A stretch of DNA of 64,000 nucleotides from positions 186,001 to 250,000 of the forward strand of contig NZ_JAPQFJ010000003.1 of NCBI RefSeq assembly GCF_026738875.1, given 5' to 3'. Position 1 is the first letter of the stretch, and every line of letters begins with the position of its first letter. Below, piece after piece: positions 1 to 64,000 of this stretch. The position numbers were made by a program, and so were the translations under genes. The notes under the pieces are model-generated. The model was not told the DNA's origin. It made no database searches and was given only the letters and a program-made list of their open reading frames with translations. This DNA is from Clostridium brassicae. GTDB lineage: Bacteria > Bacillota > Clostridia > Clostridiales > Clostridiaceae.

Positions 1-821
1 ATACACATTTGTGTTTGCCAGCAGAAGCAGAAGAAAAAATGATTATACAATTACCTATAAGTAAAAAAGAAATAGTAAGAGAAAAAGGCGACATATTAAA
101 CCCCAAAAGAGAAGATAAAGAAGAGTTAGAACAACTAAAAAAAGATATGGGTAGCTATGCTTACAGTGGTCAATATCAGCAAGACCCAGTTCCAGCAGGG
201 GGAGGAATGTTTAAAAAATGGTGGTGGAAATATTGGAAGCCTAAAGGAATGGAGTTACCACCAGTAAGAGTTAAAAACGAGAAAGGCGAGTACATTTTAA
301 TAAATGCAGTAGATTTGCCAGAAAAATTTGACGAACAGGCTCAAAGTTGGGATATGTCTTTTAAAAATAATAAAGATAATGACTATGTAGCTGGTGGTGT
401 TTGGAATAAAAAAGGTGCAAATAGATATATGATAGATTTAGTAAAAGAAAGGATGGAATTTACTGAAAGCTTAGAAGCTATTAGAAAACTCACAATTCAA
501 TATCCAAATGCAAGAAGAAAGCTTGTGGAAGATAAGGCAAATGGTCCTGCAGTTATATCTATGCTTAAAAATGAAATAAGTGGACTAATACCAATTAATC
601 CTGGTGCAGATAGTAAAGAAGCTAGGGCGTTCGCTGTTACTCCTGTAATAGAAAGTGGTAATGTGTATTTACCACATCCAATGATTGCTCCATGGGTAGA
701 TGAATTTATAAACAATTGTGCTAAGTTCCCTAAAGTTTCACATGATGACGATATAGACCAAATGACACAGATACTTAACTATTGGGCAGCAGAAACAAAG
801 ATAAGAATAGCAATTTGTTAA
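1..821 (+). CDS. terL: Phage terminase large subunit, C-terminal part (cut by window edge)
   Basis: The frame is open to the first bases of the window, so the N-terminal ATPase part is missing. What remains contains the segment SGQYQQDP typical just before the nuclease domain of large terminases. The RNase H-like nuclease domain (Terminase_6C type) follows, with the first acidic motif in AQSWDMSFK and the last acidic cluster in SHDDDIDQM. This domain cuts concatemeric DNA at initiation and termination of packaging. In most phages the portal gene follows directly; here it is 5.2 kb away, behind a block of accessory genes. The family call is firm; the true start is not visible. Confidence 0.93.
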   Translation, partial: THLCLPAEAEEKMIIQLPISKKEIVREKGDILNPKREDKEELEQLKKDMGSYAYSGQYQQDPVPAGGGMFKKWWWKYWKPKGMELPPVRVKNEKGEYILINAVDLPEKFDEQAQSWDMSFKNNKDNDYVAGGVWNKKGANRYMIDLVKERMEFTESLEAIRKLTIQYPNARRKLVEDKANGPAVISMLKNEISGLIPINPGADSKEARAFAVTPVIESGNVYLPHPMIAPWVDEFINNCAKFPKVSHDDDIDQMTQILNYWAAETKIRIAIC

Positions 822-822
822 C

Positions 823-846
823 TTCGCTAAACGTGTATTTAGCGAA
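823..846 (+). terminator. Hairpin after terminase gene
   Basis: TTCGCTAAA (823-831), a 6-nt loop and TTTAGCGAA (838-846) form a perfect 9-bp stem immediately after the terminase stop codon. There is no T-tract, so it may be a processing or 3'-end-stabilising hairpin rather than a full intrinsic terminator. A related arm sequence (AACTTCG/CGAAGTT) recurs at 5394-5423. Confidence 0.5.
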
Positions 847-979
847 TACATATATATAAGGCTCATATATCGATTTTAAGGCGTGCAAATATAAATGCAT
901 ATAATTATACCTAAAATTATTTTAACCGCTTTAAATAAGCTTTAAAATGTAATAAATTCAAAACAAACATGTACTCTTG

Positions 980-1037
980 TACGATATAAATTATTTTTAC
1001 GATATAAGTTGACAAATAAGTTACGTAGTATTATAAT
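980..1037 (+). promoter_or_regulatory. Sigma-70 promoter with tandem TACG elements
   Basis: TTGACA (1009-1014), a 17-bp spacer and TATAAT (1032-1037) make a consensus vegetative promoter. Two direct copies of the 13-bp element, TACGATATAAATT (980) and TACGATATAAGTT (998), sit upstream. The second overlaps the first bases of the -35 box and lies 34 bp upstream of the -10. Its position fits a site for a repressor or class II activator. It drives the first accessory block (1233 onward). Confidence 0.8.
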
Positions 1038-1063
1038 AAATATATAAAATAAATGATAAAAGT

Positions 1064-1186
1064 GCCTAATATTTATTTTATGAAGTAAGACCTAATTCAT
1101 ATTGCGTACGAATGTGGATTAGGCTTTCAGAAAACATATAAGCATAACGATTCTATTGCATAATACACTCTATTAATTTAGAGTGT
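1064..1186 (+). promoter_or_regulatory. Structured 5' leader with competing hairpins
   Basis: CCTAATTCATATT (1091-1103) pairs with AATGTGGATTAGG (1111-1123). An upstream GCCTAAT (1064-1070) could compete for the same ATTAGGC strand (1118-1124). A second perfect hairpin, ACACTCTA/TAGAGTGT (1165-1186), is followed by TTTACTTTT. The layout resembles an attenuator-type leader ahead of the first YopX gene. No known riboswitch class was recognised. Confidence 0.4.
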
Positions 1187-1232
1187 TTACTTTTAAATTT
1201 GAATATAATTATAATTATAAGGAGGGAAAGCA

Positions 1233-1667
1233 ATGAGAGAAATTAAATTTAGAGGTAAAAGAGTTGATAATGGTGAATGGGTCTATGGATATTATTGCAA
1301 AGAAGATTTAGGAGAAGAAGGAATAAAGCATGTTATAATACCTGTTTATAGTTATAAGTATGTTGATGGAAAAACAGTAGGCCAATATACAGGACTTAAA
1401 GATAAAAACGATAAGAGAATATATGAAGGTAGTATTGTTAAATACACTTTTGATGTGCCTGGATCAGTATATGCAACAAAAAATGGATTAAAAGAAAGAA
1501 TAAGTGAAGTGTTTTGGTCTGATTGGAGAAGTTCGTTTTCTGTATATGCTGATAAAAATAGTAAATTAGCTAATAATGATTTATTTAGATATGTAAGAAA
1601 TGGAAATACCGTTGAAATAATAGGGAACATATATGATAATCCAGAACTTTTAAAGGGAGGTAAATAA
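1233..1667 (+). CDS. YopX family protein 1
   Basis: This 144-residue protein begins with MREIKFRGK and continues through the family hallmarks GEWVYGYY, VGQYTGLKDKN and IYEGSIVKY, ending in EIIGNIYDNPELL. This is the standard YopX layout in Firmicute phages, a small beta-rich domain of unknown biochemical role. It starts at an ATG 9 nt after GGAGGG and is the first gene behind the promoter at 980-1037. It is followed directly by a second YopX-like gene, so the pair are probable paralogues in one transcript. Confidence 0.9.
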   Translation: MREIKFRGKRVDNGEWVYGYYCKEDLGEEGIKHVIIPVYSYKYVDGKTVGQYTGLKDKNDKRIYEGSIVKYTFDVPGSVYATKNGLKERISEVFWSDWRSSFSVYADKNSKLANNDLFRYVRNGNTVEIIGNIYDNPELLKGGK

Positions 1668-2078
1668 ATGAATAATATTAAATTTAGGTCATATACACCT
1701 AGCGGAATGATTGAAGTTAAAACTGTTGATTTTGAGACAGGATGGGCAACATTTAATGATGTTCTAGGAATTCAAGAATTCAATATAAAAGAGTTTCCAC
1801 TATTACAATTTACAGGACTCCATGATAAAAATGGAAATGAAGTTTACGAAGGAGATATATTATTAAGAGATTTGGGATATGTAAAACAAATGGAGTATAT
1901 ATGTTATGAAAAAGGTATGTTTAAGGGTCATTGGTTTAAAGAATGGAGAAACCCATTTAAAAAGTGGTTTCCGGATGATACAACATTAGATGCTTATAGT
2001 TTTATAAAACAATTTGAAGTCGTAGGAAATATATATGAAAATCCAGAATTACTACAGTTGGACAGAAAAGTCCAATAA
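1668..2078 (+). CDS. YopX family protein 2
   Basis: This 136-residue protein shares the YopX core with its neighbour: FTGLHDKNGNEVYEGDILL and VVGNIYENPELL. The N-terminal strand NNIKFRSYTPSG is diverged, and a Trp/Phe/Lys-rich stretch is inserted around residues 80-105. The ATG directly follows the stop codon of the previous gene, so translation is probably coupled. The function of the family is not established. Confidence 0.85.
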   Translation: MNNIKFRSYTPSGMIEVKTVDFETGWATFNDVLGIQEFNIKEFPLLQFTGLHDKNGNEVYEGDILLRDLGYVKQMEYICYEKGMFKGHWFKEWRNPFKKWFPDDTTLDAYSFIKQFEVVGNIYENPELLQLDRKVQ

Positions 2079-2093
2079 TAAAGGAGGATTAAA

Positions 2094-2246
2094 GTGGATA
2101 AAAGAGAACTTAAACAAAAGACATTGTATATATTTCAAGACCAAGACGACATGTTAAAGAGGATAAGTAAAGAGCATGGAGAAGAAAGCTATCATATAAG
2201 GGCTGCTTTGGATCAGTATTTAGGAAAGTTTAAGGGGGAAAATTAA
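2094..2246 (+). CDS. Small ribbon-helix-helix-like protein
   Basis: A 50-residue protein starting at GTG behind AAGGAGG. The segment TLYIFQDQDDMLKRISKEHG followed by HIRAALDQYLGKF has the strand-helix-helix pattern of RHH (CopG/Arc) DNA-binding proteins. Binding is inferred from pattern only. It sits in the accessory block between terminase and portal. Confidence 0.55.
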   Translation: MDKRELKQKTLYIFQDQDDMLKRISKEHGEESYHIRAALDQYLGKFKGEN

Positions 2247-2247
2247 A

Positions 2248-2451
2248 ATGAAAAATTACACAGTGAGTGTTCCAATAAGCGGATGGGTATGTGTTTCTGT
2301 AGAAGCTAATAACGAGGATGAAGCTATAAGCAAAGCTTTTGAAGAAGCTACATTAGAAGATTTAGAAGAGTGGGAAATGCATAAATGTATAGTAGAAGGA
2401 AATGTATTCCATGGATTAATGAATGAAATTGATATATTTAAAGAAGATTAA
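2248..2451 (+). CDS. Hypothetical small phage protein
   Basis: A 67-residue acidic protein with good RBS spacing (AAGGGGG). The beginning, KNYTVSVPISGWVCVSVEANNEDEAI, resembles small phage proteins with a beta strand followed by an Ala/Glu-rich helix. No function can be assigned. It sits in the same operon as the RHH-like gene. Confidence 0.6.
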   Translation: MKNYTVSVPISGWVCVSVEANNEDEAISKAFEEATLEDLEEWEMHKCIVEGNVFHGLMNEIDIFKED

Positions 2452-2466
2452 ATAGGGGGTGATCAG

Positions 2467-2673
2467 ATGGATATTACAATAAACATTCCATATATAGAAA
2501 GTAATTTTACCAGACGAGTTCCTAAAGAACTAATTGATATTGATTTAAATGAAATAAATCTAACTATTAAAGATTTTGACAATATTAAAGTATTTGAAGG
2601 GTTCGAAGTTTTGTCAGTTACGGAAGATGAAGAATATATATTGTTAAGCCTAGGTAATAAGTTAAAAAAATAG
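2467..2673 (+). CDS. Hypothetical protein
   Basis: A 68-residue, strongly acidic protein behind a GGGGGTGAT site. Alternating hydrophobic and charged residues suggest beta structure. It is not recognised. It follows the 2248 gene by 15 bp in the same transcription unit. Confidence 0.5.
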   Translation: MDITINIPYIESNFTRRVPKELIDIDLNEINLTIKDFDNIKVFEGFEVLSVTEDEEYILLSLGNKLKK

Positions 2674-2683
2674 GAGGTGCAAT

Positions 2684-3067
2684 ATGAATAGTAATTTATA
2701 TAAATTACAAAAAGATTTTGAAATATACTTAAATAATATTTCAACACTAACAAATAAATCATTAGAAGAAGTTTACAAACAAGCTAGAGATTTATCAGAA
2801 ACAACCCCTATGTCTATATCAGATGCTTTAGCAGTTACTGCAAATAAAATAAATGATGTATATGTTGAGAAGAATATTAAACAGGAGAATATGTACAGTT
2901 CATATAAGGTAACCTCAATCCAACCTTGGAAGATGAAAGCTGTTACAAGTAACAACACTTTACAACACTTAGCAATGGCAGGATATTGTACTAATAAAGA
3001 ACTGCAAGACATGAATATAATTAAGTTGAATAGAAATAAAAGGAGAAGTAAGTCTAGCAAAAGCTAG
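2684..3067 (+). CDS. Hypothetical protein
   Basis: A 127-residue mostly helical protein with a basic C-terminal tail (RNKRRSKSSKS), behind AGGAGGTG. It is the last gene of the first accessory block, and its final codons and stop lie inside the intrinsic terminator at 3051-3075. Genes whose stop is embedded in the terminator recur in this phage (12304, 14918, 35392). It is not recognised. Confidence 0.55.
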   Translation: MNSNLYKLQKDFEIYLNNISTLTNKSLEEVYKQARDLSETTPMSISDALAVTANKINDVYVEKNIKQENMYSSYKVTSIQPWKMKAVTSNNTLQHLAMAGYCTNKELQDMNIIKLNRNKRRSKSSKS

Positions 3068-3075
3068 GCTTTTTT
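3051..3075 (+). terminator. Intrinsic terminator
   Basis: AGTCTAGC (3051-3058), loop AAAA, GCTAGGCT (3063-3070) and a T5 run. The 8-bp stem has one G-T pair. It ends the block that begins at 1233, and the next TACG promoter follows 14 bp later. Confidence 0.85.
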
Positions 3076-3088
3076 ATTTGTTATTGTG

Positions 3089-3128
3089 TACGGTATTACT
3101 TTAAAAATAATATAAAATGTAGTATAAT
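3089..3128 (+). promoter_or_regulatory. TACG-element promoter
   Basis: TACGGTATTACTT starts at 3089 and TATAAT is at 3123-3128, the same 34-bp offset seen at the 980-1037 promoter. The -35 region reads TTTAAA, so the promoter may depend on a factor bound at the element. It drives the RHH-like and replication-initiator genes at 3158 and 3318. Confidence 0.72.
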
Positions 3129-3157
3129 ATAAGCATAGGTACGCTGGAGGTGTAAAA

Positions 3158-3316
3158 ATGTTAACTGAAAATGAATTAAGAACTGATTCTATTCCTAAGA
3201 TAAAAGTCACTCCTAATGAAAAACGTGTAATTGAGAATAGAATGGCTGAATTAGGATTCAAAAAGTATGGTAAATATGTTAGATATTGCATTAAGAAGGA
3301 AATGGAGGGTAAGTAA
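3158..3316 (+). CDS. Ribbon-helix-helix-like small protein
   Basis: A 52-residue protein, ATG after GGAGGTG. The stretch IKVTPNEKRVIENRMAELGF followed by YGKYVRYCIKK is the beta-helix-helix pattern of MobC/CopG-like RHH proteins. It lies just upstream of a replication-initiator-like gene, a position often used by copy or initiation regulators. The DNA-binding role is inferred. Confidence 0.6.
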   Translation: MLTENELRTDSIPKIKVTPNEKRVIENRMAELGFKKYGKYVRYCIKKEMEGK

Positions 3317-3317
3317 T

Positions 3318-4043
3318 ATGTCAGTAATTAGAGTTAATAAAGATAAAAATAATCCATATTTACTAATGAATAAAACTGGTTTAAATGATGAAAGACTTAG
3401 CTGGAAAGCAAAAGGATTACTAGCTTATTTATTAAGTCTTCCAGATGATTGGAAGATTTATATAGAAGAACTATCTAAACATTCTAAAGATGGGGTGAAG
3501 TCAACTAGTTCTGGTATAAAAGAACTTATAGAAAACGGATATGTAGAAAGGTCGATACTTAAAGATGAAGAAAATAAGTTTGCTGGATATGAGTATGTAA
3601 TCGCCGAAACGCCGAAATGGGCGAACGGGAAACAGGAGAACCCAAAAAGGCAGGCTACTAAATATCCATTTAAACTAAGTAATAATAAACTAAGTAAAGG
3701 GAACGAAAGAAAGTTATCGTTCTATGAATTGATTGATAACTATAATTTATCATCTATAGAGAAAATAGATGATGCTATAAAGATAATTGAATACTATATA
3801 TCAGTATATGAAGATGTATTTAAAATTAAACATATTAATTATACTGTTGAACAATGGGTTAATATACTAGAAGATATTTTTAAAAACAGTATTTGTGATG
3901 ATACAAATATAGAAGTTCTAAAAAATGCAATAGATAAACATTTTAGTACAAAGTACAAGTATAAAGAAATATATTATTTGCATAACTTTAAAGACAAAGT
4001 AAAAGACAATAGATTATATGAATCAGATATTTTATGTTGTTAA
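3318..4043 (+). CDS. Phage replication initiator, winged-helix N-terminal domain
   Basis: A 241-residue protein. Residues 1-85 (SVIRVNKDKNNPYLLMNK, then LSWKAKGLLAYLLSLPDDW and STSSGIKELIENGYVER) match the winged-helix domain of phage and plasmid replication initiators. A linker with an unusually GC-rich coding patch (about 3600-3650, CGCCGAAA twice) separates it from a helical C-terminal region. The ATG at 3318 is chosen because it follows the upstream stop closely. Its location among late structural genes, downstream of terminase, is unusual. Confidence 0.72.
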   Translation: MSVIRVNKDKNNPYLLMNKTGLNDERLSWKAKGLLAYLLSLPDDWKIYIEELSKHSKDGVKSTSSGIKELIENGYVERSILKDEENKFAGYEYVIAETPKWANGKQENPKRQATKYPFKLSNNKLSKGNERKLSFYELIDNYNLSSIEKIDDAIKIIEYYISVYEDVFKIKHINYTVEQWVNILEDIFKNSICDDTNIEVLKNAIDKHFSTKYKYKEIYYLHNFKDKVKDNRLYESDILCC

Positions 4044-4072
4044 TATTTATATTTAGTAACAGAAAGAGTTTT

Positions 4073-4091
4073 TACCATGGGGCGCGCGAAA
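4073..4091. other. GC-rich patch CCATGGGGCGCGCG
   Basis: In the gap between 4043 and 4108 the sequence switches abruptly to CCATGGGGCGCGCGAAATT, about 14 nearly pure G/C bases in a region otherwise near 25% GC. It has no coding role and just precedes the RBS of the 4108 gene. Its purpose is unknown. Confidence 0.6.
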
Positions 4092-4107
4092 TTAAGGAGG
4101 TTTGATA

Positions 4108-4323
4108 ATGATTATAAAATATGAACCCAGTTTGGTTTTATATACTGATTCTAATATTAGAATCACAACATTGAATATAGGAGAAGAAATTTCCTTTATA
4201 ACAGGTGACGGAACAGTATACAAAGGTAAGCTTATAAACATAAGAAAAAATGATATAACCATCAGTGATAGGAATGACAATAAAACAATTATGAATTTGA
4301 ATAACATAGAGGTATTTATATAG
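4108..4323 (+). CDS. Hypothetical small beta-rich protein
   Basis: A 71-residue protein. The ATG at 4108 is preferred over an upstream TTG because AAGGAGG lies 8 nt before it. The pattern SFITGDGTVYKGKLINIRKNDITI resembles small SH3-like/YopX-like folds, but no family is recognised. Confidence 0.5.
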   Translation: MIIKYEPSLVLYTDSNIRITTLNIGEEISFITGDGTVYKGKLINIRKNDITISDRNDNKTIMNLNNIEVFI

Positions 4324-4331
4324 GAGGAATT

Positions 4332-4559
4332 ATGTGTAAATTTTGTGAAGAAAATTTTGAAATTGATACTATGATAGGAGAAAGACAAGTAATAATAAGG
4401 CTTGATGAAGAAAATAAAGAATGGTTGAAAGTTAGAGTACCGTTTGCCAACAATGGATGGGATAGTGGAGCAATAACAAAACCTTTTAATATTAATTATT
4501 GCCCATTTTGTGGTAAAAGCTTAATTGAGGAGGAGTTAAATGTTTTTAGTGAAAAATAA
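4332..4559 (+). CDS. Zinc-ribbon small protein
   Basis: A 75-residue protein with CKFC at residues 2-5 and CPFCGK near residue 57, a four-Cys zinc-ribbon arrangement with a long insert. No catalytic motif is visible. Its last 20 bases overlap the next gene's start. Confidence 0.6.
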   Translation: MCKFCEENFEIDTMIGERQVIIRLDEENKEWLKVRVPFANNGWDSGAITKPFNINYCPFCGKSLIEEELNVFSEK

Positions 4560-4827
4560 AAAAACAAGAGATCAATTAATTGAAATAGAGTATGGTTACA
4601 ATCCTAATCGGTTTATACAATATTGCAAAACATATCCATGTAAAAATGGATATTATTCTAATATTAAAAAACGTTGGAGAAATTTCTTTTATATGATTTT
4701 ACAATTAGTTATAACGCCTTTTCTTGTAGTTTTCGCATTATATTATGCGATACAAAGTTTATTTCCATATTGCTTGGTTATAACGAAAATTAAATCAGAA
4801 AAAAACAAGGAGGGATTGAATGTATAA
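4540..4827 (+). CDS. Small membrane protein
   Basis: A 95-residue protein with a basic N-terminal half and one strong hydrophobic segment, MILQLVITPFLVVFALYYAI (about residues 51-70). It starts inside the previous gene at an ATG behind GAGGAG. No family is recognised; a single-pass membrane protein is the best description. Confidence 0.55.
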   Translation: MFLVKNKKTRDQLIEIEYGYNPNRFIQYCKTYPCKNGYYSNIKKRWRNFFYMILQLVITPFLVVFALYYAIQSLFPYCLVITKIKSEKNKEGLNV

Positions 4828-5362
4828 ATACACCGATAAAGAATTAAAAGAAATATATGACAATATAGTAATTTTACATGCCAAAAACGAACAAAAAAAT
4901 AAGCATATATTAGATTACTTTGATAAGAAGAAAGTACAACACAAACCTTATACTTTAAAAACAGGGGATTATAGTTTTATGATTAAGGCTATACCAAAGT
5001 TAGGAATAGTAAGGGACATATATTTTGACAACAGTATAGCAATAGAGAGAAAAGCTAACTTAGAAGAATTATCTAACAACATAGGTAATGATCGCACTAG
5101 GTTTACAGATGAACTTATGAGAGCAAAGTTTAAAAATATGTTATTCATAATAGCATTAGAACAAGGCACATGGGGAGATTTAAGTTGGCACAGATATAAA
5201 ACTAAGTACGATAACGAAAGATTTATAAGCACACTAAATGCTTTTCAAATAGATTATAATGTGCATATAGAAATGATTAACGATAAAATAGCGTTTGGTC
5301 ACTATATAAAGAAAAAGTTTGAAATGTATGCTAAAAGATACTTTCTAGCTACAGAAATATAA
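4820..5362 (+). CDS. ERCC4-type (XPF-like) nuclease
   Basis: A 180-residue protein. TGDYSF around Asp50 and the IERK motif at 75-78, followed by LEELSNN, match the GDY...ERK signature of ERCC4 nucleases, which cut branched or flap DNA. Basic residues follow at RTRFTDELMRAKF. The size fits a stand-alone nuclease domain. It probably handles recombination or replication intermediates. It overlaps the previous gene by 8 bp and closes this operon. Confidence 0.78.
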   Translation: MYKYTDKELKEIYDNIVILHAKNEQKNKHILDYFDKKKVQHKPYTLKTGDYSFMIKAIPKLGIVRDIYFDNSIAIERKANLEELSNNIGNDRTRFTDELMRAKFKNMLFIIALEQGTWGDLSWHRYKTKYDNERFISTLNAFQIDYNVHIEMINDKIAFGHYIKKKFEMYAKRYFLATEI

Positions 5363-5393
5363 AAAATTAACATGATATAATGTAAATAGAATG

Positions 5394-5423
5394 AACTTCG
5401 TGAAATGCAGATTTAGCGAAGTT
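5394..5423 (+). promoter_or_regulatory. Hairpin in intergenic region
   Basis: AACTTCG (5394-5400) and CGAAGTT (5417-5423) are perfect inverted arms, with AAAT/ATTT able to extend the stem after two weak positions. Just upstream is ATGATATAATGTAAATAG, also found at 12320-12336 in front of the protease gene. A TATAAT-containing sequence is therefore repeated, but no TACG element stands at the usual distance here. Confidence 0.4.
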
Positions 5424-5493
5424 GTCTTAAAACTCATTTAAACGCAAAATAAGAGCATATAAACATAAAATGTAGAATTAGTCTAGTATGTTG

Positions 5494-5506
5494 TACGATA
5501 TAGCTT
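5494..5506 (+). promoter_or_regulatory. TACG element upstream of 5541 gene
   Basis: TACGATATAGCTT, a member of the 13-bp family, begins 47 bp before the 5541 start codon. No -10 box stands 34 bp downstream, so it may act as an operator in the leader rather than at a promoter. Confidence 0.5.
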
Positions 5507-5540
5507 AAATTTTAAATTTGAGTGTTACGGAGGTAGTTAA

Positions 5541-5711
5541 ATGAAATACATAATTATTTTTTTGCTGTACATATATGGTATGACAGGGATTTTTATTAGT
5601 ATAAAGTTGTTTAAAAACACGATTGGAAAAATACTAGGTGGAGTTTACTTTGGATTGTTCTGGTTGCCGATACTGATAAGTGAAATTATTAAAAGAAGAA
5701 TGGAGGTTTGA
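5541..5711 (+). CDS. Small two-segment membrane protein
   Basis: A 56-residue protein, ATG after ACGGAGGT. Hydrophobic segments IIIFLLYIYGMTGIFI and GVYFGLFWLPILI suggest two membrane passes with a basic end (IIKRRMEV). No family is recognised. It is translationally close to the 5715 gene. Confidence 0.5.
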   Translation: MKYIIIFLLYIYGMTGIFISIKLFKNTIGKILGGVYFGLFWLPILISEIIKRRMEV

Positions 5712-5714
5712 AAA

Positions 5715-5969
5715 ATGAAATATAGAAAGAAACCAGTTGTTATTGAAGCTTGTAAGTTTGTAGTGGGAAGTTTAGCACCAGATTGGTACGCAGAAGAAGT
5801 GAAAAAAGGAAATATAATAGATAATAAAAATTGTTCTGGTGAAATACAAATTATTACACTTGAAGGCGTTATGAAAGCAAAAGAAGGAGACTACATTATA
5901 AAAGGAGTGAATGGAGAACTTTATCCATGCAAACCAGATATTTTTGAAAAGACTTACGAAAAAATCTAA
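5715..5969 (+). CDS. Conserved phage protein of unknown function (KPVVIEA...GDYIIKGVNGE type)
   Basis: An 84-residue protein with the pattern MKYRKKPVVIEA, a variable centre and GDYIIKGVNGELYPCKPDIFE. This layout is very common in phages of Gram-positive and other bacteria, but its function is not known. It lies 12 bp upstream of the portal gene. Confidence 0.75.
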   Translation: MKYRKKPVVIEACKFVVGSLAPDWYAEEVKKGNIIDNKNCSGEIQIITLEGVMKAKEGDYIIKGVNGELYPCKPDIFEKTYEKI

Positions 5970-5981
5970 GGAGGTGATTAT

Positions 5982-7265
5982 ATGAAATTATCTAATATAT
6001 TTGAATTGAAAGCTAGAGATAATAAAAATATCTACACCAAGATTATGAAAACACAAGGCAATAGTCCTCGCTATAGTGATGTGAATTACACTACTATAGC
6101 TAAAGAAGGGTATATGCGTAACTGGATTATATTTAGATGTATGCAAGAAATAATTAAGGGTGCAATACAGTTAAATTGGAAAGTAAAAAGAAAAAATGCT
6201 GATGGAGAAGATGAAGAAATATTAAATCATCCTGCATTAAAAGTATTAGAAAACCCTAATCCTCTTTACGGAGAGTCCGAGTTAATTAAAAGGGCAATAG
6301 CATTTTATTACATACAAGGAGAAGCACCTTTCCACAGAATAGTAACAAGTAATGGGGTAAAAGAATTATATGTTTACAGACCAGACAGAATAAGCTTTAA
6401 CAGTACAGGAGATATAAAAAGACCTTACGAACAAATAAGATATTTAAGCGGATCATATGTAGATATAGAACCAGAAAACTTTATGTTGTGGAAAAACTTT
6501 AACCCTCTTGACGATTGGGACGGATTGGGACATGGCATGAGTATGTTAGAACCTATATTAAAGAATGGAGATTTGCTAAACGAATTAGTTAACTGGAATA
6601 TTTCTCTTTTACAGAATGGTGGAAATTTAAGCGGAGTAATAGCTTTAAATGAAAATGTTACAGATAACCAATTTGACAGAATGGAAGAAAGTTTAAAGAA
6701 CAAACACCAAGGCGTTGAAAATGTAGGTAAATATATGCTATTACAAGGTGTAGCGAGTTATATTAATACTGGGACTAACCCTAAAGACATGGATTGGAAT
6801 GAAGGAAAGAAAAACACAATGCAAGATATTTGTATAGGTATGGGAGTTGACCCTATACTTATCGGATTTAATGAAAATAGCAGCTATAACAATAAAAACG
6901 AAGCTGAAAAAGGGTTATATACTAAAACAGTAATACCACTTATGAGGGAATTATCCGACCAAATGTCATTGTTTTTAAGTTTAGACACAGAAAAAGGAGA
7001 ATATATTGACATAGATTATAGTCATATACCAGTTTTGCAAGAAGACATGAAAGAATTGTATGATAGATTAAGTAAGGCTAAAGACATGACTATTAACGAG
7101 AAAAGAAAAGCTAAAGGAATGGACCCGTTAGACGGTGGAGATATAATAGCGCCAGAAGGTTCATTTGCAATAGTAGATGGAAAAATATATCTACCTATGA
7201 ACTTGATTGAATTAGACAGTGTACAGCAAACTGCACAAGAAGAAAACAAGTCTTTTCTATACTAG
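5982..7265 (+). CDS. Phage portal protein (HK97 family)
   Basis: A 427-residue protein, a normal length for HK97-type portals. Its N-terminal YMRNWIIFRCMQEIIKGAI, central LNHPALKVLENPNP and ENFMLWKNFNP match the portal family, as does the region KNTMQDICIGMGVDPILIGF. Twelve copies form the DNA channel at the capsid vertex and dock the terminase. A strong AGGAGGTG precedes the ATG. Head assembly genes follow directly. Confidence 0.92.
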   Translation: MKLSNIFELKARDNKNIYTKIMKTQGNSPRYSDVNYTTIAKEGYMRNWIIFRCMQEIIKGAIQLNWKVKRKNADGEDEEILNHPALKVLENPNPLYGESELIKRAIAFYYIQGEAPFHRIVTSNGVKELYVYRPDRISFNSTGDIKRPYEQIRYLSGSYVDIEPENFMLWKNFNPLDDWDGLGHGMSMLEPILKNGDLLNELVNWNISLLQNGGNLSGVIALNENVTDNQFDRMEESLKNKHQGVENVGKYMLLQGVASYINTGTNPKDMDWNEGKKNTMQDICIGMGVDPILIGFNENSSYNNKNEAEKGLYTKTVIPLMRELSDQMSLFLSLDTEKGEYIDIDYSHIPVLQEDMKELYDRLSKAKDMTINEKRKAKGMDPLDGGDIIAPEGSFAIVDGKIYLPMNLIELDSVQQTAQEENKSFLY

Positions 7266-7306
7266 AAAGAAAGGAGGTTGATAAGGAAGAAAGGATTAAT
7301 AAAAGA

Positions 7307-8068
7307 TTGCTGCAACAATATGACAGAATAATATTGCCTTTAGAAAAAAGATTTAAAATTAAAATAACAACTATATTAAATAAACAAGCAGAAGAAATCA
7401 GCAAAACGTTTAAAAAATATATGAATGAACGTAAAGCTGATGGTATAGATGAAGAAGAAGCAGAGGAAATAAGCAACAATATATACAAAGCAGATAAAGG
7501 TGTACAGACAATAATGGCAGCATTATTACCACTCTATATGAATGCTGGTGAACTAGGAAATAATTTCTTTAATAACATACACTTCGCAAATGAAGAAGAA
7601 GGCACTCTATTTGCAATAATTAGAGAAGATTATTTGCAATGGTTAGAAGAATATGGAGCAGAACAAGTCGTTAATATAAATACTACTACTAAAGAATTAA
7701 CAAAGAGAATAATTAAAAATGGATTAATGAATGGGGATAGTATAGATAGCATATCAGAAGAATTAAGCAGTAGAATAAAGGAATATACAAAAGCTAGAGC
7801 GGTTAATATTGCTGAAACAGAAATGCATAACTCGTTCATGAGGTCGAATTTTTTAACAGGAGAAGTAAGTGGGTTTAAATTTAAAAAATGGATAAGCGCA
7901 CAAGATGCGAGTGTAAGGCCATCACATCAAAGTTTAGATGGAATGGTTGTTAAAGTTAGTGAAGATTTTAAACCTGGACTAAGTTATCCGGGTGATCCAC
8001 GAGCAAGTGCTAAAGAAACAATAAGATGTAGATGTGTAATTAGGTTCATGATGCAAGAGGATGATTGA
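7307..8068 (+). CDS. Head morphogenesis protein, Mu gpF / SPP1 gp7-like
   Basis: A 253-residue protein. The C-terminal third carries the Phage_Mu_F signature: ETEMHNSF, WISAQDASVRPSHQSLDG, YPGDPRAS and IRCRC. Such minor head proteins bind the portal and sit inside the capsid. The start is uncertain. TTG at 7307 is the first standard start in frame, but AAGGAGG (7271-7277) is too far upstream and no ATG, GTG or TTG follows it in frame. A rare ATT at 7295 is possible. Confidence 0.85.
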   Translation: MLQQYDRIILPLEKRFKIKITTILNKQAEEISKTFKKYMNERKADGIDEEEAEEISNNIYKADKGVQTIMAALLPLYMNAGELGNNFFNNIHFANEEEGTLFAIIREDYLQWLEEYGAEQVVNINTTTKELTKRIIKNGLMNGDSIDSISEELSSRIKEYTKARAVNIAETEMHNSFMRSNFLTGEVSGFKFKKWISAQDASVRPSHQSLDGMVVKVSEDFKPGLSYPGDPRASAKETIRCRCVIRFMMQEDD

Positions 8069-8093
8069 GAAGGATAATACCTTCTCTTTTTTT
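8067..8093 (+). terminator. Intrinsic terminator (GAGAAGG family)
   Basis: GAGAAGG, loop ATAATA, CCTTCTC and T7, starting at the stop codon of the head protein gene. Nearly the same stem recurs at 21865, 23245 and 25439. Confidence 0.92.
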
Positions 8094-8096
8094 ATT

Positions 8097-8167
8097 AAGT
8101 AATACCGTAAAATATTTAAATAATTTGTACGATATTACTTGAAATTAAATGTAAATAAGTATATAAT
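8097..8167 (+). promoter_or_regulatory. Inverted pair of TACG elements with promoter
   Basis: AAGTAATACCGTA (8097-8109) is the inverted form of TACGATATTACTT (8128-8140), with one mismatch over 13 bp and 18 bp between them. TATAAT lies at 8162-8167, again 34 bp from the TACG of the right-hand copy, with TTGAAA near -35. This drives the accessory block 8278-12012. The inverted arrangement suggests a cooperatively bound operator. Confidence 0.75.
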
Positions 8168-8277
8168 ATAGTTAGTAACAAACATATCAAGTTAATCAAT
8201 TCTTAATATAGTCAATTCAAAGGCGTATTATTCGTATATTATGTCTTTACAAAGTAAAGCAAAAGGAGGAATTAAGT

Positions 8278-8427
8278 ATGAAGTGTAATGCAGACGCATA
8301 TGTAAAAGATTGTTGTAATCAAGAAAATTGTTGTGAAGAATGTGGATATGAAGATTGTATGGAAAGTTGCTGTATATTTGATGAAACAGAAAAGTGTGAG
8401 AATTGTAAGTTTTGTATTAAAGATTAA
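8278..8427 (+). CDS. Very Cys-rich small protein (12 Cys in 49 residues)
   Basis: A 49-residue acidic protein behind AAAAGGAGG. Cysteines fall at 3, 12, 13, 18, 19, 22, 27, 31, 32, 40, 43 and 46, with CC pairs and CxxC spacings. The composition suggests metal binding (zinc or iron-sulfur) or a disulfide-rich peptide; no signal peptide is present, so intracellular metal binding is more likely. It is not recognised. It is the first gene of its transcript. Confidence 0.7.
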   Translation: MKCNADAYVKDCCNQENCCEECGYEDCMESCCIFDETEKCENCKFCIKD

Positions 8428-8456
8428 TTCTTCACAACTTTAAAGGAGTTGATAAT

Positions 8457-8621
8457 TTGAAAAGTCAAGAGCAAGTAGAAAAACAGCTTGTAGAATTATT
8501 AAGAGAACAAGCTGATAGATTAGAAAAAGGAGATATAAAAGACATTTTTGTTTATAAAGCGATTAGACAACAAATACCAGTTTTAGAGGATATATTAGAG
8601 TTAAATGTGCTTAATAAATAA
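8457..8621 (+). CDS. Small helical protein
   Basis: A 54-residue protein starting at TTG 7 nt after AAAGGAGTTG. It is predicted fully helical (EKQLVELLREQADRLEKGD) with coiled-coil character. It is not recognised. After the stop comes AGTCACATTTTAAAAGCAAT, a segment repeated at 17066 and partly at 25415. Confidence 0.5.
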   Translation: MKSQEQVEKQLVELLREQADRLEKGDIKDIFVYKAIRQQIPVLEDILELNVLNK

Positions 8622-8657
8622 GTCACATTTTAAAAGCAATGTAAAGGTGGTGAATAA

Positions 8658-8828
8658 ATGGAAATTGAATATGTAGAAGATAGAACATTGGGTTTGGATG
8701 ATAAAGAACGCACATACTTATTACCTAAATGTCCTGCTTGTGGTAAATACCCAACTTACAATATGAATCCTTGCCCTTACTGTGGTGAGTTTTTAGAATA
8801 TCCAGAAGAAATCGAAGTATCAAAGTAG
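8658..8828 (+). CDS. Zinc-ribbon small protein
   Basis: A 56-residue protein with CPACGKY and CPYCGEF spaced 14 residues apart, a clean rubredoxin/zinc-ribbon pair. It is translated from an ATG after AAAGGTGGTG. Such proteins are common phage accessory genes; no partner is evident. Confidence 0.65.
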   Translation: MEIEYVEDRTLGLDDKERTYLLPKCPACGKYPTYNMNPCPYCGEFLEYPEEIEVSK

Positions 8829-8838
8829 TTTTAAACCC

Positions 8839-8850
8839 GTCGAATTCGAC
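8839..8850. repeat. 12-bp perfect palindrome
   Basis: GTCGAATTCGAC is a perfect 12-bp palindrome in the gap between the 8658 and 8877 genes. It could be a protein-binding site or a small hairpin. No second copy was noticed. Confidence 0.4.
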
Positions 8851-8876
8851 CAGTTTAGAAGGGTGATGAATTAAAT

Positions 8877-9047
8877 TTGAAAATATCTAAAGCAATAACT
8901 GAAATCTTTAAACAAAAAGAACATACTCAAATGTTAATAGACGATACTGTTAGAAATGATCACAATAATAGAGTAAAAATAAGCAGATTAATAGGGAAAA
9001 GAGAAGGTTTAGAATTAGCATTAGAAATAATAAAAGAAAATATGTGA
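8877..9047 (+). CDS. Hypothetical small protein
   Basis: A 56-residue protein from a TTG start behind AAGGGTGATG. Mixed helix, basic in the middle (RVKISRLIGKREG). No family is recognised. Confidence 0.5.
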   Translation: MKISKAITEIFKQKEHTQMLIDDTVRNDHNNRVKISRLIGKREGLELALEIIKENM

Positions 9048-9083
9048 TTCAAAATATAAAAACATTTCAAAGGTGGCGTAAAA

Positions 9084-9275
9084 ATGGATATGTTTACAAA
9101 GTATTACCACCAAAGATTAAATGATTTAGATACAGAACTAAAGAATTATGAATCCATGTTTGAAGTAGCAGAAGAAAACAGCGAATTATGGGAAGTAGCT
9201 ACATTCAAAATATGGGAAATAAAATGTAAAATAGAGCGTTTTAAAAAAATGTGGAGCGCTGATAAATTAAACTAA
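9084..9275 (+). CDS. Small coiled-coil-like protein
   Basis: A 63-residue helical protein (RLNDLDTELKNYESMFEVAE) from an ATG behind AAAGGTGGC. No family is recognised. Confidence 0.5.
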   Translation: MDMFTKYYHQRLNDLDTELKNYESMFEVAEENSELWEVATFKIWEIKCKIERFKKMWSADKLN

Positions 9276-9288
9276 AGGAGGACTTGCA

Positions 9289-9435
9289 ATGAAAATAAAA
9301 ACATTCCCACTTAAATATGTGGAACAAGATTTAGAAAGAATAGGAAAGGCAGCAGATAAGGTAAAAGAATCTAAAGATGAATTTATTAAGAAAGCTGTAG
9401 AAGAAAGAATAAAAACTGTAGAAGGGGAAAGTTAA
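9289..9435 (+). CDS. Small RHH-like protein
   Basis: A 48-residue protein behind AAAGGAGGAC. FPLKYVEQDLERIGKAADKV followed by DEFIKKAVEERI has the strand-helix-helix pattern of small RHH regulators. DNA binding is inferred from this pattern only. Confidence 0.55.
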   Translation: MKIKTFPLKYVEQDLERIGKAADKVKESKDEFIKKAVEERIKTVEGES

Positions 9436-9457
9436 GTTTTACTTAACAGTAGGTAAT

Positions 9458-9745
9458 ATGTATAAAGTTATAAAATTTAAACGTTATTACCTCGTAGCAA
9501 ATACAAAAGGAGAATACAAGAATCACACCCATATAAATGTACACAGCAGAACAGGAGAAAAAGAGTATAAGATATGTAAAACACTTATTTCTATAATTAA
9601 TGATAAAAGAGTGCCTAAAAGTAATTATTTATTACAAAGTGCTATTAGACTAACACTAGATGAAGAATATAAACACAATCTACTAGAAATACAAAAGAGA
9701 AGAAAACAAAGATATTTTAATAGTCAGAAGGGCGTGAGAAGGTAA
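9458..9745 (+). CDS. Hypothetical basic protein
   Basis: A 95-residue, strongly basic protein (KRYYLV, EIQKRRKQRYF). The N-terminal YYLVANTKGEYKNHTHIN resembles nucleic-acid-binding beta sheets, but no family is recognised. Its stop overlaps the next start (TAATG). Confidence 0.5.
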   Translation: MYKVIKFKRYYLVANTKGEYKNHTHINVHSRTGEKEYKICKTLISIINDKRVPKSNYLLQSAIRLTLDEEYKHNLLEIQKRRKQRYFNSQKGVRR

Positions 9746-9915
9746 TGTTACTGTTATTAAAAACATTTTTAGTGTATGCGATTGCTTGTTTAATTTTTGT
9801 AGCAATAATAACTTATAAGATAATGAGAGTAAGCAAACACATTAAAAAAGAAAAATACAATAAGCATATAAAATATATTAACAGTTCTAAGTGTGTTAGG
9901 GAAATAAATAAATAA
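9745..9915 (+). CDS. Single-pass membrane protein
   Basis: A 56-residue protein with one N-terminal membrane segment (LLLLKTFLVYAIACLIFVAI) and a Lys-rich tail. It is coupled to the upstream gene through TAATG. No family is recognised. Confidence 0.5.
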   Translation: MLLLLKTFLVYAIACLIFVAIITYKIMRVSKHIKKEKYNKHIKYINSSKCVREINK

Positions 9916-9926
9916 TGGAGGTTTGT

Positions 9927-10763
9927 ATGGATAAAGTTAAAAGACATATGGATATATGTCAAGAATTAAATGAAATATATAAAAACAAAAATAGTGACTA
10001 TGGTGATAGTTTTGGAGAAACATTTAAAAAATTAGGAATAATTAGTGCAGTGACGAGAATAACAGACAAGGTTAATAGATTACAAAGTCTATGTACTGGT
10101 GAACAAAAAGTAAACGACGAATCTATATTAGACACACTAAACGATCTAGCCAACTATGCAGTAATGACTAGAATAGAAATCGAAAATATGAGTGAAACAG
10201 AAGAAATTACACTTGGTAAATATGAAACGGTTGGTCATAATGATATGCCAGTATATAAAAAACCTTTTGATAGTGATAGCTTTTTAAAAAATGCAGAAGC
10301 AATAGCACGAGGAAATAGGAATATAGCTAAGCTAAGCGAAATAGAAAATTTCTTATCCTTAAAAAAGTTTTGGTCATTACCACTATATATACAAGATAAT
10401 TTATTAAAGTGGAGAGAAAACTTACCAATTGAAGAAAGAATTAACTTTATACATGTTGTAGGAAATTTTAACACTACAAAAAAAACTGACAATATTGAGG
10501 AATTAGTAGAAGATATAAAACTAGATAAAGATATAGTAGGTAAAGAATATAAAAGCGTACCAATGTTTCAAGTAAATCATTTAATAAAATATATTAAAAC
10601 TATAAAAGATTTTAGAAGTTTAAATATAAAAATATCCGAGAATGGATATGAAGCAGAAACTATATTTGAAAAAACAAGGTTTTTAAATCATGAAAAAAAC
10701 TTAATAGATTTATTAATTAAAATAATTTTAAAAAATGATTTGGAGGAAATTAAAAGTGAATGA
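9927..10763 (+). CDS. DUF1599 (nucleotide modification associated domain 1) protein with C-terminal extension
   Basis: A 278-residue protein, ATG at 9927 chosen for the AATGGAGG site 6 nt upstream. Residues 1-90 (CQELNEIYKNKNSDYGDSFG and RITDKVNRLQSL, then DTLNDLANYA) match DUF1599/Nmad1, an all-alpha domain linked by genome context to modified nucleotides. The remaining 185 residues are helical, do not belong to that domain and were not recognised, so this is an extended or fused form. It may bind or process nucleotides for the phage. Confidence 0.72.
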   Translation: MDKVKRHMDICQELNEIYKNKNSDYGDSFGETFKKLGIISAVTRITDKVNRLQSLCTGEQKVNDESILDTLNDLANYAVMTRIEIENMSETEEITLGKYETVGHNDMPVYKKPFDSDSFLKNAEAIARGNRNIAKLSEIENFLSLKKFWSLPLYIQDNLLKWRENLPIEERINFIHVVGNFNTTKKTDNIEELVEDIKLDKDIVGKEYKSVPMFQVNHLIKYIKTIKDFRSLNIKISENGYEAETIFEKTRFLNHEKNLIDLLIKIILKNDLEEIKSE

Positions 10764-10992
10764 ATTTGAAAAACACTTACAAAACTTTGAATTAAAAGAA
10801 GCCATTCAAAACATAAAAGAAAATTTAGATTTATATCCAGAGTATGCGGCAACTATGGCTAGTATTCTTAAAATGTATTTTGATAGCTTAATCAAAGCGG
10901 GATTTACAGAAGAACAGGCGTTTACATTAGTTATAGAACATGGTGTTGATTATGGTGCTATATCAAGAATGCAATCAAACAAGGAGGATTAA
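10756..10992 (+). CDS. Hypothetical helical protein
   Basis: A 78-residue protein. GTG at 10756 is preferred because TTGGAGGAA lies 7 nt upstream. ATMASILKMYFDSLIKAGFTEEQAFTLV resembles small phage helical proteins often found just before SSB. It overlaps the upstream gene by 8 bp and the SSB gene follows 3 bp later. Confidence 0.6.
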   Translation: MNEFEKHLQNFELKEAIQNIKENLDLYPEYAATMASILKMYFDSLIKAGFTEEQAFTLVIEHGVDYGAISRMQSNKED

Positions 10993-10994
10993 AT

Positions 10995-11384
10995 ATGAAT
11001 AAATGTGTTATTACAGGACGTATTACTAAAGACCCAGAATTAAAGTTTGTTCCAGGTAGTGGGAAAGCAGTAGCAAATTTTACACTAGCTGTAAATAGAA
11101 GATTTAAACAGGAAGGACAACAAAACGCAGATTTTATTCCAGTAGTAGTATGGGGAAAGCAAGCAGAAGCAACAGCTAACTATATGGGAAAAGGAAGCCA
11201 ATTGTCTGTAGCAGGCAGAATTCAAACTAGGAGTTACGATAATAAAGAAGGCAATAAAGTATATATAACTGAAATAGTAGCGGATGAAGTTGAATTTTTA
11301 GATAGTAAAAAAACTGATAATACAAGTAGCCAAATCGAGTATGACGAAGATATGCAACAAGTTGGTGGGGATATACCTTTCTAA
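10995..11384 (+). CDS. ssb: Single-stranded DNA-binding protein
   Basis: A 129-residue protein. OB fold: [38 protein letters not shown] and [10 protein letters not shown]. The acidic tail ends in GGDIPF, the partner-binding tip of bacterial SSBs. The phage encodes its own SSB for replication. Its location among head genes is unusual. Prophage 2 encodes a related SSB at 54762. Confidence 0.95.
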   Translation: MNKCVITGRITKDPELKFVPGSGKAVANFTLAVNRRFKQEGQQNADFIPVVVWGKQAEATANYMGKGSQLSVAGRIQTRSYDNKEGNKVYITEIVADEVEFLDSKKTDNTSSQIEYDEDMQQVGGDIPF

Positions 11385-11389
11385 CCTTG

Positions 11390-11429
11390 TACGGTATAGA
11401 TTAAGAAGGAGGTACGGTATGGATAATAT
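11390..11429 (+). promoter_or_regulatory. Tandem TACG elements around a start codon
   Basis: TACGGTATAGATT (11390) lies right after the ssb stop. TACGGTATGGATA (11413) overlaps the RBS-ATG of the next gene. TAATAT at 11424, 34 bp from the first TACG, could be a -10. A bound protein here could block both transcription and initiation. Confidence 0.5.
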
Positions 11430-11598
11430 ATTAAGAATTGAGGTAATACCTTGTAAAAGTTTTAGAGATCATTTGCATCTTAAAAACCAGTTGAATAATC
11501 AAAAGAAAAAGAATCTAATAAAGCATGTATCAGACCTAGGTACGTGCTTCTATGTAGAACATTTTAAGACAAGAGATCAATCGTATGAAAGAATTTGA
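11419..11598 (+). CDS. Hypothetical small protein
   Basis: A 59-residue basic protein; ATG after AAGGAGGT. The RBS and start codon are embedded in a TACG element (GGAGGTACGGTATGG). It is not recognised. Confidence 0.5.
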   Translation: MDNILRIEVIPCKSFRDHLHLKNQLNNQKKKNLIKHVSDLGTCFYVEHFKTRDQSYERI

Positions 11599-11833
11599 AC
11601 TTGAATATGACTATGATTTGGAAGAAACAACATACAATGAATACGAAGAAATGCAAGTGATAAATGAGATAAGAATCGGATTAATGATGAATGAGATAAC
11701 AACTACTATTACTAAAAAACAATTAATAAAATGGTTCTCTAACATACAAATGAAAAAGAGAGATTTTTGCGAGAATGTAACTTGTAATGATCTTGTTGAT
11801 ATTGCAAAGGAATGTGGATTGAAAATTGTATAG
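11585..11833 (+). CDS. Hypothetical acidic protein
   Basis: An 82-residue protein with a very acidic N-terminus (EFELEYDYDLEETTYNEYEE). It starts inside the end of the previous gene. It is not recognised. Confidence 0.5.
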   Translation: MKEFELEYDYDLEETTYNEYEEMQVINEIRIGLMMNEITTTITKKQLIKWFSNIQMKKRDFCENVTCNDLVDIAKECGLKIV

Positions 11834-11844
11834 GAGGTTATTTC

Positions 11845-12012
11845 ATGGATAGTATTTTAAATAAAATAGGAGAAGCAAGAAAGCAACTAATTGAAATAGG
11901 TTATAGTGGTAAGGTTGTAGATGAAATAGCAGAGAGTAATAACGCAAAAAGTAATGAAGAAAGATTAGCAAACTTGCTAGGTGAGTTAGCGTATTGTAAT
12001 GACAGTTATTAA
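11845..12012 (+). CDS. Hypothetical helical protein
   Basis: A 55-residue helical protein. The ATG at 11845 is chosen for TAGGAGGT 8 nt upstream. It is not recognised. It is followed by a 67-bp AT-rich gap. Confidence 0.5.
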   Translation: MDSILNKIGEARKQLIEIGYSGKVVDEIAESNNAKSNEERLANLLGELAYCNDSY

Positions 12013-12079
12013 AAAAGACTATGCAAAGTACACATAGCCAAACAGTTAAAAACATTATACCATATAAAGGAGTAGTTTT

Positions 12080-12304
12080 ATGGAATATGTAATTAAAAAA
12101 ATAAAAGGAAATATAGACTATAACAAGCAGGAAATACATGATATGCGAGATGAATTACAAACACATGTAAATCAATGTAGGATTATAAGAGAAAGAATAG
12201 AAGAGTTATATTCTCAAAACAAAGAATTAGAATATGCATTATATAAATTAGATGAACAATATACTAACAAGACTAGAGAAATTCTAGTCTTTTGTACGTT
12301 ATAA
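12080..12304 (+). CDS. Small coiled-coil protein
   Basis: A 74-residue protein with a long coiled coil (EIHDMRDELQTHVNQCRIIR, RIEELYSQNKELE). Its C-terminal codons are read through the terminator stem at 12269-12291, and the stop lies inside the following TACG element. The last residues (REILVFCTL) may therefore be a by-product of the terminator. Confidence 0.55.
   Translation: MEYVIKKIKGNIDYNKQEIHDMRDELQTHVNQCRIIRERIEELYSQNKELEYALYKLDEQYTNKTREILVFCTL
12269..12294 (+). terminator. Intrinsic terminator abutting a TACG element
   Basis: AAGACTAGA, loop GAAAT, TCTAGTCTT, then TTTG running directly into TACG at 12295. The 9-bp perfect stem overlaps the 3' end of the 12080 gene. Confidence 0.85.
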
Positions 12305-12351
12305 CTTAAAATAAAAAGTATGATATAATGTAAATAGTAAGTGATACCGTA
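12295..12351 (+). promoter_or_regulatory. Inverted TACG pair flanking a promoter
   Basis: TACGTTATAACTT (12295-12307) and its inverted partner AAGTGATACCGTA (12339-12351) flank a TATAAT at 12324-12329. The spacing from the first TACG to the -10 is 29 bp, unlike the usual 33-34. The pair stands directly upstream of the protease/capsid operon, so the main head promoter is probably controlled here. Confidence 0.7.
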
Positions 12352-12368
12352 ACAAGGGTGGTGAAGTT

Positions 12369-13229
12369 GTGGAGTTAGAATTTAAAAATCTTAATTTAGA
12401 GATTAAAGAAATAAACGAAAAAGGTATATTTAAAGGTATTGCTAGTCCTTTTGGAAATATTGATTTAGGAAATGATAGAGTTCTTCCGAGTGTTGCTAAT
12501 AGAAATAATAATAAAACAATTCCTTATTTGTGGCAACACAAAACTACGGAGCCAGTAGGACAAGTGAAGTTATTTTCTACATCACAAGGTTTGGAGTTTG
12601 AAGGGAAATTATACTTAGATACAAACGAGCAAGGAATACCTCTAATACCTAATGCACATAAAGCGTATGTACTTATGAAAAATAAGCAACTAAAAAATAG
12701 TATTGGATATAAAACTTTAGATTATGAATATGTAACAGAGGGCAAGAAAACTATCAGAAATCTAAAAGATATTGAAATAATGGAAGTTTCTGGGGTAACA
12801 TTCCCTATGAATCCCAGGGCTACTATTACTGATGTAAAGGAGGAAGGAGGTAACGAGAATATGGAATTAAAAGAAAAAGTAGAAAGTTTAGAGCAACAAA
12901 TAACCTCTATAACAGAAATGTTAAAGCCTTTGCAAGAAGAAAAAACATTTTCTGATAAGATAGAAGAATTTAAAAACTACATAGATATAGAAATAAAAGC
13001 AGGAAAGATATTAAGTAAAGCTAACAGGACAAAAATAAAAGAAGCTTTGGAAACTTTAAAAGCTATGTTAGGTGACGACGAGGATATGCAAAAGGAAGAC
13101 GAAAAGGTTTGTAAAACACCTAAAAAGCAAGAAAAAGAAAATAATGATAATATAGAACTAAAGTCTGATGAACTAGAAGCTTTAAAGGACTTATTTAATA
13201 TTGTAAATAAAAAGGAGGAAGATAAATAA
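12369..13229 (+). CDS. Prohead protease fused to scaffold domain
   Basis: A 286-residue protein, GTG start after AAGGGTGGTG. Residues 1-155 resemble HK97-type prohead proteases: GIFKGIASPFGNIDLGNDRV, PYLWQHKTTEPVG, LKNSIGYKTLDYE and EIMEVSGVTFPMNPRA, carrying the His and Ser of the active site. The rest (155-286) is a charged coiled coil typical of a scaffold domain that guides capsid assembly and is cleaved. It is coupled to the capsid gene by TAATG. Confidence 0.88.
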   Translation: MELEFKNLNLEIKEINEKGIFKGIASPFGNIDLGNDRVLPSVANRNNNKTIPYLWQHKTTEPVGQVKLFSTSQGLEFEGKLYLDTNEQGIPLIPNAHKAYVLMKNKQLKNSIGYKTLDYEYVTEGKKTIRNLKDIEIMEVSGVTFPMNPRATITDVKEEGGNENMELKEKVESLEQQITSITEMLKPLQEEKTFSDKIEEFKNYIDIEIKAGKILSKANRTKIKEALETLKAMLGDDEDMQKEDEKVCKTPKKQEKENNDNIELKSDELEALKDLFNIVNKKEEDK

Positions 13230-14401
13230 TGGAAATAAAAGATATGATACTTAATATAAAAGAAACAGTAGAGAAGAAGGCAGACAGTGAACAGCTAGAA
13301 AATATTAAAAAGGCAATAGATGAAATACAGGTTAAAATGCAAAGACCTATTATAGCTCCTGCTATAGAAAATAAAAGCAAATACTTTGATGGACAAAAGG
13401 CAGCTAGATTATGGAAATGCCAAATATATGCACAAAAAGAAAAGAAAAGTGTTATAGACGCAGCAAACGAAATATATAGCAATGATGAAACTTTCGTAAA
13501 TGAAGTTAAAACATTAATGTCCGGTGGAAATGCTGGACAGTTAATAGAAACACAATACTATGCGGAAATATTACCATTACTATACAATAACACTATTTTT
13601 GATAAAATGGGCGTTAGAAGATTACCAATGCCAAAAGGTAATTTAACAATTAGGAAAATGATAAGTGGATCAACAGCAGCTTATATCGGAGAAACTAAAG
13701 CACCAAAACCAAGTTTTGCAAGATTTGCAAGCCTTAAATTATCAAGCAAGAAGTTATCTATAAAAACTATTCTTTCAAATGATTTAATTAGAGATGCTTC
13801 ACCAGAAGCTGATAGAATAGTAAGAGATGATATGGTAATGCAAATGAGAATTGCAATGGATTATAACGCTTTATATGGTTTAGGTACTGAATTTACACCA
13901 ACTGGAATATCTAACTCGGAAGGAGTTACAAAAGTAACTAAAGCCGAAGTAATTGACGGGGATAAGTTATATTCTTATATGGTTACTCCGCTAAAGAAAG
14001 CTAACATACCTATGACAAACTTAGGATGGGTATTTAATCCAGACGTATTTACAATACTTTATAACGAAACTTTCCCTAATGGAAATTACAAATATAGAGA
14101 TGAATTGAAAAATGGAAGATTCCACGGTTTCCCATTTGTTGAAACTAATCAGATAACCACTGGAACAGATGCAAAAGGAAAGGTAGATATATTCTTCGGA
14201 GACTTTGATCAATTTATGATTGGCGAGCAGATGGCATTAGAAGTTAAAACAAGTGAAGATGCATCTTATTACGACGAAGATGGAAATTTACAAAGTGCTT
14301 TTGATAATGATGAAACAGTTATAAAAGGGTTAATGATTCATGATTTTGGTGTTGCATATGGAAAAGCATTTACAGTGGGTAATTTCCAAACAATAGCTTA
14401 G
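13229..14401 (+). CDS. Major capsid protein (HK97 fold)
   Basis: A 390-residue protein. The N-terminal about 60 residues are coiled coil and may be removed by the protease. The mature domain shows typical motifs: GGNAGQLIETQYYAEILPLL, IRKMISGSTAAYIGETKAPK, KKLSIKTILSNDLIRDASPE and AMDYNALYG. It forms the icosahedral shell. Tight coupling to the protease-scaffold gene supports the call. Confidence 0.92.
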   Translation: MEIKDMILNIKETVEKKADSEQLENIKKAIDEIQVKMQRPIIAPAIENKSKYFDGQKAARLWKCQIYAQKEKKSVIDAANEIYSNDETFVNEVKTLMSGGNAGQLIETQYYAEILPLLYNNTIFDKMGVRRLPMPKGNLTIRKMISGSTAAYIGETKAPKPSFARFASLKLSSKKLSIKTILSNDLIRDASPEADRIVRDDMVMQMRIAMDYNALYGLGTEFTPTGISNSEGVTKVTKAEVIDGDKLYSYMVTPLKKANIPMTNLGWVFNPDVFTILYNETFPNGNYKYRDELKNGRFHGFPFVETNQITTGTDAKGKVDIFFGDFDQFMIGEQMALEVKTSEDASYYDEDGNLQSAFDNDETVIKGLMIHDFGVAYGKAFTVGNFQTIA

Positions 14402-14413
14402 GAGGTATAGAAT

Positions 14414-14788
14414 ATGAAGAAAACAATTATGAATGGTGATATGAAATTAGTACCAGTAACAAAACCTAGTGATAATTCAGCAATAGTAGTTGATAGAAAA
14501 AATTATTTAAGTGGTATTTTACTATTATCCAGTGGAAACGCTACAAGTTCTAACACTGTAAAAGTAAAAATACAGCATGGCAGTAAAATAGATGGATCAG
14601 ACATGGTTGACTTTGGAGTTGAAACTGCTAAATTAATTGCGGCGGATACTTCTACTAATTTATTAATAGACTTAACTGGAGCAAAGCAATACATAAGGAT
14701 TGCAGCAGTTACAGAAGGAACAGCGCCAACATATTCAGCACAGCTATTGCTAGCAGATGCACAATACGGAGATGATTTTAATGCTTAA
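14414..14788 (+). CDS. Probable head decoration or structural protein
   Basis: A 124-residue Ser/Thr/Ala-rich beta protein directly behind the capsid gene (AGGAGGT). NYLSGILLLSSGNATSSNTV, KVKIQHGSKIDGSDMVDFG and YIRIAAVTEGTAPTYSAQL resemble small proteins in this position that bind the capsid or its joint. The role is inferred from position. Confidence 0.6.
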   Translation: MKKTIMNGDMKLVPVTKPSDNSAIVVDRKNYLSGILLLSSGNATSSNTVKVKIQHGSKIDGSDMVDFGVETAKLIAADTSTNLLIDLTGAKQYIRIAAVTEGTAPTYSAQLLLADAQYGDDFNA

Positions 14789-14918
14789 AGTCTTTTGTAG
14801 CATATGTGGAGAAGATTTAGAAAAATGCAAATGCAAAAAAGAAGTTATAAAAGAAACTAAAGTAATAGAACCAGAGGAAACTAAAACTAAAAAACGAACT
14901 AAGAAAAAAACAGAGTAG
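14781..14918 (+). CDS. Small zinc-finger-like protein with basic tail
   Basis: A 45-residue protein: CSICGEDLEKCKCKK followed by a Lys/Thr-rich tail. It overlaps the previous gene by 8 bp, and its stop sits in the terminator stem at 14915. The four Cys (CxxC, CxC) suggest one zinc site. Confidence 0.55.
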   Translation: MLKVFCSICGEDLEKCKCKKEVIKETKVIEPEETKTKKRTKKKTE

Positions 14919-14939
14919 TCACATTTGTGGCTACTTTTG
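14915..14939 (+). terminator. Intrinsic terminator abutting a TACG element
   Basis: GTAGTCAC, loop ATTT, GTGGCTAC and TTTTG leading straight into TACG at 14940. An 8-bp stem with one G-T pair. The same terminator-to-element junction occurs at 12294/12295. Confidence 0.85.
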
Positions 14940-15003
14940 TACGTTATTTATTTAAAATAATTATACGGTATAACTTGACAATTAAGTAAGTTAGTAATAT
15001 AAT
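14940..15003 (+). promoter_or_regulatory. Consensus promoter with two TACG elements
   Basis: TACGTTATTTATT (14940) and TACGGTATAACTT (14964) are direct repeats 24 bp apart. TTGACA (14975-14980), 17 bp and TATAAT (14998-15003) follow. The offset from the second TACG to the -10 is 34 bp, matching 998/1032, 3089/3123 and 8128/8162. It drives the accessory block at 15035-17067. Confidence 0.82.
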
Positions 15004-15034
15004 ATAAATAACAACAATACAAGAGGATTTAAAT

Positions 15035-15103
15035 ATGAAAGATACAAATAAATTTAACAAAAGAATAGACAACATGAGTAGTTATGAATTAGGATATATT
15101 TAA
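15035..15103 (+). CDS. Short peptide, possibly the broken start of a larger gene
   Basis: A 22-residue reading frame after AAGAGGATTT. After its stop, a second stretch without an ATG (about 15115-15195, reading YKEYKDYSINAIKNKLKERN) continues in another frame with similar composition. Together they look like one small gene interrupted by a frameshift or short insertion. Confidence 0.4.
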   Translation: MKDTNKFNKRIDNMSSYELGYI

Positions 15104-15238
15104 AAGAAAGGGGGCTGTATAAAGAATATAAAGATTATTCAATAAATGCTATAAAGAATAAGCTAAAAGAAAGAAATAAATACTTTGATTCGTAAAATTA
15201 GTATATGGTGAAGTTAAAACTTAAGGAGGAATAAAAAA

Positions 15239-15592
15239 ATGATTGATGCTAGAGCAAAAGCATACGATGAAAAAAAATACAAAGAACAAATGGAATTTGA
15301 ATCAAATTTACCAGTAATAAAAGTGGCTCGAATTACTTTTGGACTAAGTATAACGGATAAATATTTTTTAGATTGCTCTGTAGATAACGTTAGAGCAAAA
15401 TATGAATTATGTGGAATGGTAACAGAAAAAAATGTAAAAGAAGAGGTGGATTTATTAATAGATTTAGCAAGAAAAGAATTTAAGAAAGACCCATTTAAAT
15501 CGCATATACTTAATTATTTAATTAAAGGGAACTTAGATATTATATATAAAGAATTAAAAAGAATAAAAGATATGTTAATAGGAACAATTTAA
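15239..15592 (+). CDS. Hypothetical protein
   Basis: A 117-residue mixed alpha/beta protein after AAGGAGGAAT. No family is recognised. A core motif AATTAGTATA of the leader element described at 25190 lies 33 bp before its start. Confidence 0.55.
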   Translation: MIDARAKAYDEKKYKEQMEFESNLPVIKVARITFGLSITDKYFLDCSVDNVRAKYELCGMVTEKNVKEEVDLLIDLARKEFKKDPFKSHILNYLIKGNLDIIYKELKRIKDMLIGTI

Positions 15593-15685
15593 GTTTTTAG
15601 TACACAATTTAGAAGTTTTACGGAACTGCAACCTGTAGTTCCTGAATCTAATTTGTAAAATGTGAAATAAAAAGAGGGTTATATA

Positions 15686-16009
15686 TTGAAAATCGGATTA
15701 TTTTATGAAGATAAAAATACTGGTGAATTATTTATGTGTGACAATTTTACAAAGTCTACTTATGTATGGATAAATAAAAAAGGTGAGAGTATTACCGAAG
15801 ATAAATGGGATTCAGCTAAACATATGAATTTAGTAGCTTGTAAAGATAACCAAAAAATAAAAAATTTTTTAGATGATTTGACTTATAAAGTGATGGGACT
15901 ATGTGAAACTTGTAATAAAACATTTGTTTCTAATTTTAGAAAATATATAAATGAAATAGCCAATGGAGATGAATTATGTCCGATTTGTGGAAAAAGATTA
16001 TGGTATTAG
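15686..16009 (+). CDS. Zinc-ribbon protein
   Basis: A 107-residue protein from a TTG start. CETCNKTF and CPICGKRLW near the C-terminus form a zinc ribbon. The N-terminal half (EDKNTGELFMCDNFTKSTYV) is beta-rich. It has no known role. Confidence 0.6.
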   Translation: MKIGLFYEDKNTGELFMCDNFTKSTYVWINKKGESITEDKWDSAKHMNLVACKDNQKIKNFLDDLTYKVMGLCETCNKTFVSNFRKYINEIANGDELCPICGKRLWY

Positions 16010-16032
16010 TTGCTTCATAATACAAAAGTGTT

Positions 16033-16063
16033 GAGGATTAAGCAATATCAATGCTTAGTCCTC
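16033..16063 (+). terminator. Strong 12-bp hairpin after 15686 gene
   Basis: GAGGATTAAGCA (16033-16044) and TGCTTAGTCCTC (16052-16063) pair over 12 bp with one G-T. AGTGT/ACACT sequences about 15 bp outside could enclose a larger fold. There is no T-run, so this may be a leader or processing structure rather than a classic terminator. Confidence 0.5.
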
Positions 16064-16111
16064 TAATTTGTATATTGCGACACTAAAAAAATAAATTTGG
16101 AGGAAAATAAA

Positions 16112-16513
16112 ATGATGTTAGAACAGAAACTTAAAAAGTTAGAAAGACTACATAGTCTACTTCAAGAAGAAGAGAAATTATTATTAGAAGTTGATTTAAT
16201 GAATCAATTTCAAAATAATAAATTTACATCTCAACAATGTATAGTTAAGGATGAATTAGAGAAATTAAGAGCTAAGACCTCCGCACAAGGAAGCTGTGGT
16301 AATTTGATTAGTATCTTAGAAGCATTGGGATTAGAAGCTAGTAATAAGTATCACATCATTAATGGAGATTTTATAGAAATTCATAATAATAGAATCTTTT
16401 ATGTTCATTATCCTTACAATGTATACGGTGGAATGGGTTCTACACCTCTAACTAAGGATGAGATAACTGTAGAGGACGCTATTAGTGCACTTAAGAGTTA
16501 TCATAAAATTTAA
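16112..16513 (+). CDS. Hypothetical protein with N-terminal coiled coil
   Basis: A 133-residue protein; ATG at 16112 chosen for TTGGAGGAAA 8 nt upstream. Residues 1-55 are a coiled coil (KLKKLERLHSLLQEEEKLLL); the rest is a small beta/alpha region. It is not recognised. Confidence 0.55.
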   Translation: MMLEQKLKKLERLHSLLQEEEKLLLEVDLMNQFQNNKFTSQQCIVKDELEKLRAKTSAQGSCGNLISILEALGLEASNKYHIINGDFIEIHNNRIFYVHYPYNVYGGMGSTPLTKDEITVEDAISALKSYHKI

Positions 16514-16566
16514 AAATAATATTATTAAAAATATAAAATATAAAAAAATATTAGGAGGAGTTAAAA

Positions 16567-17067
16567 ATGGAAAGAAAATTAATATTTATGGATGGAGAAT
16601 TTACAAAATTAACTACAAAAGGGGTTAATTTTTTAAGTTTAGCTTTAATAACAGAAGAAGGAAAAGAATTATATTTGGAAATAGAACAAGATAAAAACGA
16701 TATAGATCCTTGGGTGCAAGAAAATGTTATACCATTACTAAATGGAAATGCTGTAACAAAAGAAGAAGCTAAAGAAGAAATAATTGAATTTGTAAAAGAA
16801 AACTATGGAGAAGATAAGCCAGTATTAGTAGCAGATGTAAACCAGTTTGACTGGAATGGTATTTGTGAATTATTTGGAGTTTGGGATATCCCTTTCTTCT
16901 ATATACCTATAGATTTCTCATCTATATTATTTACAAAAGGAATAGACATAGATGTGGATAGAATCGAATTAGCCAAAAATCTAGGTATTAGTATAGAAGG
17001 ATTTAAACAACATAATGCTTTAACAGACACTAAAATTTTAAAAGCTACATGGGATAAATTAAAATAG
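16567..17067 (+). CDS. DEDDh-type 3'-5' exonuclease-like protein
   Basis: A 166-residue protein. FMDGEFTK carries the first DxE motif, LVADVNQFDW a middle Asp, and HNALTDTKIL the His and final Asp of the DEDDh exonuclease fold. The length and motifs resemble the stand-alone RNase-T-like/Rv2179c-like group, which trims RNA 3' ends. The substrate here is unknown. A strong terminator follows. Confidence 0.72.
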   Translation: MERKLIFMDGEFTKLTTKGVNFLSLALITEEGKELYLEIEQDKNDIDPWVQENVIPLLNGNAVTKEEAKEEIIEFVKENYGEDKPVLVADVNQFDWNGICELFGVWDIPFFYIPIDFSSILFTKGIDIDVDRIELAKNLGISIEGFKQHNALTDTKILKATWDKLK

Positions 17068-17091
17068 TCACAATATAAAAGCAATGTAACG

Positions 17092-17121
17092 CAAGAGGTA
17101 AAAGTACCTCTTGTTTTTTTT
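17092..17121 (+). terminator. Intrinsic terminator
   Basis: CAAGAGGTA, loop AAAG, TACCTCTTG and T8. A 9-bp perfect stem. It separates the accessory block from the connector and tail genes. Confidence 0.93.
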
Positions 17122-17151
17122 ATGCTAAAATTTAATTAGGAGGTGGAATAC

Positions 17152-17754
17152 ATGACTTTAGTAACATTAGAAGAGTTAAAACAATGGTTAAATATAGATC
17201 AATCCGATACAAGTAAAGATATTATTCTTAATATTTACATTAACGGGGTTAGTGAAATGATTATAGGAATGATTGGAAGAAATATATTAGCAGAAGATCA
17301 TATAGAGAAATATGCAGGAACTAATAGTAACGCTTTGATTTTAAAGAACTATCCTATTAATTCAGTTACGTCTATTAAGTACATTATAGATAATGCAGTT
17401 TATCGTGAATTAGATTCTACAGAATATGATATTAACAGTAAGAGCGGTATTTTATACAAAGATTTAGTTTGGGGTAAGATAGGTGGCAGTTCTCTTATGT
17501 CACAGAGAATTAACTATCCAAGGCGACATATAAGAATTGAATACAATGCTGGATATGCAGAAGTACCTGCGGATTTAAAATTACTTGCTTTGCAACTTAT
17601 AAAAAGTCAATTAGGAATAGACAGTTCAGAAGGTGCAAGTCAAGGACTAAAATCTTACTCTATATCAGACGTAAAAATGGAATGGAAAGAAGATGTAAAG
17701 CTATCGCAAGAACAGATAGCTATCGTTAATAAATATAGGGCGGTGAATATATAA
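17152..17754 (+). CDS. Head-tail connector (gp6-like)
   Basis: A 200-residue protein; ATG at 17152 follows AGGAGGTG by 6 nt. LEELKQWLNIDQSDTSKDII is the start seen in HK97 gp6/SPP1 gp15-type adaptor proteins, with VPADLKLLALQLI and a Tyr/Ile-rich core. It forms the ring between portal and tail. Confidence 0.75.
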   Translation: MTLVTLEELKQWLNIDQSDTSKDIILNIYINGVSEMIIGMIGRNILAEDHIEKYAGTNSNALILKNYPINSVTSIKYIIDNAVYRELDSTEYDINSKSGILYKDLVWGKIGGSSLMSQRINYPRRHIRIEYNAGYAEVPADLKLLALQLIKSQLGIDSSEGASQGLKSYSISDVKMEWKEDVKLSQEQIAIVNKYRAVNI

Positions 17755-18269
17755 TGGCTTCAATTACACGAACTGTAAGAGTTGATAATATGCCACGGTT
17801 AAGGCGTACTATTGATGAAATAAAGAGAAGAAAAATAAAGATAGGTATATTTGGTAGTGAAGATTCAGAAATACTAATGATAGCTAGTGTAAACGAATTT
17901 GGAACTGATATAAGAGTTACTCCGAAAATGCGAGCGTATTTACATTCGCAGGGATTACATTTAAAATCAACTACAAGTGAAATACACATACCAGAGAGAA
18001 GCTTTATTCGTAAAACTTTTAATGAGAAGAAAAATAAAATAGATACTTTCATAAGACAAAATTTAAACGAAGTTATAACGTTTAGAATAAGTACACAAAC
18101 ATTTTTTGATAGGGTTGGAACTTACTTAGTAGGACTTACACAAGAAACACTTACAGAGGTTAATAGTCCAGCAAACCATCCATTTACATTACAAAAAAAA
18201 GCACCTAAATCAAACCCTTTAATAAATACTGGGCGACTTAGGCAATCAATAACTTATAAGGTAGAATAA
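17754..18269 (+). CDS. Virion morphogenesis / neck protein, Mu gpG-like
   Basis: A 171-residue protein. KIGIFGSEDSEILMIASVNE, ERSFIRKTF and NPLINTGRLRQSITYKV are the motifs of the phage virion morphogenesis (tail completion) family. It is coupled by TAATG to the connector gene. Confidence 0.78.
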   Translation: MASITRTVRVDNMPRLRRTIDEIKRRKIKIGIFGSEDSEILMIASVNEFGTDIRVTPKMRAYLHSQGLHLKSTTSEIHIPERSFIRKTFNEKKNKIDTFIRQNLNEVITFRISTQTFFDRVGTYLVGLTQETLTEVNSPANHPFTLQKKAPKSNPLINTGRLRQSITYKVE

Positions 18270-18352
18270 AAAATTAAATAAAAATAAAAAGTATAATTAT
18301 GAGATTTTAAAAGTTATAAAAATATTTTTTACAACAGAAAGAGGGTGCTAAA

Positions 18353-18697
18353 TTGGACTTAATACTTAATCGGTTTAAAAAAGATTTTGAATATAAAGAA
18401 ATAACAGAAGGCAGTTACAACAACAACGGAGATTATATACCTGGAATAGAAATAACTTTTTCTTTTAAAGGTGCTATGTTACCTATAAATGAGAAGGATA
18501 TGCAGTATTTACCAGACGGTTTTTATGGTATTTCAGATCAAAAACTTTATACGAGCGTGGCGTTAAGAGACAACACTAAAATAAAAGATATAGTAACAGA
18601 AGAAGAATATACGATATATGCTTTTAAGGGCTATAACATAATAAACCAAACATTCAAAAGATATTTCATGAAAAAGGTGGTGAAAGTAAATGGTTAA
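18353..18697 (+). CDS. Probable head-tail joining protein
   Basis: A 114-residue protein starting at TTG behind AAGAGGG. No signature is recognised. Its position between the gpG-like and neck genes, and its overlap with the latter, point to a head-tail joining role. Confidence 0.6.
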   Translation: MDLILNRFKKDFEYKEITEGSYNNNGDYIPGIEITFSFKGAMLPINEKDMQYLPDGFYGISDQKLYTSVALRDNTKIKDIVTEEEYTIYAFKGYNIINQTFKRYFMKKVVKVNG

Positions 18698-19226
18698 TGT
18701 AATAGATGTGTGGAATAAAATAAATACTTCTCTTAATGTAAATCTAAAGAAAATTAACCCTAATTACAAATTTATAAAAGCTAATCTTACACATAATTTG
18801 CCACCTTACCCCTATGCTACCACCAATATACTTGTAGCATATGCACAAGATAAAGACGACTTTAGAGCAACTACAAAAGATAAAGCGAATATAGATGGAA
18901 CTGTTACAACTACTAGATTAGAAGAACCTAAAATGACACTAAGTTTTACATTTTACTCTAATGATATGACAGAAATGTATGAGTTTATGCAGAATACTGT
19001 TAACGCACTACAAACAACAGTAAAGCAAGAATTAAGTGATAATGATATAATAATCTTAAGGTGTTCGGTATTTGTTGACAAAACTTCTATACTTGAAACG
19101 GAATATATTTATAAGTATGGATTTGATGTGCAAATAAGAGTTATGGATGAAGTAACAGTATCGAACGATAGTGTTGAAAGTGTTGAAATAGAAAGCACTA
19201 TAGAAAATGTAATTATAGATTTTTAA
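18690..19226 (+). CDS. Phage neck terminator protein (LIC_12616-like)
   Basis: A 178-residue protein. YPYATTNILVAYAQDKDDFR, EEPKMTLSFTFYSNDM and an acidic C-terminus match the neck protein placed before DUF3383-type sheath genes. It is expected to cap the tail at the neck. Confidence 0.7.
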   Translation: MVNVIDVWNKINTSLNVNLKKINPNYKFIKANLTHNLPPYPYATTNILVAYAQDKDDFRATTKDKANIDGTVTTTRLEEPKMTLSFTFYSNDMTEMYEFMQNTVNALQTTVKQELSDNDIIILRCSVFVDKTSILETEYIYKYGFDVQIRVMDEVTVSNDSVESVEIESTIENVIIDF

Positions 19227-19244
19227 AAGGGAGGTATTTAAAAA

Positions 19245-20276
19245 ATGGCTGATATAAATGTAATAATTAGTGACCAAACGCAAGTTACTAGCCAAGAAGG
19301 ATTTGGGAAATTACTTGTAGTTTGCACTACTACTGCACATAGCTATGAAGAATATGACATAAGTGAAGATTTAGCAAGTGTTCAAGCTGATTTTGCTACA
19401 GACACAGAAGTATATAAAATAGTTAATACTTTTGCAAGTCAAGAACCACGACCACAAAAAGTTGCTATTTTTGGAACAGATATAAGTGCTAGTCAAGACA
19501 AAGCAGCAGATTTAACAACTGCGCTAAATACGTTAATAACACAATACCCAAACTGGTATAGGATTATTTTAGACGATAAAACAGAAACTCTAATAACTGC
19601 GGTTGCAACATGGTCTGAAACAAATAACAAACAATTTTACACTCAATTTGATAACACAACTTTTACTACAGATTTTACATCTAAAAAAAGAACCGTATTA
19701 GGCTATAAAGAAAATGCTGATAGATTAGATGCGGCAATGGTTGGTTATGCAGCTACAAGAATTCCAGGTAGTTTTACATTTAAATTTAAAAATCTTAAAA
19801 ATATTACAGCAGATGCAATACTACCAGCCGATTTAGCTACAATTAGAAGCAAAAACATGAATGCATATCTTAATAAATTTGAAGTAATAGGACTAGGTAC
19901 TGCACAACTAGACAGTGGAGTAACAGCTTCTGGCGATTATATAGATCATATTGAGAGTATGGATTGGGTTAAATTCCAAATTGAAAGTGAAATAGCTAAA
20001 TTATTAATGGCTACTGAAAAAGTATCATATACTGATGCTGGTATACAACAAGTTGTTAGCGCTATCACAACAGCTTTACAATCCGCCTTTAATAATGGAA
20101 TCATAGGCACAAATGAAGATAATACGCCTGCATTTTCTATTACTTATAAAACAGTTAGGGAAATATCTTCTACAGACAGACAAAACAGAAAGCTTACTGG
20201 TATTAAGTTTAGTTATGTAGAAGCAGGAGCAATAGAAGAAGTAACAGTAAATGGTGCTGTAGTATTAGAACTGTAA
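19245..20276 (+). CDS. Tail sheath protein (DUF3383 family)
   Basis: A 343-residue protein starting MADINVIISDQTQVTSQEGFG, continuing with PKVAIFG-like (RPQKVAIFGTDI) and QYPNWYRIILDD motifs and ending with a strand IEEVTVNGAVVLEL. The family forms the contractile sheath of myoviruses. The following tube gene confirms this. Confidence 0.87.
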   Translation: MADINVIISDQTQVTSQEGFGKLLVVCTTTAHSYEEYDISEDLASVQADFATDTEVYKIVNTFASQEPRPQKVAIFGTDISASQDKAADLTTALNTLITQYPNWYRIILDDKTETLITAVATWSETNNKQFYTQFDNTTFTTDFTSKKRTVLGYKENADRLDAAMVGYAATRIPGSFTFKFKNLKNITADAILPADLATIRSKNMNAYLNKFEVIGLGTAQLDSGVTASGDYIDHIESMDWVKFQIESEIAKLLMATEKVSYTDAGIQQVVSAITTALQSAFNNGIIGTNEDNTPAFSITYKTVREISSTDRQNRKLTGIKFSYVEAGAIEEVTVNGAVVLEL

Positions 20277-20292
20277 GAAAGGAGTGGTATAG

Positions 20293-20709
20293 ATGGCAAG
20301 ACCTTATGATTTTAATTTAGTTAATTTGATTGTAAATTATAGTGGTGGACAGGAATATATAACTGGATTTTCTAATGGATCAGAAATAACGGTAGCTAGA
20401 AATAGCGATAAATATACTCCACACGTAGGTGCTAAAGGCGATACATCTTATGCAAAAACAAATGATAACAGTGGAACTATAGTATTTACCTTAAAACATG
20501 ATAGTCCCTCTAATAAATTATTATCTCTACTAGCTAAAAGCGACGATACATTTACCACACAATTAGTGGATGGTAATGATATTGGTAAGGCTAAGGCTGG
20601 CGGTGGAGAGTGTGTTATTATGAAGCCCGCAGATATGCCAAGGGGTGCAGAAATAGGCGAAAGAGAATGGACAATAGCAGTTCCAAATTTAGATATGGCA
20701 GACGAATAA
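20293..20709 (+). CDS. Tail tube protein (DUF3277-like)
   Basis: A 138-residue protein. MARPYDFNLVNLIVN, ITGFSNGSEITVARNSDKYT, GAKGDTSYAKTNDNSGTIVF and REWTIAVPNLDMADE match the small tube protein that follows DUF3383 sheaths. It forms the inner tail tube. Confidence 0.85.
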   Translation: MARPYDFNLVNLIVNYSGGQEYITGFSNGSEITVARNSDKYTPHVGAKGDTSYAKTNDNSGTIVFTLKHDSPSNKLLSLLAKSDDTFTTQLVDGNDIGKAKAGGGECVIMKPADMPRGAEIGEREWTIAVPNLDMADE

Positions 20710-20736
20710 ATATAATAAAATCGGAGGTATCGGAGT

Positions 20737-21096
20737 ATGATTAATGAACAATTTAAGTTAAGTTTTAAAGTAGAAGGGGAAGAAAAAGAGATAACTGTTG
20801 TAATGCAAGAAATAAGCCCTTTTCTTATAAGTGATATGACAAGCGAATGTTTAAATACTAAAGGTAATAATATCCTTCCTGGCGAATACATAAAGTTAGC
20901 AATAGAAAACGGATTAATAGTATCACCTAAAAACCTAATGGAAGAAATAGAAAAAGCTGATGAACCGATTGCGGTAATAGGTCAATTGTTTGGTGAGGTT
21001 AACTCATTTTCAGCAAGTCCCAGAAAATACAAATTACAAAAAATACAGGAGAAAAGCAAAGAACAATCTAAGGGCGTGGAGTCTAGTAATTCCTAA
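20737..21096 (+). CDS. Tail assembly chaperone, short form
   Basis: A 119-residue acidic protein after CGGAGGT. It lies between tube and tape measure, where phages encode a chaperone made in two forms by ribosomal frameshifting. The last 60 bp overlap a second frame that carries on to 21226. AAG GGC GTG at 21070-21078 contains GGGCGT, close to the GGGCGA at which phage Mu shifts by -2. Confidence 0.75.
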   Translation: MINEQFKLSFKVEGEEKEITVVMQEISPFLISDMTSECLNTKGNNILPGEYIKLAIENGLIVSPKNLMEEIEKADEPIAVIGQLFGEVNSFSASPRKYKLQKIQEKSKEQSKGVESSNS

Positions 21097-21226
21097 CCTT
21101 ACATATACAGAGATAAAAAACATGTCTGCTAATGAATATAAAACTATGATGGCAGCGGTTGACTTGATTGAAGAGGAAGAAGAAAGAACAAGAAAAGAAG
21201 CTGAAAAGAATGCAAGAACAAAGTAA
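21074..21226 (+). CDS. Tail assembly chaperone, frameshifted extension
   Basis: This frame is read only if ribosomes slip by -2 (or +1) near 21072-21077. It adds about 50 residues (VIPNLTYTEIKNMSANEYKT, then EEEEERTRKEAEKNARTK). It has no RBS of its own and ends at a terminator. The frame relation (two bases back) is visible in the sequence; slippage itself is inferred. Confidence 0.65.
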   Translation, partial: AWSLVIPNLTYTEIKNMSANEYKTMMAAVDLIEEEEERTRKEAEKNARTK

Positions 21227-21252
21227 GGTGGTAATTCCACCTTGTTTTTTTT
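21225..21252 (+). terminator. Intrinsic terminator
   Basis: AAGGTGG, loop TAATT, CCACCTT, G and T8. It stops transcription right after the chaperone, although the tape measure gene is still 4.3 kb downstream. Confidence 0.92.
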
Positions 21253-21314
21253 ATGTTTGGAAGTAACATAGTAATTATGTTATAATATAGAAAAAGGAAA
21301 TTTGGAGGGAAATT

Positions 21315-21860
21315 ATGGATAAAAAAACAGAGAGAACCCCATCTATTATAGGGGGAATAATATCTATTATATTAGTAATATCATTTATGAAAGGGTGTAT
21401 TTTTGGCAATAAAGAAACTACTACAGAGGTTACTAATAACAAACAAGAAACTGTTACTAAAGAATCAAAACAAGAAGAACAAAAAGAATTAACATTAGAA
21501 GAACATTTAAAGAAAGTAGATTCTAGTATTAAAGTAACTGGCAGTAAGGATAATGGCGGATATTATTTAGTTACAGTTAAATATACTGATGATTCACTTA
21601 AGCATATTGCAAATAAATGTTATCATATATTAAAATCTTTTAAAGAACATAAGGAATATAATAATGTTAATAAAATTGGCATAATGATAATGGCTGATTT
21701 TAATGACAAGTATGGTAACACTACAGAAGAAAAATCTTTTTCAGTGGACTTCCCAAAAGCTGAACTAGATAAAGTCAACTGGGATAATTTTTTATGGGAA
21801 AAGACTTTAGAATTGGGTCAAGAGGTTTGGATGCATAAAACAATTAAACAAGATATATAG
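21315..21860 (+). CDS. Membrane-anchored extracellular protein (probable moron)
   Basis: A 181-residue protein with an N-terminal hydrophobic segment (IIGGIISIILVISFMKGCIF), a Thr/Lys/Glu linker and a soluble domain (residues 60-181). Cys28 in FMKGC is only a weak lipobox. A promoter-like TATAAT at about 21280 and a terminator at 21865 frame the gene on its own, the layout of a moron expressed in the lysogen. Its function is unknown; surface change or superinfection exclusion is possible. Confidence 0.6.
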   Translation: MDKKTERTPSIIGGIISIILVISFMKGCIFGNKETTTEVTNNKQETVTKESKQEEQKELTLEEHLKKVDSSIKVTGSKDNGGYYLVTVKYTDDSLKHIANKCYHILKSFKEHKEYNNVNKIGIMIMADFNDKYGNTTEEKSFSVDFPKAELDKVNWDNFLWEKTLELGQEVWMHKTIKQDI

Positions 21861-21864
21861 AATT

Positions 21865-21889
21865 AGAAGGTGAAAGCCTTCTTTTTTTT
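21865..21889 (+). terminator. Intrinsic terminator (AGAAGG family)
   Basis: AGAAGG, loop TGAAAG, CCTTCT and T7, the same stem family as those at 8067, 23245 and 25439. Confidence 0.92.
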
Positions 21890-21934
21890 ATTTTCAATGA
21901 AAAAGTAAGAAAACAGCAGATAAGACAACCTATG

Positions 21935-21974
21935 TACGGTATAAGTATAATTATAATTAATACAGTACAATATT
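21935..21974 (+). promoter_or_regulatory. TACG element, weak promoter
   Basis: TACGGTATAAGTA at 21935, with CAATATT about 34 bp downstream as a poor -10. It lies between the moron gene and an excisionase-like HTH gene. Confidence 0.45.
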
Positions 21975-22089
21975 TGTAAGTTGATAACTAACAAACAAAC
22001 CATTATAATAAAATTAATAAAATTAATAAAATAATGATTGCAATGTAAAATATATAATGGTATAATAATACATGAAAGGAGAATTTAAT

Positions 22090-22269
22090 ATGGAGAAGAG
22101 ATTTTTAACAGCTAAAGAAGTTGCTGAAATGTTAGGCGTGGCTCAATCTACTGTATATAATTTAAAAAAGGAGGGGTTACCTTATTTTAAAATAGGAGGA
22201 TCAATAAAATTTGATAAAGAAGAGGTATTACAATGGATTGATAAATGTAAAGTGTCTGACAAAAAATAA
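22090..22269 (+). CDS. Excisionase-type helix-turn-helix protein
   Basis: A 59-residue protein, ATG at 22090 after AAAGGAG. FLTAKEVAEMLGVAQSTVYNL, GLPYFKIGGSIKFDKEEV and LQWID form a complete HTH_17 (excisionase/MerR-like) domain. It could act as a regulator of the local block or as a recombination directionality factor. Its place in the tail region is unusual for either. Confidence 0.82.
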   Translation: MEKRFLTAKEVAEMLGVAQSTVYNLKKEGLPYFKIGGSIKFDKEEVLQWIDKCKVSDKK

Positions 22270-22398
22270 AGATAGCACACTTCATTGTGAAATGCACTAT
22301 CCATATTATACTCTTTTAGAGTATGTTAAAGTAATACTCGACAATATTATTTTAGCATATTCTAACACTAAAAACAATACAAAAGGAGTGTATAGAGT

Positions 22399-23241
22399 AT
22401 GAGCAATAATTTAATGGTATTTGAAAACAATAACGTAGAGGTATTTGAATTGAATGGAAAAATTTTATTCAATCCTTACAATGTTGGTAAATGTTTAGAA
22501 TTAAGTGAATCAAGAGTTAGAGATTATTTAGCTTCAATGAATGAAAAACAATGTATAAAATTAACAAATTCTATTGTCGGTAATGCAGACATTAGAAAAT
22601 TGCATAATACTGGTGAAAAATTTTTAACTGAAAGCGGAGTTTATAAATTAATATTTAAATCAAATAAACCAAATGCAGAAAAATTCCAAGATTGGGTTAC
22701 TGATGAAGTGTTACCTACTTTAAGAAAAGAAGGAGCATATATAACTGAAAAAGCTAATCCAAATATGCTAAGAAAGAAAGCAAATGAAATTGAAAGTACA
22801 CAGACAATAAATGAAGCATTAAATATAGTGTTACCTATTTTACAAAAAGCAAAAGTAAGTCCAGAAAGTCTAGCATTAACTACAAAAGAATTCTATAAAA
22901 AAGCTGGTATTAACTTACCTATAGATATCAATGCAGAAGAACATTATTTAACTGTTACGGATTTAGCAGAATACTGTGGTATGTATACTAAGAACGATAA
23001 GCCAGCCACACAAGCGCTATCATGTATACTTAAAGAAATACCTATTGCAGATAGTGAGAAAAAAATTGTGTGGGAACAAAAAGGGAACTGGCAAGGCAGT
23101 ACAGTAAAATATAAAAAATCATTAATAGATAAGATTGCTGAATGGGTTGGCAAACATGGCTTTCCTACTAAAATTAAAACAGATAAAAGAACATATACGG
23201 TTAAATACGAACAAATGAATATTTACAAGAAGTTTGCTTAG
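22399..23241 (+). CDS. BRO-N domain antirepressor
   Basis: A 280-residue protein. Residues 1-110 match the BRO-N (Bro/prophage antirepressor) domain: VEVFELNGKILFNPYNVGKC, FLTESGVYKLIFKSNKPNAE and FQDWVTDEVLPTLRKEGAY. The C-terminal half (YLTVTDLAEYCGMYTK) holds a second DNA-binding-like domain. Such proteins counteract CI-type repressors at induction. It sits alone behind a leader with an ATACTC/GAGTAT hairpin and ends at a terminator. Confidence 0.85.
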   Translation: MSNNLMVFENNNVEVFELNGKILFNPYNVGKCLELSESRVRDYLASMNEKQCIKLTNSIVGNADIRKLHNTGEKFLTESGVYKLIFKSNKPNAEKFQDWVTDEVLPTLRKEGAYITEKANPNMLRKKANEIESTQTINEALNIVLPILQKAKVSPESLALTTKEFYKKAGINLPIDINAEEHYLTVTDLAEYCGMYTKNDKPATQALSCILKEIPIADSEKKIVWEQKGNWQGSTVKYKKSLIDKIAEWVGKHGFPTKIKTDKRTYTVKYEQMNIYKKFA

Positions 23242-23244
23242 TTT

Positions 23245-23272
23245 AGAGAAGGTCAATCCTTCTCTTTTTTTT
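23245..23272 (+). terminator. Intrinsic terminator (AGAGAAGG family)
   Basis: AGAGAAGG, loop TCAAT, CCTTCTCT and T7, right after the antirepressor stop. An 8-bp perfect stem. Confidence 0.93.
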
Positions 23273-23419
23273 GTTTATTTAAAGCAGTATATGAATAAAA
23301 TTAATTTAAACGCATTTTAAGCAACTTTATTTTAAAAGGTGCAATATATCATAAAGTTTATTTAAATGCCTTAAAAACGATTTTAAAGCATGTGTTATTT
23401 ATGTTTTCTTAATATTATA

Positions 23420-23488
23420 AACTTATACCGAAATAATTCTATAAATTTGTACGGTATTACTTGACAAAATTATTATAAGTATTATAAT
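23420..23488 (+). promoter_or_regulatory. Consensus promoter with TACG element pair
   Basis: TACGGTATTACTT (23450-23462) leads into TTGACA (23461-23466); TATAAT is at 23483-23488, 33 bp from TACG. AACTTATACCGAA (23420-23432) is a looser inverted copy. It drives 23510-25413. The 150 bp upstream hold the TTTAA-type repeats also seen near 870-950. Confidence 0.78.
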
Positions 23489-23509
23489 TAATTGTAAGGA
23501 GGTGATATT

Positions 23510-23716
23510 TTGAAACGCAAGCAATGGACTACCACATTTAGAGAAGATTTACGAAAGGGGGTTAATGTCTTAGCGGCAGAGTTAGGGGTTAAACCAAATC
23601 ATGTGTTAGAAATAGCATTTGAATATTTAAAAGATTGTTTAGATGCAGAAGGGTATGAAAATACTCAAAATTATTTAGAAAAAGAAATATTATATAAATA
23701 TAAGAAAGGAGAATAA
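23510..23716 (+). CDS. Small DNA-binding-like protein (RHH type)
   Basis: A 68-residue protein from TTG behind AAGGAGGTG. QWTTTFREDLRKGVNVLAAE and HVLEIAFEYLKDCL give the strand-helix-helix pattern of RHH proteins. It is the first gene behind a TACG promoter and a candidate for regulating it. Confidence 0.6.
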   Translation: MKRKQWTTTFREDLRKGVNVLAAELGVKPNHVLEIAFEYLKDCLDAEGYENTQNYLEKEILYKYKKGE

Positions 23717-23717
23717 T

Positions 23718-24230
23718 ATGAATCAGTATACATTATTTAGAAAATGGGTTAAAAATTCTTTAGATTTCCATTTAATTTATAAGGATTATGAAGGTTTTTT
23801 TATAGTGACTAATGGATATACAGCTTTCAAAATAAATAAATCAAATAAAACATACTCTGATATATTGAAGAAAGAAACTTTTCAAAATTTAAAAAATAAC
23901 TTTTATATATATAATAGAAGATTGTCAGAATTCAATGATTTAAAATTAAGTGAATATTTTAAAAGCAATGGCAAGTTTAATACTGAAATTACAAAAATAA
24001 TATATGACTATGATCCTAAAATCAAAGCTAGGTTATTGAAAAATAGCAATAATTCTTTAGTGTTTATCAATGAAAAAAATTTAAATTTTTTGTATAATAT
24101 CGAACAATATAAAATATATTCAGATTTACCATTAAACCCAGTTATATTTATTTCAAGTGAAATTCAATTTTTAATATTTCCATTAAGAATAATGGATTTC
24201 CCATATACCATAAATAAAAAAGGAGTGTAA
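23718..24230 (+). CDS. Hypothetical protein
   Basis: A 170-residue Asn/Lys/Phe-rich protein (YEGFFIVTNGYTAFKINKSN). The base composition is even more AT-rich than its neighbours, suggesting separate acquisition. No family is recognised. Confidence 0.55.
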   Translation: MNQYTLFRKWVKNSLDFHLIYKDYEGFFIVTNGYTAFKINKSNKTYSDILKKETFQNLKNNFYIYNRRLSEFNDLKLSEYFKSNGKFNTEITKIIYDYDPKIKARLLKNSNNSLVFINEKNLNFLYNIEQYKIYSDLPLNPVIFISSEIQFLIFPLRIMDFPYTINKKGV

Positions 24231-24233
24231 AAA

Positions 24234-24407
24234 ATGAATGAATTAGAAATATTATTTAATTATATGATTGATTATTTAAAAGGCGGCTGGACATTTGAAG
24301 ATATGAAACAAATAATAAAAGATTATTATTGTGATCCATATCTAGATTTAAAATGTATTGAATTAAGAGATTGCATGGAAGCTTTAGAAACAGAAATAAT
24401 AAAATAA
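24234..24407 (+). CDS. Hypothetical small protein
   Basis: A 57-residue acidic helical protein behind AAAGGAGTG. YLKGGWTFEDMKQIIKDYY contains a short helical hairpin. It is not recognised. Confidence 0.5.
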   Translation: MNELEILFNYMIDYLKGGWTFEDMKQIIKDYYCDPYLDLKCIELRDCMEALETEIIK

Positions 24408-24422
24408 TAGGAGGAATAATAT

Positions 24423-25160
24423 ATGTGTAAAAGTTTAGAGTTAATTAATCAAGGTGGAGAAATAAGAGTAAGTAGTAGAGTAATAGCTATGGATTTTGAA
24501 AAAGAACATAAAAATATAAAAAGAGATATACAAAATTTAATAAGCTCAAATTTGAGCGTATCTAAAATGTTTATTATAAATGAATATAAAGATTCTATGA
24601 ATAGAAATCAACAAGAATATTTCATAAATCGTGATGGATTTAGTTTGTTAGTTATGGGTTTTACAGGCCAAAAGGCTCTTGAATGGAAACTTAAATATAT
24701 AAATGCTTTTAATGAAATGGAAAAAAGATTAAACAAATTACCTAAATTATCTAAAGAACTACAAGCTATATTTACTTTAGATCAAAAACAAGAAGAGTTA
24801 AAAGAAGAAATAAACACTGTAAAATGTGAAATAAAAGAAATGAAAGACTATGCTACTTTAAGTGCTGCACAATGTGAATTTATTAATAGAAAATATAAGT
24901 CTAAAATAGTAAAAATATTAGGTGGCAAAGATAGTATGGCTTATAAAAATAGAAGTTTAAGAGCGAAAGTGTACGCTGATTTTCAAAAACAACTCAAAAA
25001 AGAATTTGTCGTACCTACCTACAAACATGTATTAGTTAAAGACTTGGATAAACTAATAAAATTTATAGATAAGTACGAAACACAAGATTACTTAAATATG
25101 TCGATTATTGGCTATAATAATCAACTAAAGTTTTCTAATAACAATATTATAACATTATAA
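24423..25160 (+). CDS. Rha-family regulator with ORF6C domain
   Basis: A 245-residue protein. Residues 15-100 match Rha: RVSSRVIAMDFEKEHKNIKR, NRNQQEYFINRDGFSLLVMG and KALEWKLKYINAFNEME. After a coiled coil, residues 145-225 match ORF6C (AQCEFINRKYKSKIVKILGG, YADFQKQLKKEF, YKHVLVKDLDKLI). Rha-ORF6C proteins act as phage antirepressors. This is the second antirepressor-type gene in the tail region. Confidence 0.88.
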   Translation: MCKSLELINQGGEIRVSSRVIAMDFEKEHKNIKRDIQNLISSNLSVSKMFIINEYKDSMNRNQQEYFINRDGFSLLVMGFTGQKALEWKLKYINAFNEMEKRLNKLPKLSKELQAIFTLDQKQEELKEEINTVKCEIKEMKDYATLSAAQCEFINRKYKSKIVKILGGKDSMAYKNRSLRAKVYADFQKQLKKEFVVPTYKHVLVKDLDKLIKFIDKYETQDYLNMSIIGYNNQLKFSNNNIITL

Positions 25161-25189
25161 TGAGTTAAACACTAGTTTAAATATTAATT

Positions 25190-25209
25190 CGTAAAATTTG
25201 TATATTACG
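25190..25209 (+). promoter_or_regulatory. Leader stem-loop CGTAA-AATTTGTATA-TTACG
   Basis: CGTAA (25190-25194) and TTACG (25205-25209) are complementary arms around a 10-nt loop, 18 bp before the next start codon. The same loop with compensated arms (CGCAA/TTGCG) occurs at 51970-51989 in prophage 2. Confidence 0.5.
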
Positions 25210-25227
25210 CAATAGGAGGGATAAAAA

Positions 25228-25413
25228 ATGAAAAATAAAAAAATGATTGAAAGTGGCATTTGTCCACATTGTAATAAGCAAATGATTTATGAAAATGGTG
25301 AAAATGGTTTTACAACAGAATATTGGTGGGAATGCGAAGAGTGTGGAAGAAGTTATGACGAAGATACTGGTGAAGATATAACACAATATGAATTTTGGGA
25401 TTTAGATTGTTAG
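25228..25413 (+). CDS. Zinc-ribbon small protein
   Basis: A 61-residue protein behind TAGGAGGG. CPHCNKQM and CEECGRSY form a four-Cys zinc ribbon; the tail is acidic. No role is known. It ends the accessory block before the tape measure gene. Confidence 0.65.
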   Translation: MKNKKMIESGICPHCNKQMIYENGENGFTTEYWWECEECGRSYDEDTGEDITQYEFWDLDC

Positions 25414-25438
25414 TGTCACAATTTAAAAGAAGTATTCA

Positions 25439-25467
25439 AGAGAAGGGTGAAACCTTCTCTTTTTTTT
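25439..25467 (+). terminator. Intrinsic terminator (AGAGAAGG family)
   Basis: AGAGAAGG, loop GTGAAA, CCTTCTCT and T8, nearly identical to the terminator at 23245. Confidence 0.93.
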
Positions 25468-25532
25468 ATTGTGCTAAAATTAATATGTAAAGGTATATCG
25501 TATTATTAATATATATCGGAAGGAGGGGTAAC

Positions 25533-27845
25533 ATGGCAGCTTTAGAGGATTTAGTTTATAGTATTAGTTTTCAAACCAATGCTAGCGATTTGAGACTGAT
25601 GCAAAGTTCAACTAATAGCTTAGATAGGAATATAAATAACGCTAGTAATAGTATGCGTGGATTAGATAGAAATACAAATTCTACAAGTTCTACTCTAAAA
25701 ACTTTAGGGAAAGTAGTTGCAGGTGCATTTGTAACTAAAAAAGTTTTTGACTTCGGAAAAGCTTCTGCACAAACCTTTATGGATTTTGAACAAAGTATGG
25801 CAAATGTAAAGGCTACAATGGGTGGCGTTTCGAACCAAGATTTTGAAGCGTTAAAAAATGCAGCAAAAGAAGCAGGAAGAACTACAATGTATACTGCAAA
25901 AGAATCAGCCGACGCGTTAAATTATATGGCATTAGCTGGATTTGATACTAAACAAAGTATAGAATCATTACCGAAGGTTTTAAATTTAGCTGCGGCTGGT
26001 GGAATGGATTTGGCCAGAGCAAGCGATTTGGTAACAGATGGGATGAGTGCATTAGGATTGCAAACTAAAGATTTAGATATGTTTATAGATCAGATGGCAA
26101 GAACTTCTCAAAGAAGTAATACAAATGTTAATCAGCTGGGGGAAGCTATTCTTACTGTTGGTTCAGTTGCAAAAGATGCAGGATTAGACACAGCAAGCAT
26201 GAATACAGAATTAGGTATATTAGCTAATGCGGGTAAAAAAGGTGCAGAAGGAGGAACAGCATTAAGAAATATATTATTAAACCTAACCGCACCTACTAAG
26301 AAAGTTTCAGATCAACTTAATAAATTAGGGGTAAAGACAACAGATGCAAATGGAAAAATAAGACCTTTAAATAATATACTTTTAGATTTAAAAAATAAAA
26401 CTAAAGGTTTTACAGAAGGACAGCAACAAGCTATAAAGGCTATGATTGGGGGTAAAGAAAACGTTGCAGCTTTAACCATTCTTATGGATGGTGCTGGAAA
26501 AGGATATGATGATTTAAAGAAAAAAATTCTTGATAGTAATGGTGCTGCTAAGGCTATGGCTGACGATCAAAAGAATACAGTAAGCGGTGCATTTAAGGAA
26601 CTGCAATCAGCTTTACAAGATTTGCAAATTAGTTTATTTGATACAACTGGTTCTGGTAAAAAACTACAGGATATTATACGAGGTATAACTAATATTATTC
26701 CAAAAGTTAAAGATGGATTTGCAAAATTTGGTTCAATCTTAAATGACGTTGTATTCCCAGTTGTAATTGATTTTAAAAACTATGTAGAAACAAGTTTAAT
26801 ACCTAAATTTAAAGAGATTGGCAATCAACTTGCAAATATATATAACACATATCTTCCAGAAACTAGTAATGGCTTTTCAAACTTAAAAAAAGTAGCTGGT
26901 ACATTAGTTGATACAGGGTTAAATCTTGTAATAGCAGCGTTAAAATGGATAGCAAACAACAAAGGTCTTGTATTAGCTGCAGTAATTGGACTAACTACAG
27001 CATGGACTATACAAACTGGCATACTTATTGCTTTAAATATTCAAAAAGCTTATCACCAAGTTGTTACATTGTTGAATGTTGCCGCTGACCATTTAGAGAC
27101 AGCTGCCATAATTGGATTATATACAGCGGAATTTGTAGCGGAAGGTGCAACTAAATTGTTAACTGCTGCACAATGGTTACTTAATGCAGCTATGAATGCA
27201 AGTCCAGTTGTAAGAGTTATAGGGTTTATAATATTGTTAGCAACGGTATTTATAACTGCATATAACAATTCGGAAACTTTCCGAAATGGAGTTAATTCAT
27301 TGTGGGAATCATTAAAGAGTGGAGCAGAAACAGCAGTTAATTTTGTCGTAGGAAAAATTAATTGGCTAATTGAAAAAGCTAATTCTGCTATAGGATTTCT
27401 TAATAAAATACCTGGTGTAAACATAGGCAAAATTGGAGATGTTGGCTATGTTAACTTTACAGGTGAAAAACATGCTAAAACACCTACAAATGGATCAGTT
27501 AAACAAACACCGAAAAAGAATACTAGTCCTTTTGCTTCTCCATATATACCTATGTATGCAAGTGGTGTTAATTCAAAACCATTTTCGGGTCCAGCATTAG
27601 TTGGAGAAAATGGTCCAGAAATAGTTAACATAAATCGTGGCGATTCTGTTACACCTAATTACCAAACTAGAAGTATTTTAAATAGAGGTAGTGGCGGTGG
27701 AATGAATGTTAATTCACCAATTATTATAAACATTCACGGTAATGCAGATAGTGACACAGTAAATGATATTAGAACTGCTGTAAAAGAGGAATTAGAAAGT
27801 GTGTTTAGAACTGCCAGTGTACAACTAGGATATACAGAAATATAG
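25533..27845 (+). CDS. Tape measure protein
   Basis: A 770-residue protein. The N-terminal phage-tail-minor domain (ESADALNYMALAGFDTKQSI, GMDLARASDLVTDGMSALGL, NAGKKGAEGGTALRNILLNL) is typical of TMP family proteins. Two hydrophobic regions (about 480-570) and a Gly-rich tail follow. Its length sets tail length. It would normally follow the chaperone directly, but 4.3 kb of accessory genes lie between them. The interval 25468-25532 shows no TACG promoter in standard orientation, only GGTATATCGTA, an inverted partial copy. Confidence 0.93.
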   Translation: MAALEDLVYSISFQTNASDLRLMQSSTNSLDRNINNASNSMRGLDRNTNSTSSTLKTLGKVVAGAFVTKKVFDFGKASAQTFMDFEQSMANVKATMGGVSNQDFEALKNAAKEAGRTTMYTAKESADALNYMALAGFDTKQSIESLPKVLNLAAAGGMDLARASDLVTDGMSALGLQTKDLDMFIDQMARTSQRSNTNVNQLGEAILTVGSVAKDAGLDTASMNTELGILANAGKKGAEGGTALRNILLNLTAPTKKVSDQLNKLGVKTTDANGKIRPLNNILLDLKNKTKGFTEGQQQAIKAMIGGKENVAALTILMDGAGKGYDDLKKKILDSNGAAKAMADDQKNTVSGAFKELQSALQDLQISLFDTTGSGKKLQDIIRGITNIIPKVKDGFAKFGSILNDVVFPVVIDFKNYVETSLIPKFKEIGNQLANIYNTYLPETSNGFSNLKKVAGTLVDTGLNLVIAALKWIANNKGLVLAAVIGLTTAWTIQTGILIALNIQKAYHQVVTLLNVAADHLETAAIIGLYTAEFVAEGATKLLTAAQWLLNAAMNASPVVRVIGFIILLATVFITAYNNSETFRNGVNSLWESLKSGAETAVNFVVGKINWLIEKANSAIGFLNKIPGVNIGKIGDVGYVNFTGEKHAKTPTNGSVKQTPKKNTSPFASPYIPMYASGVNSKPFSGPALVGENGPEIVNINRGDSVTPNYQTRSILNRGSGGGMNVNSPIIINIHGNADSDTVNDIRTAVKEELESVFRTASVQLGYTEI

Positions 27846-27867
27846 CCCTTTAAGAGGGCTTTTTTAT
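27845..27867 (+). terminator. Intrinsic terminator
   Basis: AGCCCT, loop TTAAG, AGGGCT and T6, starting in the tape measure stop codon. Confidence 0.9.
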
Positions 27868-27899
27868 TTTCTAGTATAATTAGATTAGGAGGTGAAACT

Positions 27900-28391
27900 A
27901 TGCCTAACATATGCAAATTAGGAGATGTATTTTTTACTGTTGTAGAAGAAGAAAAGATAAATTATTCAAATGATGTAACCACTAGGAATGTAGAAGATGG
28001 CACTACAATAAGCGATAATGTCGCTAATAAACCAGTTACTATAAGTATAGATGGAATTATTTTCAATAACACTGGTTACCCTTGGGAACAAATAACAAAA
28101 TTAAGACGATATTGTTTAGATAAAAATGTATTAAGATATTATGCAAATTTTGGTTACTACTCTAGTATGGTAATTACAAGTTTTGAGAATACACACAACA
28201 AAGATGTAGCAGAAGGAATAACCTTCAACATGACTTTACAACAAGTCAGAATTATTGAGAAGCAAACTATAAGTATTAATACAAGTAGATTTACTATACC
28301 AGATATAGAAGCATTAAAAAAACAAAATAGTGACGGTGCAAGTACAAAACTTAAAAGCACAAGTAACGCTGGTAGAAAAGCTAAAAATTAG
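27900..28391 (+). CDS. Probable baseplate hub-associated protein
   Basis: A 163-residue protein after AGGAGGTG. ISDNVANKPVTISIDGIIFN, TGYPWEQITKLRRYCLDKN and DVAEGITFNMTLQQVRI recall the Dit/DUF6046-like hub proteins that follow the tape measure gene. The position supports a role joining tube and baseplate. Confidence 0.65.
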   Translation: MPNICKLGDVFFTVVEEEKINYSNDVTTRNVEDGTTISDNVANKPVTISIDGIIFNNTGYPWEQITKLRRYCLDKNVLRYYANFGYYSSMVITSFENTHNKDVAEGITFNMTLQQVRIIEKQTISINTSRFTIPDIEALKKQNSDGASTKLKSTSNAGRKAKN

Positions 28392-28402
28392 GAGGTGGAT
28401 TT

Positions 28403-28762
28403 ATGGGAACAATTGAAATAGATAAAGACCTTATACCATACAGATTCGACTTAGAATTAAGTAATAAAATATATACCTTTGTTATTAAATATAATTTCAT
28501 TTCAGATTTTTTTACAATAGATTTATTGATAGATGATAAGATTTTGGTTCAATCAGAAAAAATTGTGTTGAACGAACAATTATTTAAAGATTTATATGAA
28601 GATTCAGAAGGTAATTTAAATGAAGATTTTTTTACAGAAGCTTTAATTTTTAAATCTAGTAATAAAAACATAAACGAAATAACATTTGTAAATTTACAAG
28701 ATGAAGTTAAATTATTCTACTACACAAGAGAAGAAATAGAAAGTGGTGGTATGCATGAGTAA
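28403..28762 (+). CDS. Phage baseplate-region protein, unknown
   Basis: A 119-residue acidic beta-rich protein between the hub-associated and hub genes. FDLELSNKIYTFVIKYNFIS and DFFTIDLLIDDKILV match small conserved proteins in this position of DUF3383-type phages. Its last bases overlap the hub gene. Confidence 0.6.
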   Translation: MGTIEIDKDLIPYRFDLELSNKIYTFVIKYNFISDFFTIDLLIDDKILVQSEKIVLNEQLFKDLYEDSEGNLNEDFFTEALIFKSSNKNINEITFVNLQDEVKLFYYTREEIESGGMHE

Positions 28763-29540
28763 GTTTTTTGATAGAAAAATAGAAGTTATTATTGGTAATC
28801 GTCGTTGGGCTTATCCCTACATTGACATAGATTTTTCTATTAAATTTGACAGCGATACAATACCAGACGAAGCGGAGGTTACTCTTTATAATCTTTCACC
28901 TACGAGTGTTGCTCAAATTTCTAAAGGAACTGGTATTATTGTTAATGCTGGATATGGAACAGACACAGGAACAATATTGTCTGGTGTGATTTCAGATGTA
29001 TTTACAAGCCAAAATGGAGTTGACAAGGAAACAAAGATTAAAGCGCTTAACATAACACAACAATATCTTAATAAAACAATATACAAGACATACCATGCTG
29101 GTGTAAAGGCGGATTATATTATCGCAAGTTTATTAGCGCTAGCAGGCAATTTAAAAGCTAATACATTACAACTATCTAATAATGTTACTTATCAACGGGG
29201 ATTTGTAGCGAGTGGGAAAATATTAAATAATCTTACTAGAATAGCGAGAGATTGCAATTCAAGATTTTTAGTTCGTGGATCAGCAATTAATTTTATACCT
29301 AATCAGCAGGGCTTCCAAATGGGATTTCTCTTAAGCGCTTCTACTGGATTAATTAGTGTAGACAAAATAGATAAGTCAGACAGCGTGGCAACTCATAAGA
29401 TAGAAATGTTATTAAATCACGCTATAGCACCTTATAGCTTATTACAAATTAAATCAAAAGATTTAAATGGAACAGTTTTAGTTATAGAAGGAGAACATAA
29501 GTCAGACTTTACAACTAGTGTGGAGGTGAGAACACTATGA
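28755..29540 (+). CDS. Baseplate hub protein
   Basis: A 261-residue protein; ATG at 28755 overlaps the previous stop. FSIKFDSDTIPDEAEVTLYN, GYGTDTGTILSGVISDVFTS and IARDCNSRFLVRGSAINFIP are typical of hub proteins (T4 gp27/Mu gp44-like) that carry the spike. The order hub then Gp138-type spike supports this. Confidence 0.75.
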   Translation: MSKFFDRKIEVIIGNRRWAYPYIDIDFSIKFDSDTIPDEAEVTLYNLSPTSVAQISKGTGIIVNAGYGTDTGTILSGVISDVFTSQNGVDKETKIKALNITQQYLNKTIYKTYHAGVKADYIIASLLALAGNLKANTLQLSNNVTYQRGFVASGKILNNLTRIARDCNSRFLVRGSAINFIPNQQGFQMGFLLSASTGLISVDKIDKSDSVATHKIEMLLNHAIAPYSLLQIKSKDLNGTVLVIEGEHKSDFTTSVEVRTL

Positions 29541-30094
29541 AAGAAGTTGCTAAATTATTTCAAAGCGTTGTTGGTGGTATGGGCAATGATTTGAATGTAA
29601 TGGTAATAGGTAAAATAGTAGAATATGATTCTACTTACAATACTGCCACTATCGAGCCTATGCATTATGTTCCACAACAAAATATACCATTTAGTCCACT
29701 TATTACTGTACCTATCGGATATTTTAGTTTGGGTGGATATACTATAAAAGTTCGTCCACGATTAGGTGATATGGTATTAGTTTTATTTTGCGATTATGAT
29801 ATAGATAATTTGCTTATAGATGGCAATACTAAGAAACCCGCAACAGATAGAACACATGCACTAGAGGATGCAATCGTGCTGCCTTTGAGTATTAATTTTC
29901 TTAATAACGCTTTTAATTCTACAGAAGATTTAATAATACAAAAAGAGGGAACAAGTAGTTACGTTAAAATTCAATCAAACGGAGATATAGTTATTAATGC
30001 AAATAATATTAAACTTGGAGAAAATGCAACTAAAAAAATACTAATAGAGGATAGCAACACTTACACTACATCTAATAAAGTTTATGCAGAATAA
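29537..30094 (+). CDS. Baseplate spike, Gp138 N-terminal domain type
   Basis: A 185-residue protein starting at ATGA over the hub stop. Residues 20-100 form the OB-fold domain: VMVIGKIVEYDSTYNTATIE, VPIGYFSLGGYTIKVRPRLG and DMVLVLFCDYD. The C-terminal SYVKIQSNGDIVINANNIKL is a short beta-helix, the likely tip of the membrane-piercing spike. Confidence 0.85.
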   Translation: MKEVAKLFQSVVGGMGNDLNVMVIGKIVEYDSTYNTATIEPMHYVPQQNIPFSPLITVPIGYFSLGGYTIKVRPRLGDMVLVLFCDYDIDNLLIDGNTKKPATDRTHALEDAIVLPLSINFLNNAFNSTEDLIIQKEGTSSYVKIQSNGDIVINANNIKLGENATKKILIEDSNTYTTSNKVYAE

Positions 30095-30103
30095 CCTAAG
30101 GAT

Positions 30104-30502
30104 TTGAAATCCAACGGTAAGGAGGGGATTAAAATTAAGAGCATAAAATTTCAAAACGGAGATATTTCTATTACATCAAAAAGATTAGACATTGTAGAAG
30201 ACACAGAACAGAAAATACAAAAAACAAAAGGCTTACTTTTAGTAGCACAAGGAGAACTTTTCTATAATGCAAATATAGGATTAGATAGAACGGAAGTGCT
30301 AAGCATAAAAGAAAAAAATATAAGCAAAGAAAGAAAGTTGTTGGCTATATCAGAAGCGACTTATCAAGACGAAAATGTTGAAAAAATCGAATTTGCTGAC
30401 ATAACAACAGATAATAAAAACAGAAAACAACAAATTAATATAAAATTAAAGTATAAAGAAACATCAGATATTGTAGATGTAGGAGGTGTAGAGGTTGTCT
30501 GA
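30104..30502 (+). CDS. Baseplate wedge protein, gp25/W-like
   Basis: A 132-residue frame. KSIKFQNGDISITSKRLDIV, GELFYNANIGLDRTE and KQQINIKLKYKETSD resemble the short wedge proteins before baseplate J. The start is uncertain. TTG at 30104 has a poor RBS, while a very strong AAGGAGGGG (30119-30127) lies ahead of a rare in-frame ATT at 30134. Confidence 0.72.
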   Translation: MKSNGKEGIKIKSIKFQNGDISITSKRLDIVEDTEQKIQKTKGLLLVAQGELFYNANIGLDRTEVLSIKEKNISKERKLLAISEATYQDENVEKIEFADITTDNKNRKQQINIKLKYKETSDIVDVGGVEVV

Positions 30503-31655
30503 TTATGGAATTACTACAAATGGATTTAATCGAAAAACTTATAATAATTTATTAGAACAATTTGAAGCAGACTTAAAAAGTCAAGATGCTTTTGGAGAAA
30601 ATATAGATTTTTCACAGCAAGACCCACTATATCAATTTTCAGTACCTTATATTTATATGATAAGCGAATTATGGGAGTTGGCTGAAAATGTGTTTTACAG
30701 TACAAGTCCAAAATTTGCGGAAGGTGTTCCATTATCTAACACAGGAAAATTTATTGGAATAGCTAGAAAACAGGCTACAAAGGCAGAAGGTATAGTAACT
30801 TTTACTGGTGCAGCAGGAACTACAATAGAAACTGGATTTTTAGTTGGAACAGATAGCGGAGTTACATTTGAAACCAAAGAAAAGAAAGTAATACCCGCTG
30901 GTGGAAGTGTAGATATTCCAATTGTTGCACAAATTGCAGGGGCTATCGGTAATACACCAGCTAACACTATTACTACAATAATAAATCCAATGATTGGTCT
31001 ATCTTCTGTTACTAATAATTTAGAAACTACAAAAGGTCAAGATCAAGAAAGTGATCCACAGTTCAGAACACGTTATGATGAAACCACACAAGGTGGCGAT
31101 GGTTCAACTGCTATTGCAATAAGAAATAATTTACTTCAAGTAACAGGGGTTTCTAGTGCTACAGTAAAAGAAAATGATACTAATGACACAGTAGATAATA
31201 TACCCGCACATTCAATATTTTCACTAGTTAAAGGCGGAGCAGACACAGATGTAGCAAACTCCATTTTTGAGAAAAAGCCAGGCGGAATAGGAACTTATGG
31301 AAGCGTGTCTATAAATGTAACAGATACACAAGGTATCGTTCACACTATTAACTTTAGCAGACCAACCAATAAAAATATTTGGATAAATGTAACTATTACA
31401 AAAGGTTCAGATTATCCAGTTGACGGAGACACACTTATTCAAAACGCAGTAGTCTCCTATATAAATGCACTTGATATAGGAGAAGATATTATTGTGTATA
31501 AGCTAATTAATACTATAGCTAGTTTAGGTATCAGCGGCATAGAAGATATAGCAATCCAAACTAGTACAGATGGAACAACATTTACTTCTAATAATATAAC
31601 AGTAAGTGCAGAAGAAAACGCAATAACAGATATAGACAAGGTGGTGGTACAATAA
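30495..31655 (+). CDS. Baseplate J-like protein
   Basis: A 386-residue protein (TTG start, AGGAGGTG upstream). APAGGSVDIPI-type VIPAGGSVDIPIVAQIAGAI, GQDQESDPQFRTRYDETTQG and GVSSATVKENDTN are the gpJ/Mu gp47 hallmarks. It builds the baseplate wedge. It overlaps both neighbours. Confidence 0.92.
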   Translation: MSDYGITTNGFNRKTYNNLLEQFEADLKSQDAFGENIDFSQQDPLYQFSVPYIYMISELWELAENVFYSTSPKFAEGVPLSNTGKFIGIARKQATKAEGIVTFTGAAGTTIETGFLVGTDSGVTFETKEKKVIPAGGSVDIPIVAQIAGAIGNTPANTITTIINPMIGLSSVTNNLETTKGQDQESDPQFRTRYDETTQGGDGSTAIAIRNNLLQVTGVSSATVKENDTNDTVDNIPAHSIFSLVKGGADTDVANSIFEKKPGGIGTYGSVSINVTDTQGIVHTINFSRPTNKNIWINVTITKGSDYPVDGDTLIQNAVVSYINALDIGEDIIVYKLINTIASLGISGIEDIAIQTSTDGTTFTSNNITVSAEENAITDIDKVVVQ

Positions 31656-32170
31656 TGACTACTAAAGACAGACTTATACAACTACTACCTTACTATTTGC
31701 AAAATGGAGAAAATATAAATAAATACTTCTCCGTATTAGCTAAATACTATGACGAACTCGTAAATGTATTTCTTGATATAATAGATAGTAGAGACATTGA
31801 TAAATCTAAGCTATACGGTTTAGACATTATCGGAACTATAGTAGGAGAAGAAAGACAAGGAAGAACAGATTTAGATTATAGAAGTGCATTAAGAACAAAA
31901 ATAATAGCTAATAGAAGCGCAGGCGATATAGAAACCTTAAACAACTATATGCGTTCTCTTATGGGAAATTTCTTTGTTGGAATATTAGAAGGTGGCAACA
32001 CAAATTTAACTCTTAGATATACATTTCCAGCAGTAGAAAATCCAGTAAGCTATCTAAAAAAAGCTACACCAGCAGGAGTTAATATAGACACACAAATACA
32101 AACATATGTACCAGTAACAGGACAAAGGTTAGGATTATTAACACTTAACAAACGTCCTACCACTATTTAG
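31655..32170 (+). CDS. Tail protein I / YmfQ-like (DUF2313)
   Basis: A 171-residue protein. LIQLLPYYLQNGENINKYFS and DIIGTIVGEERQGRTDLDYR, then RSALRTKIIANRSAGDIETL are family hallmarks. It links the baseplate to the tail fibres. It is coupled to the J gene by TAATG. Confidence 0.88.
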   Translation: MTTKDRLIQLLPYYLQNGENINKYFSVLAKYYDELVNVFLDIIDSRDIDKSKLYGLDIIGTIVGEERQGRTDLDYRSALRTKIIANRSAGDIETLNNYMRSLMGNFFVGILEGGNTNLTLRYTFPAVENPVSYLKKATPAGVNIDTQIQTYVPVTGQRLGLLTLNKRPTTI

Positions 32171-32187
32171 ACAGGAGGTATAAAAAA

Positions 32188-32487
32188 TTGAAAAAGCTTA
32201 TATTTAAAGATAAAGAATTTTTGGCAGAAAAGATTGTAAAAACAGAAAAAAGTATTATATTTTATATAAATAACGAAGAAATAAACAGATTGCAACCGTT
32301 ATGCACCGACTTGAATGAATATAGAGTTTATAACGAAGATGGAAGCTTAGGACAGTTTGACACTATGTGCTTTAATGAGAACGTAGTTACAACAGGAACT
32401 GACTTAATGCGATTGCTATATGCAGTTTTAAAAGAAAATACTAACATGCAAGCTGAAATAGAAAAATTGAAGGGTGGCGTTGTGTAA
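32188..32487 (+). CDS. Hypothetical tail-region protein
   Basis: A 99-residue protein (TTG start after AGGAGGT) between tail protein I and the fibre. YRVYNEDGSLGQFDTMCFNE and a C-terminal coiled coil suggest a small structural or chaperone role. No family is recognised. Confidence 0.55.
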   Translation: MKKLIFKDKEFLAEKIVKTEKSIIFYINNEEINRLQPLCTDLNEYRVYNEDGSLGQFDTMCFNENVVTTGTDLMRLLYAVLKENTNMQAEIEKLKGGVV

Positions 32488-32654
32488 TGAGTATGAAAGA
32501 TATGTTTGAACAACTAATAAAAGAAGGTAAAACAGACAAAGCAACACTTTTAGATATGTTAGAAGAGATAAAAAAAAGAAACGAAATAACTTTAGTGATA
32601 ACAGAGGAAGAATACAATAATATCAAGGCTAGAATAGAAGCTTTGCCAAACTAA
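32487..32654 (+). CDS. Small helical tail-region protein
   Basis: A 55-residue charged helical protein coupled to the previous gene by TAATG. KATLLDMLEEIKKRNEITL resembles short helper genes next to tail fibres. It is not recognised. Confidence 0.5.
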   Translation: MSMKDMFEQLIKEGKTDKATLLDMLEEIKKRNEITLVITEEEYNNIKARIEALPN

Positions 32655-32666
32655 GGAGGTGCTTAT

Positions 32667-34874
32667 ATGGCTACAAGAGTAATATTTCAAGACCCTATAT
32701 ATCAATATCCTAATCGTTACCGACTTACAGATATAGGCGGTGGATTATACGAAATAGAATCAGAACCTGGCACTATTACACAAGAAGGTACTTTGCTAAG
32801 TGCTAATAATTTAAACGCTACCGCAGAAGAAGTTATTTTTCACACTATAGATACAGGTGAAAATGCTAATGAATTCATAACAGCTATAAATAATTTAGCA
32901 GATTATTACAACGGATTAAGTTTAGTGCTAAAATCAAATACAACAAATACTGGATCATGCACTATTAACATATCTTCGCTAGGAAATAAAAACATAAAAA
33001 AAATAAATACTTCTGGCAATAAAATCGACCTACAAGCAAACGACATAATTAAGAATAAATATGAATTGCTAGTATATGACGGAATAGACTTTGTTTTATC
33101 TAATCCAGCAGCAGATTTAGCAACAGTAATATCAGATTTAAACAATCTTACTATTAAAGTAAACACAATAGAAACAGATGTAAACACAATAAAAAACAAA
33201 GTTGTACATTTTGCAGTTAGTAGTGGTACGAATAATGCTTATACTGTAAACGTAAGTGGAATAACTTCTTTATATGCAGGATTACAAATAAATGTTGTTG
33301 CTAGTTTTAGCAACACTGGAAGTTCTACACTACAAATTAACAGTTTAGAAAGTAAAACAATTAAACTAAATCAAAATAATCTTATTGGGAATGAAATCAA
33401 AATTAATAATATATTTACAGTAATATTTGATGGCGTAAATTGGCAATTACAGCCAACAATGTCACAAATGCAACAAAGAAAGACATATTCGGAATTGAAA
33501 ACTCTTAAGGATAATAATCAATTAGTCTCAGGTACGCAATATGTATTAACAGATTACAGAACTAAATACCGACAACCATATACAAATGTAATTAAATCTA
33601 TGGATATTGAAGAATTAATTCTAACCGCAAGTAGTACAAGTACATTTGAACCTATAGTTAGTAGTAACACATATCCGCAAGACGTGATTTATTATGATTT
33701 TAATAATGCGGTGTGTGAGGATAATATTACATCTAGAAATGGATTTATTTTAAGAAGATATGATCCAATTAGTGGTAATGATGCACCACAAGATTGGAGG
33801 ACTATGTTGTGGGCGAGATGGAAACCTCATCCTACTGCATATTATAAAGATGATAACTATGTTAGTTATGCTATATGGACTAGCGGGGATGCTTATACAA
33901 ATTATATTTATAAAAGTGGGAATTCATTGTATGTAGCTAAAGATAACGTTACTCCCACTAGTCCTACTGATGCGAATGTTTTTGAAAAAATTTGTGATGA
34001 TATTAATGAACCCTTTTTAAAGAATATTGAAAAACACCCCGTTTTAAGTTATGGAACTTCAAAATTAGAATTACGAAAAGGAGATTTAGGAGAAAGATTA
34101 ACATTTGGGAATAATTGTAAAAATAACACAATAGAAGTAGGAGCAAGTTTGCATAACAATGTTTTTGGAGATAATTGTAATGGAAATAAACTTGGAAAAA
34201 ATTGTTATGAAAATACTTTTGGGAATACTTGTAGTTCTAATTATTTTAAAAATTCTTGTAATTATAATATTTTTAGAAATGGTTTTTATGCTAATAATTT
34301 GAATAGTGCTTGTGCTAACAATATTTTTGGAATTAATTGCAGTTATAATAGTTTAGGGAATGATTGTGGTTCTAATATTTTTGGTAATGATTGTTATTAT
34401 AATAGTTTTGATAATAATTGTGATTCTAATAGTTTAGGGAGCAATTGTAGTTCTAATAAGTTTGATGTTAAATGTTATCATAATAAATTTGGAATAAGTT
34501 GTAATCACAATAATTTTGGAAATAATTGTGATGTGAATGTTTTTGGAGATAGTTGTAATGACAATAGTTTTGGAAATTCTTGCGCTGAAAATACTATTGG
34601 GAAAGTTAATTCCAATATTGTTTTAGGAAATTATTGCAAAAAAAATACTTTTGGAAATTATAATGGTAGTATTATGCTATATACGGATTGTGGTTCAAAT
34701 TCAATTGGAGATAATAAACATTTTATTTCTATGAAAAGAGCCAGTTTTATTAATATAAGTAATATATCGCTTCCAACTAATCAAAACTATACAATCGAAA
34801 GGGATGAAAGTGGAAAATATAGATACTGGTATTTAGATACCAATGGAAATGTGAAATCAACAATTATACCATAG
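32667..34874 (+). CDS. Tail fibre with Cys-ladder beta-helix repeats
   Basis: A 735-residue protein. The N-terminal about 270 residues attach to the baseplate (TLLSANNLNATAEEVIFHTI, two related TGSCTINISSLGNK-type modules). Residues about 480-690 are a run of 9-residue repeats, N-x-F/L-G-N-x-C-x-x, about 18 to 20 copies (for example NIFGNDCYY, NSLGSNCSS, NNFGNNCDV). Aligned Phe/Leu and Cys are expected to stack inside a right-handed beta-helix. The C-terminal domain (YTIERDESGKYRYWYLDTNG) may bind the host surface. Confidence 0.85.
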   Translation: MATRVIFQDPIYQYPNRYRLTDIGGGLYEIESEPGTITQEGTLLSANNLNATAEEVIFHTIDTGENANEFITAINNLADYYNGLSLVLKSNTTNTGSCTINISSLGNKNIKKINTSGNKIDLQANDIIKNKYELLVYDGIDFVLSNPAADLATVISDLNNLTIKVNTIETDVNTIKNKVVHFAVSSGTNNAYTVNVSGITSLYAGLQINVVASFSNTGSSTLQINSLESKTIKLNQNNLIGNEIKINNIFTVIFDGVNWQLQPTMSQMQQRKTYSELKTLKDNNQLVSGTQYVLTDYRTKYRQPYTNVIKSMDIEELILTASSTSTFEPIVSSNTYPQDVIYYDFNNAVCEDNITSRNGFILRRYDPISGNDAPQDWRTMLWARWKPHPTAYYKDDNYVSYAIWTSGDAYTNYIYKSGNSLYVAKDNVTPTSPTDANVFEKICDDINEPFLKNIEKHPVLSYGTSKLELRKGDLGERLTFGNNCKNNTIEVGASLHNNVFGDNCNGNKLGKNCYENTFGNTCSSNYFKNSCNYNIFRNGFYANNLNSACANNIFGINCSYNSLGNDCGSNIFGNDCYYNSFDNNCDSNSLGSNCSSNKFDVKCYHNKFGISCNHNNFGNNCDVNVFGDSCNDNSFGNSCAENTIGKVNSNIVLGNYCKKNTFGNYNGSIMLYTDCGSNSIGDNKHFISMKRASFINISNISLPTNQNYTIERDESGKYRYWYLDTNGNVKSTIIP

Positions 34875-34885
34875 GAGGATATTAT

Positions 34886-35253
34886 ATGAAATCAATAAAA
34901 TATTATAAAAATGAATTAACAGGATATAAAGAAAAAAAGATATAGAAAAAGATGAAGTTATAAAAGAAGCTATATTTGAAATACAACAAGCAGAATATAT
35001 ATGCAATGATCAAGAGTTTCCTTACTGGTTAGAAGTAATTAAAAAAACTTATAGCGAATTTGGAAATGTAACATATGAATCTATAGAAGAAGAAAAGACA
35101 GAAGAAGAAATAAAAAAAGAATCTTTAATTAAAAACTTAGCTTCTCTTACTGTGGAAAACAAGAAAAAAGATTTACTTATAAGCAATTTAGCTAAGCAAA
35201 TAAGCAATTTGAATATAAAATTAAATCAAATGGAGGTTGAAAAAAATGTTTGA
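34886..35253 (+). CDS. Tail-fibre-associated protein, apparently made by -1 frameshift
   Basis: ATG at 34886 after AGGAGG opens a frame (KSIKYYKNELTGYKEKK) that stops at 34943. In the -1 frame from GAT at 34940 it continues as DIEKDEVIKEAIFEIQQAEY through EFPYWLEVIKKTYSEFGNV to a coiled coil ending in QMEVEKNV. The heptamer A AAA AAG (34933-34939), the dnaX-type slippery site, lies exactly at the join, so about 120 residues could be made by programmed slippage. A simple indel in the A7 run is the alternative. Confidence 0.65.
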
Positions 35254-35392
35254 TTTTTATAAATTATTTTATCCTATTTATTTATCTATAGATGAATTAA
35301 AAGAAGCTTGCAAATATAAAGTAATTACAGATATAGAGTATAAAGAAATAACAGGAGAAGAGTATATTAAAGAAGATATTAAGGCGGTATAA
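35246..35392 (+). CDS. XkdX-like protein
   Basis: A 48-residue protein: FDFYKLFYPIYLSIDELKEA and ITDIEYKEITGEEY match the XkdX family, small proteins found after tail fibre genes. It starts inside the previous gene, and its end is embedded in the terminator at 35381. Confidence 0.75.
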   Translation: MFDFYKLFYPIYLSIDELKEACKYKVITDIEYKEITGEEYIKEDIKAV

Positions 35393-35400
35393 CCGCCTTT
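35381..35400 (+). terminator. Intrinsic terminator
   Basis: AAGGCGG, loop TATAA, CCGCCTT and TT. It overlaps the last codons of the XkdX-like gene and precedes the lysis block. Confidence 0.85.
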
Positions 35401-35403
35401 TGT

Positions 35404-35430
35404 CCGTTATAGATTAAATAATGTTATAAT
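35404..35430 (+). promoter_or_regulatory. Degenerate TACG element and TATAAT before lysis block
   Basis: CCGTTATAGATT matches the 13-bp element except at its first bases (TCCG instead of TACG). TATAAT is at 35425-35430, but the spacing (22 bp) does not fit the other promoters. The 35497 gene follows after AT-rich sequence with ATATCGGAGTATCGG. Confidence 0.4.
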
Positions 35431-35496
35431 TAATATAAGAAAATACATACATAACATAAAGTATATTTTCGATATCGGAGTATCGGAGGTGGTGAG

Positions 35497-35823
35497 TTGG
35501 AAAATAAAGATAAAAAAAATAATCTTAATTTTATACTTATAATTATTGTAAGCATTTTTTTAGGATTTGTAATAGGTATCGTTATAAATAAAAGTAGTAA
35601 TAATATCAATCAATCAGTGAATATAAATGCTACTGCAAAAACAGAAGATAAAATCAATATTAACACAGCAACACAAAAACAATTGGAAATTTTACCTAGT
35701 GTTGGAGAAGTAAAAGCTAAAAAAATAATAGAAAAAAGACCATACAAAAGTATTAATGAATTGGTAGATGTTGTAGGAGAAAAAACATTTATTGTTATAA
35801 AAGATAAAGTGGAGGTGAGTTAA
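35497..35823 (+). CDS. Membrane-anchored ComEA-like helix-hairpin-helix protein
   Basis: A 108-residue protein. One membrane segment (FILIIIVSIFLGFVIGIVI, about 12-30), a Ser/Asn linker, then ININTATQKQLEILPSVGEV and KAKKIIEKRPYKSINELVDV, the HhH domain of ComEA-type DNA-uptake receptors. The topology fits an outward-facing DNA-binding domain. A phage copy in the lysis block is unusual; it might act in DNA entry, exclusion or host competence. TTG start after GGAGGTGG. Confidence 0.8.
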   Translation: MENKDKKNNLNFILIIIVSIFLGFVIGIVINKSSNNINQSVNINATAKTEDKININTATQKQLEILPSVGEVKAKKIIEKRPYKSINELVDVVGEKTFIVIKDKVEVS

Positions 35824-36134
35824 TGCCATACGAATTACTTGCTAATGGCGGAGCAGTTGCGGCAGGGTTTGTAATACTAGGTTTCTTAATTAAAAATTAT
35901 ACAGATAGTAATAAGAATCTTATAGAAACTATAAACAGTAACAATAGAAGCACAGAAACCAAGTACGAGAAATTAGTAGATGAAACTATGCAGCAATGTA
36001 AGCGAAGGGAAGATGTATTAATAGAACAACTAGACAAGTATAATTCTAGTCTCAAAGAAATATCGGAAAATATAAAAGTTATACCTCATATGCAAGAGGA
36101 TATTAATTTTCTAAAAGAAAAAATCGGAGAATAG
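35823..36134 (+). CDS. BhlA/UviB-like holin
   Basis: A 103-residue protein: one N-terminal membrane helix (NGGAVAAGFVILGFLIKNYT), then a long charged coiled coil, the layout of BhlA/UviB holin-like proteins. It is coupled by TAATG to the HhH gene and placed before the amidase, consistent with lysis. Confidence 0.72.
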   Translation: MPYELLANGGAVAAGFVILGFLIKNYTDSNKNLIETINSNNRSTETKYEKLVDETMQQCKRREDVLIEQLDKYNSSLKEISENIKVIPHMQEDINFLKEKIGE

Positions 36135-36145
36135 GAGGAATATAT

Positions 36146-37009
36146 ATGAAAGGAAGTATAAGAGGTGGACATAACTACGGAGTACCAGGAGCAATCGGAA
36201 TCATAGACGAAGTCAAGGAAGACAGAAAATATTATCCATTCGTCATTTCTAATCTAGTACGAGAAGGATTTAATATAAAAGATGTTACACCAAATAGAAC
36301 TTCTACTACTGGTCAAGATTTAAGTTATGGGGTTAGTAAATGCAATGATTTTGGATCAGACTTTTTTATTAGTTGTCATCTTAATAGTTACAATGGAAGT
36401 GCTAGAGGATGCGAAGTTTTATATCACAAAAGTTCATCTAGTGGAAAAAAACTGGCTGAATGTATAGCTACAGAAATATCAAAGTTAGGATTTCCTAGCA
36501 GAGGAGATAATAGAGGGGCTAAAGCAGATACTAGAGGACTATATGAATTAAGGCATACTAAATGTACTGCGGTAATAGTAGAACCTTTCTTTTTAGACAA
36601 CTTACAAGATGTAGAAATATATAGAAGAGTAGGCGCACAAGGCATAGCTAATGCAATTACAAATGGCGTGTTAAAATACTATGGTAAAAACCCTACATAT
36701 AATAGTAAAAAAAGTACTTATTCAGTTAACTACTGTAAAGAATTTCAAAAGTTCTACAATACAGTTACCCAAACTAGAGCACCTTTAATAAAAGATGGTA
36801 TATTTGGATTAAGAACAGAATCAGCATTTAACACAATAAAATCTTTAGTTTTATATAACCAATATCCAACTCCTTACTGTAAAGAATTTCAAAAGTTCTA
36901 CAATACAGTTACTCAAACAGGTTCGCCAATTGCAGAAGATAATATTGCAGGCAACAATACAAAACAAGCCTTAAATACAATAGAAAAATTAATTAAGGGG
37001 GAATACTAA
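36146..37009 (+). CDS. N-acetylmuramoyl-L-alanine amidase endolysin
   Basis: A 287-residue protein. Residues 1-180 are an Amidase_3-type zinc amidase: RGGHNYG with the first zinc His, a following Glu, DFFISCHLNSYNGSARGCEV and VIVEPFFLDN with the catalytic Glu. The C-terminal 90 residues hold two copies of YCKEFQKFYNTVTQT, a duplicated cell-wall-binding repeat. It cleaves the peptidoglycan of the clostridial wall at lysis. Confidence 0.92.
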   Translation: MKGSIRGGHNYGVPGAIGIIDEVKEDRKYYPFVISNLVREGFNIKDVTPNRTSTTGQDLSYGVSKCNDFGSDFFISCHLNSYNGSARGCEVLYHKSSSSGKKLAECIATEISKLGFPSRGDNRGAKADTRGLYELRHTKCTAVIVEPFFLDNLQDVEIYRRVGAQGIANAITNGVLKYYGKNPTYNSKKSTYSVNYCKEFQKFYNTVTQTRAPLIKDGIFGLRTESAFNTIKSLVLYNQYPTPYCKEFQKFYNTVTQTGSPIAEDNIAGNNTKQALNTIEKLIKGEY

Positions 37010-37269
37010 TGGATATAAATATAATGGATTTTATAGTACAAGAATGTCTATGGCTAATACCTGTATTGATGGTAATAGGATATGTTTTAAAACAAATACC
37101 TAACTTCCCAGATTGGTGTATACCGATAGGATTGTACATTATAGGACTTGGATTAGGATATGCATTTATCGGTAAAAGTTCAATTGGACTATTGCAAGGA
37201 CTATTATGTGCTACTGCTGCAATTGGCTTTCATCAAGGTATAAAGCAGAATATTAAAAAATATATTTAG
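37009..37269 (+). CDS. Phage holin (Hol44/phage_holin_2-like)
   Basis: An 86-residue protein with two to three hydrophobic segments (CLWLIPVLMVIGYVL, IPIGLYIIGLGLGYAFIG) around PNFPDWCIP, as in the A118/Hol44 holin group. It is coupled to the endolysin by TAATG and is the last phage gene before the host junction. Confidence 0.82.
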   Translation: MDINIMDFIVQECLWLIPVLMVIGYVLKQIPNFPDWCIPIGLYIIGLGLGYAFIGKSSIGLLQGLLCATAAIGFHQGIKQNIKKYI

Positions 37270-37300
37270 TAACCATTTATAGTATATTGGTTCCGCTATG
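37270..37300. other. Right attachment junction of prophage 1
   Basis: The host reading frame on the minus strand matches ABC ATPases up to VTHDIAE and then continues with unrelated residues (PIYYKWLLNI) that come from the phage end. The junction therefore lies near 37290. GTAACCATT occurs at 37267 and again at 37305; whether it belongs to the att core is unknown. Confidence 0.7.
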
Positions 37301-37881
37301 TCGTGTGTAACCATTATTGCAGTTTTGTTTTCACGTTTTATTATTTTATATATTTCATCACTTGCATTTAATCTGCTCTGATAATCTAGAGCTGAAAAAG
37401 GTTCATCAAGAAGTAAGATATCAGGATTTAATGCTAAAGTTCTTATTAATGCAACTCTTTGTCTCATACCTCCTGAAAGTTGTTTTGGGTAATAATTTTT
37501 AAAATCCCAAAGATTGTAGTCATGTAACAATTTAGTTACTTTATTGATACTGTCATCATTTACCTTATGCTGAACTTTTAATCCTAAAAGCACATTATTC
37601 CATACAGTAAGCCATTCAAATAATTGATCTTTTTGAAACATATATCCTATTATTAAAGAAGAGTTGTCTATATTTTTGCCATCTACAAGTACATTACCTT
37701 CAGATGGGCTTAAAAGCCCTGCTATTATATTCAAGACTGTAGATTTACCGCATCCAGATGGACCTACTATACTTATATATTCTCCTTGTTTTACTGTAAA
37801 AGAAATGTCTTTTAAGGCTTCAGTTTCACTTTTTAATGTGTGATAGTTCATATAAATATGGGACACTGTTAATTCATTCAT
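37292..37881 (-). pseudogene. ABC transporter ATP-binding protein, NitT/TauT/SsuB type, cut by prophage 1
   Basis: The minus-strand frame begins MNELTVSHIYMNYHTLKSET. It has Walker A GPSGCGKST, Q-loop, signature LSGGMRQRVAL, Walker B ILLLDEPFSALD and the H-loop in MVTHD. The family usually continues 40-60 residues further, but homology stops at the phage end; the open frame itself runs on to 37204 within phage sequence. The remaining exon is presumably on the far side of the prophage. This enzyme powers uptake of small organic anions or related solutes. Excision would restore the gene. Confidence 0.85.
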
Positions 37882-37908
37882 AACATCATCTCCAAAGAGT
37901 TATAGTTT

Positions 37909-37937
37909 ATTATATGTATGAACAGGCAGAGTGTTAA
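37909..37937 (-). promoter_or_regulatory. Promoter of the ABC ATPase gene
   Basis: On the minus strand TTAACA (37937-37932), 17 bp and TATAAT (37914-37909) stand about 28 bp upstream of the start codon at 37881. A good vegetative promoter. Confidence 0.7.
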
Positions 37938-38383
37938 GGTAAAATAGGATTTAAATAAAATTGTTAATATTTACAAATGGTGATTGAAATTTTTTACTAT
38001 TAATCATATAATTAGTTGATGAAGAGATTCTTACCTTCATTAGGCTCTTAAATTTCTATTAGGTTTAGATATACTAATTTAGTGGTGATATACTCTTATT
38101 CCTCGCTAAAGGGTTTAACTAGACAGGATACTAATAAACAGAATTTTTAGGAGTTTTACTCCTTAGAAGTCGTTATCTAGGGTCGTGTTATTCTTTATTC
38201 ATACTTAAAGAAGATAGGAATATTAGAATGACTAGACATCGGATAAACAGAATTCTTAGGAATTTTACTCCTTAGAAGTCGTTATCCAGGGTCGTGTTAT
38301 TCTTTATTCATACTTAAAGAAGATAGGAATATTAGAATGACTAGACATCGGATAAAATTATAGAAAAGTGAGTGTAGGTGTGT
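37938..38383 (+). other. Host intergenic region upstream of activase
   Basis: No coding frame is visible over about 450 bp. The interval contains AT-rich sequence, then the duplicated 109-bp unit (38135-38352). The duplication contains AGGAGT/ACTCCT, a small hairpin, and probably the regulatory region of the following gene. Confidence 0.6.
38135..38352. repeat. Tandem duplication of a 109-bp unit
   Basis: Copy 1 (38135-38243) and copy 2 (38244-38352) differ at only three positions (T/C, G/A, T/C). Sequence before copy 1 (CTAGACAGGATACTAATAAACAG) resembles the end of the unit (CTAGACATCGGATAAA), so an older partial copy may exist. It ends about 30 bp before the activase start. Confidence 0.93.
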
Positions 38384-41300
38384 ATGAAAAAAGTATTTAA
38401 TTTAGGATTGGATGTAGGTTCAACAACAGTAAAACTAGTTATGATAGATAAAGATAATAATATGGTTTATGGAACATATAAACGGCATTTTTCAAATATT
38501 AGAGAAACTATTGCTAAACTTATAGAAGAAGCTTACTTGAAGTTTAATGAGGATAGCATAACAATAAATATAACAGGATCAGGTGGATTATCTATATCTA
38601 AATGGTTAGAGATACCATTTGTGCAAGAAGTTATAGCATCATCTAAAACTGTGGAATATGTTATTCCTAATACAGATGTAGCCATTGAACTTGGTGGGGA
38701 AGATGCAAAGATAACTTATTTTGATAAGAGTATTGAGCAAAGAATGAATGGAACTTGTGCAGGAGGTACTGGAGCTTTTATCGATCAAATGGCTGTTTTA
38801 CTTCAAACAGATGCATATGGTTTAAATGAACTTGCAAAAAAATATAAGGTTATTTATCCAATTGCTTCAAGGTGTGGTGTTTTTGCAAAAACAGATATAC
38901 AACCTCTTTTAAATGAAGGTGCATCAAAAGAAGATTTATCAGCTTCTATATTTCAAGCTGTGGTTAATCAAACAATAAGTGGCCTTGCGTGTGGACGACC
39001 TATAAGAGGAAAAGTTGCATTTTTAGGAGGTCCATTACATTTTTTATCTGAACTTAGGACTAGGTTTATAGAAACTTTGAATTTATCAAAAGATCAAATA
39101 ATTTTTCCGGAAAATTCGCAGTTATTTGTAGCAATAGGAGCGGCTTTATATTCTAGAAAAGAAAACCCTATGCCTTTTAAAACATTGTATGAAAGCTTGC
39201 CAAAATTAAAGCAAGTATCCGATTATGAAGTTAAGAGATTATATCCTTTATTTAAAAATGAAAACGAGCTAGAAAAATTTAAACTTAAACATGAGGACTG
39301 CAAAGTAAAAAGATGTGATATTAGATCTTATGAAGGCAAATGTTTTCTTGGTATAGACGCAGGTTCTACTACTACAAAGGCTGTTTTAATATCTGAAGAT
39401 GGAGCTTTACTATATTCTCATTATGGTAGTAATAGAGGCAAACCTTTAGAGCGTACTATAGAAATATTAAGAGAAATTTATAGTATACTTCCAAAGAAAG
39501 CTTCCATTGTAAATAGCACGGTGACAGGATATGGAGAGGGATTGATTAAAGCAGCTCTTAAAGTTGATATTGGAGAAATTGAAACAATAGCACACTATAA
39601 GGCAGCAGAGTTTTTTGTTCCTGGAGTAGAGTTTATACTAGATATAGGCGGACAGGACATGAAATGTATGAAAATAAAAGATGGTGTTATAGAAAGTATA
39701 ATGCTCAATGAAGCTTGCTCATCAGGGTGTGGTTCATTTATTGAAACTTTTGCAAAATCTTTAGGTATGGAGGTTGAGGATTTTGCAAGGGAAGCTGCTT
39801 TAGCAAAAGAACCTGTAGATTTAGGATCTAGATGCACAGTATTCATGAATTCTAGGGTAAAACAAGCTCAGAAGGAAGGAGCTACTGTAGGAGATATATC
39901 TGCTGGACTTTCATATTCTGTAATAAAAAATGCTCTTTATAAGGTTATTAAGTTAAGGAATCCTAATGATATAGGAGGAAAAGTTATCGTACAAGGAGGA
40001 ACTTTCTATAATGAGTCAGTTTTAAGGAGTTTTGAAAAAATAATAGGTAAAACTGTAGTAAGACCAGATATTGCAGGACTTATGGGAGCTTTTGGAGCAG
40101 CTTTAATTTCCAAAGAAAGATATACAGAAGGATATAAAACAGAATTACTTTCTTTAGATGATATAGATAGTTTTAAGGCTTATACTTCTATGAAGAGGTG
40201 TGGAGGTTGCGGAAATAATTGTCTTTTGACAATGAATAAATTTTCTAATAAAGAGATATTTATAAGTGGAAATAGATGTGAAAGGGGTTTAGGAAAAGGG
40301 AAAATTAAAAATACTATTCCAAACTTATATGAGTATAGATATAAAAGAATATTTAACTATGTACCTTTAAAAAGAGATGAAGCAGTAAGAGGTGTGGTCG
40401 GAATTCCAAGAGTATTGAATATGTACGAGAATTACCCTTATTGGTTTACTTTTTTTAATGAGTTAGGGTTTAGAGTAGAGTTATCAGGTAGATCTTCTAA
40501 GAAAATTTATGAGATGGGTATGGAAACAATTCCTTCGGAATCAGTTTGTTATCCTGGAAAATTGGTTCACGGACATATTATGGATCTTTTAAGTAAAAAG
40601 ATAGACTTTATATTTTATCCATGTATACCTATTGATAAAAAAGAACAGAAGGAAGCAGATAATAATTATAGTTGTCCAATAGTAACATCTTATCCAGAAG
40701 TTATAAAAAATAATATAGATATACTTAGAGAGAAAAATATTAAATTTTTAAATCCTTTTCTTCCAATGGATGATATAAATAGGTTATCTAAAAGGCTTTA
40801 TGAGGAATTCAAGAATTTTGGTATAGGAAAAAAAGAAATAGTTGAGGCAGCAAACAAAGCTTGGCATGAAAGAGAAAATGCAAGAAATGATATAAGAGTA
40901 AAGGGAGAAGAAGTAATAAAATATTTAAAGAAAACTGGTAAAAAAGGAATTGTGCTTGCAGGTAGACCTTACCATGTAGATCCCGAAATTAATCATGGTA
41001 TAGCAAGTTTAATTACAGAGTATGATATGGCAGTATTAACAGAAGATAGTATAGATCATTTAGGAAAGGTTAAAAGACCCCTAAGAGTTGTAGACCAATG
41101 GGTTTATCATTCTAGATTATATGCTGCAGCGGAGTTTGTTGCCTGTCAAGATAATTTGGAACTTATTCAGCTAAATTCTTTTGGTTGTGGATTAGATGCT
41201 GTTACTTCTGATCAGGTAGAGGAAATATTAAGTGAGCACAATAAAATATATACCCTTATAAAGATTGATGAGGTAAGCAATTTAGGAGCTGCAAGAATTA

Positions 41301-42673
41301 GAATACGTTCTTTAAAAGCAGCTATAGAAGAGAGATACAAAAAAGGCATTAAATCTGAATATAAACCAAAGATAAGTGAGAAGATTATATTTACTGAGGA
41401 AATGAGGAAGAAACATACTATTTTATCTCCTCAAATGTCACCTATACATTTTCAGTTTGTAGAGGAGGCCATGTCTTCTTCAGGGTATAATATTAAAATA
41501 TTGCCATCAGTGGATAAAGATGCAATTGAAGAAGGATTAAAGTATGTAAATAATGATGCTTGCTATCCATCTATTATAGTGGTGGGACAGATGATAGAAG
41601 CGTTAAAGTCAGGAAAATATGATATAAATAATACTTCTCTTATTATAAGTCAGACAGGTGGAGGATGCAGAGCTAGTAATTACATTGGATTTATAAGAAA
41701 AGCATTAAAGGAAGCAGGATTTCCAAGAGTTCCTGTAATATCTCTAAATTATGTAGGGCTTGAAAGCAATCCAGGGTTTACTATCTCTTATTCTATGGCA
41801 AAGAAGTCTTTAATAGCTCTTCTTTTTGGAGATTTAATGATGAGGGTATTATATAGAGTAAGACCTTATGAAAAGATAAGAGGATCTGCCAATCTTTTAT
41901 ATGATAAATGGGTGGAAAAATGTAAAAAAGTAATAAGAGGGGGAAACTTTAAATTAGCTAAAAAGTATATATACCAAATGGTAGAAGATTTTGATAATCT
42001 AGAAGTTATAGATGTTAAAAAACCAAGAGTGGGAGTTGTAGGAGAAATACTTGTAAAATATCATCCCACAGCTAACAATGATATTGTTGGTATTTTAGAA
42101 AAAGAAGGAGCAGAAGCTGTTGTACCTGACCTTACAGATTTCTTTTTATATTGTGCTTATGATGAAACTTTTAAATATAAATATTTATCAGGAAATCTAA
42201 AGTCTAAGTTTTTAAGTGACGCAGCAATATTATATATAGAACATTTTAGAAAAGATATGAAAAAAGCATTAAGTAGCAGTAAGAGATTTTCACCACCAGC
42301 TACTATTAAGGAATTGGCGGAAGGAGCAGAACCTATTCTATCTCTAGGAAATCAAACAGGAGAGGGGTGGTTTTTAACTGCGGAAATGGTTGAACTAATC
42401 AAAAGTGGAGTTAAAAATATAGTATGTCTCCAGCCTTTTGCATGTCTTCCTAACCATGTAACAGGTAAAGGAGTTATAAAAGAGTTAAGAAGAAGATATA
42501 ATGATGTTAACATTGTTCCTATTGATTATGATCCAGGAGCAAGTGAAGTAAATCAATTAAATAGAATAAAATTAATGCTTTCCGTAGCAAGTAGAAATCT
42601 TGAAAAGGAAGAAAAATATAATGAGGATCAATCAGAAGTTTTTGATGAGATAGCTAGTAGTAATCAAAAATAA
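38384..42673 (+). CDS. Large acyl-CoA dehydratase activase (2-hydroxyacyl-CoA dehydratase activator-type)
   Basis: A 1,429-residue protein. Two BcrAD/BadFG/HgdC ATPase domains occupy residues 1-270 ([39 protein letters not shown]) and about 320-580 ([35 protein letters not shown]). A Cys motif RCGGCGNNC (about 605) and a DUF2229 region follow, and the C-terminal half is HgdB-like. HgdC-type activators use ATP and a [4Fe-4S] cluster to send a low-potential electron to 2-hydroxyacyl-CoA dehydratases. The long fused form is common in clostridia; its exact substrate is unknown. Confidence 0.88.
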
Positions 42674-42709
42674 TTAACTAAAGGTATTTGATTAAGAGTT
42701 ATATTTAAT

Positions 42710-42756
42710 AAATTGTTGAATTCATATAATTTTTATTATAATGAATTCAACAATTT
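42710..42756. terminator. 16-bp inverted repeat between convergent genes
   Basis: AAATTGTTGAATTCAT (42710-42725) and ATGAATTCAACAATTT (42741-42756) are perfect complements around a 15-nt loop. It lies between the activase and the opposing substrate-binding gene and is likely a bidirectional terminator, although T-runs are weak. Confidence 0.7.
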
Positions 42757-42858
42757 AACTTAAAACGAAGAATTATGGTTATTATTAAATATATTTTGCT
42801 AAATGATTATATATTTGTTAGAAGTATTTAGAATTATATTTATTAGAGGAATTTAAAA

Positions 42859-43680
42859 TTATTTTTGTGTAGAAGTAACTTTTGTTGCATATTCATTTGT
42901 CACTATGGTATTAAATGGAGGCCTTTCTTTGATTAAATCAGGTTTATAAGATTGTATTATATCCATAAGTCTATTTAATTCCTCTTCCTTTATCATAGGA
43001 TCAGGTGCAAATGCATTGACATTTCTGTAGTTTTTTATAACATTCTTTAATACATCTATATCACTACCAGGGAAGAAAGATTGAATAGATTCTGCAACTG
43101 TATTATCTCCATTGTGTGTTATCCAAACTTGTCCTCTATAAATAGCTTTTGTGAATTTTTCTATTATCTCAGGATTTTTTTCTATATAAGATCTAGTTGC
43201 AAAATAACATGTGTAAGGAATAGTACCTGCTTCCTTACCTATAGAATCTACTATATATCCAGAACCATCTTTTTCAAGCATACTTCCAGTAGGTTCAAAC
43301 AAAGCAACATAATCACCAGTTCCAGTTTTAAATGCACCAGCAGTGGCTGTAAAAGCTAAGTTAGTTATAAGGTTTACATCCTTGCCAGGTGTCAAACCAT
43401 GTTTTCTTAATACAAATTCGAGACTCATTTCAGGCATTCCACCAGGTCTTCCACCTATTAATGTTTTGCCCTTTAAAGATTCCCATTTAAAGTTATCTTC
43501 TTTAGTTCTTCCAACTAAGAAAGAACCGTCAGTTTGAGTAAGTTGTGCAAAAATTACTGGGAGGTCTTCACGTTTTTGATTATAGATATAAATAATCTGC
43601 TCAGGACCACAGAAACCAATATCACAGCTTCCACTTAAAACTTGTTGCATGGTTTTATCTGCGCCTTTGTATAAAACACA
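42859..43680 (-). pseudogene. ABC transporter substrate-binding protein (NMT1/SsuA-like), N-terminus cut off by prophage 2
   Basis: The minus-strand frame reads LYKGADKTMQQVLSGSCDIG into CGPEQIIYIYNQKREDLPVI and FKWESLKGKTLIGGRPGGMP, followed by the GKDVNLITNLAFTATAGAF lobe, a typical NMT1-type periplasmic-binding-protein core. About 60-70 N-terminal residues including the lipoprotein signal are missing, and phage sequence begins near 43680. The ATG at 43650 is internal. The protein would deliver the solute to an ABC permease; with the fragment alone no export is possible. Confidence 0.87.
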
Positions 43681-43700
43681 AGAACAGACTAAAATTAAAT
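43660..43700. other. Left attachment junction of prophage 2
   Basis: Host similarity (YKGADKTM) can be followed upstream to about 43675. The integrase stop codon is at 43695. The att core must lie in this short overlap; its exact bases need the right end of the prophage. Confidence 0.7.
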
Positions 43701-45323
43701 TCTTCTTTTTACTTTCCCATGAGATATTTTTTTATTACTACCAACAAGGTTTATCTCGAACGTCTTGTCATTACTGTACCAAACAATATTATCTACTAGC
43801 CCTTTTATTAAAATTCTTTTTTGTTCAATGTTTACAAAGTCGTAAAATTTTTTGAAGTTTAATAACTTTTCTTTAATATCATTAATAAATGCATCTTCTT
43901 CATCTTTTAACATTTCAAGAGAGTTAAGTTCTTTTAATCTTAATTCAAATTCATCTATTTCTTTTTTTAATCTATCTAATTCATCTTTAAGCAAGTTTAA
44001 AATGCTCATATCATCAATTAATGCAAATTTTTTTATTATTCCTTGGATTATTTTTTTGTTTTCTTTAATTTTCTTTTTTAAATTCATTGCTTCATCTTTG
44101 TCATATTTCAGTGTGTCTTTTTTATTTTGATAATAAATTGTTTTAAATTTTTCTATATCTAATTGTTTTAAATACTTAGGAATATGTTCTTCTGCTTTGT
44201 AAGCATTTAACATTTTATTAGAACACCTATTACTTGCTCTGTTTTTTAAATTACATCTATAATATCTTTCCATGAAATTAATTTTCTTGTTGAAATGACT
44301 CCAAGAACTCATACCTGATTTACATTCTCCGCATATTAACATGCCAGATAATAAAAACTTTTCACCAGTACCTGAACGGGGAGATATTTTACTTTTATTT
44401 TCTTGTATTATGCTTTGACATTTTAACCATATGTTAGAAGGAATGATTCCATTATGTTTTCCTATGGCTATTATCCATTCACTAATAGCTTTTTCTTTTT
44501 TTCCACCTTCTCTTTTATTATAAACCATTAATCCATGTGTACCATCGGGAGTACCATGTAAAGTTGCACCTTGATTCCTAAACCATTTAAAGATTTTATC
44601 ATCAGATATACAATATACAGGGTTTATAATTATTTGCCTAACAGTTTCTCTGGAAAATTCACCACCATTTTTACCTTTGTAGTTATTTTTACATAGATAT
44701 GTTGCAACAGAAGAAAAGCCTCTTTTTTCTAGGTATAGTTTATAGATTAATTTTACTACATTAACTTCGTCTTCAACTTCAGCTAATTTATGCATTTTTT
44801 TACTCTTACCATCTTCATTAGAATATTTTATAGGTTCAGATTTGTAACCTAATGGAGAAGTACCACCTAACCAACGACCTGTTTTAGCTAACTCCACCAT
44901 ATTATCTTTAATTCTTTCTGCAATAGTCTCACGCTCTAATTGTGCAAAAACTGCAGCAATATTCATCATTGCACGACCCATAGGTGTGCTAGTATCGAAT
45001 TGCTCTTTTATACTTATAAAGTCTATATTATATTTTTGTAATTCCTCTATTGTATTGGAGAAATCAGCTACATTTCTACTTATACGATCTAGTCTATAGC
45101 AAATAAGTATGCTAAATTTTTTGTTTTTAGCAGCTTTCATCATTTTTTTAAATTTTGGTCTGTTTGTATCTTTTCCGCTAAATCCTTCATCTTCATATAT
45201 TTTTATATCTTCTATATTATTAAAATTTCTTTTTAAATAGTCTTTACACATTTCTACTTGGTTTTCTACAGATTCACCTTTTCCTGTGAATTTTGATTTT
45301 CTTGAGTATATTGCTGCAATCAT
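43695..45323 (-). CDS. int: Large serine recombinase (phage integrase)
   Basis: A 542-residue protein. Resolvase catalytic domain: AAIYSRKSKFTG with Ser7, CYRLDRISRNVADF and MNIAAVFAQLERETIAERIK. A recombinase domain follows, then a zinc ribbon (CGECKSG, CNLKNRASNRC) and a long coiled coil (about 400-500), as in phiC31/A118-type integrases. It lies at the phage end against the interrupted host gene, so it is the integrase of this prophage. Confidence 0.95.
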   Translation of the reverse strand: MIAAIYSRKSKFTGKGESVENQVEMCKDYLKRNFNNIEDIKIYEDEGFSGKDTNRPKFKKMMKAAKNKKFSILICYRLDRISRNVADFSNTIEELQKYNIDFISIKEQFDTSTPMGRAMMNIAAVFAQLERETIAERIKDNMVELAKTGRWLGGTSPLGYKSEPIKYSNEDGKSKKMHKLAEVEDEVNVVKLIYKLYLEKRGFSSVATYLCKNNYKGKNGGEFSRETVRQIIINPVYCISDDKIFKWFRNQGATLHGTPDGTHGLMVYNKREGGKKEKAISEWIIAIGKHNGIIPSNIWLKCQSIIQENKSKISPRSGTGEKFLLSGMLICGECKSGMSSWSHFNKKINFMERYYRCNLKNRASNRCSNKMLNAYKAEEHIPKYLKQLDIEKFKTIYYQNKKDTLKYDKDEAMNLKKKIKENKKIIQGIIKKFALIDDMSILNLLKDELDRLKKEIDEFELRLKELNSLEMLKDEEDAFINDIKEKLLNFKKFYDFVNIEQKRILIKGLVDNIVWYSNDKTFEINLVGSNKKISHGKVKRRI

Positions 45324-45352
45324 AAGATTTCTCCTTTCTTATGTTTATAGTA

Positions 45353-45718
45353 TTAATTATTTTTCTTTTTTAATTTTAAAGCTATTTCTGCCTTTATAGC
45401 ATTTAAAATCATATTTTCTGTTGCACTATCTATATTATTAACATCCTGTATTATGCCTTCTTGAATTAACCTATCTAAAAAATCATTAATTAAACTTTCT
45501 GTCTTAGCAGTTTCTTTAATATCATTTCCATATAAATAATCTATACTAACTCCAAAAAAATTTGCAATCTTTTGTATGGTTTCTTTATTACCTTCACGTT
45601 TTCCACTTTCAATCATCCCTATTGTTGAAGATGATAATTTTAATTTTTTAGCTAAATCTTTTTGAGAGAGCTTAGCTTCATTTCTTAATTCTTTTAATCT
45701 TTCACTTAAAGTACTCAT
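45353..45718 (-). CDS. XRE-family phage repressor
   Basis: A 121-residue protein. HTH: LSERLKELRNEAKLSQKDLA, KKLKLSSSTIGMIESGKREG, FFGVSIDYLYG. The C-terminal 50 residues are helical, without a peptidase domain, so induction is not through CI-type self-cleavage. It is divergent from the Cro-like gene at 45928 with shared operators. Confidence 0.9.
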   Translation of the reverse strand: MSTLSERLKELRNEAKLSQKDLAKKLKLSSSTIGMIESGKREGNKETIQKIANFFGVSIDYLYGNDIKETAKTESLINDFLDRLIQEGIIQDVNNIDSATENMILNAIKAEIALKLKKKNN

Positions 45719-45739
45719 TTTAACGCTCCTTTCTTGATT

Positions 45740-45923
45740 ATTATATCACATTATGTGAGTAAATCAATAGAAATGTGAGAAAATAAAAGAAAATAATAGT
45801 AATATTGTGAATTCAGAACATATTTTCGACAAATTACTATAAATTAACAATACAATAAAAATATAAGTAAATTTTGAATTTTAACTTACTCACGATACGT
45901 GATATTATAATCACAGGAGGTGA
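45740..45923. promoter_or_regulatory. Divergent promoters with three TCAC-N5-GTGA operators
   Basis: Sites: TCACATTATGTGA (45746-45758), TCACGATACGTGA (45890-45902) and TCACAGGAGGTGA (45911-45923). The first exactly fills most of the 16-bp spacer of the repressor promoter (TTGATT at 45767-45762, TATAAT at 45745-45740, minus strand). The second lies before TATAAT (45906-45911) of the Cro promoter. The third overlaps the Cro ribosome binding site. Sites two and three are 21 bp, two helical turns, apart. Confidence 0.8.
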
Positions 45924-45927
45924 GGAA

Positions 45928-46161
45928 ATGACATTTAGACAACTAAGAGAAAAAGCAGGCTTAACAGTTAAAGAAAGTGCTAAAAGGTTGGGAATTAAGC
46001 CTAGTACATTGAATAAGTATGAAGTATCGATAAGACATCCAAGTCAACTTGTAATGATACAAATGGTACAAGTTTATAAATGTACTCACGAAGATGTGAT
46101 GATTGCCTATAAGGGAAATTTAGAAAGGGCGGTGCAAAAATTTGGAAAAACAAATCCATAA
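45928..46161 (+). CDS. Cro-like helix-turn-helix regulator
   Basis: A 77-residue protein; ATG at 45928 after CAGGAGGTGAGG. FRQLREKAGLTVKESAKRLG and IKPSTLNKYEVSIRHPS are an XRE HTH. As the first gene opposite the repressor it fills the Cro position of the lysis-lysogeny switch. Confidence 0.85.
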   Translation: MTFRQLREKAGLTVKESAKRLGIKPSTLNKYEVSIRHPSQLVMIQMVQVYKCTHEDVMIAYKGNLERAVQKFGKTNP

Positions 46162-46306
46162 CCTTTTAAAACAATTCAAACACGAAGAAAAAGCAGATGT
46201 TTTAAATTGTGTTGTTAGTAAACTTCATAATTTAAAAACTAGTACAAGCATTAATTCATATAATATAACAAGTGCTAAAAAAGAAGTGAATATAAATGGA
46301 GTTTAA
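46142..46306 (+). CDS. Hypothetical small early protein
   Basis: A 54-residue protein from a TTG behind GGGCGGTG, overlapping the Cro-like gene by 20 bp. Helical N-terminus (EKQIHNLLKQFKHEEKADVL). It is not recognised. Confidence 0.5.
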   Translation: MEKQIHNLLKQFKHEEKADVLNCVVSKLHNLKTSTSINSYNITSAKKEVNINGV

Positions 46307-46439
46307 GGTTATTGTAAACTACCCTACAACAGAAGAAGGAAAAAGGGAACTGGAAAAAAGCCAAGCGGAATCAGTATTGAATGTTTTAAATCAAATTTTA
46401 ACACCAGAACAATTAGAAAAACTAATCAGTAGGTTATAG
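46296..46439 (+). CDS. Hypothetical small early protein
   Basis: A 47-residue protein overlapping the previous gene. VIVNYPTTEEGKRELEKSQA and LNQILTPEQLEKLISRL resemble short early phage proteins; the function is unknown. Confidence 0.5.
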   Translation: MEFKVIVNYPTTEEGKRELEKSQAESVLNVLNQILTPEQLEKLISRL

Positions 46440-46603
46440 GAGTATTTAACCATTACAAAAGATTAAAAAATGAGCAGCTCTAGTTTTTTAAAAGTATAGT
46501 ACAAAAATTTCTACTTAAAAAACAAAAATACTTCTCAATATATCAATACTCATATCTAAATTAGAATAGTACACTTCATGTCAAACTAGTTTTTAGAAAA
46601 AGA

Positions 46604-46962
46604 GTGTACAAGCTTCTAAAACGTCAATCCTAGTTGGGGACTTAGCAAAGCTAATTAAGCAAAATGGACATGATATAGGTGCTAAAAGGTTGTTTAACTG
46701 GTTAAGAGTTAAAGGCTACTTAATAAAGAGAAAAGGCACAGATTACAATATGCCAACTCAATATAGCATGGACTTGGGACTATTTGAAGTTAAAGAAACT
46801 TCAATAACTCATTCAGATGGACATATAAGCGTAAGTAAAACACCTAAGGTTACAGGCAAAGGGCAGATATACTTTATAAATAAATTTAAGGGGGTGCAAG
46901 ATGAAGCATTTAAGAAAGTTAACAAGGACAGAGAAAGTATTTTTAAAAGAGCAAGGGCTTAA
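46604..46962 (+). pseudogene. Orphan KilAC domain, remnant of an antirepressor
   Basis: From about 46604 the frame reads SKTSILVGDLAKLIKQNGHD, IGAKRLFNWLRVKGYLIKRK and DYNMPTQYSMDLGLFEVKET through ITHSDGHISVSKTPKVTGKG, a complete KilAC domain. No N-terminal BRO-N or AntA domain precedes it. A stop TAG lies just upstream at about 46601, and no ATG/RBS exists before the domain. The gene seems to have lost its 5' half in a deletion covering the non-coding stretch 46440-46603. Confidence 0.8.
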
Positions 46963-47053
46963 TCCAAAAGAGTTCTTGTGTGAGAGAAAAGATTTTGAAA
47001 GCTACACGTTTTACTATATATCCACTGGGAAATTAGTAACTATGAGGAGGTAA
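46901..47053 (+). CDS. Small conserved phage protein (DUF6906-like)
   Basis: A 50-residue protein behind AAGGGGGTG: LRKLTRTEKVFLKEQGLNPK, FLCERKDFESYTFYYISTGK. This short protein with a YTFYYISTGKLV ending is common in clostridial phages. The role is unknown. It overlaps the KilAC remnant. Confidence 0.65.
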   Translation: MKHLRKLTRTEKVFLKEQGLNPKEFLCERKDFESYTFYYISTGKLVTMRR

Positions 47054-47058
47054 GAACT

Positions 47059-47241
47059 ATGCTAAGAGCAATGCTAGAAAGGAGAGTAGGACATTTAAGT
47101 AATGACGAATTTGAAATAATATGTGAAATGACAACAGAAGATATTAAGTTCAATAGAATTAGATTTAAAAAATGTACAAGCCTAGCTTACATTTTGGATA
47201 TTGCAGAAAGAAGTGCATATGTTTTAAAAAGGTGTGCATGA
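47059..47241 (+). CDS. Hypothetical small protein
   Basis: A 60-residue helical protein behind GAGGAGGTAAG. It is not recognised. It lies in the early operon of prophage 2. Confidence 0.5.
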   Translation: MLRAMLERRVGHLSNDEFEIICEMTTEDIKFNRIRFKKCTSLAYILDIAERSAYVLKRCA

Positions 47242-47255
47242 AGGGAGGAAAGATA

Positions 47256-47438
47256 GTGATAATTTGCAGTGTTGGGAAATGCCCCATGGATTTAAAAACA
47301 CCCATCTGTTGTTTATATTGTAAGAAAAGAAAAAGATGCCCAAATGCATGTAAAAGCCAGAACATGTCTTGCAATTTAAGCAGACAAACAGTAGAAAAAA
47401 AGAGCTGCGCCAACAGCTCAAATAAAAAGATTAAATAA
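47256..47438 (+). CDS. Cys-rich zinc-binding small protein
   Basis: A 60-residue protein; GTG at 47256 is chosen for AAGGGAGGAAA upstream. CSVGKCPMDLKTPICCLYCK and CPNACKSQNMSCN give nine closely spaced Cys, likely a zinc knuckle. Known only as a small phage protein type. Confidence 0.6.
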   Translation: MIICSVGKCPMDLKTPICCLYCKKRKRCPNACKSQNMSCNLSRQTVEKKSCANSSNKKIK

Positions 47439-47483
47439 ATTTTCAATTAAGTAGATTTTATAAGAGATTGGAGGTTTTGTAAA

Positions 47484-47708
47484 GTGAAAAAAATAATTAT
47501 AGCGTACATTACAGGAGTTATTAATTCTTACACAAAAGAACTTTCAAGATTACAGAAGAACGGAATTGCTTATGAAACAAGTATGAGATATAAAGCAATC
47601 ATAAGTGGATTTAATGATCTGCTAGATTTCGTAGAGGATTTACAAGAGGAAAGTGACGAGCCTATCACAGTAGTTTTAAATAGTAAAGTAAAGCAGAGGG
47701 AAATATAA
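47484..47708 (+). CDS. Hypothetical protein before exonuclease
   Basis: A 74-residue mainly helical protein (GTG start behind TTGGAGG) coupled to the YqaJ gene at TAATG. It is not recognised. Confidence 0.55.
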   Translation: MKKIIIAYITGVINSYTKELSRLQKNGIAYETSMRYKAIISGFNDLLDFVEDLQEESDEPITVVLNSKVKQREI

Positions 47709-48757
47709 TGGTTGAATTTATAGAAGATAAGAACCTATTCCCTAATGTGAAAGTAATATTTGATACTAGAACAGATGATGAAGCTAGAACACAATGGTTA
47801 AGTCAAAGATGTAATAGTATAGGCGGTTCAGAAATAGCAAAAGTAGCAGGCTTTTCAAAGTATGGAAGTGCATTAACAGTATTTAATGAAAAGCTTGGAC
47901 TAAGTGAAAAGTTTGAAGGCAACATACACACTAAGTTTGGTAATAGAATGGAACCTCTAATAAGAGAGTGGGTACAGCAAGATTTTAAAGAATCTACAGG
48001 AATTACATTAAAGACATATGAGTATCCATATATGATGATCCATAAAGATTATGAGTATTTTAGTGCTAACATAGATGGTTTAGCTAAATTAGGAAGTAAC
48101 TATAGATTCTATGAAAATTTAGATACTGGAGAAATAAAAGAAATACCTGAAGGAGAATTAATAGGAATTGAAATTAAAACAGCTAGTGAGTTTTTAAAAA
48201 AGATGTGGCAAGGTGAAGAAATTCCAGACGAGTATTATTGTCAGTGTCAATGGTACATGGGAATTACAGGGTTGAATTATTTCTTAATAATCTATTTATT
48301 AGGTAAGGAAGTCAAGTGGAAGGTAATTCCTAGATGTGGAGCAGATATAGAAGCATTGTTTAAAATAGGTAAAGAATTTTGGAACAACAACATCCTAACT
48401 AAAACGCCACCAGTTCCATTAGGACTTGAATGTGAAACAAAGGACATATTATATCAACAGGCCTTAGATAATGATTTAGAAGTCACTGTGGGTGAGAATA
48501 AGTTAGTAAGGTATAAAGACATTACTGAACAAATAAAGGCTCTAGAGAGAGAAAAAGAACAGTTAAAACAATTAATTTTCTTAGATATGGTAGATAGTAA
48601 GAAAGGCTCTGATGGAGTTTACAAGATAAGCAGATTTGAAATTAAAAAAGACAAATTAGATTTGAAAGCTCTTAAAGAGAAATATCCAGAAACATATAAA
48701 AATATACTCCAAGGGCAAACAGAGTATGTGAATATGAGAATTACTAAATGTAAATAA
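47708..48757 (+). CDS. YqaJ-like exonuclease (lambda Exo type)
   Basis: A 349-residue protein. TQWLSQRCNSIGGSEIAKVA, KFGNRMEPLIREWV and IGIEIKTASEF (the ExK pair), then PDEYYCQCQWYMGITG, are hallmarks of the YqaJ/lambda exonuclease fold. It degrades one DNA strand to give the single strand used by RecT, encoded 200 bp downstream. Together they form the phage recombination system. Confidence 0.92.
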   Translation: MVEFIEDKNLFPNVKVIFDTRTDDEARTQWLSQRCNSIGGSEIAKVAGFSKYGSALTVFNEKLGLSEKFEGNIHTKFGNRMEPLIREWVQQDFKESTGITLKTYEYPYMMIHKDYEYFSANIDGLAKLGSNYRFYENLDTGEIKEIPEGELIGIEIKTASEFLKKMWQGEEIPDEYYCQCQWYMGITGLNYFLIIYLLGKEVKWKVIPRCGADIEALFKIGKEFWNNNILTKTPPVPLGLECETKDILYQQALDNDLEVTVGENKLVRYKDITEQIKALEREKEQLKQLIFLDMVDSKKGSDGVYKISRFEIKKDKLDLKALKEKYPETYKNILQGQTEYVNMRITKCK

Positions 48758-48771
48758 GGAGGAAAGGGAAT

Positions 48772-48954
48772 ATGGAAAAGATTGGATGTGCATATTGTGG
48801 AAGTGAAAGACCAAAAGAAGAAATGATTAGAGGTGAAATTACATTTAGAGATAGAAATCCTATTACAGGAAAAATATTTATAAATAAAAAAACAAACTGG
48901 TATTGCAAAGATAAAGGTTGTGCTGGATATGACCAAATGGCATATGAAGGATAA
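48772..48954 (+). CDS. Small zinc-finger-like protein
   Basis: A 60-residue protein with CAYCGSERP and CKDKGCAG, between the exonuclease and RecT genes. Such inserts in the YqaJ-RecT operon are common; the function is unknown. Confidence 0.6.
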   Translation: MEKIGCAYCGSERPKEEMIRGEITFRDRNPITGKIFINKKTNWYCKDKGCAGYDQMAYEG

Positions 48955-48969
48955 AAAGGAGGAATAACA

Positions 48970-49857
48970 ATGGCTAATGTCAACGGAGGTTTAGTTGCTA
49001 ATAAGCAACATCAAAATACACAATTAACACCACAAAAGAAAATGCAGAATGTATTAACTAAAATGATGCCAGAAATTAAAAAAGCAGTTGCAAATACTAT
49101 GGCGCCAGAGAGATTTAGCAGAATAGCACTAAGTTTATATAATGGTAATCCTGCATTTTGGGAGGCTGATACAACAACATTTTTAAGTGCATTAATGCAA
49201 AGTGCTCAATGCGGACTAGAACCTAATACAGTGCTTGGAGAAGCTTATTTAATAGCTTATAAAAACAACAAGCAAGGCATTACAGAAGTTAATTTTCAAG
49301 TTGGGTACAAAGGTATCTTGAAAATGGCTTTTAATACTGGAGAATATGAAGCTATATATGCCCATGAAGTTAGAAAAGGTGATGAATTTCAATATGAATA
49401 TGGACTTCATAAGAATTTAATTCATAAGCCTGCGGATATACCCTCAGAAGAAGTTACTCACTACTATGCAGTGTATAAATTAAAAAATGGCGGCTTTGAT
49501 TTTGTAGTATGGAGTAAAGAAAGAGTAGAACATCATGCAAGAGAGTTTTCTAAAAATTATACTTACAAGGGCAGTATTAATAAAAGCTCAGTTTGGTTTA
49601 AAAATTTTGATAGCATGGCAAAGAAAACAGTTCTTCTAGATGTACTTAAATACGCACCTAAGAGTGTGGAAATGGCTAAAGCATTAGACATGGATTATAA
49701 AGCAGAAGCTAAAGAAGAGAAGGTGAGTAACTTTAATTATGTGGATGTAGATGCAGTAGATGTTGAAGAGGAGTTAGAGAACAATACAGTTGAAACCAAT
49801 ACAAAACAAGATGACTTTGCAGGCACACCATTTGAGGAGGCTGAAACTAATGATTAA
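48970..49857 (+). CDS. recT: RecT family single-strand annealing protein
   Basis: A 295-residue protein. MMPEIKKAVANTMAPERFSR, SALMQSAQCGLEPNTVLGEA, EVNFQVGYKGILKMAFNTGE and SSVWFKNFDSMAKKTVLLDV are core RecT motifs. The C-terminal 50 residues are acidic. It anneals complementary strands during phage recombination, paired with YqaJ. Confidence 0.95.
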   Translation: MANVNGGLVANKQHQNTQLTPQKKMQNVLTKMMPEIKKAVANTMAPERFSRIALSLYNGNPAFWEADTTTFLSALMQSAQCGLEPNTVLGEAYLIAYKNNKQGITEVNFQVGYKGILKMAFNTGEYEAIYAHEVRKGDEFQYEYGLHKNLIHKPADIPSEEVTHYYAVYKLKNGGFDFVVWSKERVEHHAREFSKNYTYKGSINKSSVWFKNFDSMAKKTVLLDVLKYAPKSVEMAKALDMDYKAEAKEEKVSNFNYVDVDAVDVEEELENNTVETNTKQDDFAGTPFEEAETND

Positions 49858-50215
49858 ACATAAATATGATGATGAAATAGCAGCAGATATAACTGAGATA
49901 GACAGTATAGAAGAGTTAGAAGTAAGCGGTAACTTAAGTGCTGCTACATTAGAAACAGAAGGGGGAATAAGTAGGCCAGCTAAGTTTATTCTAGTGGACC
50001 TTACAGATAGAGAAAAAGCAGAGGTACTGATACACAACTTAGATTCTATGGAGCAACAAGAAGCATGTGAGATATTAGAAAAAATGATTTTCGGAGAAAC
50101 ATACGACCACTTAGAAGAAAATTCTATAAGAGTTGAGAAAGCAGAGTATACAGATTTTGAACATGAAGAAATCAAGAAAGATCATTTAAGTCAATATGAC
50201 CATATAGAGTATTAA
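49850..50215 (+). CDS. Hypothetical acidic protein
   Basis: A 121-residue very acidic protein starting 8 bp inside recT (ATG at 49850 after GAGGAGG). DLTDREKAEVLIHNLDSMEQ is predicted helical. It is not recognised. Confidence 0.55.
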   Translation: MIKHKYDDEIAADITEIDSIEELEVSGNLSAATLETEGGISRPAKFILVDLTDREKAEVLIHNLDSMEQQEACEILEKMIFGETYDHLEENSIRVEKAEYTDFEHEEIKKDHLSQYDHIEY

Positions 50216-50241
50216 AAATAGACAAGCTTTAGGAGGCTATC

Positions 50242-51081
50242 ATGGCAGAAGGATGGATAAAACTTTATAGGAATATCCAAGAACACTGGATATGGCAAGA
50301 CCCACAAAAGTTAAAATGGTGGCTAGATATCCTCCTTCTAGCTAACCATAAAGATAACAAATTTCTATTAGGAAATGAATTAATGCAGTTAGAAAGAGGA
50401 GAACATCACACTTCTGAACTAAAATTAGCAGAAAGATGGGGAGTATCAAAGACTACTGTAAGAAGATTTTTAAACTTGCTCCAAAGTGATGAAATGATAG
50501 AATTGAAAAAGTCAAAAAAGGGTACCACCTTAAAAGTTAGCAATTACAACGCTTTTCAAGACTTTTCAGAAGATGAAAAAACCATAAAAGAACCACAGAA
50601 GAACCATAAAAAAACCATAAAAGAACCATATGAGAACCATACGGTATACACAAACAATAATGAAAAGAATGAAAAGAATGAGAAGAATGATAATAATTAT
50701 ATAAATAATAATAAAGAGGATGAATTAAATCCATTAAAAGAATATCAGAATAACATCTTCCCAACTCCAGGAATGATAGAAATACAAAGTATTCAAAAAT
50801 GGAGTAGCAATTTAGGAAATGAGTTAGTTGTACATGCTATAGGCATAGCAGCAGAGAATAATGTTAGAAACTACAAGTATATAGAGCGAATACTTATGGA
50901 TTGGAATAATAATGACATTAAAACTTTAGATCAGGCAAAAGCATATTCAGCAAATAGAAAGAAAGGGGGACAAAAACAACATGACAGAAGTAGAGAAAAT
51001 AGTAAACAGGATAAAGTCGAATATGACTTCAACAGACCATACACAGGACCAAGTTACTCAGATGGAGAAATCGACTTCTGA
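50242..51081 (+). CDS. Replication initiator, DnaD-like
   Basis: A 279-residue protein. N-terminal winged helix: AEGWIKLYRNIQEHWIWQDP, ELKLAERWGVSKTTVRRFLN. A Lys/Asn/Glu linker whose DNA consists of repeats (50579-50699) follows, then a DnaD C-terminal domain (WSSNLGNELVVHAIGIAAEN, NYKYIERILMDWNN). It opens the phage origin and recruits the helicase through the DnaC-like loader encoded next. Confidence 0.9.
   Translation: MAEGWIKLYRNIQEHWIWQDPQKLKWWLDILLLANHKDNKFLLGNELMQLERGEHHTSELKLAERWGVSKTTVRRFLNLLQSDEMIELKKSKKGTTLKVSNYNAFQDFSEDEKTIKEPQKNHKKTIKEPYENHTVYTNNNEKNEKNEKNDNNYINNNKEDELNPLKEYQNNIFPTPGMIEIQSIQKWSSNLGNELVVHAIGIAAENNVRNYKYIERILMDWNNNDIKTLDQAKAYSANRKKGGQKQHDRSRENSKQDKVEYDFNRPYTGPSYSDGEIDF
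50579..50643. repeat. Iteron-like repeats, candidate phage origin
   Basis: AACCAT or AACCACAG units occur six times in 65 bp (AAACCATAAAAG, GAACCACAG, GAACCATAAAA, AAACCATAAAAG, GAACCATATG, GAACCATACGG) inside the linker part of the initiator gene. AAGAATGA repeats follow. Many phages keep the origin within the initiator gene in this manner. Confidence 0.6.
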
Positions 51082-51784
51082 TATATGCCCCATATGTAAT
51101 GGTACAGGATGGGAGTTGAACAAAGAAACTAGAGCGTATAAAAGATGCAAATGTTATAAAAAAGAAAAAATGCAAAGACTTTGGAAGAAATATGGAGTAG
51201 ATCCTAAAGACATAAAAAAGCTAAATGATTATGTTCCTATAGATGAAATACAAAAAGAAGCTAAAGGTAAGGCAGTAGATTATGTTAAAGATTTTGAAAC
51301 TATAGTAGGGAATAAAGAGAATGGTTTTGGATTATTTGGACAACCAGGAGCAGGAAAAACCCACATACTATTGGCTATAGGTGCAGCATTAATTTCAAAG
51401 GGAATAGAAGTAGTATATATGCCTTATGTTGAAGTTATGCGGGAACTTAAAGCAACTGTAATGGATAATGAGTACTACATTAAATTTTCATCTAACTATA
51501 TGAAAGCAAGAGTTTTGATTATTGATGATTTATTTAAGGATAAATTAAAAAACGGGAATTTGGTTGGAGAATTAAAAGAATCGGACATCAAGCATCTTTA
51601 TCCTATATTAAATTATAGATACTTAAATAATTTACCAACGCTAATTAGTACAGAATGTACTCCAGATATATTACAAAGATTAGATGATGCACAAGCTGGA
51701 AGAATGTTAGAAAGATGTGGAGATAACATTATAGTTTTTACAGGACAAAAATATAACTACAGAATGAAAAAATTTATGAGATAG
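50981..51784 (+). CDS. DnaC/IstB-like helicase loader ATPase
   Basis: A 267-residue protein. Zinc site CPICNGTGW...CKCYKK near residues 36-60; Walker A FGQPGAGKTH, Walker B ARVLIIDDLFKD, sensor TLISTECTPD and arginine RMLERC. It loads the replicative helicase. Its start overlaps the initiator gene by 101 bp. Confidence 0.9.
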   Translation: MTEVEKIVNRIKSNMTSTDHTQDQVTQMEKSTSDICPICNGTGWELNKETRAYKRCKCYKKEKMQRLWKKYGVDPKDIKKLNDYVPIDEIQKEAKGKAVDYVKDFETIVGNKENGFGLFGQPGAGKTHILLAIGAALISKGIEVVYMPYVEVMRELKATVMDNEYYIKFSSNYMKARVLIIDDLFKDKLKNGNLVGELKESDIKHLYPILNYRYLNNLPTLISTECTPDILQRLDDAQAGRMLERCGDNIIVFTGQKYNYRMKKFMR

Positions 51785-51795
51785 GGGTCTATAGA

Positions 51796-51963
51796 ATGAG
51801 CGATAGAAAAGATGAAATAGGGTTCGTACTAGGAATGATAGATAAGTTTTGTACTGAGTATCAAATAGCGTTGATTCCTTGTGAAACTAAACAAGGCGTG
51901 AAATATGTTGGTGTTCTAGACAATACAAATGGCAACAAATATGCAATGATTAAGCAGAAATAG
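51796..51963 (+). CDS. Hypothetical small protein
   Basis: A 55-residue protein after GGGGTC. GFVLGMIDKFCTEYQIALIP precedes a beta strand pair. It is not recognised. Confidence 0.5.
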   Translation: MSDRKDEIGFVLGMIDKFCTEYQIALIPCETKQGVKYVGVLDNTNGNKYAMIKQK

Positions 51964-51969
51964 TTGCTA

Positions 51970-51989
51970 CGCAAAATTCGTATATTGCG
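51970..51989 (+). promoter_or_regulatory. Leader stem-loop CGCAA-AATTCGTATA-TTGCG
   Basis: Complementary arms CGCAA (51970-51974) and TTGCG (51985-51989) around a 10-nt loop, 23 bp before the 52013 start. It corresponds to the 25190-25209 element of prophage 1 with paired changes in both arms. Confidence 0.5.
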
Positions 51990-52012
51990 AAATAAAAGAA
52001 GGGGTTGAAAAA

Positions 52013-52231
52013 ATGGCTTATAAAAAAATTGGAACTATTGATAATATCACAGAAATACCATTAAATAAAAATATAATTGTAAGTGGACACGTTGATGGAA
52101 TTGGATGGATGTGGCACATGGGAGGAATATTTAAGAAAAAAGGTAATGAAATAATATTTCAAAATGAATATGGAATGAGTACAAAAGTTCAAAATGGAAA
52201 AATCGGTTTAAATATATTAAGAAAAATTTAA
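52013..52231 (+). CDS. Hypothetical small protein
   Basis: A 72-residue Gly/Ile-rich beta protein behind AAGAAGGGG. VSGHVDGIGWMWHMGGIFKK is unusual but not recognised. Its stop codon lies at the point where TnpB-derived sequence begins, so the end may have been changed by the insertion or deletion. Confidence 0.5.
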   Translation: MAYKKIGTIDNITEIPLNKNIIVSGHVDGIGWMWHMGGIFKKKGNEIIFQNEYGMSTKVQNGKIGLNILRKI

Positions 52232-52452
52232 GTCGCAATCCAAAGAAATATAAGGCACTTTTAGAAGGTATTAAAGTTGAGTATGTTAATCCATATAATA
52301 CATCTAAACAATGCCCTATTTGTGGCAAATTAAATACTGCTAAAGATAGAAAATATCAATGTTCATGCGGCTATAAAGCACATAGAGATTTAAACAGTTG
52401 TATTAATATAATTAATGCAACTGTTGTAGATGGTAATAGTCTACAAGCCTAA
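52232..52452 (+). pseudogene. tnpB: TnpB (IS605 OrfB) C-terminal remnant
   Basis: A frame without start codon reads RNPKKYKALLEGIKVEYVNP, then SKQCPICGK and CSCGYKAHRDLNSCINI, the TnpB zinc ribbon and the RuvC-III Asp (HRDLN). Only about 70 of some 400 residues remain, so the nuclease is inactive. The left end of the element and TnpA are absent. Confidence 0.88.
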
Positions 52453-52580
52453 GATACTATAGGTACTGTCTTAGGAAGGGTACTGGCATACCCTTAGCTT
52501 GAGGTTATACTGGACTATCAGAAATAGACTTGCCTTTAATCACTCAAGAATCCCCTGACTTTAGACATGGGGAGTGTCAA
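52453..52580 (+). ncRNA. IS605-type right end, remnant omega-RNA region
   Basis: The sequence after the tnpB stop runs to CCCCTGACTTTAGACATGGGG and AGTGTCAA, the standard right-end hairpin and border of IS605/IS1341-type elements. In intact elements the omega RNA covers the tnpB 3' end and this region, and the bases after TCAA act as guide. Here the guide position would read CAGAACCATATAAGAAATAG. Confidence 0.75.
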
Positions 52581-52651
52581 CAGAACCATATAAGAAATAG
52601 TTTAAGATATGTTTTGGTATATAAATACAATGAGTTATTGAAAGGTGGCAA

Positions 52652-52909
52652 ATGGTTATGATTATTATAAATAACTATAGTGAAATCGACCTTAAAATGG
52701 TGAAAATAGGAGAAAAATTTGAAGTTCAAAAGGGTAAAAGAAAAGCCATATATAAAATAATTGAAAGTATTAATTTTGAAGGTTGTTATGACCTTTTACG
52801 TTGCGAAAATATGGGGTATTCTTGTAGTACTTATGTATGGAGAGAAAAACACTTAACTGGTTGTGGAAGTATAGTAGGCTGTATGGAACAAGCCTATGAC
52901 ATCACATGA
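52652..52909 (+). CDS. Hypothetical protein
   Basis: An 85-residue protein behind AAAGGTGGC. VQKGKRKAIYKIIESINFEG and a Cys/Gly-rich end (CGSIVGCMEQAYDIT). It is not recognised. Confidence 0.5.
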   Translation: MVMIIINNYSEIDLKMVKIGEKFEVQKGKRKAIYKIIESINFEGCYDLLRCENMGYSCSTYVWREKHLTGCGSIVGCMEQAYDIT

Positions 52910-52942
52910 GTATATTATGAAATATTGGAAAGGAGAATTGTT

Positions 52943-53188
52943 GTGATAAATCATCAATTAAAAATAATACCAAAATATTTCAATGACGTTGCAAACAAGA
53001 CTAAAACCTTTGAAGTAAGAAAAGATGATAGGAATTTCCAAGTAGGTGACTGTTTGGTTTTAAGAGAATTTGAAAATGGCGATTATACAGGAAAATATAT
53101 TAGTGTTTATATAAGTTATATTCTTGGTAGAGAATATAATGAAAAAAAATATGTTAAAGATGGATATGTAATTCTAGGCATTAAATAA
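52943..53188 (+). CDS. DUF3850 / ASCH-like RNA-binding domain protein
   Basis: An 81-residue protein; GTG at 52943 chosen for AAAGGAGAAT upstream. HQLKIIPKYFNDVANKTKTF, EVRKDDRNFQVGDCLVLREF and YISYILGRE match DUF3850, an ASCH/PUA-like fold likely binding RNA or modified nucleotides. Confidence 0.85.
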   Translation: MINHQLKIIPKYFNDVANKTKTFEVRKDDRNFQVGDCLVLREFENGDYTGKYISVYISYILGREYNEKKYVKDGYVILGIK

Positions 53189-53228
53189 CGTCGTTAAATA
53201 AAAGGATTGTGAAGGAGATGGGGAGAGC

Positions 53229-53453
53229 ATGAAATTAAATGAAGAACAAAAATTTTTACTTCAAGATGATGATGGGAATTTGATACTAATAACTGAAATA
53301 GATTTTAATTATGAGTTATTGAAAAACCAAATAATGCAGATGAAAGGCATTAAGTTTGAGGTAGATTATAGTGAAAATACTATTGAAAAACATGATGAAG
53401 TAGAAGTTCACACAAGCTTTTCGATTGATGGGATTTTTAAAAAAGAAGATTAA
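53229..53453 (+). CDS. Hypothetical protein
   Basis: A 74-residue acidic protein behind GGAGATGGGG. It is not recognised. Confidence 0.5.
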   Translation: MKLNEEQKFLLQDDDGNLILITEIDFNYELLKNQIMQMKGIKFEVDYSENTIEKHDEVEVHTSFSIDGIFKKED

Positions 53454-53484
53454 TAATTTAAAAGGTTTGTGGGGTGGTGAGAAA

Positions 53485-53670
53485 ATGAAATTGAGTATAT
53501 TTGACATACTAAAAAAAGGAAATATTGATAAAAGGTATATTTGTAAAGGTGAGTTATATGTAGTTAAAGAAAATCCAAGTGGAGTAATTAGTCTTAAGCA
53601 TAGCAATGGAGCATCAATGTTGCTAAATGATAAAAATATAAATAAACATTTTATTGAGGCTAAAGAATAG
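53485..53670 (+). CDS. Hypothetical small protein
   Basis: A 61-residue protein; ATG at 53485 after GGGGTGGTG. KLSIFDILKKGNIDKRYICK and a short beta region. It is not recognised. Confidence 0.5.
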   Translation: MKLSIFDILKKGNIDKRYICKGELYVVKENPSGVISLKHSNGASMLLNDKNINKHFIEAKE

Positions 53671-53754
53671 CAGATGGAGAAGAGCATGAAGAGAATAAAA
53701 GGGATGTAACGCAGTGAATAAATGTCTTAGTGGCAATATAGGAGGTAATACAAA

Positions 53755-54747
53755 ATGTATAGTACAAATAAAGATGAAGTAGTAATAAAACTAGTAGGAA
53801 AGTTATCTTTAGAGTTCCCAGATATAGATCAATTAAAGGTTAGAGAGTTAGTTGAGGAAGTATTGTACAAGTATGATATATTGCCACAGGAGACAAGCTT
53901 AGCTAGTAGCGATATAGAAGAGAAATTAGGTATATATTTGGCAACTAAGAAGCTGGACGGACTTAGCCAGCAAACATTGAAAAATTATCAATATAATTTA
54001 ATGAAATTTGCAGATTATTTAAGGAAACCTCTAGTTACTATAACTACGATGGACTTAAGAATGTTTCTAGCGCAGAGGTGTAAGGGATTAAAACCAACCA
54101 GTATAAATGGACAAATATCCATTTTAAAGTCTTTCTTTTCTTGGTTAGTAAATGAAGAATATATACCTAAGAATCCTGCAATTAAATTAAAGCAAACTAA
54201 AGAGCCTAAAAGATTAAGACATGCTATGACAGAGGAGGAAATTGAATTATTAAGACAAGCATGTAAATCAGATAGGGAAAAAGCTTTAGTGGAGTTTTTA
54301 ATAAGTACTGGTTGTAGATTATCGGAAGTAGTGGGTGTTAATAAGGCAGACGTTAACTGGCATGAAATGAGTTTGCATGTAATAGGTAAAGGAGCTAAGG
54401 AACGTAAAGTCTATTTCAATACGAAAGCTAAAATTCTATTGAAAAAATATTTACTGACTAGAAGTGATAGTAATCCAGCACTGTTTGTTACTTCAAAGAG
54501 ACCTCATGGTCGATTAGGCGGAAGATCTATACAAAGAGAAATTAAAAAGATTGCAAAGAGAGCGGGAATAGAAAAGTCAGTATATCCACACTTATTTAGG
54601 CATTCGTATGCTACGCATAAACTTAATGCAGGAATGTCACTACCAGTTATTCAGCATCTTATGGGTCACGAAGACCCTGCGACTACTCAAATATACGCGG
54701 AACTGTCAGAGGAAAATATCAAACATGAATATAAAAAGATTTCATAA
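53755..54747 (+). CDS. Tyrosine recombinase (XerC/D-like)
   Basis: A 330-residue protein. N-terminal SAM-like core-binding domain (LSQQTLKNYQYNLMKFADYL) and a catalytic domain with Arg in STGCRLSEVVGV, Lys in GKGAKERKVYF, HxxR in HLFRHSYATH, His in MGHEDPATTQ and Tyr in IYAEL. All catalytic residues are present. The integrase role is held by the serine recombinase, so this enzyme may resolve phage genome multimers or serve another site. Confidence 0.92.
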   Translation: MYSTNKDEVVIKLVGKLSLEFPDIDQLKVRELVEEVLYKYDILPQETSLASSDIEEKLGIYLATKKLDGLSQQTLKNYQYNLMKFADYLRKPLVTITTMDLRMFLAQRCKGLKPTSINGQISILKSFFSWLVNEEYIPKNPAIKLKQTKEPKRLRHAMTEEEIELLRQACKSDREKALVEFLISTGCRLSEVVGVNKADVNWHEMSLHVIGKGAKERKVYFNTKAKILLKKYLLTRSDSNPALFVTSKRPHGRLGGRSIQREIKKIAKRAGIEKSVYPHLFRHSYATHKLNAGMSLPVIQHLMGHEDPATTQIYAELSEENIKHEYKKIS

Positions 54748-54761
54748 AGGAGAGATGAACA

Positions 54762-55163
54762 TTGAATAGAGTTGTTCTAATAGGGAGATTAACTAAAGAC
54801 CCAGAGTTAAGCTTTATACCTGGAAGTGGTAAAGCTGTTGTAAAATTTGTTTTAGCAGTAGATAGAAGATTTTCTACTAGTGGTCAGAAAGAAGCAGACT
54901 TTATTCCTATAGTTGTGTGGGGAAAGCAAGCAGAAGCTACAGCAAACTATGTGAGCAAAGGAAAATTAATAGGCGTTTCTGGAAGAATTCAAACTAGATC
55001 GTACGAAGCTAAAGATGGAACTAGAAGGTATGTCACAGAAGTAATTGCTGATGAAGTACAGTTCTTAGAGCGGGCAGATGGTCCACAAGAAATAAATAAT
55101 AATAATCCAATCAATTATGAAAATGAAATCACTCCAATAGATGATGGTGATATTCCATTTTAG
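54762..55163 (+). CDS. ssb: Single-stranded DNA-binding protein
   Basis: A 133-residue protein from TTG behind [38 protein letters not shown] and [13 protein letters not shown]; the acidic C-terminal tip is DDGDIPF. Clearly related to the SSB of prophage 1 (10995). Confidence 0.95.
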
Positions 55164-55181
55164 AGAGTTTAGGAGGTTAAA

Positions 55182-55361
55182 ATGTTTGAAAAAGATATGA
55201 AGGTAAAAATAAAATGTAAGATTGGCAATGACAAAAGAGTTAGAACTTTTAAGGGTAAAGTAGTTATTGCTACTAAATATTTTATAGTAGTACAAGGAAA
55301 GAACTACAGGGAATGTTTTAAATACTCAGATTTTGAGTGTGGGGATGCAGTATTAATTTAA
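55182..55361 (+). CDS. Hypothetical small basic protein
   Basis: A 59-residue protein behind TAGGAGGT. A small SH3-like beta pattern (VRTFKGKVVIATKYFIVVQG). It is not recognised. Confidence 0.5.
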   Translation: MFEKDMKVKIKCKIGNDKRVRTFKGKVVIATKYFIVVQGKNYRECFKYSDFECGDAVLI

Positions 55362-55444
55362 AAATATAGGATTAAGGCTATTAGATGGTAATGTTATAAC
55401 TTTTCATTATCACTTGATAGTCAATTGAAAGGGGTATTTATAAA

Positions 55445-55867
55445 ATGGTTAAAAGTAAGTACGGAGCTGAGAAGATCACAGTAGATGGAATTACTTTTGA
55501 TTCTAAGGATGAAGCTAAATATTACTTATACCTAAAAGAATTAAAAGCTAAAGGCAAGATATTAAACTTTGAATTACAACCTAAATATGAATTGCAGCCA
55601 AGCTTTAAAAAGAATGGAAAAACATATAGAGCTATCACATATGCACCAGACTTTCTTATATATCATCTTGATGGAACGGAGGAGTTAATAGATATTAAAG
55701 GCATGAGCACTCAACAAGGAGAAATGAGACGCAAAATGTTTGATTACAAGTATCCAGATTTAAAGCTTACATGGGTTGCTAGATCGCTAAAATATAGTGA
55801 AACTGGTTGGATTGAATATGACAAATTAAACAAGATTAGAAGGGAGAATAAGAAATGCCAAAAATAA
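55445..55867 (+). CDS. DUF1064 predicted phage endonuclease
   Basis: A 140-residue protein. KYGAEKITVDGITFDSKDEA with the first acidic residues, YAPDFLIY and ELIDIKGMST (Asp and D-x-K) match DUF1064, predicted to have a restriction-endonuclease-like fold. It may resolve Holliday or replication junctions, like RusA in other phages. It overlaps the next gene. Confidence 0.85.
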   Translation: MVKSKYGAEKITVDGITFDSKDEAKYYLYLKELKAKGKILNFELQPKYELQPSFKKNGKTYRAITYAPDFLIYHLDGTEELIDIKGMSTQQGEMRRKMFDYKYPDLKLTWVARSLKYSETGWIEYDKLNKIRRENKKCQK

Positions 55868-56484
55868 GGATTATAGCTGATACAGGGGAGTTAATAAATG
55901 ATATAGATTGTATAGGATACAACTTGCAGTATGTTGACGCTGATGGGAATGGACAAGTTCAAAAGATAAGAGCACTTAACAATGGTAAGTATGATTCAAA
56001 GCATTGGATTAAAAATGAATTTTACAAACCATTAGCAGAGAAAATAAAGGATAAGTACAAAGAACAGATTCCAGAGTTTACTTATATAAATATAAATAAA
56101 CTGCTTTTCTTAGAAGATATAGACTATGTTGGAGATGAAATGAAACGAAATGATGATGTTATGTGGATCAAGAAAGCTCCAAGGCAATTAACAGACTTAA
56201 CAGGATATAAATTTATTATCTTTAGTAGAGAGTTTTGGATGTCCAGAATAAGCAAAGAACAGATATTATGGCATATATACTCAGTTTTAAGGCAAGTAGA
56301 TGGAGATAAATTAAGAGAACCAGATATAAAAGGATGGAAAGAGGTATTAGGCACTTTAGGTTATGGATGGGAAACAACATTAACTCCTATGCCTAACCTT
56401 ATGGATGGATTTGAAGATGAAGACTTTGCAATGCTTAAGAAAGCAGATAGACAGCTTAAATTTGACTTAAGAAATGCTAAATAG
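55855..56484 (+). CDS. Putative phage metallopeptidase-like protein
   Basis: A 209-residue protein. NKLLFLEDIDYVGDEMKRND, FIIFSREFWMSRISKEQILW and VLRQVDGDKLREPDIKGWKE recall the putative phage metallopeptidase group. The expected HxxxH is not intact here (LWHIYSVLRQVD has one His), so catalysis is doubtful. Overlap with the upstream gene suggests coupled expression. Confidence 0.5.
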   Translation: MPKIRIIADTGELINDIDCIGYNLQYVDADGNGQVQKIRALNNGKYDSKHWIKNEFYKPLAEKIKDKYKEQIPEFTYININKLLFLEDIDYVGDEMKRNDDVMWIKKAPRQLTDLTGYKFIIFSREFWMSRISKEQILWHIYSVLRQVDGDKLREPDIKGWKEVLGTLGYGWETTLTPMPNLMDGFEDEDFAMLKKADRQLKFDLRNAK

Positions 56485-56499
56485 GGGCTTAAATGCCCC
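56484..56499 (+). promoter_or_regulatory. Short GC hairpin between genes
   Basis: GGGGC (56484-56488) and GCCCC (56495-56499) pair around TTAAAT, starting in the stop codon region of the previous gene and just before the AAAGGAGGG of the next. Probably a processing or weak attenuator hairpin. Confidence 0.45.
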
Positions 56500-56517
56500 T
56501 TGAAAGGAGGGAAAGTT

Positions 56518-57240
56518 ATGGAACTTACTCCAGTGCAATTAACTATATGGGATATAAAAGTTGTAGAAAAGCCTAAAACAATTATCAATAAAATTACACC
56601 AAAAGAAAATGAGAAATCTATGAAACCTTTAGAATTGACAGAGCTGCAACAAAAATTCTTAGATAAAAATAGAATTATGGAAAATGAGAATTTATATAGA
56701 TTAATAAAATACTGTGGCGGTGGGTTAGGTATAGAGCTAGCTACTCCAGGAGGATATAAGACCATATACGTTAATAAAGAAGGGAAGAAAGAGTTTACTA
56801 AAGATAAAAAGCTACCAGTGTTACCTATGGACAGGATATTGTTTTATAGGGAAGATTTACAGCCTAACAGCTTGCAGGAAGAAAAGTTACAGAAGTTAAA
56901 AACTAAGTATTTTGCAGCTAAGGAAATTAGTCGTAAAGGTGACGAGAACATAATACTAGAGTTGCAAGATAAAGTTATTAGTATAAATTCCATAGGGTGG
57001 GTACTAGAGTTTAATAATGTACAAGCAGCTTATGGAGATGATGAAGTTATAAAAGAAGAAAGACAGGCTCTACAGGATATTAAAATTGGAGACATAATAG
57101 AAACAACTTGTGGTAAGGAAGTTATAGCTGCAAAAGTATACAGTGTTTACAATTTTGGAAGTACATTAAATATAATTTGGGATAAGAAACATACTGCAAT
57201 TCCAAGATTTGCGGTAAAGAAAATAATTAAGTGTGCTTAA
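56518..57240 (+). CDS. Hypothetical protein
   Basis: A 240-residue protein; ATG at 56518 after AAAGGAGGG. Short N-terminal segment, then GLGIELATPGGYKTIYVNKE and a beta-rich C-terminus (DIKIGDIIETTCGKEVIAAK) that may be an SH3/Tudor-like fold. It is not recognised. Confidence 0.55.
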   Translation: MELTPVQLTIWDIKVVEKPKTIINKITPKENEKSMKPLELTELQQKFLDKNRIMENENLYRLIKYCGGGLGIELATPGGYKTIYVNKEGKKEFTKDKKLPVLPMDRILFYREDLQPNSLQEEKLQKLKTKYFAAKEISRKGDENIILELQDKVISINSIGWVLEFNNVQAAYGDDEVIKEERQALQDIKIGDIIETTCGKEVIAAKVYSVYNFGSTLNIIWDKKHTAIPRFAVKKIIKCA

Positions 57241-57253
57241 AGGAAGTGAGTTC

Positions 57254-57400
57254 ATGAAAATTTTAATTATGTCTTGCAGTAATAAAAACTTATGGTATTC
57301 AAACAAAATAGGCAAAACATATGAAGTAAAAAAGCAATTAAACTCCAGTTATTTAACTAAAGATGGTGGAGTGTCTAAAGAGGATGCTACTATAGTTTAA
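57254..57400 (+). CDS. Hypothetical small protein
   Basis: A 48-residue protein behind AAAGGAAGTG. KILIMSCSNKNLWYSNKIGK followed by TYEVKKQ resembles small phage proteins of unknown function. Confidence 0.5.
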   Translation: MKILIMSCSNKNLWYSNKIGKTYEVKKQLNSSYLTKDGGVSKEDATIV

Positions 57401-57425
57401 ATTAGTTTTTAAAAGGAGGACGAGC

Positions 57426-57872
57426 ATGAAGGACAATAACTTATCATTTAAAAAAGAAGAAGCTAGAACAATATTAAATTCATATTTAATGTATAAAAAT
57501 AGTGCTGAAATTAAAGCTTTAGAGATAGAGGAAGTAAAGAATAATTATGATGTAACAGGAATGGCTATGGGAGAAAAAACAGGACAAACATTTAAAATTA
57601 ATAAGGAATTAGAAGATAGAATCGTAAATAAGGATGATAAAATAGCAGAATTAGAAAAAGCAAGAAAAGCTTACGAGATTAATTTTAAAAAGATAGAGAA
57701 AGCAGTTGGTATATTAAAAGAGTTTGAGAAAGATGTAATAGTATTAAAGTATATGACATCTCCAGTAATGCAATGGAGAGATATAGCAAGACAACTAGGG
57801 TTCACTCCTATAGCTTGTCAAAGAGCAGAGGATAGAGCGGTTAAGAAAATGATTCCTTTGCTACTCGAATGA
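57426..57872 (+). CDS. ArpU/RinA-like late transcription regulator
   Basis: A 148-residue protein. A long charged helical region and the C-terminal sigma-region-4-like HTH: FEKDVIVLKYMTSPVMQWRD, IARQLGFTPIACQRAEDRAV. Such proteins switch on packaging and morphogenesis genes and are encoded just before them, as here. Confidence 0.85.
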   Translation: MKDNNLSFKKEEARTILNSYLMYKNSAEIKALEIEEVKNNYDVTGMAMGEKTGQTFKINKELEDRIVNKDDKIAELEKARKAYEINFKKIEKAVGILKEFEKDVIVLKYMTSPVMQWRDIARQLGFTPIACQRAEDRAVKKMIPLLLE

Positions 57873-57889
57873 GGTATATAGAAGTTATA

Positions 57890-58008
57890 TAAAATATATA
57901 CTTTTTATATACCCAATGTACGAGAATGTCATGCTATACTAATATCATAGAAAAAATAAAATTTAAACATATTGTACAGAGCACTTGGTTAATTCCAGGT
58001 GCTTAATT
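57890..58008 (+). promoter_or_regulatory. Candidate late promoter and hairpin
   Basis: TATATAAAA and TTTTTATATA form an inverted repeat (about 57892-57918), followed by TGTACGAGAATGTCATGCTATACT with a -10-like TATACT. The hairpin AGCACTTGG/CCAGGTGCT (57980-58003) then precedes TTAATTTATTT. The position directly after the ArpU-like gene suggests the regulated late promoter and an early terminator. Confidence 0.5.
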
Positions 58009-58030
58009 TATTTAAAAAGGATGTGAGGAT

Positions 58031-58240
58031 ATGCTAAGTATTTATAGTAGCTTTGTTTGTAAGACATGTAAAAAAGAATTTGTTGTCTTGGCAGAAGAGA
58101 TAAGTAATTTTAATGGATACTTGGTGTGTCCTTATTGTTCTAGTAAGAGAGTTAAGAGAGAAAATATAGCAGACAATTTAAAAGAATGTATGCAACACAC
58201 TTCTTATAAAAGAGTTAGAGGAGCATTGAGACAGAAATAA
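58031..58240 (+). CDS. Zinc-ribbon small protein
   Basis: A 69-residue protein with CKTCKKEF and CPYCSSKR, then a basic end. It is probably the first gene of the late transcript. No family is recognised. Confidence 0.6.
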   Translation: MLSIYSSFVCKTCKKEFVVLAEEISNFNGYLVCPYCSSKRVKRENIADNLKECMQHTSYKRVRGALRQK

Positions 58241-58308
58241 TTGTTATAAAATGAAGGATATTCTTCTAAAATGTAGAAATATTTACATGGAAAGGAGGAG
58301 ACAAGAAA

Positions 58309-58632
58309 ATGGGAATTTTAAAAGAAATTGTTGGGATAGTTATTGGAGCAATTATTTCTATGGGAATATCACATGTTTATTATAAAAAATCTGGGGAAGA
58401 ACTTGCAAAGTATATAACTGACTTATCTAATGAAATCAACATTTTAAAAGATATGAATAGCAAATTAGAAAATAATGTGAAGTTACAAATGGAAAGAGAG
58501 TTTGAATTAGACAATAACAGAAAAGCTAAATTCACAAAGCATGGTGATGAGTTTAATATAAATCTTAATAATTGCAATCCATGTTCTCTTGAAGTTATGG
58601 GTGAAAATGATAAGGATAAAGACAAATTTTAA
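58309..58632 (+). CDS. Membrane-anchored coiled-coil protein
   Basis: A 107-residue protein: one N-terminal membrane segment (IVGIVIGAIISMGISHVYY), a coiled coil (DLSNEINILKDMNSKLENNV) and a polar tail. It is not recognised. Confidence 0.55.
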   Translation: MGILKEIVGIVIGAIISMGISHVYYKKSGEELAKYITDLSNEINILKDMNSKLENNVKLQMEREFELDNNRKAKFTKHGDEFNINLNNCNPCSLEVMGENDKDKDKF

Positions 58633-58660
58633 AGAGAATATTTTATATGGAGGTTATAAT

Positions 58661-58759
58661 ATGACTAAGATAATAGATCCAGTTCCTTGGGATATAAAAA
58701 AGAAAGTAGTTACAGATAATCCAATAGCAAAAGTAGTAGATAACCCAGCAGGTTGGTAA
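58661..58759 (+). CDS. Micro-protein ending in DNPAGW
   Basis: A 32-residue frame behind ATGGAGGT: IIDPVPW near the start, then VVTDNPIAK and a C-terminal VVDNPAGW. The DxP-x-x-W theme is repeated three times. Good RBS and ATG support translation. There is no signal peptide. It is not recognised; see the companion 58780. Confidence 0.6.
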   Translation: MTKIIDPVPWDIKKKVVTDNPIAKVVDNPAGW

Positions 58760-58779
58760 TGAATTGAGGTGAACCAGCA

Positions 58780-58815
58780 ATGGTATTTTATACTGACGAT
58801 CCAGTAGGTTGGTAA
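58780..58815 (+). CDS. 11-residue micro-ORF MVFYTDDPVGW
   Basis: ATG 8 nt after TTGAGGTG. The ending TDDPVGW mirrors the end of the previous micro-protein, and the stop is followed by two more in-frame stops. This similarity in a peptide this short is unlikely by chance and suggests both are expressed or derive from a duplication. Confidence 0.5.
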   Translation: MVFYTDDPVGW

Positions 58816-58849
58816 TAGTAAATAAAAATAATATAAGAGAATGTATATT

Positions 58850-58878
58850 AAGAGCCTAAATAAATGGGGCTCTTTTTT
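58850..58878 (+). terminator. Intrinsic terminator
   Basis: AAGAGCC, a loop of 11 nt, GGCTCTT and T5. It isolates the micro-ORF block from the packaging genes. Confidence 0.85.
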
Positions 58879-58906
58879 AATGCAATAAAATAAGGTGGGA
58901 TTAAAT

Positions 58907-59077
58907 ATGAGAGTAATAGCATGGTATGGACTAGTAACTACAATACTAAGTGCATTAATTGGATTATTAGGCATGTTTGTTGAAGAAAGTGTTAAGAGTA
59001 GAGTTAAAAGTTTTTGGTTCATGTTAAGCAATGGAATATTAATTTACTTCTTTTTTAACTTTCTCTTTAGGATGTAA
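58907..59077 (+). CDS. Small two-pass membrane protein
   Basis: A 56-residue protein; ATG at 58907 after AAGGTGGG. Two hydrophobic segments (GLVTTILSALIGLLGMFV, FWFMLSNGILIYFFFNFLF). It is not recognised. Confidence 0.55.
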   Translation: MRVIAWYGLVTTILSALIGLLGMFVEESVKSRVKSFWFMLSNGILIYFFFNFLFRM

Positions 59078-59082
59078 TTATA

Positions 59083-59526
59083 ATGGCACTTAAAAAGATA
59101 TGTAAGTGTGGTAAGTTAATACCACAAGAGGTTAAGCTATGTGAAGAGTGTGCTAAGAAGTACCAAGAGAACAAGAAAGAAAGTAATAGACACTATGATA
59201 CACATGTAAGGGATAGAGAGAGTATAACATTCTACCATGGTAAAGAATGGTCTTTTACTAGAGAGAGCATAAAGAATAGAGATAATGGTTTATGTAGGTT
59301 ATGTTTAAGTGACAAGACAATAAAGCCTATGCATACTGTACACCATATTGAAGAATTAAAAGATAACTGGAGCAAAAGACTTAACAAGAATAATCTTATA
59401 AGTGTGTGTGATAAGTGCCATAAGGTAATACATGCAGAGTATAAGAAGGGAAACAGTAATAAAATAGCAATGCAAAAGAGGTTAAAGAAAATAATAGAAG
59501 GGGAGGGGGAGGTTGAAAAGTTTTAG
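59083..59526 (+). CDS. HNH endonuclease (packaging-associated)
   Basis: A 147-residue protein. N-terminal zinc finger CKCGK...CEECAKK, then FTRESIKNRDNGLCRLCLSD, HTVHHIEEL and NLISVCDKCHKVIH: a full HNH with its structural CxxC pairs. HNH proteins next to TerS nick at cos during packaging in HK97-like phages. It lies immediately before the candidate cos site. Confidence 0.92.
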   Translation: MALKKICKCGKLIPQEVKLCEECAKKYQENKKESNRHYDTHVRDRESITFYHGKEWSFTRESIKNRDNGLCRLCLSDKTIKPMHTVHHIEELKDNWSKRLNKNNLISVCDKCHKVIHAEYKKGNSNKIAMQKRLKKIIEGEGEVEKF

Positions 59527-59534
59527 GCGATTGG

Positions 59535-59560
59535 ATCAAGACCGCAGCCCCTCTATTCTG
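59535..59560. other. Candidate cos site
   Basis: Between the HNH and TerS genes the short sequence CAAGACCGCAGCCCCTCTATT is far more GC-rich than its surroundings. HK97-like phages of Gram-positive hosts have their cohesive-end site at exactly this place. The exact nicks cannot be told. Confidence 0.5.
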
Positions 59561-59605
59561 TAGAAAAAACTCCCTAAATGAAATCTTTGAAAGGAGGTAA
59601 GAAGA

Positions 59606-60058
59606 ATGGCAAGACCAAGACAGCCAACAGATTTGGTAATGCTAAAAGGTAAAAAACATTTAAGTAAAAAAGAAATAGAAGAAAGAAAAAATAGTGAAGT
59701 GCAAGCTAATACAGATAAAGTTGAACCACCTTCTTACTTACCAAGTAATTTAAAAAAAGAGTTCAAAAGAATAGCCAAAGAATTAATGAATATAGACATA
59801 ATGAGTAATTTGGACTGTGAAGCATTAGCAAGATTTATAGTTTCAGAATATAACTATCAGAAAGTTACAAAAAAACTATTAAAAACGGGAGTTGAAAATG
59901 AAAAATATATAAACTTATTATTAATGCAAGAAAAGTTGTTTAAGATGTGTAGGCAAAGTGCGAGTGACTTAGGGTTAACTATTTCCAGTAGATGTAAATT
60001 AGTTGTTCCAAAATCTAAGGAAGAAAAACCTAAAAATAAGTTCTCTAAGTTTATGTGA
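59606..60058 (+). CDS. terS: Terminase small subunit, P27 family
   Basis: A 150-residue protein: MARPRQPTDLVMLKGKKHLS, PSYLPSNLKKEFKRIAKELM, LDCEALARFIVSEYNYQK and MCRQSASDLGLTISSRCKL match P27-type TerS. It recognises cos and recruits TerL. Confidence 0.9.
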   Translation: MARPRQPTDLVMLKGKKHLSKKEIEERKNSEVQANTDKVEPPSYLPSNLKKEFKRIAKELMNIDIMSNLDCEALARFIVSEYNYQKVTKKLLKTGVENEKYINLLLMQEKLFKMCRQSASDLGLTISSRCKLVVPKSKEEKPKNKFSKFM

Positions 60059-60069
60059 GGTGATTCTAT

Positions 60070-61794
60070 GTGATAGATAGAGTTACCAAGTATGCCAAAG
60101 ATGTAGTTGAAGGCAGAGTAATTGCTGGAAAGTATGTTAAATTAGCATGTCAAAGGCACTTAGATGATTTAGAAAAATCTAAATTAGCAGTATATAAATA
60201 TGAATTCGATATAGAAAAATCACTTAAAATAATAGAGTTTGCTGAAACTCTTACAATTGCAGAGGGCGAAGAGGAAACTCCAGTTAAACTTGAAGGATTC
60301 CAAGATTTTATTTTAGGTAGTATTAATGGATGGGTTACTAAAGGAACTGGATATAGAAGGTTTAGAAATTCATATGTTCAATTAGGCAGACAGAATGGTA
60401 AATCATTTCTAAATGGAATACTTGCAACATTTTATGGCAATTTTGATGGGTACAAATATGGACAAATATATTGCACTGCCACAAAGATGGAGCAAGCTAA
60501 AATAGTATTCAAAGAAATAATGAAATTTATAGAAGCTGATGGCGATTTATCAGAATTATTTAAAATAAAAGAATATGAAAGTACAATAGACTGTTTAGTT
60601 ACTAATTCAACTATAAAGGCATTAGGAAAAGATACAAAGTCTATTGACGGATTTAGACCACTTTTAGGAATTGTAGATGAATATCATGCTCATAAAGATA
60701 ACCAGATGTACAAACTCCTTGAAGGTGGTACGAGAAAAATGAAACAATGTTTAATTTCTGTTATTACTACCGCTGGGTTTAATCTTAATGGACCATGCTT
60801 TAAGCTTTGGGAATACTGCAAAAACATTTTAGAAGGTATATTCACAAATGATAAGCAGTTCATTTATATTGCCCAAATGGATAAAGAGGATGATATTTGG
60901 GACCCGGAGAACTGGATTAAAGCTAATCCCTTAGTTTGCAAAGATAAAGAGGATTTAGAAAATCTTATTGCTGTAGGTATATCTGCTAAAGATATGGGTG
61001 GAAGCGATTTGAGAGACTTTCTAACTAAAGCTTTAAATATTTGGTACAAGTTTAGTGATAATCAGTATTTAAACATAGAAAAATGGAAAAAATGTGCTTC
61101 TGATTTAACTTTAGAGGATTTTAGAGGTATGGAATGTGGCTTAGGATTGGACCTTTCAAGTGGGGGAGATTTAACAAGTGGAGTATTAGAATTCCCTTTC
61201 TTGGAGAATGGGGAAACATCTTATTTCTTTCATCAACACAGTTTTATGCCTAAAATGAGGTTGAAGGAACACATAGAAACTGACAATGCTCCTTATGATG
61301 TTTGGGCAAATGAAAACAAATTAATAACACTTACCGAAACACTTGGAGGGATAAAAACAGACTATAAATACATCATAAACTATTATAAAAAACTTATAGA
61401 AAAATATGATTTGAAATTAAAATTCATAGCTTATGATCCACACAATGCAGATACATTTTTAAGTGATTTAGAAGAGTTTGGAGTAGATTGTATTGAAATA
61501 ACACAAAGTGCAAAAAGTTTGAATAGCCCAACAGAAGATTTTAAATTAAGTGTTGATAGTGGGCAAATAAAATACAATAAGAAAGATAGCTTATTTAGAT
61601 TTTGTGGTGCTAATGCAGTAACAACAAAGAATAGTTTTGAAGAAATAAAAATAGATAAAGAACATAGAACAGAAAGAATAGACCCGATAGATGCTGCTAT
61701 AGATGTTCATAAAATTATAATAAGTAATAAAGATAAACCAATAGATATAAATAAATATGCTAAAAAAGATTTTTTAAATAAGCTTTGGGGTTGA
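60070..61794 (+). CDS. terL: Terminase large subunit (HK97/YmfN-like)
   Basis: A 574-residue protein from GTG after GAGGTGATTC. Walker A QLGRQNGKSFLNGI, Walker B LGIVDEYHAH, coupling motif in SVITTAGFN; nuclease domain with GLDLSSGGDLTSGV, IAYDPHNADTF and RIDPIDAAIDVHKI. It pumps DNA into the prohead and cuts it. Confidence 0.95.
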   Translation: MIDRVTKYAKDVVEGRVIAGKYVKLACQRHLDDLEKSKLAVYKYEFDIEKSLKIIEFAETLTIAEGEEETPVKLEGFQDFILGSINGWVTKGTGYRRFRNSYVQLGRQNGKSFLNGILATFYGNFDGYKYGQIYCTATKMEQAKIVFKEIMKFIEADGDLSELFKIKEYESTIDCLVTNSTIKALGKDTKSIDGFRPLLGIVDEYHAHKDNQMYKLLEGGTRKMKQCLISVITTAGFNLNGPCFKLWEYCKNILEGIFTNDKQFIYIAQMDKEDDIWDPENWIKANPLVCKDKEDLENLIAVGISAKDMGGSDLRDFLTKALNIWYKFSDNQYLNIEKWKKCASDLTLEDFRGMECGLGLDLSSGGDLTSGVLEFPFLENGETSYFFHQHSFMPKMRLKEHIETDNAPYDVWANENKLITLTETLGGIKTDYKYIINYYKKLIEKYDLKLKFIAYDPHNADTFLSDLEEFGVDCIEITQSAKSLNSPTEDFKLSVDSGQIKYNKKDSLFRFCGANAVTTKNSFEEIKIDKEHRTERIDPIDAAIDVHKIIISNKDKPIDINKYAKKDFLNKLWG

Positions 61795-61798
61795 TAAA

Positions 61799-61978
61799 AT
61801 GAATAGATTAAGGCAAATTCTTTATGATTACATAGAGGATTTTTTTATTTTTATAGGATTAATTTTAATAGTTATAACTACATTTTTAATTAATTCCTAT
61901 ATAGGTATGTATGTTTTAGCAATTATTTTTATAGGTTTAGGAGTGTACTTTTCTAAAAATCCTCTTAGAAGGAGGTGA
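61799..61978 (+). CDS. Small two-pass membrane protein
   Basis: A 59-residue protein with two adjacent membrane segments (FFIFIGLILIVITTFLI, MYVLAIIFIGLGVYF). Its last codons (AGA AGG AGG) serve as the portal RBS. Small genes at this place occur in several HK97-like phages; the role is unknown. Confidence 0.6.
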   Translation: MNRLRQILYDYIEDFFIFIGLILIVITTFLINSYIGMYVLAIIFIGLGVYFSKNPLRRR

Positions 61979-61982
61979 ATAA

Positions 61983-63203
61983 ATGTTATTTAGGAGAAAT
62001 ACAGTTAACTCATTATCAGGAGATATAAGCTTAGACGATAAAGAACTTTTAAAATGGCTTGGAATTAACTTAGAAGATATAAATATACAAGGTAAAAACA
62101 GTTTAAAACAAGCTACTGTATTTGGTTGTTTAAGAGTTCTTTCAGATACAGTTAGTAAGTTACCTATAAAAATATACCAAAATAAAAATGGAATTAAAAA
62201 AGTAGTAGATCATTATTTAGGACCATTATTAAAATTAAGACCTAATCCATACATGAGTGCTAGTGATTTTTGGAAATGTGTTGAGGTTCAGAGAAATATT
62301 TACGGGAATGCTTATGTTGCTTTAGATTTTAATAATAGAGGTCAAGTAACTGGTTTATATCCATTAGATAGTTCTAAAATGCAAATCTTTGTAGATGATG
62401 TAGGACTTTTAAATTCCAGTAATAAAATATGGTATATCTACACAGATAATTTAGGACATCAAATTAAATTTAAAAGTGATGAATTACTACATTTTAAAGG
62501 ATTAACTACAGATGGAATAGTTGGGTTAAGCGTAATAGACCAATTAAAACATCTAATTCAAAATGGTAAATCTAGCGAAGAATATATAAACAAATTTTTT
62601 AAAAATGGACTTCAAGTTAAAGGATTAGTTCAATATGTTGGGGACTTGAATCCAAATGCAGAAAAAACATTTATAGAAAACTTTGAAAGAATGTCTAGTG
62701 GCTTAAAAAATGCTCATAGAATTGCAATGTTGCCAATTGGATACCAGTTTCAGCCTATAAGCCAGAAGTTAGTTGATGCTCAATTCTTAGAAAATAGTCA
62801 ATTAACTATTAGGCAAATAGCAGCTATGTTCGGTGTTAAAATGCACCAACTTAATGATTTAGATAGAGCAACCCATACAAATATAGCAGAGCAGCAGAGG
62901 GGATTTTATATAGATACTTTGCAATCAATACTTACTATGTATGAGCAAGAATTAATTTATAAGCTATTCTTAAATACAGAAATAAGGCGAGGTTATTATC
63001 TTAAGTTCAATGTAGATGCAATTTTAAGAGCTAATATTGAAACAAGATACAACGCCTATAGAGTAGCTATTCAAAGTGGATTTAAAACTCCTAATGAAGT
63101 AAGGGAACTAGAAGAAGATGAAGCAAAAGAGGGAGGCGATGAATTAATTTGTAATGGTAATATGCAATATCTTAAAGATATTGGAGCTTATTATAAAAAA
63201 TAA
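61983..63203 (+). CDS. Phage portal protein (HK97 family)
   Basis: A 406-residue protein. QATVFGCLRVLSDTVSKLPI, LLKLRPNPYMSASDFWKCVE, ELLHFKGLTTDGIVGLSVID and RQIAAMFGVKMHQLNDLDRA are signature regions. It forms the DNA channel of prophage 2 heads. Confidence 0.95.
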   Translation: MLFRRNTVNSLSGDISLDDKELLKWLGINLEDINIQGKNSLKQATVFGCLRVLSDTVSKLPIKIYQNKNGIKKVVDHYLGPLLKLRPNPYMSASDFWKCVEVQRNIYGNAYVALDFNNRGQVTGLYPLDSSKMQIFVDDVGLLNSSNKIWYIYTDNLGHQIKFKSDELLHFKGLTTDGIVGLSVIDQLKHLIQNGKSSEEYINKFFKNGLQVKGLVQYVGDLNPNAEKTFIENFERMSSGLKNAHRIAMLPIGYQFQPISQKLVDAQFLENSQLTIRQIAAMFGVKMHQLNDLDRATHTNIAEQQRGFYIDTLQSILTMYEQELIYKLFLNTEIRRGYYLKFNVDAILRANIETRYNAYRVAIQSGFKTPNEVRELEEDEAKEGGDELICNGNMQYLKDIGAYYKK

Positions 63204-63218
63204 AGGTGGTGATAAATA

Positions 63219-63971
63219 ATGGCTAAAGTAAATGTTAAAGGTCCTATAATTTCTAGTGATGAAAAATGGATTTATGATTGGTTTGGAATTGAAGCTGTTT
63301 GCGCAACAGATATTGAAAAAGCTATTAAAGATGCTAATGGCGAGGAATTAGAAGTAATTATAAATAGTCCTGGAGGATATGTTGATGTTGGTTCAGAAAT
63401 TTATACTCTGTTAAAAGATTACAAAGGAAAAACTACAGGTAAAATAGTTGGAATGGCAGCAAGTGCAGCAAGTGTTGCTTCTATGGGTGTAGATATATTA
63501 AAAATTTCTCCTACAGCAAGAATCATGATACATAATGCCTCTGGAATTATTCAAGGTGATTATAGAGCAATGGATCATGGTTCAGAAATGTTAAAGGAAT
63601 GTAATAAGGCAATCTCTAATGCATATATGCTAAAAACAGGGATGAAACAAGAAGAATTGTTAGACTTAATGAATAAAGAAACATTTATGAATGCACAAAG
63701 AGCAAAAGAATTAGGTTTTGTAGATGAAATAATGTTTGATACAACTAATAAACTAACTAATAGTTGCGAGAATACAGGGATGTTGCCCAAAGATGTTATT
63801 GAAAAAATTAGAAACAGTATTGATAATCCAAACAAGATAAATAATAAAAGCAATACCAATGAGTTAGAAAATGAAAAATTAAATAATTTAAAGAATAGAC
63901 TAGCTTTTAAAAATAAAAATGTAGCTAGTTTTTTATTTTGCCAAAAACAAGGAGGAATGAATAATGAGTAA
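63219..63971 (+). CDS. ClpP-like head maturation protease
   Basis: A 250-residue protein. ClpP fold: INSPGGYVDVGSEIYTLLKD, GMAASAASVASMG with catalytic Ser (about 82), ARIMIHNASGI with catalytic His (about 105). The C-terminal about 60 residues are a polar tail. It cleaves the capsid precursor during maturation. Confidence 0.93.
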   Translation: MAKVNVKGPIISSDEKWIYDWFGIEAVCATDIEKAIKDANGEELEVIINSPGGYVDVGSEIYTLLKDYKGKTTGKIVGMAASAASVASMGVDILKISPTARIMIHNASGIIQGDYRAMDHGSEMLKECNKAISNAYMLKTGMKQEELLDLMNKETFMNAQRAKELGFVDEIMFDTTNKLTNSCENTGMLPKDVIEKIRNSIDNPNKINNKSNTNELENEKLNNLKNRLAFKNKNVASFLFCQKQGGMNNE

Positions 63972-64000
63972 AGAATTAAGAGGATTATTAAATCAATTAG
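63964..64000 (+). CDS. Major capsid protein, first codons (cut by window edge)
   Basis: ATG at 63964 behind AAGGAGG, overlapping the protease stop by 8 bp: MSKELRGLLNQL. HK97 capsid precursors start with this type of coiled-coil delta domain and always follow the protease. Only 12 codons are visible. Confidence 0.75.
   Translation, partial: MSKELRGLLNQL

What the first reader, a model, noticed from the sequence alone, without database searches (positions are those of the whole stretch)
980..35415. A 13-bp element, TACGRTATWACTT, dispersed through prophage 1 at a fixed distance from promoters
Copies seen: 980, 998, 3089, 5494, 8097 (inverted), 8128, 11390, 11413 (loose), 12295, 12339 (inverted), 14940, 14964, 21935, 23420 (inverted, loose), 23450 and a degenerate one at 35403. 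At five promoters the TACG starts 33-34 bp upstream of TATAAT (998/1032, 3089/3123, 8128/8162, 14964/14998, 23450/23483), so the 3' end of the element overlaps the -35 box. All are intergenic or at gene starts, and most point in the direction of transcription. The layout resembles the asymmetric 13-bp stoperators bound by mycobacteriophage L5 repressor, and suggests one regulator silences or activates all accessory blocks of the late region at once. I know of no clostridial phage system described this way.
Basis: partly seen in the sequence, partly recalled or inferred. Interest (0 to 1): 0.85.

Follow-up and report, generated by a model that had tools for sequence, protein, structure and literature searches.

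The report
Scattered repressor binding sites across prophage
A dormant virus in a clostridial genome carries some sixteen strong copies of one short DNA switch in front of many of its gene blocks, and a close relative carries a different switch at many of the matching places, which points to one viral repressor protein holding the whole virus silent.

Summary
The element is real. TACGRTATWACTT with at most one mismatch occurs 11 times in the window against 0.48 expected. A matrix trained on 10 window sites finds 6 more in the 13.9-kb early region outside the window, against 0.04 expected. The set spans the ~53-kb prophage, not only late blocks; one site lies in the early promoter beside a 124-aa HTH_3 repressor gene 13.4 kb upstream of the window. 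Five of 16 strong sites have TATAAT at +33/34; three abut ribosome-binding sites.

The key evidence is a sister prophage in Clostridium rectalis (capsid protein 89% identical). It lacks this element, but at nine matching junctions carries GTTAAY-N5-RTTAAC, at two promoters with nearly the same spacing. Its repressor keeps the C-terminal part but differs in the recognition helix.

Most likely these are dispersed operators of the prophage's own repressor, some perhaps acting as transcription roadblocks. The layout resembles L5 stoperators, bacteriophage P1 C1 operators and SPbeta SPBRE, but with a 434/SinR-type repressor and an imperfect dyad: a new variant of a known kind. Binding and silencing are untested.

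The parts
980..992 (+). operator-like element, pair with 998; after the terminase gene
   Evidence: PWM 20.1 bits; sister has its own element after the terminase (C12 9169)
998..1010 (+). element abutting TTGACA-17-TATAAT (1009-1037)
   Evidence: PWM 19.0; promoter 12 of 12
3089..3101 (+). element, TATAAT at +34; follows terminator-like hairpin 3050-3071
   Evidence: PWM 23.3; no sister counterpart found
5494..5506 (+). element before gene 5541-5711
   Evidence: PWM 22.1; sister element C12 11548 before the orthologue
8097..8109 (-). element, inverted partner of 8128; follows terminator-like hairpin 8067-8086
   Evidence: PWM 23.0
8128..8140 (+). element abutting TTGAAA-17-TATAAT (8139-8167)
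   Evidence: PWM 23.6; 11 of 12; sister run C12 14559-14581 at the same junction
11390..11402 (+). element directly before an AGGAGG-type ribosome-binding site
   Evidence: PWM 19.8, not in the training set; no sister counterpart found
12295..12307 (+). element before the head maturation protease; TATAAT at +29
   Evidence: PWM 22.2; sister run C12 19839-19861 before the orthologue
12339..12351 (-). element, inverted partner of 12295
   Evidence: PWM 20.5
14940..14952 (+). weaker element, direct pair with 14964, after the capsid operon
   Evidence: PWM 13.4; sister run C12 22468-22490 at the same junction
14964..14976 (+). element abutting TTGACA-17-TATAAT (14975-15003)
   Evidence: PWM 22.0; 12 of 12
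21935..21947 (+). weaker element, inverted pair with 21955 (-), before the HTH gene 22072 and antirepressor 22399
   Evidence: PWM 12.9 and 15.2; sister C12 27731 before the orthologous pair
23420..23432 (-). weak inverted partner of 23450
   Evidence: PWM 10.8
23450..23462 (+). element abutting TTGACA, TATAAT at +33; upstream of the block holding antirepressor 24423-25160
   Evidence: PWM 25.1; no sister counterpart found
   Evidence: 1 mismatch, PWM only 11.0
35403..35415 (+). degenerate copy before gene 35497; the sister junction also holds only a degenerate half-site (by eye)
   Evidence: PWM 11.7

Best explanation
The element is the dispersed operator of prophage 1's own immunity repressor, a 124-aa HTH_3 (434/SinR-like) protein encoded at G000:C23:172272-172649 (-), 13.4 kb upstream of the window, beside a serine integrase. 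In the lysogen the repressor would occupy the early rightward promoter and some fifteen further clusters. At five promoters the dyad centre lies about 4-5 bp upstream of the -35 box, so bound repressor would cover the -35 and block initiation. At sites that abut a ribosome-binding site without a clear promoter it may block elongation, as stoperators do. Antirepressor genes lie downstream of two clusters, so loss of repression would also release the repressor's antagonists. Shown here: enrichment, positions, promoter geometry, a different element at nine matching junctions of the sister phage, and the divergent recognition helix. Inferred: binding by this protein, repression, roadblocking, feedback.
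For: Enrichment and held-out early-region test, 6 against 0.04 (one of the 6, L002:7125, is coding and was dropped later). A site lies between -35 and -10 of the early promoter TTGATA-17-TACAAT beside the repressor gene. Among the 14-mers of the 550 bp upstream of the repressor gene, those most over-represented in the rest of the phage are this element, 7 against 0.28, 7 of 7 intergenic or at gene edges. Sister phage: no site of 14 bits or more, but its own dyad at matching junctions, overlap P 0.0006 to 0.008. Repressors 47% identical, C-terminal part conserved, recognition segment VSATFLSDIE against VSKSSIYYLE. In the sister the element is densest at its repressor/early region.
Against: No binding data. 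7 of 16 P1 clusters have no clear sister counterpart (3089, 9569, 11390, 13839, 23420/23450, 25490/25508, 35403), and sister C18:3860 and the weak C12:27040 have none here. Junctions were matched by hand, some by one shared neighbour gene only. The site is more asymmetric than expected for a symmetric dimer. The SpoIIID-like protein has diverged as much overall (46%). The sister's own seeded test is weak (11 against 2.38, p 4e-5), no better than three unrelated stretches whose hits proved mainly coding.
Confidence: 0.8

Rival explanations
1. The sites are bound by the phage SpoIIID-like protein (L002:9298-9561), a small HTH regulator that would suit an asymmetric site and would time middle or late transcription.
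For: Pfam SpoIIID, E 1.5e-31. Present in both phages, 46% identical. An asymmetric site fits a monomer (SpoIIID as monomer is recalled).
Against: Most of its recognition segment is kept (SKSTVHKYI against SKSTIQKDI) although the element changed. Sites lie inside the early promoter beside the repressor gene. The sister element is a clean dyad.
Confidence: 0.08
2. The element is an activator site: a phage activator bound about 40 bp upstream of the start turns the promoters on.
For: The dyad centre, 4-5 bp upstream of the -35 box, is where class II activators sit (recalled).
Against: The promoters at 998 and 14964 match the consensus 12 of 12 and 8128 11 of 12, so should need no activator. Sites also lie inside the early promoter and at ribosome-binding sites.
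Confidence: 0.06
3. It is an RNA-level or translational signal in mRNA leaders, for instance at the ribosome-binding sites.
For: Sites L002 8426 and 12010 and window 11390 lie immediately before the ribosome-binding site, and the sister has near-identical site/RBS units before two genes.
Against: At five promoters the element lies upstream of the -10 and so outside the transcript. Inverted copies exist. The 11-bp step of the sister runs fits DNA helical repeat.
Confidence: 0.04
4. Chance or composition: AT-rich intergenic DNA.
For: With 3 mismatches the counts equal chance.
Against: 11 against 0.48; held-out early region 6 against 0.04; none at 16 bits or more in prophage 2, host stretches or the sister phage.
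Confidence: 0.01

Closest known systems
Mycobacteriophage L5 / cluster A repressor and stoperators (PMC6550527, PMC9283540; passages seen)
   Same: Many sites of one short asymmetric sequence over the genome, mostly oriented with transcription, some in promoters and others in short intergenic gaps; related phages with different repressors have different site sequences.
   Different: Here a 124-aa HTH_3 protein and a hidden dyad, against a monomer with two DNA-binding domains; clostridial host; elongation block not shown.
Bacteriophage P1 C1 operators (PMC8546580; passages seen)
   Same: 22 dispersed asymmetric operators of one repressor; inverted pairs recalled.
   Different: Other site sequence: three chance-level matches of the C1 consensus at up to 3 mismatches in 52.8 kb (chance not computed). 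C1 homology not searched.
SPbeta SPBRE bound by MrpR (PMC10516654; passages seen)
   Same: A repeated 15-bp element in promoter regions over a Firmicute prophage, bound by the master repressor.
   Different: MrpR has a tyrosine-recombinase fold; the candidate here is HTH_3. Whether the prophage encodes an MrpR relative was not searched.
cI/434/SinR-type HTH_3 repressor switches
   Same: Repressor domain (Pfam HTH_3; SinR and 434 repressor among the PDB matches), divergent lysogeny/early layout, dyad operators in the sister.
   Different: Classic cases have a few operators at one switch (recalled); here sixteen strong sites over the prophage.

Membership tests
L5-type stoperator system | Many sites over the genome, oriented with transcription, most not at promoters | tested here: met
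   16 strong sites, 13 on the lytic strand; 5 of 16 with TATAAT at +33/34
L5-type stoperator system | Fully asymmetric site | tested here: inconclusive
   CG in the left half of 16 of 16 and not in the right half, yet significant self-complementarity
L5-type stoperator system | Monomeric repressor with HTH plus a second DNA-binding domain | tested here: not met
   124 aa, only HTH_3-type matches in Pfam and in the PDB sequence search; by sequence only
L5-type stoperator system | Block of elongation, dependent on site orientation | not testable with these tools
   needs reporters
HTH_3 (434/SinR-type) repressor-operator system | HTH_3 repressor beside the integrase, divergent from early genes, with operator in the early promoter | tested here: met
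HTH_3 (434/SinR-type) repressor-operator system | Dyad operator | tested here: met
   clean in the sister, imperfect here
Bacteriophage P1 C1 operators | 17-bp consensus ATTGCTCTAATAAATTT | tested here: not met
   the element is a different sequence; 3 matches at up to 3 mismatches in 52.8 kb
SPbeta MrpR/SPBRE | Repressor of tyrosine-recombinase fold | tested here: not met
   candidate repressor matches HTH_3; an MrpR relative elsewhere in the prophage was not searched for

The most novel reading that the evidence does not exclude
A compact HTH_3 repressor in a clostridial lineage of phages with a contractile-tail sheath gene runs a prophage-wide stoperator system: it blocks initiation at a handful of promoters and elongation at promoterless sites that abut ribosome-binding sites. 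Immunity specificity in this lineage changes by a concerted switch of the repressor recognition helix and the dispersed sites, while the head genes around several of them stay 69-91% identical.
Probability: 0.33. Interest if true: 0.75.

Novelty: new variant of a known kind. Interest (0 to 1): 0.57.

Why it matters
If true, dispersed-operator silencing of a whole prophage extends to clostridial phages and to a common small repressor type. The pair of sister prophages is a natural case for asking how one repressor and many operators change specificity together, and it predicts that the two are heteroimmune. The element also maps the silenced blocks, including antirepressor genes that would feed back on induction.

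Tried and rejected
Rejected as related systems: G107 contig C29 has copies of CCTGCGTATAAGT, but they belong to longer repeats with shared flanks. G178 contig C7 has three TTGTACGGTATAAT copies that serve as the -10 of a repeated promoter with a different palindrome. The 28 viral stretches with an exact match (parts of contigs) hold one strong match each and at most two weak further ones; the 10 were not scanned. The sister words AATAGTTTTGG and GGTAATAGTTG are repeats inside a 1217-aa tail-region gene. L002:7125 (17.2 bits) was dropped from the strong set because it lies in a small ORF whose sister encodes the same residues; L002:12043 (13.8 bits) lies in a coding sequence.

Led nowhere: viral-contig searches with the repressor, the triple-HTH and the SpoIIID-like protein confirmed no relative. 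The phages collection gave distant HTH matches and one 108-bp match. The genome-contig scan with the two-row capsid alignment gave only C. rectalis (such patterns reach mainly close relatives). In 206 family genomes no other genome had more than two matches to the 16-mer. A class search with the repressor alignment matched 11 of 391 genomes at E<=1e-14, the own genome and G117 included; most others match in the HTH part and were not followed, apart from G005.

Screen of further stretches: nine beside a distant repressor relative, plus prophage 2 (three of them only 5-9 kb). Words from G089, prophage 2 and G111 reached p 4e-6 to 4e-5, as good as or better than the sister's own p of 4e-5; on checking, 4 of 4, 5 of 6 and 7 of 7 of their copies are coding, against 0 of 7 here and 2 of 11 in the sister. 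The claim that the set is special to this lineage is therefore modest.

A first junction-overlap test was faulty, because two clusters fell in no segment; one search replaces it. The EM run was cut in output and counts both strands; I use it only for consensus and spacing.

Papers: searches listed no dispersed-operator system of a clostridial phage; subscription papers are mostly not held, so this is weak. phi105 asymmetric operators and phiC31 inverted repeats are recalled only (for phiC31, found nothing).

Full report
WHAT WAS CHECKED. The window is bases 186001-250000 of contig C23 of a 4.1-Mb genome. TACGRTATWACTT with at most one mismatch occurs 11 times, all between 980 and 25502, against 0.48 expected and a largest value of 4 in 100 shuffles. 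With three mismatches the count equals chance (139 against 128), so single loose copies prove little. The genome holds 7 exact copies, 6 in this prophage.

THE SET IS LARGER THAN REPORTED. DNA upstream of the window was fetched (L001, L002). Prophage 1 begins at about L002:4510 with a serine-integrase-like gene (-) and an HTH repressor gene (L002:6272-6649, -), followed by rightward early genes (the integrase is named from its sequence by eye). Alignment to a genome without the prophage places the right end near window 37284, in an ABC-transporter ATPase gene, so the prophage is about 53 kb. A 16-column matrix trained on 10 window sites finds 17 matches of at least 16 bits in 51 kb, against a shuffle mean of 0.10 (largest 2 of 200). 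The late part of that number is circular, because ten of its eleven sites trained the matrix. The clean test is the early region, not used in training: 6 matches against 0.04, largest 1 of 300 shuffles. None reaches this score in 50 kb of prophage 2 and its flank, 24.5 kb of host DNA, 35 kb from elsewhere on the contig, or 47 kb of the sister phage. Dropping L002:7125, which is coding, leaves 16 strong sites: L002 6918(-), 8426, 9569, 12010, 13839; window 980, 998, 3089, 5494, 8097(-), 8128, 11390, 12295, 12339(-), 14964, 23450.

ANATOMY. Five of the 16 (998, 3089, 8128, 14964, 23450) have TATAAT at +33/34; chance for a random intergenic position is 5.4%. The three best promoter-like matches in window 800-15300 are at 998, 14964 and 8128. 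One site lies between -35 and -10 of the rightward early promoter TTGATA-17-TACAAT beside the repressor gene. Sites L002:8426, L002:12010 and window 11390 lie just before an AGGAGG-type ribosome-binding site. The promoter scan of the early region finds as many matches as shuffles do (50 against 49.6); it lists none within 50 bp upstream of 8426 and one weak match (9 of 12) upstream of 12010. Several sites form pairs: direct 980/998 and 14940/14964; inverted 8097/8128, 12295/12339, 21935/21955 and 23420/23450. The matrix is partly self-complementary about TACGGTA|TWACTTA (48.5 against a column-shuffle mean of 24.7, none of 500 as high). Yet CG stands in the left half of all 16 and not in the right half, so the site is an imperfect dyad with one constant half.

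THE SISTER PHAGE. Of 225 genomes of the order searched with the capsid protein at E<=1e-30, one besides the own genome matched: G117, 89% identical. Its prophage is split over two contigs (C18 end, C12 start), taken as one by synteny. It has no site of 14 bits or more of our element. De novo motif finding in its intergenic DNA gives GTTAAY-N5-RTTAAC, partly in runs with an 11-bp step. A matrix trained on 16 of these finds 20 positions of at least 11 bits in its 49.8 kb, 3 in our phage and 1 in prophage 2 (partly circular). Nine clusters match ours: the repressor/early region (C18 3540-3666 with 6918); before the orthologue of the L002:8455 gene (5408/5439 with 8426); before the dUTPase-like block (9141/9172 with 12010; block-level only); after the terminase (C12 9169 with 980/998; the gene that follows differs); before the orthologue of gene 5541 (11548 with 5494); after the orthologue of 7307-8068 (14559-14581 with 8097/8128); before the protease (19839-19861 with 12295/12339); after the capsid operon (22468-22490 with 14940/14964); before the HTH/antirepressor pair (27731 with 21935/21955). 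C18:3860 has no counterpart, and the weak C12:27040 was not assigned. Seven of our 16 clusters (9569, 13839, 3089, 11390, 23420/23450, 25490/25508, 35403) lack a clear one; at 35403 both phages hold only a degenerate copy (by eye). Against length-weighted random placement in 41 intergenic segments the overlap has P=0.0006 (all clusters, 9 of 9, mean 5.0), 0.001 (strong clusters, 8 of 9, mean 4.2) or 0.008 (without the repressor region and 12010, 6 of 7, mean 3.0). Junctions were assigned by hand. Dyad centre to -10 box is 26.5-27.5 bp at our five promoters and 27 bp at C12 14581 and 22490; at other sister sites and at our 12295 it differs.

WHO BINDS. The repressors are 47% identical: the C-terminal part is largely kept (FPNGLTYEQMC), the recognition segment is not (VSATFLSDIE against VSKSSIYYLE). 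The SpoIIID-like pair (46%) keeps most of its recognition segment. The sigma-like and triple-HTH genes have no sister match at E 1e-4, and the 79-aa HTH gene matches only the sister repressor. Independently, the 14-mers of the 550 bp upstream of the repressor gene that recur most in the rest of the phage are this element (7 against 0.28), 7 of 7 intergenic or at gene edges. Solved relatives are HTH_3-type regulators, SinR and the 434 repressor among them.

HOW IT MOST LIKELY WORKS. In the lysogen the repressor covers the early promoter and the other clusters. At promoters it overlaps the -35 box. At ribosome-binding sites it may act as a roadblock, by analogy with L5, where reversed sites lose activity (PMC9283540, passages). 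Two antirepressor genes (window 22399-23241 and 24423-25160) lie downstream of clusters 21935/21955 and 23420/23450, and the sister has an orthologue of the first downstream of C12:27731. Repression of the antagonist would sharpen induction. None of these functional steps was tested.

COMPARISON AND NOVELTY. Dispersed operators of one repressor are known: L5 and relatives with 20-30 oriented sites (PMC6550527, passages), bacteriophage P1 with 22 asymmetric C1 operators (PMC8546580, passages), SPbeta with SPBRE bound by MrpR (PMC10516654, passages). The present case shares the layout but has a small HTH_3 repressor, an imperfect dyad and a clostridial host, and comes with a relative in which another element stands at matching junctions. 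Ten further stretches screened gave no comparable intergenic set, though three were short and only the best words were checked. I class it as a new variant of a known kind.

Noticed in passing
window 22399-23241 and 24423-25160: Two antirepressor-type genes (PHROGs) lie in the late region downstream of site clusters; the sister has an orthologue of the first downstream of its own element.
   Followed up: partly
L002:8769-9561: The early region encodes a sigma-70-like protein (regions 2 and 4) and a SpoIIID-like protein (Pfam); the sister phage has only the latter.
   Followed up: partly
window about 37284, and L002 about 4510: Prophage 1 appears to sit inside an ABC-transporter ATPase gene that is whole in G107.
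   Followed up: partly
window 43695-64000 and onward: A second prophage with its own integrase and HTH repressor follows after a few host genes; no dispersed intergenic motif besides ribosome-binding-site words was found in it.
   Followed up: partly
L002:14418-15968: An ORF that reads like ThyX with a large inserted block, possibly an intein with an endonuclease (by eye, recalled; not searched).
   Followed up: no
G107:C29 (L070-L072), for example 11090 and 11289: Long repeats, some inverted, sharing CCTGCGTATAAGT and flanks, scattered over a 49-kb contig.
   Followed up: no
G178:C7:132964, 133550, 140331: Three copies of a promoter with a GACGGTCGTC-like palindrome between -35 and -10, perhaps another dispersed operator.
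   Followed up: no
L066 (C. rectalis) 5398-5465 and 9131-9194: A nearly identical unit of about 65 bp, two dyad sites 31 bp apart followed by a ribosome-binding site, precedes two different genes, as if duplicated as a cassette.
   Followed up: no
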